A DNA stretch of 39,989 nucleotides from an uncultured Verrucomicrobiota bacterium (GTDB lineage: Bacteria; Verrucomicrobiota; Kiritimatiellia; Kiritimatiellales; Tichowtungiaceae). Numbering within the stretch: position 1 is the first letter of the stretch; each line of letters opens with the position of its first letter. The stretch is from assembly GCA_903831085.1 (NCBI GenBank), contig CAIKWE010000015.1, forward strand, positions 1 to 39,989. The letters are read 5' to 3'. A program made the position numbers and the translations under genes. Positions 1 through 39,989 of the stretch are shown piece by piece. The notes beneath the pieces were generated by a model, which was not told the DNA's origin, did no database searches, and worked only from the letters and a program-made list of their open reading frames with translations.

Positions 1-257
1 CTAGATATTGCATATTCATCTGGAATCTCAGAACACGTTGATCTCCACCGTCTATCACTGCCGGGCGGATTTTTATTGCTGAAACGTCCTGAAAACTACG
101 GGGGAAACTACGGGTTTGGGTCGTTAAAAAGCACCTTTTTTCAAAAGATTTCATTAACACTTGCAAGCACCTTAATATATGCTAACATACTCAATGCAAG
201 GTAGATATATGAATCAGTTTGCAACTTGCTGAGAATGAAATAACTGGTAAAGAGTGG

Positions 258-302
258 TTCCTAAACCGTAGGTCGCGGGTTCGAATCCCGCCCGGGGTAC
301 CA
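258..302 (+). other. 3' half of tRNA-Arg(CCU), probable attachment-site remnant
   Basis: From the anticodon loop on, the sequence is a clean tRNA 3' half. It has loop 258-264 with anticodon CCT at 260-262, 3' anticodon stem ACCGT (265-269), T-stem GCGGG/CCCGC around loop TTCGAAT (275-291), acceptor strand CCGGGGT (292-298), discriminator A and encoded CCA (300-302). Upstream there is no matching ACCCCGG acceptor strand and no proper D-arm, and the 5' anticodon stem does not pair. It is therefore not a functional tRNA. Site-specific elements integrating into tRNA 3' ends leave exactly this footprint, so the intact tRNA is expected outside the window to the left. Confidence 0.75.
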
Positions 303-320
303 TTTAACAACTTCATTCGC

Positions 321-347
321 AGCACTTTGCAAAAGGTGCTGTTTTTT
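321..347 (+). terminator. Rho-independent terminator behind the tRNA remnant
   Basis: Arms AGCAC (321-325) and GTGCT (336-340) close a stem that continues through TTT/AAA. A run of six T follows (342-347). It sits 18 bases after the encoded CCA, as expected for the original tRNA transcription unit. This suggests that the remnant keeps its native downstream flank. Confidence 0.6.
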
Positions 348-493
348 ATTTCTACCTTGCGCGGCCCGACTACGGGGGAAACTACGGGTTTGGCCGGTTG
401 ATTCGCCCTATTTTGATTAAGGGCGTTTCATAGGAACGCAAAATCAACAGGTGGGGCGAGTAGCAGGCTGTAGGTCGCCGACTTCAGGAAGAA

Positions 494-569
494 ATGAGCC
501 GAATAGGTGTTTTATTTGGCTCATAAATAAGGCTTTTATTGAGCCGAATAACTGCTATAAACGGCTCAT
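494..569 (+). promoter_or_regulatory. Inverted GAGCCGAATA array, probable operator of the Fic gene
   Basis: Two tandem inverted repeats precede the gene. The first pairs ATGAGCCGAATA (494-505) with TATTTGGCTCAT (513-524), 12 bp with one G-T pair. The second pairs TGAGCCG (540-546) with CGGCTCA (562-568). The ten bases GAGCCGAATA recur exactly at 496-505 and 541-550, 45 bp apart, about four helical turns. The last half-site overlaps the ATG at 568, so a bound protein could block both transcription and translation. The Fic protein has a winged-helix-like C-terminus, so autoregulation is a reasonable inference. Confidence 0.6.
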
Positions 570-1671
570 GAAATATAACTGGCAGCAGGATGACTGGCCT
601 GATTTCCGATATAACCCAGAAAAACTTAATGCCTTGGTCATTGAGTTCAGTGAGAAAATAGGCCGGATCGGCGGGTTGCTGGATGCCCTGCCGGAAGGAA
701 CGCAGACCGACACGCTCATCGACATCATGGTTTCAGAGGCTATTAAAACCTCCGAAATCGAAGGAGAATACCTTAGCCGTCCGGATGTCATGTCATCCAT
801 CCGAAACAATCTGGGTCTCAATACCACCACAGAACGGATTAAAGATCAGCGGGCCTCCGGCATTGCAGAGCTGATGATCTGCCTGCGGGATGAGTGGAAG
901 AAGCCGCTCAGTCAAAAGATGCTGTTCAACTGGCACGCCATGGTGATGCGCGGCTCAAAAAAAGTACGCTCCGGCGCGTGGCGCACTCATCAAGAACCGA
1001 TGCAGGTTGTCTCCGGAACCATCGGAAACGAAACCGTTCATTTCGAAGCGTGTCCTTCGGAAAAAGTTCCGTATGAAATGAAACGTTTTATCAAATGGTT
1101 CAACGATACCGGCCCGGGCGGACAAACTGAAATCCGGTGGGCCCCGGTGCGCGCGGCCATCACTCATCTCTACTTTGAAACCATCCACCCGTTTGAGGAT
1201 GGAAACGGCAGAGTCGGGAGAGCGTTGGCGGAAAAGGCGCTGTCACAGGGCATTGGACGTCCAGCACTGCTGAGCCTTTCACAAACTATTGAACCCAATC
1301 GGGCCGGTTATTACGAAGCCCTCAAGCAGGGGCAACGTTCTAATGAGATCACCCCTTGGATCGTCTGGTTTTCCAACATGCTGATCAAAGCCCAGAAACA
1401 GGTGGAAGAAAAAATCGAATTCACCTTAAAGAAAACGAAACTGTTTGACCGGGTTCATGGTCAGCTCAACGAACGGCAGCTCAAAGTTATCCGGCGCATG
1501 TTGAAAGAAGGCCCGGACGGATTTAAAGGCGGCATGACCGCGAAAAAATATATCGCGATTACCGGCGCCGCCAAAGCGACTGCCACGCGCGACCTGCAGG
1601 AGCTGGTCAACACCAAGATATTCATACCGAGCGGCGGCGGACGCAGTGTCTGCTATCAAATCAAACTGTAA
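568..1671 (+). CDS. Fic family protein (AMPylase) with N-terminal inhibitory motif
   Basis: Fic enzymes transfer AMP or related groups from nucleotides to hydroxyl side chains of target proteins. The catalytic motif HPFEDGNGR is complete at about residues 207-215. Near the N-terminus, TSEIEG (residues 61-66) fits the inhibitory [S/T]xxxE[G/N] motif, so the enzyme should be self-restrained. The N-terminus (MKYNWQQDDWP) resembles the DUF4172 type, and the last 70 residues look like a winged helix that could bind the repeats upstream. I chose ATG 568 (367 aa) over a GTG at 451, because the extra 39 residues would translate the operator array. It lies beside a tRNA integration scar, which suggests horizontal arrival. 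Its target is unknown. Confidence 0.9.
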   Translation: MKYNWQQDDWPDFRYNPEKLNALVIEFSEKIGRIGGLLDALPEGTQTDTLIDIMVSEAIKTSEIEGEYLSRPDVMSSIRNNLGLNTTTERIKDQRASGIAELMICLRDEWKKPLSQKMLFNWHAMVMRGSKKVRSGAWRTHQEPMQVVSGTIGNETVHFEACPSEKVPYEMKRFIKWFNDTGPGGQTEIRWAPVRAAITHLYFETIHPFEDGNGRVGRALAEKALSQGIGRPALLSLSQTIEPNRAGYYEALKQGQRSNEITPWIVWFSNMLIKAQKQVEEKIEFTLKKTKLFDRVHGQLNERQLKVIRRMLKEGPDGFKGGMTAKKYIAITGAAKATATRDLQELVNTKIFIPSGGGRSVCYQIKL

Positions 1672-1772
1672 GCGGACTGAACGACGACCAATAGATATGG
1701 GCGCTATAAACGACAGGGGTAATGGTTCAGAATGATGAATGGAACGCGAAGCCGCAGAAGGGATGAGAACCC

Positions 1773-1797
1773 GCCGGTTCCAATGTTTGGAACCGGC
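1773..1797. repeat. TTCCA-N5-TGGAA palindrome with extended 11-bp arms
   Basis: Arms GCCGGTTCCAA (1773-1783) and TTGGAACCGGC (1787-1797) are perfect complements around TGT. The 15-bp core is 1778-1792. It lies between the convergent fic and rhlE genes and could help terminate transcription, though no T-run follows on either strand. It is the longest-armed member of the dispersed family seen in this window. Confidence 0.85.
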
Positions 1798-1837
1798 ATT
1801 TCCCAGCGGCCTGCAGTCTGAGGTCTACAGCCTTCTC

Positions 1838-3163
1838 TTATCGGCTTCCCGAACGTCGGCTGGGCGAAAACGATCCGCCTTTATGTGTCGGGCGCGGCGA
1901 ACGGTGCTGTCCTCCGCCATGACTCGGACCACGGGACGAAGGTCCGGATGAACGGCGGTGTCCGCCGCCCTGCCGACCTTTCGGTTCAGGCCGTGCATCA
2001 GTGCCGGTAGCCAGTCGCGCGGTTTCAGAATGATATTTGTGCGTCTTGTCCACGGGAACGGTTTTGCGGATCAGTTTTTCGATGTCGCGCAGAAAGTCGC
2101 GTTCGCGGGCGGAACAAAATGCAACGGCGTCGCCGTCCATTCCGGCGCGGGCGGTGCGGCCGATGCGATGAACGTAAGTTTCCGGTTCTTCGGGCAGATC
2201 ATAATTCACGACGTGCGTGATGCCGTCCACATCAAGGCCGCGCGCGGCGATGTCGGTGGCGACCATGGCGCGTAGCTTGCCGGTTTTAAAATTATGCAGC
2301 GCCGTTGTGCGGGCGTTCTGCGATTTATTGCCGTGAATGGCGGCGGCCGTGATGCCCGCTTGAACCAACTGCCTGACGACCTTGTCTGCGCCGTGCTTGG
2401 TGCGGGTGAACACAATGACTTTGTCCATATTGTGGTCGGTGATCAGATCGATCAGCAGTTCATCCTTGTTCTCTTTATCGACGAACATCAGTTTCTGCGC
2501 GATGCGCTCAACCGTCGGCTGACCCGGATCAATGGTGATCTGAACGGGATCGTGTAGCAGTTCTTTGGCGAGACTCGCGACCACCGGCGGCATCGTCGCC
2601 GAGAAAAAGAGCGAGTGACGTTTTTTCGGCAGCTTGGCGATCACCTTGCGGACAGAAGGAATAAATCCCATGTCGAGCATGCGGTCGGCTTCATCGAGAA
2701 TAAACAGCTCGATCTGGTCGAGATGAATATGACCCTGTTGCATCAAGTCGAGCAGACGGCCCGGCGTGGCAACGACCACATCGAGACCGCGGCGCATCGC
2801 CTGAACCTGCGGATTCTGACCAACGCCGCCGAAAATGACGGTGTGCGAAACCTTCACGTGTCGACCGTAGGTCTTGATGCTGTCGCCGATCTGGGCGGCC
2901 AGTTCACGCGTCGGAGTAAGAATCAGCGCGCGCGGTCTTCCGCCGGGCGCGGTGCGTTTTGTTTCCGTCATTTCCTGCAGAAGCGGCAGTGTGAACGCGG
3001 CGGTTTTGCCGGTTCCGGTCTGCGCGCAACCGAGCAGGTCGCGGCCTTCCAGCAGATGCGGAATCGCCTGCTGCTGAATGGGTGTGGGAATGGTGTAGCC
3101 TTCTTCGGCCACAGCGCGTTGCAGCGGCTCAATTAGAGCCGCGAATACATTTTGTGATTTCAT
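1838..3163 (-). CDS. rhlE: DEAD-box ATP-dependent RNA helicase, RhlE type
   Basis: ATP-dependent RNA unwinding protein, expected in ribosome assembly and RNA turnover. All core motifs are visible in order: Q-motif near residues 7-30, AQTGTGKT (47-54), PTRELA (84-89), TPGRLLDL (133-140), DEAD (157-160), SAT (188-190), ARGLD (308-312) and HRIGRTAR (332-339). After the two RecA domains comes a tail of about 60 residues rich in G, R, S and H, typical of RhlE-like RNA-binding extensions. The start at 3163 ([10 protein letters not shown], 441 aa) follows a GAAGG ribosome site. A longer reading from 3271 adds 36 residues with no family match. It stands alone, convergent with the Fic gene. Confidence 0.92.
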
Positions 3164-3320
3164 GAACCTTCTTTTCCGTCCGGAATATTTAAAAAACTCT
3201 CTGCCTGCCGGACGTGTAGGGAAAGAAGATGCCGCATCAATTGCGGCGTGCGGTTCGTAAAGTCGAACCAATTGAGCGGAGGGTTGTAGGCTTATGCTGT
3301 CTCCGTGTCAACTGAAGAGT

Positions 3321-3350
3321 TTCACCACAGAGGGCACAGGGGCACAGAGA
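3321..3350. repeat. CACAGAGG-type degenerate spacer repeat
   Basis: A short run of near-repeats of CACAGAGG/CACAGGGG fills 3321-3350, preceded by TTCAC. Similar TTCACCACAGAGGCACAGAG words are scattered through intergenic DNA of many unrelated bacteria and often generate spurious protein predictions. It lies upstream of the NfeD gene and explains why a longer reading of that gene from 3305 should not be trusted. Confidence 0.6.
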
Positions 3351-3352
3351 GG

Positions 3353-3453
3353 TTCCAATGGTTGGAAGAATTGGCCCGCAGAAAAACGCCGGAGGCTTCC
3401 AACCCTTGGAAACTTCTTGGCGTCTTGGCGGTCATTTTTTCCAAACACTGGAA
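3353..3453. repeat. Cluster of three TTCCA-N5-TGGAA palindromes
   Basis: Three exact copies of the 15-bp form lie at 3353-3367 (centre ATGGT), 3397-3411 (centre ACCCT) and 3439-3453 (centre AACAC), all in the spacer between rhlE and the NfeD gene. The spacing is 44 and 42 bp, close to four helical turns. The 3397 copy is identical to the one inside the inositol-phosphatase gene at 12759. Confidence 0.85.
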
Positions 3454-3487
3454 CTTTTTTGTTCCATCGGAGCGGAAGGCAGGTAGA

Positions 3488-3961
3488 ATGCGCCGCATGA
3501 GCTGGTATATTACTCTTTTGGTCTGCGGGCTGTTTCTGGTCGGCGTGGAGATTTTCATCCCCGGCGGCGTGGTCGGCGCGGCCGGCGCGGCGGCGCTGAT
3601 CGGCGCGGCGGTGATGGGCTTTATGATTTTCCCGCTGTGGCTGGGCTGGCTGAGTCTGCTTCTGATTCTTGTGCTGACCGCGATCGCGGCGTTTGTCTGG
3701 ATGAAGTATTTCCCGAAGAGCCCGATGGGCAAGGCGCTGTCGCTGACGCAGCATATTTCCAAAAAGGATCAGGATGATTCGACCTGGAAGCCCGGCATGA
3801 AAGGCACCGCGCTGAGTATCCTGCGCCCTGCCGGCAAAGCGCTGATCGAAGGTCGCCATGCGGATGTGATCGCCGATGGAACCTGGATTGAACAAAATGC
3901 CGCCATCGAGGTCATTAAGGTGGAAGGCAACAGAATTTATGTGCGGGAGATGAAACATTGA
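3488..3961 (+). CDS. NfeD-like membrane protein (short form)
   Basis: Short NfeD proteins are membrane partners of SPFH/flotillin proteins. This 157-aa product has two to three membrane segments in the first 80 residues (WYITLLVCGLFLVGVEIF; a Gly/Ala-rich segment; WLSLLLILVLTAIAAFVW). A soluble OB-fold-like domain follows (GMKGTALSILRPAGKALIEG onward, ending VEGNRIYVRE). The ClpP-like protease domain of long NfeD proteins is absent. The start at 3488 (MRRMSW) follows AAGGCAGG; starting at 3497 is also possible. FloA is two genes downstream, supporting the pairing. Its stop overlaps the TTG start of the next gene, implying translational coupling. Confidence 0.85.
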   Translation: MRRMSWYITLLVCGLFLVGVEIFIPGGVVGAAGAAALIGAAVMGFMIFPLWLGWLSLLLILVLTAIAAFVWMKYFPKSPMGKALSLTQHISKKDQDDSTWKPGMKGTALSILRPAGKALIEGRHADVIADGTWIEQNAAIEVIKVEGNRIYVREMKH

Positions 3962-5100
3962 GAACTGGAATTGGAAAATTTGGAATATTGCTCGGCGCGC
4001 TACTGTTTACGCAACATGCCGGTGCAATTGAGTTTGTGCAGCGCGATCAGTTCATCAGCAGCGAAGCGGAAACCCTGCGCGATGAAACATGGATTTCGGC
4101 GCAGACTATCACCATCAGCGGCGAGACGCTCGACGATCTGTTCGCGGCGGGCGGTGTTCTTGATCTGCGCGGAAATTTTAAAAGCGATGTCTGGGCGGGC
4201 GGCGATCAGGTGATCGCGGCGGGCCGTTTCAGCGATCATGTACGCCTGATTTCACGCACGGTGCAGGTTTCCGGAACGTTCGGCGGTTCGCTGACGGCAA
4301 TGGGCACTACCGTTAAGATTGATCCGTCGGCAACGATTGCCAAAAACGTTCTCTGCCTTGGCGAAAATATCATCAGCGAAGGTTCGGTTGCAGGCAACGT
4401 CCGGATCGTGGCACAAAAGGCGACGCTCGGCGGAAAGATTGCAGGCAATGTTTCCATTACGGCTCAGGAGATTGTGATTCTGCCCGGCGCGATGATCGGC
4501 GGCGACCTAAGCTATACCGCGCCCAAAGAGCTGGTGCTCTCCCCTTCTGTCACGCTCGGCGGCAAACTTATCCGCACGTTTGAACCTCTGCCGCCAAGAC
4601 AGTTCCTTAAGCCTAATCTGGCAGGACATTTTGGTTTTGCCTTCGCCGCTCTGCTGACCGGACTGGTTTTCAGTTCGATCTTCTCGCGCTACACCGCCAA
4701 CACCGTTCAGTTGCTGCGCACCTCACGCGGCGCCTGCCTGCTCACCGGGTTCGCCGCGCTGTTTCTTATTCCGATGAGCGCCTTCTTGCTGATCTTCACT
4801 CTTGTCGGAGTGCCGCTATGTGTTCTGATGATTCTCTTCTACTGCATTCTGCTCTACCTCAGCAAAGTCGTGGTCGGCCTGTGGCTTGGTGCTTTGATTC
4901 TGCGCCGCAAGGAAATCTCGAAACACAACCAGGCGGGCGCTCTGGCTGTCGGACTGCTGGTTATCTATGCCTTGACGGCCTTCACCGCCATCTCCTTTTT
5001 CATCAGCATCCTGATCGCGATATACGGTCTCGGCGCGCTGATTCTGGCTCTTTTCAGAAAACCGGTGCTGTTCATTCAGTCGCCGAATGACATTAATTAA
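3958..5100 (+). CDS. Exported beta-helix (bactofilin/polymer-forming-like) protein with C-terminal membrane domain
   Basis: The 380-aa product begins with a signal-peptide-like stretch (GILLGALLFTQHAGA). Residues about 30-200 form regular turns rich in G, V and I such as GTFGGSLTAMGTT and GKIAGNVSI, typical of right-handed beta-helix polymer-forming domains. From about residue 220 come four or five membrane segments. The start is TTG at 3958, overlapping the upstream TGA. It is supported by GGGAG 8 bases before it and because no in-frame ATG would keep the signal sequence. Position between NfeD and FloA suggests a role in membrane organisation; exact function is unknown. Confidence 0.7.
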   Translation: MRTGIGKFGILLGALLFTQHAGAIEFVQRDQFISSEAETLRDETWISAQTITISGETLDDLFAAGGVLDLRGNFKSDVWAGGDQVIAAGRFSDHVRLISRTVQVSGTFGGSLTAMGTTVKIDPSATIAKNVLCLGENIISEGSVAGNVRIVAQKATLGGKIAGNVSITAQEIVILPGAMIGGDLSYTAPKELVLSPSVTLGGKLIRTFEPLPPRQFLKPNLAGHFGFAFAALLTGLVFSSIFSRYTANTVQLLRTSRGACLLTGFAALFLIPMSAFLLIFTLVGVPLCVLMILFYCILLYLSKVVVGLWLGALILRRKEISKHNQAGALAVGLLVIYALTAFTAISFFISILIAIYGLGALILALFRKPVLFIQSPNDIN

Positions 5101-5121
5101 ACAACAATGGAGGAAATCATC

Positions 5122-6135
5122 ATGAGTACTATATTGGGCTTGTTTTTACTGGTCGTCGTCTTTGTTTTTTCGGCGGTTATTCTGTCCGTGCTCGCGGTCT
5201 GGGTTCAGGCCTGGGGTTCGGGCGCACCGATCAAACTCTATAACCTGATCGGGATGAAACTCCTGCGCAAAGTTCCGGTCACACTGATCGCCCGGGCGCG
5301 AATTCAGGCCATCAAAGCCGGAATTGATATCAGCAGCGACCTGCTCGAGGCGCATTATCTCGCCCGCGGCAACGTCGTCAACGTGGTGCAGGCGCTGATC
5401 GCCGCCGACAAGGCCAACATCAAACTGAACTTCCAGCAGGCCGCCGCCATCGACCTCGCCGGCCGCGACATTCTTGATGCCGTCACCACCAGCGTTAACC
5501 CGAAGGTGATCGACTGCCCGAACCCGAAACAAGGCACAACCTTCCTCGACGCCGTTGCCAAAGACGGTATCCGTCTGCTGATCAAAGCGCGCGTCACCGT
5601 CCGCACCAATCTCGAACAGCTCGTCGGCGGCGCAACAGAAGAAACCATTATCGCCCGCGTCGGTCAGGGGATCGTCAGCGCCGTCGGTTCGATGGACTCC
5701 TACAAAAAGGTTCTCGAAAATCCCGATAACATCAGCCGCAAGGTGCTCGACAGCGGACTCGACGCGCAGACCGCGTTCGAAATTGTCTCGATTGATATCG
5801 CCGACGTGAGCGTCGCCGGAACCGCCAATACCGCCAACGTCGGCGCGATGCTCGAAACTGAGCGCGCTGAAGCGGACAAAAAACTTCGTCAGGCGGAAGC
5901 TGAAGGCCGCCGCGCCATGGCCATCGCACAGGAACAGGAAATGCGCGCCCGCGTTCAGGAAATGCAGGCCAAGGTGATCGAAGCACAGGCGCAGGTTCCG
6001 CTCGCCATTGCCCAGGCCTTTAAGGAAGGACACCTCGGCGTGATGGATTTCTACCGCATGCAGAACGTCATGGCCGATACCTCGATGCGCGAATCGCTCG
6101 CCGGCGGTGACGAATCGGCTCATAAGAAAGATTGA
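5122..6135 (+). CDS. floA: Flotillin-like protein FloA
   Basis: FloA proteins assemble into membrane microdomains and influence membrane fluidity and protein clustering. An N-terminal hydrophobic hairpin ([20 protein letters not shown]) is followed by the SPFH-like region typical of the YqfA/FloA family ([54 protein letters not shown]). The C-terminal third is an Ala/Glu-rich helix (about residues 240-310). Length (337 aa) matches the family. ATG 5122 is chosen because GGAGG at 5109-5113 sits 8 bases upstream; the ATG at 5107 lies on top of that ribosome site. Confidence 0.95.
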
Positions 6136-6137
6136 GC

Positions 6138-6788
6138 ATGACTGATCTTGTTGTCAGAGCGGACGGCGGACTTGTCTGGCTGGTCGTCGGCGTTTTCTGG
6201 GTCATCGCCCAGATCGCCGGCGCCGCGGCCAAGAAAAACCAGCCACGCCCGCCGCCTTCCGATACCGGCGAAGAGAGCAGGCCTCCTGAAGATCCGATCG
6301 CCGAACTGCTACGTAAAATGGCCGGGGTTCAGGAATTCAGAGTCGAGCCGCCGAAGTTCATCGAAGAACCGGAGGAACCTGTTTTCACGCCGCAACCGGT
6401 GCGGCGCAGTGAGGTGAGAACAAAAAGTCCGTGGACGCCGGCCGTGTCGCGCCGTAATGGAATGACGGCGGATGACATCAAGGCTTTGCCGGACATTGAG
6501 CCGTTGCGCCGCGAAATCAGGGGCCAGAGAGAGACGCCTCCCGCTCCGGTTCCGGTCCAGCCCCGGATCGATGCGCATCTGAAGATGAGCGCCTTCCGCA
6601 ACAGCGTTCCCACCATCAAACTGCCGACGTTGAATCTGAGTTTCCAAGGTTCGGCAACGTCTATCCAAAATGCTCCGAACCTTGGAAAAATTCTGAGCCC
6701 GTCGGATAAGAGCTCTCTCCGTCGCGCGATGCTCAGCCACATCATTTTCTCGCCGCCCAAGGCGCTCGAACAGGCTGGCAAACGATAA
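6138..6788 (+). CDS. Hypothetical membrane-anchored proline-rich protein
   Basis: I do not recognise this 216-aa protein. One N-terminal hydrophobic segment (GLVWLVVGVFWVIAQIAGAA, residues about 10-29) is followed by a long Pro/Arg/Glu-rich, probably disordered cytoplasmic stretch. The C-terminus is basic and slightly hydrophobic (SLRRAMLSHIIFSPPKALEQ). It starts 2 bases after the floA stop and ends the operon, so it may be a FloA accessory. A TTG at 6132 overlapping the floA stop is an alternative start. The segment for residues about 168-184 contains a 14-bp inverted repeat belonging to the dispersed palindrome family. Confidence 0.65.
   Translation: MTDLVVRADGGLVWLVVGVFWVIAQIAGAAAKKNQPRPPPSDTGEESRPPEDPIAELLRKMAGVQEFRVEPPKFIEEPEEPVFTPQPVRRSEVRTKSPWTPAVSRRNGMTADDIKALPDIEPLRREIRGQRETPPAPVPVQPRIDAHLKMSAFRNSVPTIKLPTLNLSFQGSATSIQNAPNLGKILSPSDKSSLRRAMLSHIIFSPPKALEQAGKR
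6641..6688. repeat. 14-bp inverted repeat inside a coding region
   Basis: TTTCCAAGGTTCGG (6641-6654) and CCGAACCTTGGAAA (6675-6688) are perfect complements separated by 20 bases. Each arm resembles half of the TTCCA-N5-TGGAA palindromes found elsewhere, so this looks like two related half-sites placed head to head. The arms translate as part of SFQGSA and PNLGK. A stable mRNA stem is expected. Confidence 0.85.
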
Positions 6789-7010
6789 GCCGCTCCGCTA
6801 CCGCGAATTTCCGAACGAATCGCTTGCTGTATTCGGGGTATTAGATATACAAAGCAACCCGTCGAACTGGGTATTTAAGACGATGAAACTTCGCTGAGAA
6901 AATACGCAGAGTGCTGTTATGGCGACGCGCATTAAATACCGGAAATAGAACGGATTGTGTAAAATGACCTATCGGCTTGTCTCTAGGCCAGCACGGTAGA
7001 AGGATTTCGC

Positions 7011-9671
7011 ATGTTTAAATCTCTTTTCGCCAAGATTTCACCGGTGCTGGTAGTCAAAGAGGCAACCGCAAAGCACGCCATGTCAGAGCATGAACAGCTG
7101 CTCGCCAGTTTATGTGCTCAACCGGCGGAAAAAGTTTTGCGCGTACTGGGCTCCCGGTCTGAAGGGCTGACGGCGGAGGAGGTTGAAGCCCGCATTGAAA
7201 AGTACGGCCGCAACGAGTCGGCCCATGCGGCGCGCGAGGGATTTTGGCAGGACATCCTGCGGCGCTGCCGCAGTCCGCTCGTCATTCAGTTGCTGGCCAT
7301 CGGCGGCATTTCGGTGGCGATGGGCCAAATGGTCTCGGCCGCGATCGTCGGCGGCATGGTCGTGTTGAGCGTGGGTCTCGCCTACGTTCAGGAACGGAAA
7401 TCCGGAAAAGCGGTAGAAAAGCTCCGTGAACTGGTTCAGGCGCAGGTCGCAGTAATCCGCAACGGGAAGGAAGTTGAAATCCCGATGGCGGAAGTGGTGC
7501 CGGGCGACATCGTCGTACTGGATGCCGGCGCGATTATTCCGGCCGACTTGCGGCTCCTGTCGGCGAAAGACCTTTTCGTCAGTCAGTCGGCGCTGACCGG
7601 CGAATCGATGCCGGTGGAAAAGAACGCCGCCCCGGCCTCAACCGATGATCAAGGACTGCTCGCTTCCGCCGCCGCGTGTTTTCAAGGCAGCACGGTCATG
7701 AGCGGCACGGGCCGCGGCGTGGTGGTTAATACCGGCGCCCGCACTTATTTCGGCTCGATCTCCGAGCGACTGGCTCAGCGCCAGACAGAAACCAGTTTCG
7801 ACCGGGGCATCAAGGCCTTCACCATGCTCATGATCCGCTTCATGGTCGTGATGGTTGGCGTGGTGTTTTTTGTGGTTGGACTCTCCAGAGGCAACTGGGG
7901 AGAGGCGCTGCTGTTCGGTCTGTCTGTGGCAGTAGGTCTGACTCCCGAAATGCTGCCGATGATCGTAACGGTGAATCTGGCCAAGGGCGCGCTGGCCATG
8001 TCGCACAAGAAGGTCATCGTTAAACAGTTGTCGGCGATTCAGAACCTCGGCGCGATTGACGTGCTGTGTACGGATAAGACCGGCACGCTGACGCAGGATC
8101 GCGTGATGCTGGAGCGGCATGTGGATGTAACCGGGCGTGAAAGCGATGACGTTCTGCGCTACGCTTACATGAACAGTTACTATCAAACCGGTCTGCGAAA
8201 TCTTCTGGATCGGGCTGTACTGGCGCACAGCGAATTGGACGTGGAGCACAGTTGCCGTAAGGTAGACGAATTGCCTTTCGATTTTCAGCGCCGCCGCATG
8301 TCAGTGGTGATCGAGCATGAGGGCGATCACGTTCTGATCTGCAAGGGTGCGGTGCATGAGATTTACGCCTGTTGCGACCGCTATCAGGTGGAAGATGAAA
8401 TTTTCCCGCTGATCGATATGATCCGCGACGATCTGTTCGATGAAGTCGCCGATCTGAACCGTGACGGATTCCGCGTGCTGGCCGTCGCTTACAGGGAATA
8501 TCCGCGGGAAAAACCCGTCTTCGGTGTTGCGGATGAAACCGGGCTGATCCTGCTCGGCTATATCGCGTTCTTCGACCCGCCGAAGGAATCCACGGCGCAG
8601 GCCATTGCGCTCCTGCGCGAAGCGGGCGTGGCGATCAAGATTTTGACCGGCGACAATTCTCTGGTGACACGCAAGGTTTGTAACGACGTGGGCCTGGACG
8701 GACAGCACATTCTCACCGGCGACGAACTGTCAAAATTATCACAGGAAGCGTTTGCCAAAGCGGTGGAGGAAACAAATGTCTTTGCGCGACTTTCGCCAAA
8801 CCAGAAGGAACAAATCATCCGGCAGTTGCAGGCGGCCGGCCACGTTGTGGGTTATCTGGGCGACGGCATCAACGACGCTCCCGCACTCAAGACGGCCGAT
8901 GTCGGGATTTCGGTGGATTCAGCCGTGGATGTGGCTAAAGAAGCGGCCGACATTGTCTTGCTGGAAAAAAGTCTCCTCGTGCTGGAAGACGGTATCCGGC
9001 AGGGGCGGCGCGTTTTCGCGAACATCATCAAGTACGTTCGCATGGGGGCCAGTTCCAATTTCGGCAACATGTTCAGCGTTGTCGGAGCGAGCTATTTCCT
9101 GCCCTTCCTGCCTATGCAACCGGTGCAGATTCTGCTCAACAATCTGCTTTACGATTTCTCGCAGACAGGGATACCGACCGATAGCGTGGATGCTGAACTC
9201 GTGGCAAAACCGCGCAAGTGGAATATCAGCAACATCCGGCGTTTCATGATGTTCATCGGCCCGATCAGTTCGATCTTCGACTATGCAACGTTCGGACTGA
9301 TGTTGTTCTTCTTCCACTGTCGCGACTTCACACGGGCCGGAATTTCCGCAGTGGATAAAGCCGGACTGGAGAAGTTGTTCCAGACCGGCTGGTTTGTCGA
9401 GTCGCTGTTAACGCAAACGCTCATTGTCCATATCATCCGGACCAAACGCATTCCGTTCTTCGGCAGCCGGGCGTCCCTGCCCATGACGCTAACCACGCTG
9501 GCGATCATGGCCGTGGCTGTATGGCTACCCTACTCGCCGTTCGCCGCGTCATTGGGTTTTGTGCCGTTGCCGCCCGTCTATTGGTTGTGGATCAGTTGTT
9601 TCCTTCTCGTCTACAGTGTACTGACCCATACAATTAAGGTATGGTTCCATAAGCGTTACGGAGACGATTGA
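7011..9671 (+). CDS. mgtA: Magnesium-translocating P-type ATPase (MgtA/MgtB family)
   Basis: P-type IIIB ATPases import Mg2+ across the inner membrane using ATP. The 886-aa protein has the actuator motif TGES (residues 196-199), phosphorylation motif DKTGTLT (D355), hinge GDGINDAP (617-624), and the family-specific stretch around SSNFGNMFSVVGASYFLPFL. About ten membrane segments are distributed in the usual pattern. ATG 7011 follows AAGGA. The gene following begins one base after its stop and encodes an EIIA-like PTS protein, then a CorA-like remnant, so a cation-homeostasis operon is likely. I see no recognisable M-box in the 222-bp upstream spacer; a TAAAAT at 6960-6965 could be a -10 element. 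Confidence 0.95.
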   Translation: MFKSLFAKISPVLVVKEATAKHAMSEHEQLLASLCAQPAEKVLRVLGSRSEGLTAEEVEARIEKYGRNESAHAAREGFWQDILRRCRSPLVIQLLAIGGISVAMGQMVSAAIVGGMVVLSVGLAYVQERKSGKAVEKLRELVQAQVAVIRNGKEVEIPMAEVVPGDIVVLDAGAIIPADLRLLSAKDLFVSQSALTGESMPVEKNAAPASTDDQGLLASAAACFQGSTVMSGTGRGVVVNTGARTYFGSISERLAQRQTETSFDRGIKAFTMLMIRFMVVMVGVVFFVVGLSRGNWGEALLFGLSVAVGLTPEMLPMIVTVNLAKGALAMSHKKVIVKQLSAIQNLGAIDVLCTDKTGTLTQDRVMLERHVDVTGRESDDVLRYAYMNSYYQTGLRNLLDRAVLAHSELDVEHSCRKVDELPFDFQRRRMSVVIEHEGDHVLICKGAVHEIYACCDRYQVEDEIFPLIDMIRDDLFDEVADLNRDGFRVLAVAYREYPREKPVFGVADETGLILLGYIAFFDPPKESTAQAIALLREAGVAIKILTGDNSLVTRKVCNDVGLDGQHILTGDELSKLSQEAFAKAVEETNVFARLSPNQKEQIIRQLQAAGHVVGYLGDGINDAPALKTADVGISVDSAVDVAKEAADIVLLEKSLLVLEDGIRQGRRVFANIIKYVRMGASSNFGNMFSVVGASYFLPFLPMQPVQILLNNLLYDFSQTGIPTDSVDAELVAKPRKWNISNIRRFMMFIGPISSIFDYATFGLMLFFFHCRDFTRAGISAVDKAGLEKLFQTGWFVESLLTQTLIVHIIRTKRIPFFGSRASLPMTLTTLAIMAVAVWLPYSPFAASLGFVPLPPVYWLWISCFLLVYSVLTHTIKVWFHKRYGDD

Positions 9672-9672
9672 C

Positions 9673-10488
9673 ATGAACAGCCTGCTGGAAGCATTACAAG
9701 AAGGCCGAATGGTCGAACTGCCGGATGGAAATAAAGATCAGGCGTTGACCATTCTCGCGAATCTGATCGAGGCTGTCCCATCCGTCCCGGCCGGTACAGA
9801 TATGACCGGCACCATAATGACTCGTGAAGGAGCTGGCAGTACCGCATTAGGCAAAGGGTGGGCCTGCCCGCATGCGCGGCTCGGCAACGAAGGCGACCTT
9901 GTGTGTGCGGTGGGATGGAGTCCGTCAGGAATCGAATACGGCGCGCCGGACGGGAAACTGGTGCGCATCGTGGCAATGTACCTCGTGCCGCTCAATCAGA
10001 AAAATACTTTTCTCCGGGAGGTTTCCGGTGTTGCCAAAGCTCTGCAGGCTCAGGCTGACGACGCGATGTGGGCGGGCATACGCGATCTGACACAGGCGCG
10101 TAATGCGCTCTTAGACATGATTACCGTCGGGAGCGAATCGGCGGTTCCGGAAGCGCGGGCGCGCATGATCCGGCTGGAAGCGCGGCAGGCTGTGGTCGAA
10201 CACTTGCCGGCCACCGCCCTGACTGGTTTGACGCTTCAGGCCGTAACAATCGTCTCCGGCCCCAAGCTGAAGCCCGTTGTGCTTTCGCAGCATCAGGACT
10301 TGAGCAATCGGCTGGAATCGGTGACGGATCTTGCGGGAATCCTGTCGAAACAAGGTTTTCTGGATGTTGGAGATTGGCGCATACTTAGCCGCGGATCGAC
10401 GCCTTATGCCGCAGAGCGCGTCGTGTTTGACTGCCTGGCTGTGCGCCGTGTGCCGGAACGACCGGTAATCGTCCCTCAGTCGGTTTAG
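9673..10488 (+). CDS. PTS EIIA (fructose/nitrogen type)-like regulatory protein
   Basis: The first 150 residues of this 271-aa protein resemble the mannitol/fructose/PtsN class of EIIA domains. The phosphorylatable histidine is in ACPHARL (His67), preceded by a Gly-rich segment as in PtsN. Residues about 150-271 form an additional domain that I cannot name. No sugar-specific EIIB or EIIC is nearby, so a regulatory role is more likely than sugar transport. It starts one base after the mgtA stop and is almost certainly co-translated. In enterobacteria EIIANtr controls potassium systems; here the partner is plausibly the Mg2+ pump (inference). Confidence 0.8.
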   Translation: MNSLLEALQEGRMVELPDGNKDQALTILANLIEAVPSVPAGTDMTGTIMTREGAGSTALGKGWACPHARLGNEGDLVCAVGWSPSGIEYGAPDGKLVRIVAMYLVPLNQKNTFLREVSGVAKALQAQADDAMWAGIRDLTQARNALLDMITVGSESAVPEARARMIRLEARQAVVEHLPATALTGLTLQAVTIVSGPKLKPVVLSQHQDLSNRLESVTDLAGILSKQGFLDVGDWRILSRGSTPYAAERVVFDCLAVRRVPERPVIVPQSV

Positions 10489-10510
10489 GTGATGTCATCA
10501 CCGACACCGC

Positions 10511-10768
10511 GTGAACAGATCGTTCGCAAACGGCAGCGAACAAACGCCAGACTCCAACGTGTTGATCTGCTACGAGCCGACCGATGCGGAAAAAGCATCC
10601 CTGCTGACTCAGTTCGATCTGGATCCTTTCGATAACTGGCGCATTTCCTACGGCCTCTTTTCACTGGCGATGATCCTGTTGGGCTGGGTCATATGGTGGT
10701 GGCTGAAGAAAATCCTGGATCGGCATCAGACAAAAGAACGGCGACAAGCGGCCTCGTCCGCCCATTAA
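10511..10768 (+). pseudogene. CorA-like magnesium transporter remnant with internal deletion
   Basis: The 85-aa reading joins two pieces that each recall CorA-family transporters. Residues about 17-40 (YEPTDAEKASLLTQFDLDPF) resemble the N-terminal acidic helix. Residues 43-70 (WRISYGLFSLAMILLGWVIW and the KK after it) resemble the final membrane helix. The central domain, first membrane helix and GMN pore motif are missing, so it cannot be a working CorA. Start is GTG with no clear ribosome site. It follows the EIIA gene by 22 bases. It could instead be a small single-span protein with its own function, for instance one modulating MgtA. Confidence 0.45.
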
Positions 10769-10833
10769 TTTAGAGCCCTATTTCTGAGATTGTCGTCGCT
10801 ATTTCCGGCTCAAGGTTCATAGTCTGTTTCTCT

Positions 10834-12276
10834 ATGAACATTACCCCTCCAACCATTATTCAGGGCGGAATGGGCGCAAGCATCTCCAACTGGCGCCTTG
10901 CTCAGGCTGTGTCGCGCCTTGGCCAGCTCGGTGTTATCTCCGGCACGGCTCTCGACGGAGTTTTAACGCGCCGTCTTCAGGACGGCGATCCAGAAGGGCT
11001 TGTCCGCCGCGCACTCGAGCATTTCCCCTTCCCCGGCATGGCTCAGCGCGTTCTGGATGCGTTTTTTATTCCCGGCGGGAAACCCAAAGAAACGCCGTAC
11101 CGGAAATACCCGATGCACGATCTCGACGGGCGGCGTGAACCGCTGGAGCTCTGTATCGTGGGTAATTTCGTGGAGGTTTTTCTTGCGCGGCAGGGTCATA
11201 CAAATCCGGTTGGCATCAACTATCTGGAAAAAATTCAGATGCCCCATCTGGCCTCCATCTACGGGGCTTTGCTGGCCGGTGTCGCCGTCATCATTATGGG
11301 CGCGGGAATTCCCCTGACGATTCCCAGCGTGCTGACCGCGCTGACCCGGCATGAACCGGCGGAATACCCGATCTACATTGCCGGAAAGGATGGAAAGAGC
11401 GAGACCTTCAATCTGCGCTTTGATCCCGCGCAGTTCATCGAAGACATCCCTCTGCCGGAAATGCTCCGGCGTCCGGATTTTCTGCCGATTGTTTCTTCAG
11501 AAGCTCTGGCCGCGATTCTCCTGCGCAAAGCCAACGGTCCCATTGACGGGTTCATCGTGGAGGGAAATCTGGCGGGCGGGCATAACGCACCGCCGCGCGG
11601 ACGGGTGCCTTTGAGCGAAACGGGTGAACCCGTCTATGGTCCGCGTGATGTCGCGGATCTGGCCGCGTTCCGCGAAATGGGTCTTCCGTTCTGGCTGGCT
11701 GGGTCATTCGGCTCGGCCGAAGGATTGAAGCGGGCATTGGAGGAAGGAGCCTGCGGTGTGCAGGTGGGAACCGCCTTTGCGCTTTGTGAAGAATCCGGCC
11801 TGATGCCCGAGGCGCGCCACGAATTGATCCGCCTCGCACTTGCCGGCGAATCGCATGTCTTCACCGATCCCCTCGCGTCGCCGACCGGGTTTCCGTTTAA
11901 AGTGGTGGAGTTGACCGGAAGTCTGTCCAACGGGGCTGTTTATCAGCAACGTCAGCGCGTTTGCGACCTCGGCATTCTGCGCCAGCCGTACCGCCGTGCC
12001 GACGGTACGATCGGCTACCGTTGCCCTGCTGAACCCGCCGACGCCTATGTGGCTAAAGGCGGACAGGAAGCAGACACCGTCGGACGCAAATGCCTTTGCA
12101 ATGCGCTCATCGCCAATGCCGGAATGCCGCAAAGGCTGGCTGATGGCAGCTATGAGCTTTGCCTGATCACGATGGGCGACGATCTGACTGAGGTTGGACG
12201 TTTCTGCAAACCCGGCAGTCTGGACTACTCGGCCGCCGATGTGGTGCGCGTCCTGCAGGGAACTTCCTGCGGTTGA
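10834..12276 (+). CDS. Nitronate monooxygenase / 2-nitropropane dioxygenase family flavoprotein
   Basis: FMN-dependent TIM-barrel oxidoreductases of this family oxidise alkyl nitronates or act as enoyl-reductase-like enzymes. Signatures are the N-terminal IIQGGMGASIS, the phosphate-binding VEGNLAGGHNAPP with its catalytic-type histidine, and LAGSFGSAEG followed by GVQVGTAFALCEES. At 480 residues it is longer than bacterial Nmo enzymes (about 320-350). A C-terminal extension of roughly 120 residues contains several cysteines (YRCP, GRKCLCNALIAN, GRFCKPGS). The physiological substrate is not predictable. The PfaD-type enoyl reductase is a related alternative. Confidence 0.82.
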   Translation: MNITPPTIIQGGMGASISNWRLAQAVSRLGQLGVISGTALDGVLTRRLQDGDPEGLVRRALEHFPFPGMAQRVLDAFFIPGGKPKETPYRKYPMHDLDGRREPLELCIVGNFVEVFLARQGHTNPVGINYLEKIQMPHLASIYGALLAGVAVIIMGAGIPLTIPSVLTALTRHEPAEYPIYIAGKDGKSETFNLRFDPAQFIEDIPLPEMLRRPDFLPIVSSEALAAILLRKANGPIDGFIVEGNLAGGHNAPPRGRVPLSETGEPVYGPRDVADLAAFREMGLPFWLAGSFGSAEGLKRALEEGACGVQVGTAFALCEESGLMPEARHELIRLALAGESHVFTDPLASPTGFPFKVVELTGSLSNGAVYQQRQRVCDLGILRQPYRRADGTIGYRCPAEPADAYVAKGGQEADTVGRKCLCNALIANAGMPQRLADGSYELCLITMGDDLTEVGRFCKPGSLDYSAADVVRVLQGTSCG

Positions 12277-12322
12277 AGCTGAGGGCTTGCGGCGCGAACA
12301 GTTCATCGGTACCTTCTTCCGG

Positions 12323-13102
12323 ATGAAAAACCCTTCGAACAAACAACTGCTGGATGTCTGCGTCGCTGCCGCACGGAAAGCTGGCGAACACGCCCTGAAA
12401 AATCTCCACCGGCGAGAGGAAGTCGCGCAGCATTTTGATCACGACGTGAAACTGGTGATGGACAGCGAGTGTCAGCGCATCGCCGAAGGCGTCATCCATA
12501 ACCATTTTCCTGACCATGCGATTCTTGGTGAAGAGGGTTCGATTGTCCGAGATCACGCCTTTGAATGGATCATCGATCCGATTGACGGCACTGTTAATTA
12601 CACGCACGGACTTCCAGGCTGGTGCTGTTCCATCGCCGTACGGTGCGACAGCGAAATCCTGGCGGGCTGCGTCTTTGTTCCGGTGGTCAGTGAGTGCTAC
12701 ACCGCAACGGTTGACGGCCCCGCTCTGTGTAACGATGCGCCGATTCAGCCCTCCGTTGTTCCAACCCTTGGAAAAGCCATACTGTTCACCGGCCTCACCA
12801 AGGATATTGACGCGCGCGCCATCACTTTTTTCGGCGATGCGGCCCGCACGATGCACAAGTTACGCATCCAGGGCTCGGCGGCGATTGATGTCTGTCACGT
12901 GGCTTGCGGACGCTCCGATGGTTATTTTGAGCCCGGGCTCTACCTTTGGGACATCGCCGCCGCCGGACTGATCGCCGAACGCGCCGGCGCGGTTTGCACA
13001 GCCTATCCGCGCGCCGAAGAACACGGCCTGCGTTTTCTTTGCACGAACCCGCAGATTCACCACGCCGCGCGTGAACTGGTCGAAAAATATTTTAAGGATT
13101 GA
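12323..13102 (+). CDS. Inositol monophosphatase family protein
   Basis: Mg2+-dependent phosphatases of this family hydrolyse inositol phosphates or related sugar/nucleotide phosphates. The metal site is complete: GEE (residues 69-71), DPIDGT (85-90, with D85 and D88) and WDIAAAG (209-215, D210). Length is 259 aa, normal for the family. ATG 12323 gives the usual N-terminal helix; a longer reading from 12194 overlaps the upstream gene and lacks similarity. A palindrome at 12759-12773 encodes VPTLGK (146-151), in the variable region before the C-terminal half. It is four bases upstream of a methyltransferase and probably co-transcribed. SuhB and CysQ-like roles cannot be separated from sequence alone. 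Confidence 0.88.
   Translation: MKNPSNKQLLDVCVAAARKAGEHALKNLHRREEVAQHFDHDVKLVMDSECQRIAEGVIHNHFPDHAILGEEGSIVRDHAFEWIIDPIDGTVNYTHGLPGWCCSIAVRCDSEILAGCVFVPVVSECYTATVDGPALCNDAPIQPSVVPTLGKAILFTGLTKDIDARAITFFGDAARTMHKLRIQGSAAIDVCHVACGRSDGYFEPGLYLWDIAAAGLIAERAGAVCTAYPRAEEHGLRFLCTNPQIHHAARELVEKYFKD
12759..12773. repeat. TTCCA-N5-TGGAA palindrome within the inositol-phosphatase gene
   Basis: An exact copy with centre ACCCT, identical over 15 bases to the intergenic copy at 3397-3411. It is read as V-P-T-L-G-K, a different codon phase from the copies in rlmN. Confidence 0.85.
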
Positions 13103-13105
13103 TTC

Positions 13106-13930
13106 ATGGCGGCGAAGAAAAAGATTCCGGATTTACATTATCTCTACGAAGCCGCCGTGCAAGGAGTGGGGACCGATCTCGATTTCGCGGCGCGGATTTT
13201 CAGGAAAAAAAACGGGCGCAAACCGAACGATCTGCGCGAGGATTTCTGCGGCACCGCCGCTCTCGCCTGCGAGTGGGTGAAGCGTTCCCCAAAACACCGC
13301 GCGTGGGGCGTGGATATCGACCGACCGACACTTAATTGGGGCATTGCTCACAATGCCGCACAGCTCTCCCCGCAAACTGGAAAACTGAATCTACTCTGCG
13401 CCGATGTGCTGAAAGTCAAAACTCCGCCGGTTGATCTGGTGATGGCGCTCAATTTTTCCTACTGCGTTTTCAAAACGCGTGACCGGCTCCGCGCCTATTT
13501 TAAAAAGGTGCGCGGCGCGCTGAAAAAAGACGGACTGTTCGTAATGGACATCTATGGCGGCACGGAAGCGGTCGGCACCAAACTGGAGCCGCGCAAAGTG
13601 GAAGCCTTTACATCTGCCGACGGAACCCGAGTGCCTTCCTTCAAATACATCTGGGATCAGGCCGAATATAACGTGATCGATCATCATGTCGTGAATTACA
13701 TCCACTTCAACATTCCAGGCATTGGAAGAATCGAGAAGGCTTTCACCTACGACTGGCGGCTCTGGACCCTGCCCGAGCTGCAGGAACTGCTGATTGAGGC
13801 CGGATTCAAGTCCGCGGAGATTTATCTGCACGGCTGGACCAAGGACTGCGAGTCCGATGACATTTATCGCCGCCGCACATCCTACGAAAACGCCCTCGGT
13901 TGGGTTGCCTACGTCGTCGGAATTAAATAA
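13106..13930 (+). CDS. Class I SAM-dependent methyltransferase
   Basis: The 274-aa protein has the Rossmann-fold signatures of class I methyltransferases: motif I region REDFCGTAALACEW (residues about 37-50), the acidic GVDID after strand 2, and VMALNFSYC as motif IV. A long C-terminal part (TYDWRLWTLPELQELLIEAG) matches the usual cap after strand 5. The substrate is unknown. It starts four bases after the inositol-phosphatase stop, suggesting one transcript. The copy of the dispersed palindrome at 13713-13727 is read as I-P-G-I-G. Confidence 0.85.
   Translation: MAAKKKIPDLHYLYEAAVQGVGTDLDFAARIFRKKNGRKPNDLREDFCGTAALACEWVKRSPKHRAWGVDIDRPTLNWGIAHNAAQLSPQTGKLNLLCADVLKVKTPPVDLVMALNFSYCVFKTRDRLRAYFKKVRGALKKDGLFVMDIYGGTEAVGTKLEPRKVEAFTSADGTRVPSFKYIWDQAEYNVIDHHVVNYIHFNIPGIGRIEKAFTYDWRLWTLPELQELLIEAGFKSAEIYLHGWTKDCESDDIYRRRTSYENALGWVAYVVGIK
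13713..13727. repeat. TTCCA-N5-TGGAA palindrome within the methyltransferase gene
   Basis: Exact copy with centre GGCAT, read as I-P-G-I-G-R. It is the reverse complement of the rlmN copy at 21996-22010 (centre ATGCC), over all 15 bases. Confidence 0.85.
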
Positions 13931-14005
13931 TTCTGTCTCTTTTTCCGGTTTACTTCATCTTTTCACCTGCCAATAATGCGGGCATTGTCATAAAGGGGGC
14001 ATGAG

Positions 14006-14407
14006 ATGAAAATATTGGCGACCATCGATTTTTCGATCACATCGGAAAACATTCTGAAAATCACAAAGACCTACGCCAAAAAGATGGGCGCAGAGGTGTT
14101 CCTGATGCATGCGGAACCCTCACAAACCGACCTTGAGCAGGAGGAATCTGACACGAAGCCTGAATCCATGCGCCTGAAAAAAGACGCTCAAGCTCTTGAG
14201 CGGGCCGGAGTTAAAGTCACGCCTGTTTTTTTGCAAGGGCCGGTTTGCGAGACCATTCTTGCGAAAGCGATAGAACTTGAAGCCGATCTCATTATCACAG
14301 GATCGCATGGACATGGCCGAGGGAGCTGCAAGTCGCCGGTCGGCCACATCAGTGAGTGTCTTCTGCTCCGGTCAAATATACCGGTTCTGGTCGTCCCTAT
14401 TGGCTGA
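14006..14407 (+). CDS. Universal stress protein, UspA family
   Basis: Small cytoplasmic nucleotide-binding stress protein. The 133-aa chain begins with the typical MKILATIDFS strand. It ends with the ATP-binding signature GSHGHGRGSCKSPVGHISEC (Gly-x2-Gly-x9-Gly-S/T type) and the closing strand IPVLVVPIG. A GGGGG ribosome site lies about 8 bases upstream. It is monocistronic, followed by a probable terminator before gyrB. Specific stress signal unknown. Confidence 0.9.
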   Translation: MKILATIDFSITSENILKITKTYAKKMGAEVFLMHAEPSQTDLEQEESDTKPESMRLKKDAQALERAGVKVTPVFLQGPVCETILAKAIELEADLIITGSHGHGRGSCKSPVGHISECLLLRSNIPVLVVPIG

Positions 14408-14529
14408 TTCCCATCTGGTTTTAATGCCGTTTAGAGCCATTTCCGGCGGTCTTTTTTCGGTTCGAAATTTTTCCGATAGTTTGAACTTTTTTGCTTGTGT
14501 TTTCCAAACATCGAAAAACCAGGCCAACC

Positions 14530-17093
<2,564 letters not shown>

Positions 17094-17114
17094 CGCACAG
17101 GAAACCGCACCGCA

Positions 17115-19616
17115 ATGAATACACAGCAACATCAGCGTATTGACCTGGTCAATATTGAAGACGAAATGCAGCGCGCCTACATCGACTACTCGATGAGCGT
17201 CATCATCGGCCGCGCCCTGCCCGATGCGCGCGACGGTCTCAAGCCCGGCAACCGACGCATCCTCTACGCCATGAAAGAACGCGGCTGGGTCGCTTCCAAG
17301 CCGTTCGTGAAGTGTGCAAAAGTGGTCGGGGAAGTGATCGGTAATTATCATCCGCACGGTGACACCGCCGTCTACGACACGATGGTGCGTATGGCGCAGG
17401 ATTTCTCCATGCGTTGCATGCTTATCAATGGTCAGGGAAACTTCGGATCGATCGACGGCGACCGTCCGGCCGCCTACCGGTACACCGAATGTAAACTGCT
17501 TCCGCTGGCCGAAGACATGCTCGCTGACATTGATAAAAACACTGTCAATATGCGTCCCAACTTTGACGAAACTCTCATGGAGCCGACCGTGCTGCCCGCG
17601 CGCATCCCCAACCTGCTCATCAACGGCAGCACCGGGATCGCCGTCGGGATGGCGACCAACATCCCGCCGCACAATTTAAGTGAAGTGATCGATGGAACCA
17701 TCCATCTGATCGAAAATCCTGACGCCAGCGTGGAAGATCTCTGCCGGTTTGTGAAAGGCCCAGACTTTCCGACCGCCGGTGTCGTGTACGGCCTTGGCGG
17801 AATTAAGTCGATGTACCTCACCGGTCGCGGACGCATCCGGATGCGCGGTAAAGCGGACATCGAGGAATTCGGTAGCAACCGCGAACGGATCATCATCACC
17901 GAAATCCCCTATGCGGTGAACAAAGCCGCAATGATCACTAAGATGGCGGAACTGGTTCGCGAAAAACGTCTCGAAGGCATTTCCGACATCCGCGACGAAT
18001 CCGGCAAACTCGGCATCCGCGTGGTCATTGAACTCAAACGCGGCGCGATCGGCAAAGTTGTGCTCAACAACATCTACAAGCACACGCAGCTGGCGAGCAC
18101 CTTCGGCGCGATTATGCTGGCGATCGACAACGGCCGCCCGCGTGTCATGAACCTCAAGGAACTTCTCCAGTGCTTCATCAAGCACCGTTTCGAAGTCATC
18201 ACCCGCCGTACGCAGTTCGATCTCGACAAAGCGTATGCACGCGCCCATATCCTCGAAGGTCTGCTGATCGCCCTTGATAATCTGGACGAAGTGGTGAAGA
18301 TCATCCGCGCATCCAACGCACGCGAAGAGGCACAGGAAAAACTGATTGCGCGTTTTCATTTCAGTGAACTGCAGGTCAAAGCCATTCTCGACATGCGCCT
18401 CTACCAGCTGACTGGCCTCGAACGTGAAAAAATCCAGGCCGAATACGACGAGTTGCAAAAGCTGATCGCCTACCTGACCGATCTGCTGAAACACGAAGAC
18501 AAGCTCTACGGCGTCATCAAAGACGACCTCGTCGGGATCAGAGCCAAATACGGCGACCCGCGCCGCACACAGCTTGAAGTCGATGAGGGCGAAATTGAAA
18601 TTGAAGATCTCATCGCGGATGAACCGTGCGTGATCACTCTTTCCAATACCGGCTACATCAAACGCGTGCCGGTCGACACCTATCGCCAGCAACGCCGCGG
18701 CGGCAAAGGCGTAATCGGCATGGATACCAAAGAAGAGGATTTTGTCGAGCACGTCTTTACCGCCTCAACGCACGACTACCTGCTCTGCTTCACACAGGCC
18801 GGTCGCATGTACTGGCTCAAAGCCTATCATGTTCCGGAAGGCAGCCGTCAGGCGCGCGGACGCGCTCTGGCCAACGTCATCGAAATGGGTGCGGATGAAA
18901 AACTGGCTTCCATTATCTGTGTTCGCGAACTGGACGACGACGAGCACAATCTGCTGATGGCCACCAAAAACGGCATCATTAAGAAGACCGTTCTGTCGGC
19001 CTACAAAAACATCCGCGCCGGCGGCATCAACGCCATTAATATTGATGAAGGCGATGAACTGGTTGGTGTGCAGCTCACGGGTGGCAAAGACGAGATTATC
19101 CTCAGCATGCACAACGGCAAAGCCATCCGGTTTAAAGAACAGGATGCCCGCCCGCTGGGTCGTGTTTCGCGCGGTGTTAAAGGCGTTACGCTCGAAGGTG
19201 GCGATAAAGTCGTTTCCATCGAAATCGTCAACACCTCCGCCACCATGATGGCGATCACCGAAAACGGTTACGGCAAGCGCACCAGCTTCGACGAATACCG
19301 GCTGCAGAGCCGTGGCGGCAAAGGAATCATCAGTATCCAAACCACGGAACGCAACGGCAAGGTCGTCTGCGCCCATGCGGTGACAAATGAAAACCGCATC
19401 ATGCTCATCTCCCAGAACGGACAAATGATCTGCATCGGAGCCAGCGACCTGCGCGTTATTGGACGCAATACGCAAGGCGTGCGACTGGTTAACCTGAACG
19501 AAGGCGACCTGATCGTCTCCGCCGCCGTTCTCGATGCGGAGGCCGCTGTAGAAACAGTAGCCCCGGTCTCGACCGAGGTAGTTGAATCAAACGTCCCGGA
19601 ATCCGACGTTGAGTAG
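17115..19616 (+). CDS. gyrA: DNA gyrase subunit A
   Basis: Breakage-reunion subunit of gyrase. The catalytic tyrosine is Y123 in YRYTECKL. The quinolone-determining segment reads HPHGDTAVYDTMVRMAQ, with Thr at the usual Ser83 position and the acidic residue retained. The C-terminal beta-pinwheel includes a canonical GyrA box QRRGGKG (residues 526-532 with the preceding Q), separating it from ParC, and a second RGGKG blade. The 833-aa chain ends in an acidic tail (about 25 residues rich in V, E, D). Directly downstream of gyrB, so one operon. Confidence 0.97.
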   Translation: MNTQQHQRIDLVNIEDEMQRAYIDYSMSVIIGRALPDARDGLKPGNRRILYAMKERGWVASKPFVKCAKVVGEVIGNYHPHGDTAVYDTMVRMAQDFSMRCMLINGQGNFGSIDGDRPAAYRYTECKLLPLAEDMLADIDKNTVNMRPNFDETLMEPTVLPARIPNLLINGSTGIAVGMATNIPPHNLSEVIDGTIHLIENPDASVEDLCRFVKGPDFPTAGVVYGLGGIKSMYLTGRGRIRMRGKADIEEFGSNRERIIITEIPYAVNKAAMITKMAELVREKRLEGISDIRDESGKLGIRVVIELKRGAIGKVVLNNIYKHTQLASTFGAIMLAIDNGRPRVMNLKELLQCFIKHRFEVITRRTQFDLDKAYARAHILEGLLIALDNLDEVVKIIRASNAREEAQEKLIARFHFSELQVKAILDMRLYQLTGLEREKIQAEYDELQKLIAYLTDLLKHEDKLYGVIKDDLVGIRAKYGDPRRTQLEVDEGEIEIEDLIADEPCVITLSNTGYIKRVPVDTYRQQRRGGKGVIGMDTKEEDFVEHVFTASTHDYLLCFTQAGRMYWLKAYHVPEGSRQARGRALANVIEMGADEKLASIICVRELDDDEHNLLMATKNGIIKKTVLSAYKNIRAGGINAINIDEGDELVGVQLTGGKDEIILSMHNGKAIRFKEQDARPLGRVSRGVKGVTLEGGDKVVSIEIVNTSATMMAITENGYGKRTSFDEYRLQSRGGKGIISIQTTERNGKVVCAHAVTNENRIMLISQNGQMICIGASDLRVIGRNTQGVRLVNLNEGDLIVSAAVLDAEAAVETVAPVSTEVVESNVPESDVE

Positions 19617-19623
19617 ATCGGTC

Positions 19624-19977
19624 ATGTCAGCCGATCTGAGCAGTCTGGATATGACCCCTGAGTGGAGCAAAGCCGCTCCGAGGATCAGCCTGCCTCCGAA
19701 AAAACCTCAACAGAAAAAACCGTCCGCACCGAAAGGCGACGGCATTGTGCGGGTCGGACGGGAAACCAAAGGCCGCAAAGGCGCGGGCGTCACCGTAATC
19801 ACCGGTATTTCTTCACATCCCGAAGGTCTCGAAAAACTGGCGAAACAATTCAAACAGCAGTGCGGAACGGGCGGAACCGTCAAAAACGGCGTTATCGAAA
19901 TCCAAGGTGACCACCGTGACTTGCTCATTCAAGAATTATCCGCCCTCGGATATACCGTAAAAAAAGCGGGCGGATAG
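19624..19977 (+). CDS. yciH: SUI1/eIF1-like translation initiation factor (YciH family)
   Basis: Bacterial eIF1 homologues bind the small ribosomal subunit and affect start-site fidelity. This 117-aa protein has a flexible basic N-terminus (PPKKPQQKKPSAPKGDG). The SUI1 fold follows: IVRVGRETKGRKGAGVTVIT, HPEGLEKLAKQFKQQCGTGG, VKNGVIEIQGDHRDLLIQEL. ATG 19624 is 7 bases after the gyrA stop, so it probably belongs to the gyrase transcript. A longer reading from 19582 overlaps gyrA and is not supported. Confidence 0.9.
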   Translation: MSADLSSLDMTPEWSKAAPRISLPPKKPQQKKPSAPKGDGIVRVGRETKGRKGAGVTVITGISSHPEGLEKLAKQFKQQCGTGGTVKNGVIEIQGDHRDLLIQELSALGYTVKKAGG

Positions 19978-19981
19978 TCCA

Positions 19982-20049
19982 AGGTCAAAGGTCTAAATGT
20001 CGAAGGTTCGTTGAACTCTCCCGCCTTTTGACTTTCAGACTTTCGACCT
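19982..20049. terminator. Imperfect hairpin made of degenerate GTCNAAAG words between convergent genes
   Basis: The left arm (19982-20007) consists of near-repeats of GGTC-AAA. The right arm (20024-20049) is its imperfect reverse complement, about 19 matches of 25. The loop is about 16 bases. It fills the 81-bp spacer between the convergent yciH and ppiC genes and could terminate both. There is no good T-run, so the terminator role is an inference from position. Confidence 0.5.
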
Positions 20050-20058
20050 GAGACTCTC

Positions 20059-20340
20059 TTACGCCGTACGCATGGTCACTTCGACCAGGTGGTAGCCGAA
20101 CTGCGTTTTGACCGGTCCCTGCACCTTGCCAATTTCCGCGCTGAAAACCACCTGATCAAACTCACGAACCATTTGACCGGGCGAAAACGTACCAAGCGCG
20201 CCACCATCACGTCCGGAAGGACACTGCGAATGCTGTTTTGCCAGCGCGGCAAAATCCGCGCCATCGGCGATCTGCTGTTTGAGTTTGTTGCACTCCGCTT
20301 CGGTGCTCACGAGAATATGTCTTGCTGCGGCCTTTGCCAT
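20059..20340 (-). CDS. ppiC: Peptidyl-prolyl cis-trans isomerase, parvulin type
   Basis: Catalyses cis-trans isomerisation of peptide bonds before proline. The 93-aa product is a lone parvulin domain with the expected stretches ARHILVSTEAECNKLKQQI, QCPSGRDGGALGTFSPGQMV, and the C-terminal TQFGYHLVEV. Length equals E. coli PpiC and there is no signal peptide, so it is cytoplasmic. The start at 20340 follows GGGGAG; a reading from 20373 adds 11 residues without support. Divergent from hisB. Confidence 0.94.
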   Translation of the reverse strand: MAKAAARHILVSTEAECNKLKQQIADGADFAALAKQHSQCPSGRDGGALGTFSPGQMVREFDQVVFSAEIGKVQGPVKTQFGYHLVEVTMRTA

Positions 20341-20492
20341 AATCGACTCCCCTAGGTTTAAGTTAAAAGCCATAAAATGCCCTGTTCGCAGAAGAAATCA
20401 ACCCGCAACTCATCAGGCGACAGCGTTTTCGTGCTTGATGGGAACCGGACAGGCTTCTAAGTTATCCGCACACCTCAAACGATAGGATGGTT

Positions 20493-21095
20493 ATGGGAAA
20501 ACAGCGGAAAGCGACGGTTAAGCGCAAGACGAACGAAACGGATATCGCGCTGACAATTAATCTCGACGGAACCGGAACCTACTCGATTGAAACCGGTGTT
20601 CCATTTTTCAACCACATGCTCGAACTGCTTTCCAAACACTCGCTGATCGATATGGACATCAAAGCGTCCGGCGACATCAAGGTGGATTACCATCACCTCA
20701 TCGAAGATGTCGGCCTCGCACTTGGACAGGCATTCAACGAAGCGCTCGGCGAGCGGCGCGGCATCAACCGCTACGGTTTCTGGCTGCTTCCGATGGACGA
20801 CGCTTCGGCCAGCGCCGAAGTGTCGCTCGATCTCGGCGGACGTCCCTACCTCGTTTACAACATTACCAATCTGAAAAAGCTGATCCGCGATTTTGACACC
20901 GACATTCTCGGCCACTTCTGGCGGTCGTTTTGCGACACCGCCAAACTGAACCTGCATATCGACCAGAAATACGGCGACGATCTGCACCATGCGCACGAAG
21001 CGGTATTCAAAGCCGTCGCCCGCGCCCTGCGGATGGCCTGCACAGCCGACGAACGCGCTCTGGATGCCCTGCCCTCCAGCAAGGGTAAGATATAA
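20493..21095 (+). CDS. hisB: Imidazoleglycerol-phosphate dehydratase
   Basis: Histidine biosynthesis enzyme converting imidazole glycerol phosphate to imidazole acetol phosphate. The 200-aa protein is the monofunctional form without the phosphatase domain. Signatures: RKTNETDIAL, FFNHMLELLSKHS, DYHHLIEDVGLALG with metal ligands H67, H68 and E71, and the C-terminal HHAHEAVFKAVARAL. ATG 20493 is preferred over 20487, because the latter would lie within the GGATGG ribosome site. No other his gene is adjacent, so the pathway is dispersed in this genome. Confidence 0.95.
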   Translation: MGKQRKATVKRKTNETDIALTINLDGTGTYSIETGVPFFNHMLELLSKHSLIDMDIKASGDIKVDYHHLIEDVGLALGQAFNEALGERRGINRYGFWLLPMDDASASAEVSLDLGGRPYLVYNITNLKKLIRDFDTDILGHFWRSFCDTAKLNLHIDQKYGDDLHHAHEAVFKAVARALRMACTADERALDALPSSKGKI

Positions 21096-21096
21096 C

Positions 21097-21157
21097 GATA
21101 AGCGATTAGTTATGAATGATGGATATTACACTCATCACTTATTATTCAGAGTTTATC
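21097..21157. terminator. Imperfect hairpin of degenerate ATAAGTGAT words between hisB and rlmN
   Basis: GATAA and TGATG blocks at 21097-21121 pair with CATCA and TTATC blocks at 21133-21157, about 17 of 25 positions, in the 60-bp spacer between convergent hisB and rlmN. The right end overlaps the rlmN stop codon. A bidirectional terminator is likely from position. The words resemble GTGATAAGTGAT spacer repeats seen in many genomes. Confidence 0.45.
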
Positions 21158-22154
21158 ACTTCCCCAGTTGTCCGCAGGCGGCGGCAATGTCGTCACCAAG
21201 AGAATAGCGCAAGGTCACTTTAAATCCAGCGCGTTTCAGCTCATCGCCGAACGCTTTGCGTGCGTCCTCAGCAACCGGAGTAAACTGCGTGCTGGGATGC
21301 ACATTTAACTGAATCAGGTTGATGTGGGCTTTGGTGCCGCGCAGGAACTCAATCAGCGCGGCGAGATCTTCCGGTCCGTCGCTGATTCCTTTCAGAAGGA
21401 GAACCTCCACCATGAAGTCCTTGAGAACCGGGAAAACGGTTTTCAGTTTTTCCAAGGTTTGGAACTTCGCGATCGGCATGATCTGTTCGCGGACTTCCTG
21501 CCGTGCGCTATGAAGGCTTAATGCCAATTGGATATTCGGGAAACGTTCGGCAAAACGCACCATTGCATCCGGAATGCCGACGGTAGAGACCATCAGGTGA
21601 TTTTCGGACAGATTGAAAAAGCGCGGGTCGCGCAGAGTCTCCAGACATTGGAAAAGATTTTCCTCATTGAGCAAGGGTTCGCCCATGCCCATCACGACCA
21701 CATTACGCAGCGTCCGCCCTTCTTCGCGCAGAAGCCGTTTGGCGATCAAAACCTGATCAAGCATTTCGGCGGCGGCGAGGTTGCGGATAAAACCTAACTT
21801 GCCGGTGGCGCAAAATTGGCAGTCAGCGGCGCACCCGATCTGCGAGGAAATACAAAGGCTCGTCCGGCCCGATGCGATTCGTAAAATGACGGCTTCGACT
21901 TTATGGTTTTGCCCTTCGAGTTCCCTCAGGGCGGGCTTCGCCCGAAAAACCAGCTTGGTTGCGCCATCGCGCTGCGAGTCGTGGCGCTCAGAAAGTTCCA
22001 ATGCCTGGAAACAGAGTTTGCCCGCCAGTTCCGGAGCCTTCTCCAGACACTCCTCGAGCGGCAACGCCTTTTTGAAAAAGGCGTTACGAAAGAGCTTCAG
22101 CCGGTGCGGATCCCGGCAGAGCGTCTCCAATGTGCTGTCGTAAACGGAAGTCAT
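21156..22154 (-). CDS. rlmN: RlmN-type radical SAM rRNA/tRNA adenine-C2 methyltransferase
   Basis: RlmN methylates C2 of A2503 in 23S rRNA and A37 in some tRNAs. The radical-SAM cluster motif CxxxCxxC is C108, C112, C115 (CAADCQFC), followed by GMGEPLLN and STVGIPDA. The C-terminal SLGDDIAAACGQL carries C327, equivalent to the methyl-accepting cysteine. Length is 332 aa, slightly short. Three sites of the dispersed palindrome lie inside the gene, all in the same codon phase, giving FQALE (49-53), FQCLE and FQTLE. A further palindrome pair lies 27 bases upstream of the start. Cfr and RlmN are close relatives, but the RlmN-type C-terminal motif argues for RlmN. Confidence 0.9.
   Translation of the reverse strand: MTSVYDSTLETLCRDPHRLKLFRNAFFKKALPLEECLEKAPELAGKLCFQALELSERHDSQRDGATKLVFRAKPALRELEGQNHKVEAVILRIASGRTSLCISSQIGCAADCQFCATGKLGFIRNLAAAEMLDQVLIAKRLLREEGRTLRNVVVMGMGEPLLNEENLFQCLETLRDPRFFNLSENHLMVSTVGIPDAMVRFAERFPNIQLALSLHSARQEVREQIMPIAKFQTLEKLKTVFPVLKDFMVEVLLLKGISDGPEDLAALIEFLRGTKAHINLIQLNVHPSTQFTPVAEDARKAFGDELKRAGFKVTLRYSLGDDIAAACGQLGK
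21450..22010. repeat. Three TTCCA-N5-TGGAA sites within rlmN
   Basis: Copies at 21450-21464 (centre AGGTT, exact), 21639-21653 (centre GACAT, one mismatch in the left arm) and 21996-22010 (centre ATGCC, exact). On the coding strand each is read as TTC-CAN-NNN-TTG/CTG-GAA/GAG, giving FQTLE, FQCLE and FQALE. All fall in predicted helices or loops outside the catalytic motifs. Confidence 0.85.
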
Positions 22155-22180
22155 ACGGGCAAGAGGCTAGCGCAAAACCA

Positions 22181-22230
22181 TTTTCCAGACATTGGAAAAA
22201 CAGCAGAATCTTTTCCCAAATGTCTGGAAA
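22181..22230. repeat. Inverted pair of palindromes upstream of rlmN
   Basis: An exact copy (22183-22197, within a TTTTCCAGACATTGGAAAA context) is followed 12 bases later by TTTTCCCAAATGTCTGGAAA (22211-22230). This is the reverse complement of the first apart from two extra bases. The two can pair with each other or fold separately. They lie between the divergent rlmN and the GLQ-repeat gene, where they could affect either promoter. Confidence 0.8.
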
Positions 22231-22287
22231 CCCGGTTGTCCAACTGCTATGAATACGGTCAGCGAGTCATTCAACAAGGAGCCTGAT

Positions 22288-23025
22288 ATGAAAAATACGA
22301 TCCGGATTCTGAGCACACTGATCTTTTTGCAAGCGGGGTTTGCTCGCACGCAGGAACAAGTATTTTCCGCACCTGCAGAGACTCACCCTGTCCAAGTCGC
22401 CCTCTATCCCACGATGCAATTGGTTCCCTGTGATGAGGATATTGCCGGCGTGCGTCTAAGCATCGCAAGCCTGAACAGAAATGTGACCGGACTGGATGTC
22501 GGTTTGGTTAATCAAACCGCCCAAACCTTCCGCGGATTAGGAGTCGGTCTCGCCAATCTCGTATGGGGGAACTCAACCGGCGTCGAGGTCGGTTTTGTAA
22601 ATTATGTTGAAGGGGATATGACTGGCTTTCAGGGAATCCCATGGCTCACGTTCTGGAATGCTGCCAACATTGTTCGCGGCGAATCGGTCGGTGTTCAAGG
22701 CGGATTGTATAATCAGTCCGAAAGCATGAAGGGCCTTCAGGCTGGACTCGCTAATGTCGGATACGAAACCGCTGGATGCCAGCTCGGGCTGTACAACTAC
22801 ACTGAGAACATTCACGGAGTTCAGGTCGGTCTCGCTAACATAGCCCTTAAAAGTGCCCATGGCGTTCAGGTCGGTCTCTATAACGGAACGCGGGACTTCC
22901 GGGGACTTCAGATCGGGCTGGTCAACCAGACGCAGACGCTCGAGGGACTGCAAATCGGACTGGTTAACATCGCCTCGGAAAAAGAGACGTTGCCTGTCAT
23001 GGTGATCGCAAACTGGCAGTTCTAG
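22288..23025 (+). CDS. Secreted GLQxGLxN-repeat protein (LA_2272-like surface repeat family)
   Basis: A signal peptide (MKNTIRILSTLIFLQAGFA) is followed by roughly ten irregular repeats of about 15-18 residues with a core G-[LV]-[QED]-[VI]-G-L-[VYA]-N: GLDVGLVN, GLGVGLAN, GLQAGLAN, GVQVGLYN, GLQIGLVN twice. Comparable repeats are known in Leptospira LA_2272-type surface proteins and in many uncharacterised Bacteroidota and PVC proteins. A flat beta-roll is plausible. The start at 22288 follows AAGGAG (245 aa); the reading from 22192 starts within palindrome DNA. Function unknown. Confidence 0.75.
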   Translation: MKNTIRILSTLIFLQAGFARTQEQVFSAPAETHPVQVALYPTMQLVPCDEDIAGVRLSIASLNRNVTGLDVGLVNQTAQTFRGLGVGLANLVWGNSTGVEVGFVNYVEGDMTGFQGIPWLTFWNAANIVRGESVGVQGGLYNQSESMKGLQAGLANVGYETAGCQLGLYNYTENIHGVQVGLANIALKSAHGVQVGLYNGTRDFRGLQIGLVNQTQTLEGLQIGLVNIASEKETLPVMVIANWQF

Positions 23026-23026
23026 C

Positions 23027-23054
23027 CTTTTGCAAAACCTTCGGTTTACAAAAG
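23027..23054 (+). terminator. Hairpin directly after the GLQ-repeat gene
   Basis: CTTTTG (23027-23032) pairs with CAAAAG (23049-23054), and AAACC (23035-23039) with GGTTT (23043-23047) around a TTC loop. It begins two bases after the stop codon. No T-run follows, so an mRNA-stabilising end is as likely as termination. Confidence 0.45.
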
Positions 23055-23062
23055 CCGGTTAT

Positions 23063-23236
23063 TAGAGCATTTAACGGTTGCGATGCCGTACACGCATATG
23101 AACCGCAAACCCACCCCGCCGTCCCGGCACCCCTCCGCCGGAGGGGAATCGTTTAGGCGCGCTTTTTATTCCCCTCTGCGGGAGGGGTGGCTGCAAGCAG
23201 GGGTGGGTTACGGTGCCACAATCGTTAAATGCTCTA
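23063..23236. mobile_element. MITE-like element, about 174 bp, TA-flanked terminal inverted repeats
   Basis: The ends are inverted repeats. TAGAGCATTTAACGGTTG (23063-23080) matches the reverse complement of 23219-23236 with one mismatch, and the similarity continues inward with more mismatches. Inside lie nested inverted arms: AACCCACCCC (23108-23117) with GGGGTGGGTT (23200-23209), ACCCCTCC (23129-23136) with GGAGGGGT (23181-23188), GAGGGGAAT (23141-23149) with ATTCCCCTC (23168-23176). The outermost TA on both sides could be a target duplication as made by IS630/mariner-type transposases. It has no coding capacity. A decayed non-autonomous element is the best reading. Confidence 0.6.
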
Positions 23237-23308
23237 GTTGTTCGTTATTGGTTATTCGCGGAAAAGACATCTGCAATTCTTCCACATAACGAACATCAAA
23301 TATCCTTC

Positions 23309-25426
23309 TTATAGCAAGACGCCTTGCGGAGCTTCTTCGTCGTCACGCCACCAGCGCCCAGGGGCGATATCGATGTACTGGACCGATTTGGTGGTGAGAC
23401 GATTGCCTTTGGCTTTGGAGCCTTTGACGGCAAGGCCGGTGATTTTGAAGAACTGCTGATGGATGCGCTGGCCTTTGGCAGGACGATAGCGCAGGTAAAG
23501 CTCCTCAGGGCAGCCTTCCTGCCAAAAGATGATTTTCGAGCCTTCGGGCGCGATCTGATAGTCGCGGTTCATGATGGTGCCGCCGAAGGTAAAGCGTTTG
23601 ATGAAGGTGGCGCGTTCGTGGGTATAGACGCAGGTCATTTCGCGGTCGCGGTCAAATATGGCTCTGTAGAGCAGGTTGCCGTCGACGAAAAGTTTTTCGG
23701 GCGGAGGCATCATCTGGTAGCGGCCGTCGTCCCAGACAAAGATGAGCTTGTCGAGTGAGGAGCACTTCAGGATCGATTCGCCTTTGACCGCCGAGCCGAT
23801 GAACTGAGCCTCCGTGTCGTGCTTGATGTCGAGTTCACTGGCAGTGAGCTGGCGCACCTCAATCTCTTTGAAGGTTTTGACTGCAGTGCGGCGCGGATAA
23901 GACTCTTTATATTTTTTGATGAGGTCTTTGAGATAGCGGGTGGCGTACGCCGTGAGGCTCTTGAGGTTTTTCTCCACGTCGGCCAGCTCTGTGAGGATTT
24001 TTTCGAGTTCCTCTTTGTTTTTGCTCATGTCAAAGAGCGAAATGCGTTTGATCTGGATGGCGAGGAGCATTTCGATGTCTTCATCTACCACCGACCGGCG
24101 AAGCTGTTTCTTGAAGGGTTCCAGACCGTCCATGACCGCTTTATGAACGGCCTCATAGGTTTTGCACTGTTCGATTTTCTTGTAGATACGATTCTCGACG
24201 AAAATCTGCACGAGCGTTTTGGTGTGGAAGGCGTCGAGCAGTCTGTCTTTTCTGAAGTTAAGTTCCGCCTCGAGAATGGTAAGCAGCTGCTGCGTGTTGA
24301 GGTGCAGGATTTCATCCACCGTCATTTCAACGGGCCGGTTTTTGTAAATGACGACGATGCGGCTGGAAATCGGGGTTTCGCAGGAGGTGAAAACATAGAG
24401 CGACTGTTTGACCTGTTCGGGATCGGCGCCCGGCGAAAGAATCAGTTCGATTTCAACGTTTTCAGCGGTGAAATCGTTAATGGCACGCACGGCCACCTTT
24501 TTCTTACGCACGGCGTCTTCGATCGACGAGGTGAGCGATTCGGTGGTCTGCCCATACGGCAGATCGGTGATGACGAGCCGGTTACCGCCTCGCTCTTCGA
24601 TTTTCGCGCGGACTTTTACTTTTCCGTTTCCGTTGTCGTATTCGGAAATATCCATGAGGCCGCCGGTCTGAAAGTCGGGCAGCACGGTGCACTTATGCGG
24701 CGTACGTTTTTTCTCATGGAGGATTTCAATCTGTTCTTCGAGGAGTTCGATGAAGTTGTAGGTGAGGATTTTGGTGGAAAGGCCGACCGCGATCCCTTCG
24801 GCACCGAGCATGAGCAGTAACGGCAGTTTGCAGGGCAGAACAACCGGCTCTTTATTGCGGCCGTCGTAGCTGGGGATGTAGCGGGTGAGTTCTTTGTTGA
24901 AGAGCTCTTCGCGGGCTAGGTGCGTCAGACGGCACTCAATGTACCGCGAGGCAGCAGCGGGGTCACCGGTGTAGATGTTGCCGAAGTTGCCCTGCCCCTC
25001 AATGAGATAGCCGCCGCGGTTGGTGAGAGAAACGAGTGCGTCGTTGATGGATGCGTCGCCGTGCGGATGATACTGCATGGTGTGACCGACGACATTGGCG
25101 ACTTTAATAAAACGTCCGTCATCTTTTTCAGAAATCGCGTGCATGATGCGGCGCTGCACCGGCTTGAGGCCGTCCTCGACATTGGGAATGGCGCGGTCGC
25201 AGATGACGTAGGAGGCGTACTGCAGAAAATTGTAGTCCACCAATTTCCGAAGAGGGCCGTGTTCGGAATCCAATGCAAGGCGCTGGCGTTGCCCTTTCGG
25301 AGAAACGGGAGCTTCGTCCAGCAACTCTTCTTCCGGTTCCACCGGCGCCTTTTTGGCCACTGATTTTTTAGCGGCCTTTTTTTCTTCCGGCGCTTCGCCA
25401 AAAAGGAATTCCTGTTCTTCGCTCAT
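23309..25426 (-). CDS. parC: DNA topoisomerase IV subunit A-like protein
   Basis: Breakage-reunion subunit of a second type II topoisomerase, expected to decatenate daughter chromosomes. The 705-aa chain begins with a Lys/Glu-rich extension of about 50 residues, then YASYVICDRAIPNVEDGLKP, YHPHGDASINDALVSL and SRYIECRLT with the catalytic tyrosine of the YIE/YTE type. The C-terminal domain is short (about 170 residues) and lacks a GyrA box, as in Bacteroidota and Chlamydia-type ParC. Its ATG overlaps the parE stop by four bases (ATGA), so the two are translationally coupled. Confidence 0.93.
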   Translation of the reverse strand: MSEEQEFLFGEAPEEKKAAKKSVAKKAPVEPEEELLDEAPVSPKGQRQRLALDSEHGPLRKLVDYNFLQYASYVICDRAIPNVEDGLKPVQRRIMHAISEKDDGRFIKVANVVGHTMQYHPHGDASINDALVSLTNRGGYLIEGQGNFGNIYTGDPAAASRYIECRLTHLAREELFNKELTRYIPSYDGRNKEPVVLPCKLPLLLMLGAEGIAVGLSTKILTYNFIELLEEQIEILHEKKRTPHKCTVLPDFQTGGLMDISEYDNGNGKVKVRAKIEERGGNRLVITDLPYGQTTESLTSSIEDAVRKKKVAVRAINDFTAENVEIELILSPGADPEQVKQSLYVFTSCETPISSRIVVIYKNRPVEMTVDEILHLNTQQLLTILEAELNFRKDRLLDAFHTKTLVQIFVENRIYKKIEQCKTYEAVHKAVMDGLEPFKKQLRRSVVDEDIEMLLAIQIKRISLFDMSKNKEELEKILTELADVEKNLKSLTAYATRYLKDLIKKYKESYPRRTAVKTFKEIEVRQLTASELDIKHDTEAQFIGSAVKGESILKCSSLDKLIFVWDDGRYQMMPPPEKLFVDGNLLYRAIFDRDREMTCVYTHERATFIKRFTFGGTIMNRDYQIAPEGSKIIFWQEGCPEELYLRYRPAKGQRIHQQFFKITGLAVKGSKAKGNRLTTKSVQYIDIAPGRWWRDDEEAPQGVLL

Positions 25427-27249
25427 AGGATTTCTTCGTCCACGATCAGATTTTCCATGATATAGGTACGGCGTTCCTGCGTGTTTTTGCCCATGTAGAA
25501 GGTCAGCACTTCGGGAATGGAGTGGTCTTCATCGACCACAACCGGAGTCAGCCGCATTTCTTTACCGATAAACGCCTTGAACTCGCCGGGCGAGATTTCT
25601 CCGAGCCCTTTAAACCGGGTGACCTCCGCGCCGCGCCCGAGTTTTTCAAGGGCGGCATCACGTTCCTTTTCGGAATAGCAGTAGATCGTCTCTTTCTTGT
25701 TACGGGTGCGGAAAAGCGGTGTTTCCAGAATTTTGAGGTGGCCGTCGCGCACGATCGGTTCAAAAAACCGCAGAAAGAACGTGATCATCAGGTTGCGGAT
25801 GTGCAGGCCGTCAACGTCGGCATCGGTGGCCAGCACGACGTGTCCGTAGCGCAGGTCATTGGCGGATTCTTCGATATTGAGACTGCGCATCAGATTATAG
25901 ATTTCGACATTTTTATAAAGCGCGTCGCGCTTGAGATCCCAGACGTTCAACGGTTTGCCCTTGAGGGTGTAGATCGCCTGCTTGTTAACGTCACGGCAGC
26001 TGACCAGCGAACCGGCGGCAGACTGACCTTCGGTGATGAAAATCATCGTGTCACCGTGCGCGCCCTTCTCCTTATTGAAATGCTGTTTGCAGTCCTTGAG
26101 CTGGGGAACGCGGATCGAAACCGCCTTGGAGCGCTCGCGGGCCAATTTCTTCACATCCTGCAGGTCTTTTCGCAGACGCTGAGTGTCTTTGATCTTTTCG
26201 ATGAGTTGATCGGCCGCAGGCTTATTGCGGTGAAGCATTTCAACAATAGCCTTTTTGATGTCGGCGACGAGGTCGGCGCGGATTTCCGTATTCCCGAGCT
26301 TATTTTTGGTCTGCGACTCAAAAATCGGTTCTTTGAGACGAATGGCGATGGCTCCAAGGATTCCTTCGCGCACATCATCGCCATCGAACTTGCCGTCGGA
26401 GTATTCATTAACCGCCTTCAGCAATCCTTCACGGAATGCGCTGAGGTGCGTGCCGCCATCGCTGGTGAACTGGCCGTTGACGAAGGAGTAGTAGTCCTCG
26501 CTGAAGCGGTTGGTGTGCGTGAAGGCGATCTCGAGCATCTTGTCGCGGTAGTGGAATGGCTCATAAACTTTCTCGAATTCGCTTTCGTCCGCGATCAAGT
26601 CGAGCAGTCCGCCTTCCGAGACAATTCTCTTCCCGTTAAAAATCAGCGAGAGCCCGGCGTTGAGATAGGAATAGAAACGCAGGCGCCGCTCCACGTGATC
26701 GTCGCGGAATTTATAGGTTTTGAAAATTTCCGGATCCGGCGAAAAACTGATGAAAGTTCCGTTCTCCTCCTGCTTCGCTTTCCCCTTCTCCTCCTCTTCG
26801 ATAACACCCTGAGTGAAACGGGCTTCGACAAACTCACCGGCGCGATGGGAACGGACGACAAAATAGCTGGAGAGCGCGTTGACGGCTTTGGTGCCGACGC
26901 CGTTGAGACCGACGCTGAACTGAAAGACATCGTCATTGTATTTGGCACCGGTGTTGATACGCGAAACGCATTCGACCACTTTGCCAAGAGGAATGCCGCG
27001 TCCGTAGTCGCGGACATTCACCGTATCTTCTTCGATGACGATCTCGATCTTTTTGCCGTGCCCCATGATAAATTCGTCGATGGAATTATCGACCACTTCC
27101 TTGAGCAGAACATAGATGCCGTCGTCGTAGTGATTGCCGGTGCCGGTGCGGCCGATATACATCCCGGTCCGGGCCCGGATGTGCTCCAGGGACGAGAGGG
27201 TTTTGATCTTACTTTCGTCGTAAACGTGCTTTTTGTCTTCGTTGGCCAT
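25423..27249 (-). CDS. parE: DNA topoisomerase IV subunit B-like protein
   Basis: ATPase subunit paired with the downstream parC. GHKL motifs are VDNSIDEFIMG, RDYGRGIP and GLNGVGTKAVNALSS. The TOPRIM domain has ITEGQSAAGS and TDADVDGLHIRN. The C-terminus has RFKGLGEISPGEFKAFIG. At 608 residues it lacks the long insert of the GyrB in this window. The glutamate-to-Q variant EGQSA is characteristic of this ParE subgroup. I prefer ATG 27249 (MANEDKKHVYDES); an ATG at 27267 would add six residues. A 5-bp hairpin (27273-27286) lies just upstream. No clear promoter was identified. Confidence 0.93.
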   Translation of the reverse strand: MANEDKKHVYDESKIKTLSSLEHIRARTGMYIGRTGTGNHYDDGIYVLLKEVVDNSIDEFIMGHGKKIEIVIEEDTVNVRDYGRGIPLGKVVECVSRINTGAKYNDDVFQFSVGLNGVGTKAVNALSSYFVVRSHRAGEFVEARFTQGVIEEEEKGKAKQEENGTFISFSPDPEIFKTYKFRDDHVERRLRFYSYLNAGLSLIFNGKRIVSEGGLLDLIADESEFEKVYEPFHYRDKMLEIAFTHTNRFSEDYYSFVNGQFTSDGGTHLSAFREGLLKAVNEYSDGKFDGDDVREGILGAIAIRLKEPIFESQTKNKLGNTEIRADLVADIKKAIVEMLHRNKPAADQLIEKIKDTQRLRKDLQDVKKLARERSKAVSIRVPQLKDCKQHFNKEKGAHGDTMIFITEGQSAAGSLVSCRDVNKQAIYTLKGKPLNVWDLKRDALYKNVEIYNLMRSLNIEESANDLRYGHVVLATDADVDGLHIRNLMITFFLRFFEPIVRDGHLKILETPLFRTRNKKETIYCYSEKERDAALEKLGRGAEVTRFKGLGEISPGEFKAFIGKEMRLTPVVVDEDHSIPEVLTFYMGKNTQERRTYIMENLIVDEEIL

Positions 27250-27356
27250 TTGCTTAAAAACCACCATATATTGGGCTTTTTAGCCCTTGAAGGCACTAGG
27301 TATAGCACGGTTCGATACGTCCCGCAACCCCCGTTCCATCCACTTTTAGCGGATTT

Positions 27357-28364
27357 TCAGGATGTCTGAACAATATAGCGGGCGATGTCGCGCAGATGGA
27401 GCAATCCAACGGTTCGAAAACCAAGGTCGGTTACGACGGCTGGCGCGGCGGGAGACTGCCGCAACCGGCGGAAGGCGCTGGTCAGGGGGATGTCTGCGGA
27501 AAGCCTGACAATTTTATGCATACTGAATTTAATGCTGTCTGACGTCTGCAACGCGGGATCCATGAGATCAAACAGGTTGATCACCCCGATGATGTTATGG
27601 ACAGAACCGCGATAAACTGCCAGTTGCTCGATGTTTCGCGAACGCATCAGTTCCAGGGCAGAACCAACGGTCGCGTTTAGCGAAACGGCCGCGATGTTTG
27701 CAACAGGCTGCATAATCTGCCGCGCGGACACCCGATGCATGGCAACCAGATTGCCGATCATGCCGTGCTGATAATCACTCAAAGATTCGCGCCGTGTCTC
27801 TTCCGAAAAATATTCACGAAGTCCCTGCAGGGAAAGTGAGAATCCGTTGAGCGCTTCACTGTGCCCCCTGCCTCCGGTCAATAGACTGAAGATCAATTTC
27901 AAGATGACCGTCAGCGGCCAGAAAATTTTCCACGAAAGCAGCAACAGACCGGACGAGCGGTACATGAGCGTATCGGCGCGGCGGCGGAAAAGATTTTTGG
28001 GAATAATCTCAGCGAAGATAAAAAGCGGGAGCATAAGCGTGAGCGTGGCGGCGGTTTCGGCATTCCAAGGAATAAAACCCCAGACCGGGGCGGCGTGCCC
28101 TGAAAGCCCGGATCTCAAATAAAGCTGTGTCACACTGCGCGAAACCAGATAGACCGCGACATTGTGACCGATGAGTACGGTGAAAATAAACAGATACGAA
28201 TCGGCCAGCACCGACTGAAGACGAAGCGCCGCATGATCCATACGGCGGACACGGGAACGCAACCGGATGCGGTTGAGTAAATAACCGCCGGTTTCATATC
28301 CCCCGTACAAAGCAGCCACCAAGATAAAAAATAATATAAACAGGAGATGCCAGAACGAATTCAC
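27357..28364 (-). CDS. DUF21/CNNM-type membrane protein with CBS domains
   Basis: CNNM/CorC-family proteins are implicated in Mg2+ and other divalent cation transport. This 335-aa protein has three to four membrane segments in the DUF21 domain (LLFILFFILVAALYGGYETG; YLFIFTVLIGHNVAVYLVS; LTLMLPLFIFAEIIPKNLF with the conserved EIIPK). A CBS pair follows (SARQIMQPVANIAAVSLNAT; GVINLFDLMDP). It lacks the C-terminal CorC/HlyC domain found in its upstream neighbour, whose stop overlaps its start by four bases. The two may form a heterodimer. Confidence 0.85.
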   Translation of the reverse strand: MNSFWHLLFILFFILVAALYGGYETGGYLLNRIRLRSRVRRMDHAALRLQSVLADSYLFIFTVLIGHNVAVYLVSRSVTQLYLRSGLSGHAAPVWGFIPWNAETAATLTLMLPLFIFAEIIPKNLFRRRADTLMYRSSGLLLLSWKIFWPLTVILKLIFSLLTGGRGHSEALNGFSLSLQGLREYFSEETRRESLSDYQHGMIGNLVAMHRVSARQIMQPVANIAAVSLNATVGSALELMRSRNIEQLAVYRGSVHNIIGVINLFDLMDPALQTSDSIKFSMHKIVRLSADIPLTSAFRRLRQSPAAPAVVTDLGFRTVGLLHLRDIARYIVQTS

Positions 28365-29632
28365 AGGCCTTCCTCCGGTTGATTAAGATGCAGTAAAACG
28401 GTTTCGACCCGGCTGTGCCGCATGGTTTCAACCGTCAGTCGAAGATTACGAACCATGACGGTGTTGCCGGAAACCGGAATACGGCCCAGCAGGAAAATGA
28501 TAAAGCCGCCGAGAGTATCGAAAGCCGGTGATTCGACATCATGTCCGGGAAGGATACCCGTCAGGAGGTCTTTCCACGCCCGGATGGGCAGTTGACCGGA
28601 CAGTCGATAAGTCGTTTCATCAAGCTGAACGATCTCCTCGGTCTCGTCGGCTTCAAATCCGCCGACCACTTCAGCAAACAAATCCTCCATCGTGACAATG
28701 CCGGAGAATCCCCCGTATTCATCAACCACAGCAGCGAGCTTCCAGCCGTTCGTCATGAACTCCCGCAGCAACGCATCTACCTTCTTGGTTTCAGGCACGA
28801 AGATTAGTGGATGGATAAATGATTCAAGAGCACGGGATGCTCCGGAATCGGCAAACAGTTCGCCGGTGCTGACGTAACCGAGCAGATCATTATCGTTATC
28901 GCGGTAGATTAATACACAGCTGTATTCCTTCTCTCTGGCCTCACGAAGGAGTTCTTGACGTTCGGCACTGAGCGGCCTGCTGAGAACATTCACCCGCGGA
29001 ACCATAACCTCACGCGCCCGCACCCCGGACAGGTTGACAATATCTTCTAGAATTTCTTTCTCCTGCGCTCCGAAACCCGGCTCGTGCCGGACAGCATCCA
29101 ACAGCTCTTTGAGTTCGCCCGGTGTCAGATCGGTTCCGTCCGGCGGACGATTCGCGCCCAAATGCAACCGGTCAAGCAGCCAGCGGATAAGCCGTCGGAA
29201 CGGACGGGTAAAAACGAACCAGCACCGCAGCGGGATCGCGGCCAGCCGGAGAATGCCCGCCGAAAGGGTTATCCCAATCGCTTTCGGAATAATTTCACCA
29301 AAGAGGATGACGACGATCAGCACTAAAATTCCACCCAGCGCTTCAAACCACTCACCGTGAGCCGCCGCCCACTGTCCGACCACAACGGCACCGGTACAGA
29401 AGAAGAGAACATTTACCAAAAGATTTCCCAGCAGAATAGAGGTCAGCAGTTCGGACGGTTCACGGTGAAAGAGCGTCAGTAACTCCTCAATTTGACGGTT
29501 TCCCCGAAGGCGTCGAGCGGCCTCGGGGGTCAGCGAAAAGAGAGCTGTTTCCGAGCAGGAAAAAAAGGCCGACAGTGCGAGAAGCACGGGCATCAGTAAT
29601 AGTGAAAATACGGTTTCTGGGATTAAATTCAA
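28361..29632 (-). CDS. CorC/HlyC-family DUF21-CBS membrane protein
   Basis: Full-length member of the CNNM/CorC group (423 aa), probably a divalent cation transporter; the old name hemolysin is misleading. Domains: DUF21 membrane region (about residues 1-180, with SAFFSCSETALFSL and GEIIPKAIG), a CBS pair (about 200-325, with VMVPRVNVL and VVDEYGGFSGIVTMEDLFAE), and a CorC/HlyC C-terminal domain (about 340-420). The start is TTG at 29632, the only upstream start keeping the first helix. It is divergent from the DciA-like gene. Confidence 0.9.
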   Translation of the reverse strand: MNLIPETVFSLLLMPVLLALSAFFSCSETALFSLTPEAARRLRGNRQIEELLTLFHREPSELLTSILLGNLLVNVLFFCTGAVVVGQWAAAHGEWFEALGGILVLIVVILFGEIIPKAIGITLSAGILRLAAIPLRCWFVFTRPFRRLIRWLLDRLHLGANRPPDGTDLTPGELKELLDAVRHEPGFGAQEKEILEDIVNLSGVRAREVMVPRVNVLSRPLSAERQELLREAREKEYSCVLIYRDNDNDLLGYVSTGELFADSGASRALESFIHPLIFVPETKKVDALLREFMTNGWKLAAVVDEYGGFSGIVTMEDLFAEVVGGFEADETEEIVQLDETTYRLSGQLPIRAWKDLLTGILPGHDVESPAFDTLGGFIIFLLGRIPVSGNTVMVRNLRLTVETMRHSRVETVLLHLNQPEEGL

Positions 29633-29701
29633 TGTATGTCACATCCTGTCTATGTGCTAGAGTTTGACGGGTTTGGACACTTTTTGCAAACTGTGATCAT
29701 C

Positions 29702-30103
29702 ATGAAGCAGACGAACGATAAGTCATTGAAGTGGGAACTCGACCGGGAGCGATTTCGGATTGAGGACCGATTTCCTCCGCCCGAAAGGCATCCCGAACGG
29801 CGAATCAGTGATATTCTGACAGACTTGCTGCGAAAAGATGATGCCGAGGACTTCGTACTGCCCGAAGTAATCGCTGAACGGTGGCCGGTGATTGCCGGCG
29901 AACAGCTTGCAAGTCACGTACGCCCTTCGCATCTGAAAAACGGAATTTTATATTTGCAGGCGGACCACCCGGGCTGGCTGGCTGAGTCGCGTCGCCTGCC
30001 CAAGGCGGGACTGCTCAAAAAAATCGCATCCATTCCGGACATTCCAGAAATTAAAGACATCCGTTTTGAACTCGACCCCGCCATCCGCCCCGGCCGGAAA
30101 TAG
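29702..30103 (+). CDS. dciA: DciA-like DUF721 protein
   Basis: DUF721/DciA proteins load the replicative helicase in bacteria lacking DnaC/DnaI. The 133-aa protein has a charged N-terminus. The DUF721 core follows: EVIAERWPVIAGEQLASHVR, LKNGILYLQADHPGWLAES, LLKKIASIP. ATG 29702 is chosen; a reading from 29636 adds 22 residues across the short divergent promoter region. It lies alone, convergent with the export operon. Assignment to DciA rests on the domain; the N-terminal half is short compared with some family members. Confidence 0.75.
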   Translation: MKQTNDKSLKWELDRERFRIEDRFPPPERHPERRISDILTDLLRKDDAEDFVLPEVIAERWPVIAGEQLASHVRPSHLKNGILYLQADHPGWLAESRRLPKAGLLKKIASIPDIPEIKDIRFELDPAIRPGRK

Positions 30104-30141
30104 AAAGGCCGACCACCAGGCCGGCCATGAATAACGCCTTG

Positions 30142-30714
30142 TTAAAAAATGGACCGATGAATTTTTATCCGATCCCCGGCTTCAATAAGAGGATCCTCTT
30201 CGGGGTGCTGCTCAAGATTTTTTGGGTCGTATTTTAGAAGCTGTCCGTTACGAGTAATCGTAACTTTGCTCTCATTGGCATATTCCGTGTATCCACCGGC
30301 CGCGGCGATGGCTTGCAGAAGGGTCGTGCGTCGGGTCAACGGATATTCCTGCGGCCTGTTTACTTCACCTTGCATGTAGTAAGCTTTGGCGGTTGTAATT
30401 ACATTGATTGTGATGTTCCGGTAAATTTTCCCGTCTGTGTAGATGCGCTGAATTTTCCGCTCCAGCTCCGAGGTCGTAAGTCCGCTGGCCTTTACCGGCT
30501 CATCAATATAGGGGATCGTGAGGTTGCCCTTTTCATCGATCACGGTTTCAATCTGTTTTTCTGTGGGAATACCCAGCATATTGATCACGACCGGATCCAT
30601 TGAGCGCAACTTATACGAACCCACCTCTTCGCCGGATATCTTTCCGGGACTGCTGGCGCACCCCGCCAGCACAAATGCTACCAATAATACAAAAAATATT
30701 CCCGCTTTCTTCAT
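30142..30714 (-). CDS. Short polysaccharide export (OPX/Wza-like) lipoprotein
   Basis: A lipobox (FVLAGC, C19) marks an outer-membrane-directed lipoprotein. Next come the Poly_export domain (SYKLRSMDPVVINMLGIP; GNLTIPYIDEPVKASGLTTS) and one SLBB-like domain (AYYMQGEVNRPQEYPLTRR; LLQAIAAAGGYTEYANESKV). At 190 residues it lacks the extra SLBB repeats and the C-terminal alpha-helical pore of Wza. Short OPX proteins of this type are known to work with a separate outer-membrane beta-barrel, and one is encoded two genes upstream. AAGGAGC precedes the start; the wzc-like stop is 11 bases away. Confidence 0.9.
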   Translation of the reverse strand: MKKAGIFFVLLVAFVLAGCASSPGKISGEEVGSYKLRSMDPVVINMLGIPTEKQIETVIDEKGNLTIPYIDEPVKASGLTTSELERKIQRIYTDGKIYRNITINVITTAKAYYMQGEVNRPQEYPLTRRTTLLQAIAAAGGYTEYANESKVTITRNGQLLKYDPKNLEQHPEEDPLIEAGDRIKIHRSIF

Positions 30715-30725
30715 CCATGCTCCTT

Positions 30726-32855
30726 TTAGGCTGCTCCCTGTGTTCCCGGAGAAACGACCGGATTCGCTTCCTGTGAACGGTAGTAATAATAATTCGAGTA
30801 ATACGAATGGTAATAATAGTAATAATCGTCGCGCATGATATTAATGTTATTCAGCACCACGCCTACCTGCGGAATGCCGAGTGTATCCAGCATCTGTTTG
30901 GCGCGGATGATCATGTCGCGCGGATATTTACGATACTGCACCACCAGCAACACGCCGTCCATCTCCTTGGCGATAACGGCGGAATCGCTGATACCCACCA
31001 ACGGCGGTGTGTCGAAAATAACAACATCATATTTCTGCTTCAGGCTGTGCACCAGTTCACTAATGCGCTTCGAATCAAGTACACCCAGCGAGGTGCGAGG
31101 CAGACGTCCGCTCGGCAGGAAGTGAAGGTTCGGGACACTGGTTGTTTTAATGGCTTCTTCGACCGGTACGTCACGCAACATTACATTGGTCAAACCGAAG
31201 CGGTTCGACACACCGAGAATGGTGTGCTGAACAGGACGGCGCAAGTCGGCGTCCACCAGCAGGACTTTTTCATTCTGCTGCGCACAGACGTAGGCCAGAT
31301 TAAAGGCCGTGGTTGATTTCCCTTCACCGGCACCACCGCTCAGCACCGCAAAAGCGCCTTTGCGAGGACCTCCAGCATCTGTAAACGCCATATTTGTGCG
31401 TAACACACGATACCCCTCGGCGTGTTCGCTATCCGGGCCTTCTTCAATAAGCGGACGGACGTTCTGGGGAATCAGACCCAGCACCGGTAGATCAAGCCAA
31501 CGTTCAACATCATCAGCTGTTTTGATGGAGGTATCAAGGTACTCAATGAAGTAGGCCAGGCCGATGCCGGAACCCAGACCGATAAAAATACTTAGCATCA
31601 CATTAAGAATCAGATTCGGACTGATCGGCCGGTTTGACTCTTCAGCAGAGTCAACAATTTCGACAGGAGTGCGAGGAACCTTCAACGTGATCCCCTCCTG
31701 CGCGATGCGGGATTTGAGCGCATTCATAATGGCCCGCTGAATATCCAACTCCTGTTGCGCCTTGTTAAACGGGACAAACTTCTCCCGCTGAGTCTCTTGA
31801 TCGCTCGACTTAACGCCGCGCAATTCCTCTTCCAATGCCTCAAATTTTGATTTGGCAACGATATACTGCGCCTGCGTCCCTTTTTTAATCCCCGCCAGCG
31901 CACGCTGCAGTTTCGCCACCAGTTCGTCACGAGCGGCTTGAGTCTGTTTTACTTCAGGATAGTTAGGGCCGTAGTTTTCTAGCAACGAAGTCAGCGCTAC
32001 ATCGTAATCCTTGATCTGAGAGCGCATCGCCTCCATAAAGGGATCCTGTGTAAGATACGAAGAGGCCGTCTGCAGATCCTCGTCACTCATGGAAGCCAGT
32101 TGCTCGAAGCGGGCTTTCGCCACCAGCATTTCAACACGAGAGACAATGCGATCGCCTTCCAACTGTTGCAAACGGAGCTTCTCGACGCTGTTTTCATTCT
32201 GACCCATGTATGTGCCCGGCAGAACGGTGAGGTCAAGGTCCTGACGAAGCTGTTCAACGCGCTGCGAAGCCAAATCCACTTTTTCCTGCTGCTTTTCAAG
32301 CTCGCGGCCCAATGCATCCATAGCGCGCGTCATCTCTTTATATTTGAGATCCAACCGGGCGTCGCGATAGACGTTGGCCAGTTCATTGGCAATGCGCGCA
32401 GCCTCTTTCGGATCCTCGCGCTTGGCCGTCAGTGAAATCAGACTGGTATCACGGTACTGACTCACCTCTAGACTCGACCGCAGGATTTTATAAGCAACTT
32501 CTTTCGGGATTTTCTCTGCCTTTTTTCCCCAGACTTCCTGCAGATTGAGTCGGTTGATTACCTCGTAAAGGATTGGTTTAGACTGAATGATTTCAAACTG
32601 CGTGCGCAGAAAGTACGGGTCATAACCCCGCGTTCCGCCTATAGGCGACGGATTAAATGGATCAATATCCACACTGTCATTGTTGACTTCAATGCGGGAT
32701 TGCGCGGCATATATTTTCGGTAGAGTAAAGGTGTAGGCCGCTCCGGTGATTACGACCAGGAAGAGAACCGCCAGGACGATCTCTTTACGGGAACGGATGA
32801 CCCGCCAGTAATCCAAAAAATGGAGCGTCGTTTCTTTCTTCTGATTCTCACTCAT
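30726..32855 (-). CDS. Wzc-like polysaccharide co-polymerase / tyrosine autokinase
   Basis: Inner-membrane protein that controls polymer length and export and autophosphorylates on a tyrosine cluster. Residues about 1-60 hold the Wzz domain and first membrane helix (EIVLAVLFLVVITGAAYTF). A long periplasmic coiled coil follows (about 170-400), with the second helix near 425-445. The BY-kinase domain contains GGAGEGKSTTAFN (Walker A), LLVDADLRRP (Walker A') and VIFDTPP (Walker B). The C-terminus has eleven tyrosines within 17 residues (DDYYYYYHSYYSNYYYYR). The 709-aa length is typical. GAGG precedes the ATG at 32855. Confidence 0.94.
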   Translation of the reverse strand: MSENQKKETTLHFLDYWRVIRSRKEIVLAVLFLVVITGAAYTFTLPKIYAAQSRIEVNNDSVDIDPFNPSPIGGTRGYDPYFLRTQFEIIQSKPILYEVINRLNLQEVWGKKAEKIPKEVAYKILRSSLEVSQYRDTSLISLTAKREDPKEAARIANELANVYRDARLDLKYKEMTRAMDALGRELEKQQEKVDLASQRVEQLRQDLDLTVLPGTYMGQNENSVEKLRLQQLEGDRIVSRVEMLVAKARFEQLASMSDEDLQTASSYLTQDPFMEAMRSQIKDYDVALTSLLENYGPNYPEVKQTQAARDELVAKLQRALAGIKKGTQAQYIVAKSKFEALEEELRGVKSSDQETQREKFVPFNKAQQELDIQRAIMNALKSRIAQEGITLKVPRTPVEIVDSAEESNRPISPNLILNVMLSIFIGLGSGIGLAYFIEYLDTSIKTADDVERWLDLPVLGLIPQNVRPLIEEGPDSEHAEGYRVLRTNMAFTDAGGPRKGAFAVLSGGAGEGKSTTAFNLAYVCAQQNEKVLLVDADLRRPVQHTILGVSNRFGLTNVMLRDVPVEEAIKTTSVPNLHFLPSGRLPRTSLGVLDSKRISELVHSLKQKYDVVIFDTPPLVGISDSAVIAKEMDGVLLVVQYRKYPRDMIIRAKQMLDTLGIPQVGVVLNNINIMRDDYYYYYHSYYSNYYYYRSQEANPVVSPGTQGAA

Positions 32856-32878
32856 TATTCAATCCTCTTTAAACGATG

Positions 32879-32903
32879 ATGGTGAGGTCGTTAACCTCAC
32901 CAT
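32879..32903. promoter_or_regulatory. Perfect 10-bp hairpin between beta-barrel and wzc-like genes
   Basis: ATGGTGAGGT (32879-32888) and ACCTCACCAT (32894-32903) are perfect complements with a 5-base loop, in the 78-bp spacer inside the export operon. On the transcribed (minus) strand no T-run follows. A leaky attenuator, an RNA-processing site or 3'-end protection of the beta-barrel message is more likely than full termination. Confidence 0.55.
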
Positions 32904-32933
32904 AATTTTAGAAATCCTCGATGCGAAAATCTT

Positions 32934-34175
32934 TTAGTTCAGCTCAAGCCGCCAGCCGATATCCACCACGTTTTGCTTCCAGCTGTCCCCATTGCTTTGG
33001 TCATTTTCACTGTGCCTCAGGCCCAGCTCAAGGAAATTCATCCGGTTAAGCTTATAGGTGAAGCGCAGTTCAAGATCCATACGGTCTTCTGTTTCATCCG
33101 TTGGGGTACCGGTTGTGTTGTCTTTTGCGGCATAGGCTACCTTTGCGAAGCGCGCCGTGGCTTTCGCCATCAACTTGGCGGTGATATCGTGCTGTGCGCC
33201 AAAAGCTAATTCGGTCGTGTTCTGTCCGCCGTAACCTTGACTATCGGATGCCTGATAAGACATAGAGAGATCACCGGTCAGTCTGGTTCTCGGAGACGGG
33301 CTGTACACCAGCCCCGCTCTGAGCAACGGGTTCAAGGTAGTATCATTACTTGCTTTATTGGTATGCACAATAATTGGGGGACTGCCGGTCGTTACATTAG
33401 AATCAGAAAAATTAGGCTGAACGTAGGTCACGCCAGCCTCAATGTGCCCCTGCCATTCCTGATTAAAGGTATGATTAAGCCCTGCGGACAAATCGGTCGC
33501 ATCAAAGTATGCATTATGCTGCAAATAATTAGTGTTGATGCCATCCTTCGGCTGATTATCATACGTCGTTCTGCGCTGATTCAGAGTAAGGGTTGTGTAG
33601 GTGCGCTGCGGAACAAGGTCTCTTTTCCACGTCACACCGCCACTGTAAGTCGTGTAATCCTGAATATCGAGCGCCTTATCATTCCGCATTATCTCCTGAC
33701 TCACAATGCCCTGCAGATGGTCTTTTCTGGTCAGCACGTAATCGGCTGAAGCGTCGACTTTATTGTAAAAATAATTATACCGCTGATTGTGGCTCGCACC
33801 ACTCACTCCCGAGCCGGTCTTATCCCCGCTGCGATAATATTCGGAAAGACGCAACAGCAACCTTGGGGAAACACCATGGTTCAGCAGGACATACAGATTG
33901 GGATAAAACTGATTGTCGCCCGATTCCGTCAGAATATTAAACTGCGATTTCACCATCAAATCAGTGCGGTCAGACAGCGCCGCGCGAAATGAAAGGTCAA
34001 TGATATCGGTCACGAAGGATGACCCTTTGGCGTTTTCGCTGGTGTAGGTGTTGTCGTTGTAGCCCATCCGAACGGTGTTGATGACCTTGAACGGACGCTC
34101 TCTTTCCGCATCTGCAAAGAGCTGCCCGATCATTAGCCCTGCCAAAACAGGTATCCAAAGTTTTCCTTTGTGCAT
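32934..34175 (-). CDS. Outer-membrane beta-barrel protein of the export operon
   Basis: A signal peptide (KLWIPVLAGLMIGQLFA) is followed by about 390 residues of alternating amphipathic strands with aromatic girdles and polar turns (NVVDIGWRLELN at the end; ELAFGAQHDITAKLMAKATA; LELRFTYKLNRMNFLELGLR). This is consistent with 14-18 strands. No plug domain or POTRA is visible. Location directly before the wzc-like kinase and short OPX gene suggests it is the outer-membrane pore for the polymer. GGAAGG lies five bases before ATG 34175. Substrate specificity is not readable. Confidence 0.78.
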   Translation of the reverse strand: MHKGKLWIPVLAGLMIGQLFADAERERPFKVINTVRMGYNDNTYTSENAKGSSFVTDIIDLSFRAALSDRTDLMVKSQFNILTESGDNQFYPNLYVLLNHGVSPRLLLRLSEYYRSGDKTGSGVSGASHNQRYNYFYNKVDASADYVLTRKDHLQGIVSQEIMRNDKALDIQDYTTYSGGVTWKRDLVPQRTYTTLTLNQRRTTYDNQPKDGINTNYLQHNAYFDATDLSAGLNHTFNQEWQGHIEAGVTYVQPNFSDSNVTTGSPPIIVHTNKASNDTTLNPLLRAGLVYSPSPRTRLTGDLSMSYQASDSQGYGGQNTTELAFGAQHDITAKLMAKATARFAKVAYAAKDNTTGTPTDETEDRMDLELRFTYKLNRMNFLELGLRHSENDQSNGDSWKQNVVDIGWRLELN

Positions 34176-34241
34176 GCCAACCTTCCGGTAAAATTAAAAT
34201 TCCTGTAAACTAATCGCTTCCAACAGTTCGAATGCCTCAGG

Positions 34242-34886
34242 TCATATCCTTGTGGCAGGCACATCATTGTCACTGGGAAAGGAATCCCAAAACCGGAACC
34301 ATGTCGGATCGCCACCACCCAGTTCCTTGTCGCCGCCACCCAGTTGCTTGTCGCCGCCACCCAGTTGCTTGTCGCCACCACCCAGTCCCTTGTCGCCGCC
34401 GCCCAGTCCCTTGTCGCCGCCGCCCAGTCCCTTATATCCGCCACCCTTATCGCCGCCGCTTTTATCGTCACCGGCTCCGCCGCCGGGAGGTGCCTTCAAT
34501 AGAGCCTCAACAGCCGCCACAGTAACCGCAGTCAGCGCCGGGTAATTACTAAAAACATCGCTGCCATTAACTGCGTCCTTGCCCAGCGTAAGATTCTCAG
34601 CTCCGCCAGCCATCAAAACGCCTACAATCGCATAACGAATGGCTAATTCATTTCTCGTAGCTACCGCCTCATTCAGAATGGGCGTCAGCAGACTTTGAAT
34701 GACCGCTGGATCGGTATTATTGGCATAAATGGTTTTCGCGGCCGCGAGAACCGCATGACCAACAGCCGAGGCACCCTGAGGTTGAGTAGCCATCTGCGCC
34801 AATCCGAGGTCGGCAAACACCGGAGAAGTCAGGAGTCCCGTGACGACAACGAAAACAAAAAGCAGTCGGGACATATTTTTTCTCAT
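34242..34886 (-). CDS. Secreted protein with C-terminal GGGDK tandem repeats
   Basis: I do not recognise this protein. Its 214 residues consist of a signal peptide (about 1-25, ending SPVFA) and an Ala-rich helical domain (about 30-130, DPAVIQSLLTPILNEAVATR; AVTVAAVEALLKAP). A low-complexity tail of about 60 residues follows, built from seven-residue units K-x-L-G-G-G-D with x = G, G, G, Q, Q, E. It ends DPTWFRFWDSFPSDND and a few more residues. The start at 34886 follows GGAG. It precedes the beta-barrel gene by 66 bases. The Gly/Asp/Lys tail could be flexible, ion-binding or polymer-binding. No function can be assigned. Confidence 0.7.
   Translation of the reverse strand: MRKNMSRLLFVFVVVTGLLTSPVFADLGLAQMATQPQGASAVGHAVLAAAKTIYANNTDPAVIQSLLTPILNEAVATRNELAIRYAIVGVLMAGGAENLTLGKDAVNGSDVFSNYPALTAVTVAAVEALLKAPPGGGAGDDKSGGDKGGGYKGLGGGDKGLGGGDKGLGGGDKQLGGGDKQLGGGDKELGGGDPTWFRFWDSFPSDNDVPATRI
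34318..34443. repeat. 21-bp minisatellite, six units
   Basis: Six head-to-tail 21-bp units (34318-34338, 34339-34359, 34360-34380, 34381-34401, 34402-34422, 34423-34443) share CCCAGT(T/C)(C/G)CTTGTCGCC(G/A)CC on the plus strand, with the last unit diverged (CTTATATCC). Each encodes one K-x-L-G-G-G-D heptad. Near-identical adjacent units suggest recent expansion and length variability. Confidence 0.9.
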
Positions 34887-34914
34887 TTCTGAATCTCCTC
34901 GTCTGGATACCAAA

Positions 34915-35352
34915 CTATCGCCCAAAAAACTTCCTTACTTCCGGGAGAGAACCCTCTGCAGTCCTTTGAACCAACCTATCCCAAACAGGCACCAAATCTA
35001 TATCATTCAGCAGGCAATAGTCAACCCACGTTTTGGCTTCTAACGGCTTTTTAATACAACCAGTTACAACATCCGCCTCTCCCGAGAAGAGCAGAATGGA
35101 TTGACCAATCACCCGCGCACAATCTTCCTTCGTCACCGCCTTATCGGGGTCGATCAGATCAAACAGCGAAAAGGCAATCCCCTTGCTGTTTAGAAACGCG
35201 ACACATTCTTCCATCGAAGCATTTTTCCCGACATAGCTTCTGAAATGTCCTTTTGCCAGAAGAACGGCTAAATCGCCAAATGTGGGCGCCACCGCCCGTG
35301 CGCTCCCTGCAATCAGAACGAGAAAAAGTATTATGTGTTTCAACACCCTCAT
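34915..35352 (-). CDS. Small secreted protein of unknown function
   Basis: A clear signal peptide (MRVLKHIILFLVLIAGSARA) precedes a 125-residue mature domain with three cysteines. The segment FDLIDPDKAVTKEDCARVIG is loosely reminiscent of SLH-like or degenerate EF-hand helices, but I would not assign either. The start at 35352 is preferred to one at 35412, which would put 20 residues before the signal peptide. It ends 28 bases before the GGGDK-repeat gene, so the two are probably co-expressed secreted partners. The 95-bp spacer upstream is AT-rich (TATGAT at 35372-35377 could be a -10 box), so a new promoter may begin here. Confidence 0.7.
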   Translation of the reverse strand: MRVLKHIILFLVLIAGSARAVAPTFGDLAVLLAKGHFRSYVGKNASMEECVAFLNSKGIAFSLFDLIDPDKAVTKEDCARVIGQSILLFSGEADVVTGCIKKPLEAKTWVDYCLLNDIDLVPVWDRLVQRTAEGSLPEVRKFFGR

Positions 35353-35447
35353 ATTAAACCTAATGAAAGGTATCATATTTAGAGAATTCCATAATACATA
35401 AAAATTAATCATTTAAACTTACGGTCTGTCTGGGATGCGCAAAACAG

Positions 35448-36920
35448 CTATTTCCTTGGGCCGTCGATACGGTTGATGATGGAGCGAATAACGGTGAGGT
35501 AGAGCTCGTCTTTCAGCACAAGATCTTCGACACCGACATCTATGCTGGGGTTGTCATTGACCTCAATAACGTAGATTTTATCGTCGATCTGTTTCAGGTC
35601 CACGCCGTAAAACCCGTCACCGATAAGGTTGGCCGCCTTGAGCGCGGTTTGCACGACGGCAGGCGGCGCGTCTTCGACCCGCAGGGTTTCGCTTTTTCCG
35701 AAGCGGCTGTCACCCTCGGTTCCGCCGTTCCAGTTACATATCTGCCAGTGTCCACGCGCCATGTAGTATTTGCAGACATAAAGCGGCTTGCGGTCGAGAA
35801 TGCCGACGCGCCAGTCAAAGTCGGAGGCCATGAACTCCTGCGCGATAATCAGGTCGGATTTTTCAAACAGCTTATCCAGCTTCTCACGGAACTCGGCTTC
35901 GTTCTCCGCTTTGACAACCCCCTGTGAAAACGCGCTGTCGGGCTGCTTGAGCACACAGGGAAAGGTGATTCCCAGACTCGCCAGAGAACTCTTCAGCGAT
36001 TCTCTCTGGAGAATGACCGTGCGCGGCGCGGGCAACTTGGCCTGAGCCAGCCGCTCAGCGAGATACACCTTGTTGGCGCAGCGCATGATGGACCACGGGT
36101 CGTCGATGACAACCAGCCCTTCGGCGTGGGCCTTGCGCGAAAAGCGGTAGGTGTGGTGATTGACCGCGGTGGTTTCACGAATGAACAGCGCATCGAACTC
36201 GGGAAGACTGCTGTAATCCTCCCGTGTGATGAATTCCGTGTACACATTGAGTTCGTCAGCCGCCTCTTCAAATTTTTTGAGCGCCCGCTTACAGGAGGGC
36301 GGGTTTTTCTCATCCGGGTTGACCAGAATGGCGAGATCGTAGGCGTACTGTTGAATCTGCGTGTCATGAAAGCGTTTGCGCGAAAAATAGTTTCGGGCGA
36401 ATTCGGCGATGTGCTCCTGGTCAATTTCAGGAATCTGGCCGAGCGACAGCGGCGTGATCTGCTGCACCAGCCATTTTTTAGTGAACTCAAAACTAACCTT
36501 GAGCAGCGGTGCCTGAAACAGATTATAGAGTGAACGTCCGATATAGCGGTGCTCCGGCAGGACGGTCTGGCCGAAATAAATATAAAGCGTAATTTCCTTT
36601 TCGGTCACCTTGGCAAAGGTCTTCTGAATCAGCTCGTCAATATCCTCGGCAATGGTGCGGATAATGGTCTGCGAGCGAAAATCCTGCATGGTAGTGACGC
36701 TCGGAATGGCGCGATGGTCGCGGGCGGCGGCCAGCAGGGAGACATAATAGCCGACCGTCTGGTAACGGTAAGAACGGCAGAGATTGAAGACACGCGCATT
36801 TTTCATTTCCGCGTAGCGGCTTTCGGTCAGGTAGGCCTTGGCCGAAACCACTTCGACTTCTTCAATATCAAAAGTCCAATGCGCCGGATTGTTCAGAATA
36901 ATCAGGTTACGAACGGCCAC
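35448..36920 (-). CDS. RimK-like ATP-grasp ligase with RLAN N-terminal domain
   Basis: ATP-grasp ligases of the RimK group join a carboxylate to an amine, typically adding amino acids to a peptide or small molecule. Residues about 1-200 match the RLAN-type N-terminal region (ILNNPAHWTFDIEEVEVVSA; ARVFNLCRSYRYQTVGYYVS). The ATP-grasp domain (about 280-485) shows FPCVLKQPDSAFSQGVVKA, IAQEFMASDFDWRVGILD, GFYGVDLKQID and the metal-binding IEVNDNPSID. Its 490-aa length is typical. It overlaps the GNAT gene by 14 bases. RimK-type ligases paired with GNAT acetyltransferases have been linked to peptide-like metabolite synthesis. The substrate here is unknown. Confidence 0.88.
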   Translation of the reverse strand: MAVRNLIILNNPAHWTFDIEEVEVVSAKAYLTESRYAEMKNARVFNLCRSYRYQTVGYYVSLLAAARDHRAIPSVTTMQDFRSQTIIRTIAEDIDELIQKTFAKVTEKEITLYIYFGQTVLPEHRYIGRSLYNLFQAPLLKVSFEFTKKWLVQQITPLSLGQIPEIDQEHIAEFARNYFSRKRFHDTQIQQYAYDLAILVNPDEKNPPSCKRALKKFEEAADELNVYTEFITREDYSSLPEFDALFIRETTAVNHHTYRFSRKAHAEGLVVIDDPWSIMRCANKVYLAERLAQAKLPAPRTVILQRESLKSSLASLGITFPCVLKQPDSAFSQGVVKAENEAEFREKLDKLFEKSDLIIAQEFMASDFDWRVGILDRKPLYVCKYYMARGHWQICNWNGGTEGDSRFGKSETLRVEDAPPAVVQTALKAANLIGDGFYGVDLKQIDDKIYVIEVNDNPSIDVGVEDLVLKDELYLTVIRSIINRIDGPRK

Positions 36921-37392
36921 GAACGCGCCCTCCTTGCTGCGCGGTCTTCATCTCCAGCCGCATGCGGACAGCATGGCGACCTGAAGCGTGATAGTGTCTC
37001 AATGTTTTTTTTATTTTAAAGCCGAATTTTTCATACCAGCGGATCAAAGCGAGGTTGCTCTCCTCCGCCTCGAGCGTCACCGCCGCGCAACCTGCGCGCC
37101 GCGCCAGCGTCAAGACCTTCTCCATCATTCTCCGTCCCGCGCCGCTGCCGCGAGAGGCGGCCAGCACCGCGATGGAAAAAATACGAATGGAGCGCGGATG
37201 ATGATAGAGCACCATGGCACCGATGGTCTCGCGGCCGGCCACGGCCACCCAGACGCTCTGGATCGGACTTTTGAGGCTGTACCGCAGGGCGCGCGGGCTG
37301 GAACGAAGATCGTCGTGGAAACAGCTTTCTTCTATCTGCTCGATCGCCGGAAGATCTTTCTGTGTCGCGGCCCGGATGTGGATGATACTCAT
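36907..37392 (-). CDS. GNAT family N-acetyltransferase
   Basis: Acetyl-CoA-dependent acyltransferase of 161 residues. The acetyl-CoA-binding motif A is AVLAASRGSGAGRRMMEKVL (about residues 77-96), and the C-terminal signature is NLALIRWYEKFGF (about 113-125), close to RimI-type enzymes. Its 3' end overlaps the ATP-grasp gene by 14 bases, so the two products probably act on the same molecule: one adds an amino acid and the other caps an amine. It is the first gene after the terminator at 37.5 kb. Confidence 0.88.
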   Translation of the reverse strand: MSIIHIRAATQKDLPAIEQIEESCFHDDLRSSPRALRYSLKSPIQSVWVAVAGRETIGAMVLYHHPRSIRIFSIAVLAASRGSGAGRRMMEKVLTLARRAGCAAVTLEAEESNLALIRWYEKFGFKIKKTLRHYHASGRHAVRMRLEMKTAQQGGRVRGRS

Positions 37393-37511
37393 GCGCCTTT
37401 CTTGTAATTTGAAGTCCGCTTACTACCATCGTTTGAAACCGCACACCAGCAGGAATCATAAGGAAAATATTTTCAGCGGATTATTCACTGCCGGACAGTC
37501 GAAAAAAGGAA

Positions 37512-37540
37512 AGAATCCTGCGGGAACTCCGCAGGATTCT
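37512..37540 (-). terminator. Strong rho-independent terminator of the EF-hand gene
   Basis: AGAATCCTGCGG (37512-37523) and CCGCAGGATTCT (37529-37540) are perfect 12-bp arms with a 5-base loop. On the minus strand the stem is followed by TTTCC and a run of six T (37502-37507). It separates the EF-hand gene from the GNAT operon. Confidence 0.85.
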
Positions 37541-37579
37541 CTCTCCTGTTGTCAGGCCGAAAAACAGCTCATTCTTGAG

Positions 37580-37885
37580 CTATTTTGACTTTTTACCTTT
37601 GCCTTTTTTGCCGCCGGCAGAAGGCTGTTCGTCCGACGTTAACACACCGTCCCCGTTTTTATCTTTCTCAGCGAAAGCGGCTTCAGCGGCGGCCACGTCA
37701 AACGTTTGCCCGGAAACTTCGGCCTTATTCTTTTCCGCCTCAATGTACTCTTCTTTCGTTATCGGAGCGGCGGCGGCAGGCGTATCACCTTTAGACTTAC
37801 CGCCTTTAGATTTCCCGCCCTTATCACCGGCCTGAACCCCTGCAACCATCATCAACACGACTGCCAGCACAAACCATTTTTTCAT
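37580..37885 (-). CDS. Small secreted EF-hand protein
   Basis: Signal peptide MKKWFVLAVVLMMVAGVQAG, then a Gly/Lys/Ser linker (residues 21-38). A short helical part contains one canonical EF-hand loop DKNGDGVLTSDE (residues 75-86, all Ca-binding positions acidic or polar). A Gly/Lys-rich end follows (GGKKGKGKKSK). Total 101 aa. A single loop implies dimerisation or half-site calcium binding. GGAG precedes ATG 37885; the reading from 37963 is not a signal peptide and is rejected. Secreted EF-hand proteins are common in PVC bacteria, but the role is unknown. Confidence 0.78.
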   Translation of the reverse strand: MKKWFVLAVVLMMVAGVQAGDKGGKSKGGKSKGDTPAAAAPITKEEYIEAEKNKAEVSGQTFDVAAAEAAFAEKDKNGDGVLTSDEQPSAGGKKGKGKKSK

Positions 37886-38056
37886 GACCATCTCCTTAGA
37901 ACACCCGCAGCCGGAAAACCGCTTCCCCACATGGGTAACATCGCAATCCGACCGAACGCTCACATGTTTAGTATAACGCCACAGGCAAATACAAATTGTA
38001 TCGAAAAAAAGCTTTCGGAATCCGGAACCCTTTTCCCCAGCCGTCGCCGTCCGGCC

Positions 38057-39259
38057 TTATTTATTTTTCTGCATGGCCGCGCGAACACGCAAACGGAGCG
38101 CGTTGAGCTTGATAAAGCCCGTCGCGTCGGTCTGATCGTAGCCGCCCGCTTCGTCGAAGCTGACCACCTTGGAATCGTAGAGGGAAAGCGGCGAACGGCG
38201 ACCACAGACATGCACTCCGCCTTTGAAAAGCTTCACACGCACATCGCCAGTGACGGTTTCCTGACTCTTGATGATCGCGGCCTGAAGCATTTCACGTTCG
38301 GGCGCAAACCAGAATCCGTTGTAAACCAGCGTGGCGTACTTCGGAATGAGTGAATCCCGCAGGTGCATCACTTCGCGATCCATCGTGATGGATTCCATCG
38401 CGCGGTGCGCATGGTGCAGAATCGTGCCGCCGGGCGTTTCGTAGATCCCGCGATCCTTCATGCCGGTGAAACGGTTTTCGACAATGTCGATACGTCCGAT
38501 GGCGTGCTCGCAACCAATGGTGTTGAGCTTGCGGATCAGTTCGGCCGGCGAAAGTTTTTTACCGTTCACCGCAACCGGGAGCCCTTTTTCAAAACTGATT
38601 TCAACATATTCCGGCTTATCGGCGGCCTGCGACAGCGGCTTGGTCATGCACCACATGTTTTCATCCGCCTCGTTCCACGGATCTTCCAGAATGCCGCCTT
38701 CAAAGCTGATGTGCAGCAGATTGCGGTCGGTGCTGTACGGCTTGGACTTGGAAACTGAACACGGAATGCCGCGCTCTTCGAGATATTTAATCATGTCCGG
38801 GCGGCCTTTAAACTTGAAGACCTCCGGCATGCGCCACGGGGCGATAATTTTGATATCGGGCTTCATCGAGTAGGCGGTCAGTTCAAAACGCACCTGATCA
38901 TTACCTTTGCCGGTCGCGCCGTGACAGATGGCTTCCGCGCCTTCAGCGATGGCAATATCCATCATCCGCTTGGCGATCAGCGGTCGGGCGATCGAAGTTC
39001 CCAGTAGATAAGTTCCTTCGTAAATGGCGTTGGCCTGCATCATGGGAAAAACAAAATCCCGGGCGAACTCTTCGCGGACATCATCCACGATGCATTTGAT
39101 CGCGCCGTGCTTCAGCGCTTTGGCCTCCAGCCCGTCGAGCTCCTCTTCCTGTCCGACGTTTGAACAGTAGCAAATGACCTGAGCCTTGTATGTTTCCTGC
39201 AACCACGTGAGAAGAACGGTCGTGTCAAGACCGCCCGAATAAGCCAATACAACCTTCAT
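38057..39259 (-). CDS. argG: Argininosuccinate synthase
   Basis: Ligates citrulline and aspartate with ATP in arginine biosynthesis. The 400-aa protein has the PP-loop AYSGGLDT (residues 6-13), the central [13 protein letters not shown], and the tail [25 protein letters not shown] precedes two adjacent ATG codons (39262 and 39259); I take the second for spacing, and the difference is one Met. No other arg gene is adjacent. No strong terminator is visible downstream, only a T-run at 37985-37991 behind a weak stem. Confidence 0.97.
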
Positions 39260-39318
39260 CATTTTCTCCGATTAAACCGCGCCTTCTATACGGTTTTCTC
39301 CGCGAGGACTCAACCCAA

Positions 39319-39344
39319 CATTCCACTATTCCATCATTCCATTT
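39319..39344. repeat. ATTCCATC-type degenerate tandem words
   Basis: CATTCCACT, ATTCCATC and ATTCCATT follow one another in the 85-bp spacer between the argG and DUF3127 genes. On the minus strand this reads as repeated TGGAATGA. It belongs to the same class of low-complexity 8-10 bp spacer words seen at 3321, 19982 and 21097, but with a different word. Confidence 0.55.
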
Positions 39345-39701
39345 TCAAAACGGAATATCGTCATCAAATTCGCCGGGAGCCTCGGCATCGGTTGGAACCG
39401 GCGGACGGTCATCGTCAGCGGGCGCGCCGGACTCCTCGGCCTTGATGCGCCACGCCTGCAGATTATTGAAATATTTTCCGTTATATTCGCGGCCGCGGAT
39501 ATCGAACGTCACGGTAACCGTTTGACCTTCCTTCAGCCCGTCGAGCAGATTCACCTTATCCTGAACGCACTCCAGCGCGATATCCTGCGGATACTTACCC
39601 TCTTCGACCGTCACCACAAATTCCCGTTTCGTGAAGCCTTTTGCTCCGATGGTCTGAGCTTCCTTCACAACCTTAATTTTCCCTGTTAAATCATACGCCA
39701 T
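39345..39701 (-). CDS. DUF3127 OB-fold protein with SSB-like acidic tail
   Basis: The N-terminal 90 residues match DUF3127 (MAYDLTGKIKVVKEAQTIGA; GFTKREFVVTVEEGKYPQDI; VTFDIRGREYNGKYFNNLQA), a small OB-fold-like domain, mostly from Bacteroidota, thought to be related to single-stranded DNA binding. A Pro/Asp/Glu-rich linker leads to the terminal DDDIPF, which is the same as the conserved C-terminal tip of SSB proteins that recruits repair and replication partners. 118 aa, GGGAG six bases before ATG 39701. It probably binds DNA or competes for SSB partners (inference). Confidence 0.82.
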   Translation of the reverse strand: MAYDLTGKIKVVKEAQTIGAKGFTKREFVVTVEEGKYPQDIALECVQDKVNLLDGLKEGQTVTVTFDIRGREYNGKYFNNLQAWRIKAEESGAPADDDRPPVPTDAEAPGEFDDDIPF

Positions 39702-39846
39702 GGTTTTCTCCCTGATTTTTAAAGCAAGTCACTATCCGACAGGACGCGCCGGAATTCAACCCTTCTCCGTAATTACCAGACATTCGCCATTGGTCGGGTT
39801 AATGCCCGCCAGTCCATCACAAGCTGAATAGGATACCTTTTCGGGC

Positions 39847-39879
39847 AAAAAAAAGGGCGTCCGGTTGGACGCCCCTTTT
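39847..39879 (-). terminator. Rho-independent terminator of the PEP-CTERM gene
   Basis: GGGCGTCC (39855-39862) and GGACGCCC (39867-39874) form a perfect stem with loop GGTT. On the minus strand it is followed by eight T (39847-39854). It begins about 20 bases after the stop codon at 39897. Confidence 0.9.
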
Positions 39880-39896
39880 CGCAGAAACTGCGTGCC

Positions 39897-39989
39897 TTAT
39901 GCGCGACGGCGACGCACCGCCAGAACCGTTACCGCGCCGAGCAGAAGCATGCCCATCGTGGCAGGTTCCGGGATCACGGAAATATCGGC
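39897..39989 (-). CDS. 3' end of a PEP-CTERM sorting-domain protein (partial)
   Basis: The last 30 codons of a gene entering from the right edge. They encode a classic PEP-CTERM tail: VIPEPATMG, a hydrophobic helix (MLLLGAVTVLAV) and the basic end RRRRA. Such tails are recognised by exosortase and mark secreted proteins, often linked to exopolysaccharide. The body of the protein lies outside the window. It is consistent with the export operon at 30-34 kb and with a PVC host. Confidence 0.9.
   Translation of the reverse strand, partial: ADISVIPEPATMGMLLLGAVTVLAVRRRRA

Follow-up and report, generated by a model that had tools for sequence, protein, structure and literature searches.

The regulator Ss-LrpB of Sulfolobus is described with a 15-bp palindrome, TTGCAAAATTTGCAA, in which the arms TTGCA and TGCAA flank a 5-bp centre; Lrp-type dimers lie on one face of the helix at two- or three-turn spacing, and some of the binding falls in coding regions (PMC4046817, PMC2995911). 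NrdR uses two boxes separated by spacers of 14-17 or 24-27 bp in a manner that depends on helix phase (PMC12051234), and these boxes are reported upstream of ribonucleotide reductase operons (PMC12176259). HIP1 of cyanobacteria is a palindrome iterated genome-wide that is rare or replaced in some relatives; in contrast to the gapped palindrome studied here, it is an 8-mer with no gap. HIP1 is linked to methyltransferases, and the abstract of that account does not mention helix-phased arrays (PMC4390886). REP sequences are tagged with GTAG or CGTC, and tyrosine transposases are associated with those of the GTAG type (PMC3733652).

The palindrome TTCCA-N5-TGGAA shares with Lrp/AsnC operators the 15-bp length and neighbours at two or three turns, and with NrdR boxes the pairs at three turns. 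It shares with HIP1 a strong genome-wide over-representation, genes included, and with REP/RAYT systems the form of short high-copy palindromes, some of them in genes. However, it differs from Ss-LrpB operators in its arms (TTCCA/TGGAA) and in its hundreds to thousands of sequence-defined sites, and from NrdR boxes in being spread genome-wide; the NrdR box sequence also differs from TTCCA-N5-TGGAA. We interpret the sites as operators of a putative DNA-binding protein that would be dimeric, bind cooperatively and act across the whole genome, probably in an architectural role, and give this reading a probability of roughly 0.6. One dimer would read both half-sites, about one helical turn apart, and neighbouring dimers would share a helix face, usually three turns apart, and cooperate. 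In an open-access library, searched also for palindromes in Kiritimatiellota, we found no published account of this palindrome, judging the broader searches by their top-ranked titles; most subscription papers and all preprints were outside the scope of that search.

The window is the whole stretch of DNA that was analysed, 39,989 nucleotides long. It holds nine exact copies, compared with a mean of 0.06 and a largest value of 2 in 100 dinucleotide shuffles, and with the same arms the window contains no match at any other spacing between 0 and 22 bp. All nine had been listed in an earlier, sequence-only reading, and each was recovered; no strand is assigned to any of them. The site TTCCAATGTTTGGAA (1778-1792) lies between two convergent genes and, as it happens, has flanks that form an 11-bp stem. 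A run of three occupies a gap between divergent genes (3353-3367, 3397-3411 and 3439-3453), the second starting 44 bp after the first and the third 42 bp, or four turns, past the second. Two further sites fall within a predicted gene (12759-12773, gene 12323-13102) and a methyltransferase-like gene (13713-13727, codon 203, frame 1). A radical-SAM-like gene harbors two exact sites, 21450-21464 (codon 231, reading FQTLE) and 21996-22010 (codon 49, reading FQALE), together with a one-mismatch site, likewise unstranded, at 21639-21653 (codon 168). The last exact copy (22183-22197) lies between divergent genes. The window gave no match to Rfam at gathering scores.

Among the copies that had been called degenerate or split, only 21639 is convincing alone, because two-mismatch matches in the sample of the window's own genome are at the background level: those at 6642 and 6673, 31 bp apart, carry two mismatches each, 14502 carries two, and the copy near 22211 carries three. 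The confinement of exact copies to the left half holds as a description, with no exact copy right of 22.2 kb and one-mismatch matches at 32157 and 34218, but it carries little weight. In the sampled own genome, the number of copies per 10 kb follows a Poisson-like distribution (mean 2.73, variance 2.38), and about five gaps (~4.7) as long as the empty right half are expected genome-wide, so such a gap is ordinary. The arms are constant, as had been claimed. The centre does vary, yet not freely: it follows R-N-S-N-Y, with C or G as the middle base in 95% of 288 sites, and the fuller form reads wTTCCAR-NSN-YTGGAAw. The centre, which had been described as often partly symmetric, pairs no more than expected and shows no selection for self-complementarity. 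Arm mismatches pile up at two positions, the outermost T (27 of 84) and the innermost A (29 of 84), a distribution that looks as it would for a binding-site matrix.

Beyond the window, the palindrome observation is confirmed. The genome-wide count that the sequence-only reading had proposed yielded 579 copies in the own genome, far above expectation, versus 3 for the reversed pattern. TTCCA-N5-TGGAA was the top-scoring 5+5 gapped palindrome in the samples of the own genome, G010 and G014, and tied for the top in G048; samples of five low-count genomes contained no comparable gapped palindrome that could represent a dialect. In the window's own class, Kiritimatiellia, 44 of 131 genomes hold at least 50 copies, and 256 genomes elsewhere in the phylum hold at most 30; among these genomes, high counts are limited to Kiritimatiellia and patchily distributed within it. 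The assignment to this class draws on related records and on protein similarity to them, which is 50-87% among the best 25 matches listed. Contrasting counts include 61 in G101 versus 4 in G046 and 7 in G073, 179 in G120 versus 18 in G301, and 209-271 in g27 genomes versus 29 in G268. In genus g2, copy number varies several-hundred-fold, which is fast for an essential architectural system and counts against the operator reading.

The spacing of close neighbours follows the helical pitch. Of 59 pairs, mostly 31 or 32 bp apart, 53 deviate by at most 1.5 bp from a multiple of 10.5 bp. Phasing on n x 10.5 bp gave R = 0.83 for the 59 pairs; the 26 pairs left after removal of those 30-33 bp apart still gave R = 0.67. 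In either case none of 20,000 random sets did as well. These tests treat each pair as a separate observation, although arrays have a common history. Intragenic pairs reached R = 0.94 (n = 17), and neighbours including one-mismatch sites were mostly phased in the own genome and G010. Two observations on spacing count against the operator reading. The two genomes with the largest copy numbers, G018 and G019, phase poorly (spacings 22, 28, 28, 31, 49, 51 and 62; R = 0.58; 44 sites sampled). Pairs are a minority, since 75 of 83 groups in the own genome are single sites, and the samples of G014, G020 and G024 (31 sites) have no pair at 130 bp or less. Stretches of G057 had been chosen for arrays and were excluded from the phasing statistics; likewise, 116 further stretches were picked for paired sites and served only the position and neighbour analyses, apart from a list of spacings that was kept out of every test.

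Genes were called with a custom codon-usage script, and 53 of the 92 sites sampled in the own genome lie within predicted genes. Sites in coding sequence are six to eight times as frequent as in synonymous shuffles, in all three frames, with 52 observed versus 6.2 in the own genome, 64 versus 8.9 in G010 and 19 versus 2.9 in G011; this excess argues against the ordinary-codon explanation that the sequence-only reading had raised. Within the same genus, the positions 13713 and 21450 each carry an exact site in 7 of 14 genomes and 21996 in 6 of 14 (own counted in all three), while 21639 is exact in 11 of 14. For coding copies in two genes, 98 genome-by-position cells comprised 39 with a site, 41 without one at equal length, and 18 with an indel or missing sequence. 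Relatives without a coding site thus differ mostly through substitution, and amino acids differ between orthologues with and without it (for example, FQTLEK versus VYTLEK). The G011 site at codon 70 is located in an indel-rich stretch. The most codon-typical gene quartile of the own genome is poorer in sites (9.6 versus ~20.7 per 100 kb); G010 showed no trend between codon typicality and site frequency.

The main rival to the operator reading is a HIP1-like or DNA-uptake-like drive, in which a methyltransferase coupled to DNA repair, or preferential uptake of word-bearing DNA, would make and fix exact copies, also in genes, and the word would spread through the process itself, not through a function of each copy. 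Exact copies are indeed abundant, many are in genes, and amino acids differ between orthologues with and without the site. The exact to one-mismatch ratio, which spans 0.05 to 2.5 over 42 genomes of genera g1 and g2, and the presence of CCA-N5-TGG in the core also favour it, as does the behaviour of g2, where the four smallest genomes (1.1-1.3 Mb) hold 5-7 copies and site density climbs with genome size (rho 0.58), comparable to the loss of HIP1 described for symbiotic cyanobacteria (PMC4390886). However, whole-helical-turn spacing is predicted by neither methylation and repair nor uptake, the purely intergenic sites of G048 (28 of 28, in 80 kb) are unexpected, and site density in g1 does not track genome size. 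We consider the drive unlikely.

Site placement relative to gene orientation was about even. Convergent gaps are as site-dense as divergent ones, both in the own genome (7 sites in 2.1% of bases and 11 in 3.2%) and in G048 (6 in 0.7% and 7 in 1.4%), and arrays face gene starts and gene ends about equally (78 versus 87). From the 78 array-facing starts, 66 proteins were scanned; no Pfam family occurred more than twice, the same held for 66 controls, and there was no enrichment. Ten genes near arrays in low-count genomes showed no recurring family. Each of these results, except the last, speaks against a large conventional regulon, in which the sites would be promoter operators of one global transcription factor, and so does the share of sites inside genes. 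Regulators typically have phased palindromes, as with the two- or three-turn spacings of Lrp-type proteins (PMC2995911), and for NrdR the length of DNA separating its boxes matters for binding (PMC12051234); even so, we regard such a regulon as quite improbable. Under the operator reading, the protein would most likely be an architectural, nucleoid-structuring factor and not a promoter-specific regulator, because hundreds to thousands of sites occur, in all gap orientations and, within the window's genus and order, inside genes.

The same gaps bear on RNA hairpins, acting as terminators or mRNA stabilisers. Single stretches fold well, the 11-bp stem at 1778 sits between convergent genes, and a scan of 1600-3700 returned 8 terminator-like sites versus 2.6 in shuffles; one of them (3403-3388, minus strand) shares bases with the 3397 site, and none falls at 1778. 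Nevertheless, divergent gaps are no poorer in sites than convergent ones, the phasing matches the pitch of DNA, and general flank pairing is missing, which makes hairpins barely credible as the explanation. For sites in genes, the first outward flank pair matched at 0.51 versus 0.50 expected; the flanks of tandem intergenic sites paired slightly more than expected, a level reached by 4 of 500 permutations, which counts against the operator reading. Overall, flanks and centre pair little or not at all beyond chance.

The earlier suggestion of a REP-like mobile unit gains little at best, and we judge it very unlikely that the palindrome is a mobile element of the REP or MITE kind, mobilised by a tyrosine transposase. 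The sites are dispersed, patchy and often intergenic, and G026 carries arrays of the variant TTCCAY-N3-RTGGAA clustered on three short contigs, as such an element might. Against it, the centre is variable, the flanks hardly pair, and most orthologues without a coding copy have equal length; insertion at positions where relatives are shorter, as for REP/RAYT, was not seen in the coding copies of the two genes. The flanks of 92 own, 28 G048 and 18 G057 sites contained no GTAG or CGTC tag, unlike REP/RAYT; pooled over these sites, flank composition showed T adjoining the arms in the own genome and G048, and A-rich AAAAC in G057. By comparison, the centre of an AAGGT-N5-ACCTT repeat in G108 hardly varies, in contrast to that of TTCCA-N5-TGGAA.

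We searched profiles of Y1_Tnp (PF01797), AsnC_trans_reg (Pfam PF01037) and NrdR (TIGR00244) in the same 58 genomes, the own genome included. The Y1 transposase tracks the sites only loosely. It matched in 51 genomes, and six of the seven unmatched ones are at background (4-7 sites), in line with the co-conserved transposase proposed earlier; genomes lacking Y1 have a lower density of sites (Mann-Whitney p 0.002, uncorrected for kinship, genome size or completeness). On the other hand, G057 has 122 sites and no Y1_Tnp match, seven genomes with Y1 have at most 10 sites (for example, G045 with 11 matches and 4 sites), and the per-Mb frequencies of Y1 and of the sites do not correlate (rho 0.19, p 0.15).

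Lrp/AsnC and NrdR were rejected as partners, as the presence of neither follows site density (Mann-Whitney p 0.52 and 0.69, 58 genomes, with the same disregard of kinship, genome size and completeness). AsnC_trans_reg matched in 52 genomes, 12 of them with at most 10 sites, and was unmatched in four with at least 50, drafts in which absence may be a gap; the Lrp-type gene thus occurs with and without sites, unlike what Lrp/AsnC operators would imply. NrdR likewise occurs in 51 genomes, 12 with at most 10 sites, and five genomes without it have at least 50. The Lrp-type gene has one copy in most genomes, and its presumed recognition helix has few basic residues in most of 30 proteins read. No exact site lay within 200 bp upstream of the Lrp open frame at 30 loci read (the own genome not among these); G003 and G012 have one-mismatch sites just upstream of the gene.

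Helical phasing, indifference to gene orientation and the coding excess support the other suggestion of the sequence-only reading, namely that the sites are bound by a putative nucleoid or segregation protein whose targets may also lie in coding sequence. Known nucleoid proteins mostly recognise DNA with little sequence specificity. More tentatively, Kiritimatiellia may have a sequence-specified chromatin, in which one putative protein binds cooperatively on same-face phased arrays, genes are rewritten for its sites, and the system expands and erodes repeatedly within genera. A precise 10-base word with helical phasing legible from sequence would make binding of this protein predictable base by base, and predicted sites could be compared between relatives with thousands and with almost none; the constraint at the DNA level is strong enough to show in coding regions.

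Twenty stretches of the complete genome G010 showed no clear replication gradient, with 0-12 sites each, fewer at 3.2-3.8 Mb and 0.1 Mb, and 12 at 3.03 Mb. Additionally, 44 stretches of viral contigs fit a broad two-site pattern.

The sequence-only reading had placed nine exact copies of the palindrome TTCCA-N5-TGGAA in the window, and all nine were recovered at their positions, against a chance mean of 0.06 in 100 dinucleotide shuffles of the window. The source genome (2.14 Mb, 60 contigs) contains 579 copies, compared with 3 of the reversed pattern. The right half of the window is empty, as had been claimed, but this confinement has no special meaning because sites per 10 kb are Poisson-like (354 kb of the source genome sampled) and the genome is expected to contain about 4.7 gaps this long. 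With the arms fixed and the spacing varied, enrichment in the window occurred at the 5-bp spacing only. The consensus of 92 source-genome sites was wTTCCAR-NSN-YTGGAAw, the two half-sites are spaced ten bases apart, and the central base was C or G in 95% of 288 sites drawn from five genome sets. One-mismatch copies were over-abundant in the source-genome sample (84 versus 6 to 23 at other spacings), with mismatches chiefly at the end bases of each arm, outer and inner. In an unbiased scan of 5+5 gapped palindromes, the word ranked top in the source genome, G010, and G014 and tied for top in G048; samples of G043, G046, G055, G021, and G015 held no comparable gapped palindrome.

Sites frequently occurred in short runs, or arrays, whose members were separated by unrelated spacers. 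For stretches not picked for sites, from nine sets of genomes, 53 of 59 neighbor pairs (≤130 bp) fell within 1.5 bp of n x 10.5 bp, with a phasing strength (R) of 0.83 that none of 20,000 random sets equaled. The phasing persisted without the 30-33 bp class (20 of 26 pairs; R=0.67; 0 of 20,000 random sets equal), and 17 intragenic pairs gave R=0.94. When one-mismatch sites were included, neighbors in the source genome and G010 lay mostly 21-22, 31-32, 41-44, 52-54, and 61-63 bp apart. Phasing is weak or different in G018/G019, where spacings of 22, 28, 28, 31, 49, 51, and 62 gave R=0.58, and close pairs were absent from the G014, G020, and G024 samples. Spacing by whole turns is a signature of proteins on one DNA face. 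As the best-supported reading we infer, with a probability of about 0.6, that the sites are operators: a protein dimer would bind the palindrome, dimers would bind cooperatively along one DNA face, and such binding, genome-wide, would probably structure the nucleoid.

Ordinary codon conservation, named beforehand as a refuting condition, did not overturn the finding: coding sites exceed expectation at the DNA level. With synonymous codons shuffled within each gene, the source genome had 52 coding sites against a mean of 6.2 (maximum of 200 shuffles, 12), G010 had 64 against 8.9 (maximum 17), and G011 had 19 against 2.9 (maximum of 100 shuffles, 7); G048 had 0 observed and 0 expected. Coding sites use all three frames. 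The main rival, a drive like that of HIP1 (the cyanobacterial iterated palindrome) or of uptake sequences, accounts well for these coding copies but leaves the phasing unexplained, and we consider it unlikely. In orthologues from 14 same-genus genomes, seven codon positions across radical-SAM-like and methyltransferase-like genes carried sites; of the genome-by-position cells, 39 had a site, 41 lacked one at equal length, and in 18 the sequence was absent or carried an indel. The radical-SAM-like gene of three species had sites at codons 231 and 241, 31 bp apart, and a helicase gene had none in orthologues from 11 genomes. Site-bearing and siteless orthologues were separated mostly by substitutions, some of which alter amino acids (FQTLEK versus VYTLEK; VPNIGK versus VSQLGP). 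A mobile element, as suggested from the sequence alone, fits worse and is very improbable. The G008 gap orthologous to the triple site of the window had no exact site and, by eye, two one-mismatch forms, which looks like turnover or erosion. A stretch at about 3325-3352, CACAGAGGGCACAGGGGCACAGAG, immediately adjoins the triple site, and a related motif perhaps also lies beside the degenerate sites in G008.

Regarding gene position, 53 of the 92 source-genome sites were within predicted genes (77.5 expected by length); of the others, tandem gaps held 15, divergent gaps 11, and convergent gaps 7, and 6 were unassigned. In G048, a genome of another family, all 28 sites across 80 kb were intergenic (15 tandem, 7 divergent, and 6 convergent). 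Across 116 stretches, gene starts facing an array within 250 bp numbered 78 and gene ends 87, and no Pfam family recurred more than twice among 66 proteins from these starts, the same as in 66 controls. These data argue against a promoter regulon; a conventional regulon fits worse than the operator reading and is quite improbable. RNA hairpins also fit worse and are the least probable alternative. In permutation tests for selection on flank or center pairing, the first outward flank pair matched in 0.51 of 166 coding sites (expectation 0.50), and center pairing in these sites did not exceed expectation. Flank-pairing excess was slight for tandem-gap sites (4 of 500 permutations as good), weaker for convergent (46 of 500), and zero for divergent (309 of 500). 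Two half-sites read independently fit these data better than a hairpin.

The taxonomic distribution is patchy. Copies ranged from 3 to 2297 in 58 genomes, including the source genome, and from 5 to 2297 within the single genus g2. Among 387 phylum genomes with completeness of at least 85, 44 of 131 Kiritimatiellia had at least 50 copies, and none of the 256 outside that class exceeded 30. Array-bearing records, among the matches listed, were named Kiritimatiellae, Kiritimatiellales, Kiritimatiellia, Pontiellaceae, Lentisphaerae, Spartobacteria, Verrucomicrobia, Verrucomicrobiota, uncultured bacterium, and one Firmicutes. In genera g1 and g2, the exact/one-mismatch ratio spans 0.05 to 2.5, which suggests that some lineages keep sites sharp and others lose them. 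G026 carries arrays of a variant, TTCCAY-N3-RTGGAA, spaced mostly 22 and 31 bp; the three contigs that carry them are short (C98, C99, and C250; loci L365, L366, and L367). On two of the three, a predicted gene begins just downstream of the array, and one of these genes leads a long co-directional run. G108, from another class of the phylum, carries AAGGT-N5-ACCTT 55 times in 2.4 Mb (for example, L385-L394), most listed copies with a CAGCG/CGCTG center and many close to contig starts; this resembles a common type of repeat element with constant sequence.

The site geometry resembles the 15-bp Ss-LrpB operator TTGCAAAATTTGCAA and the Lrp-type spacing of two or three turns (PMC4046817, PMC2995911), and also NrdR box pairs (PMC12051234). 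As readers of the site, neither family tracked site density (p 0.52 for Lrp and 0.69 for NrdR); of the 58 genomes, 52 had an Lrp-type gene and 51 had NrdR. No exact site was found just upstream of the Lrp gene in 30 loci. In the alignment (L242-L271), most Lrp-type proteins had few basic residues at the expected recognition helix, that of G045 being more ordinary, and DNA binding may be changed or lost in most of these genomes. The NrdR-bearing open frame reached 315 to 426 residues in G046, G051, and G055, with many others near 155, and is possibly a fusion or merely a long frame. Y1 tyrosine transposase matches occurred in 51 of 58 genomes. Six of the seven genomes lacking them were at background site counts, the exception being G057 (122 sites), and seven Y1-bearing genomes had at most 10 sites. 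The link may be an effect of genome reduction, since four of the six are 1.1-1.3 Mb, or may be genuine. The reader may therefore belong to another family than these three.

The individual features match known kinds, iterated palindromes and phased operators; no description of both together was found in the searched, mainly open-access, literature. The window also carries two type II topoisomerases near each other, a GyrA-like gene (17115-19616) and, a few kb off, a second topoisomerase A/B pair (23309-27267), and a Fic-domain protein with DUF4172 at its left edge (451-1671).
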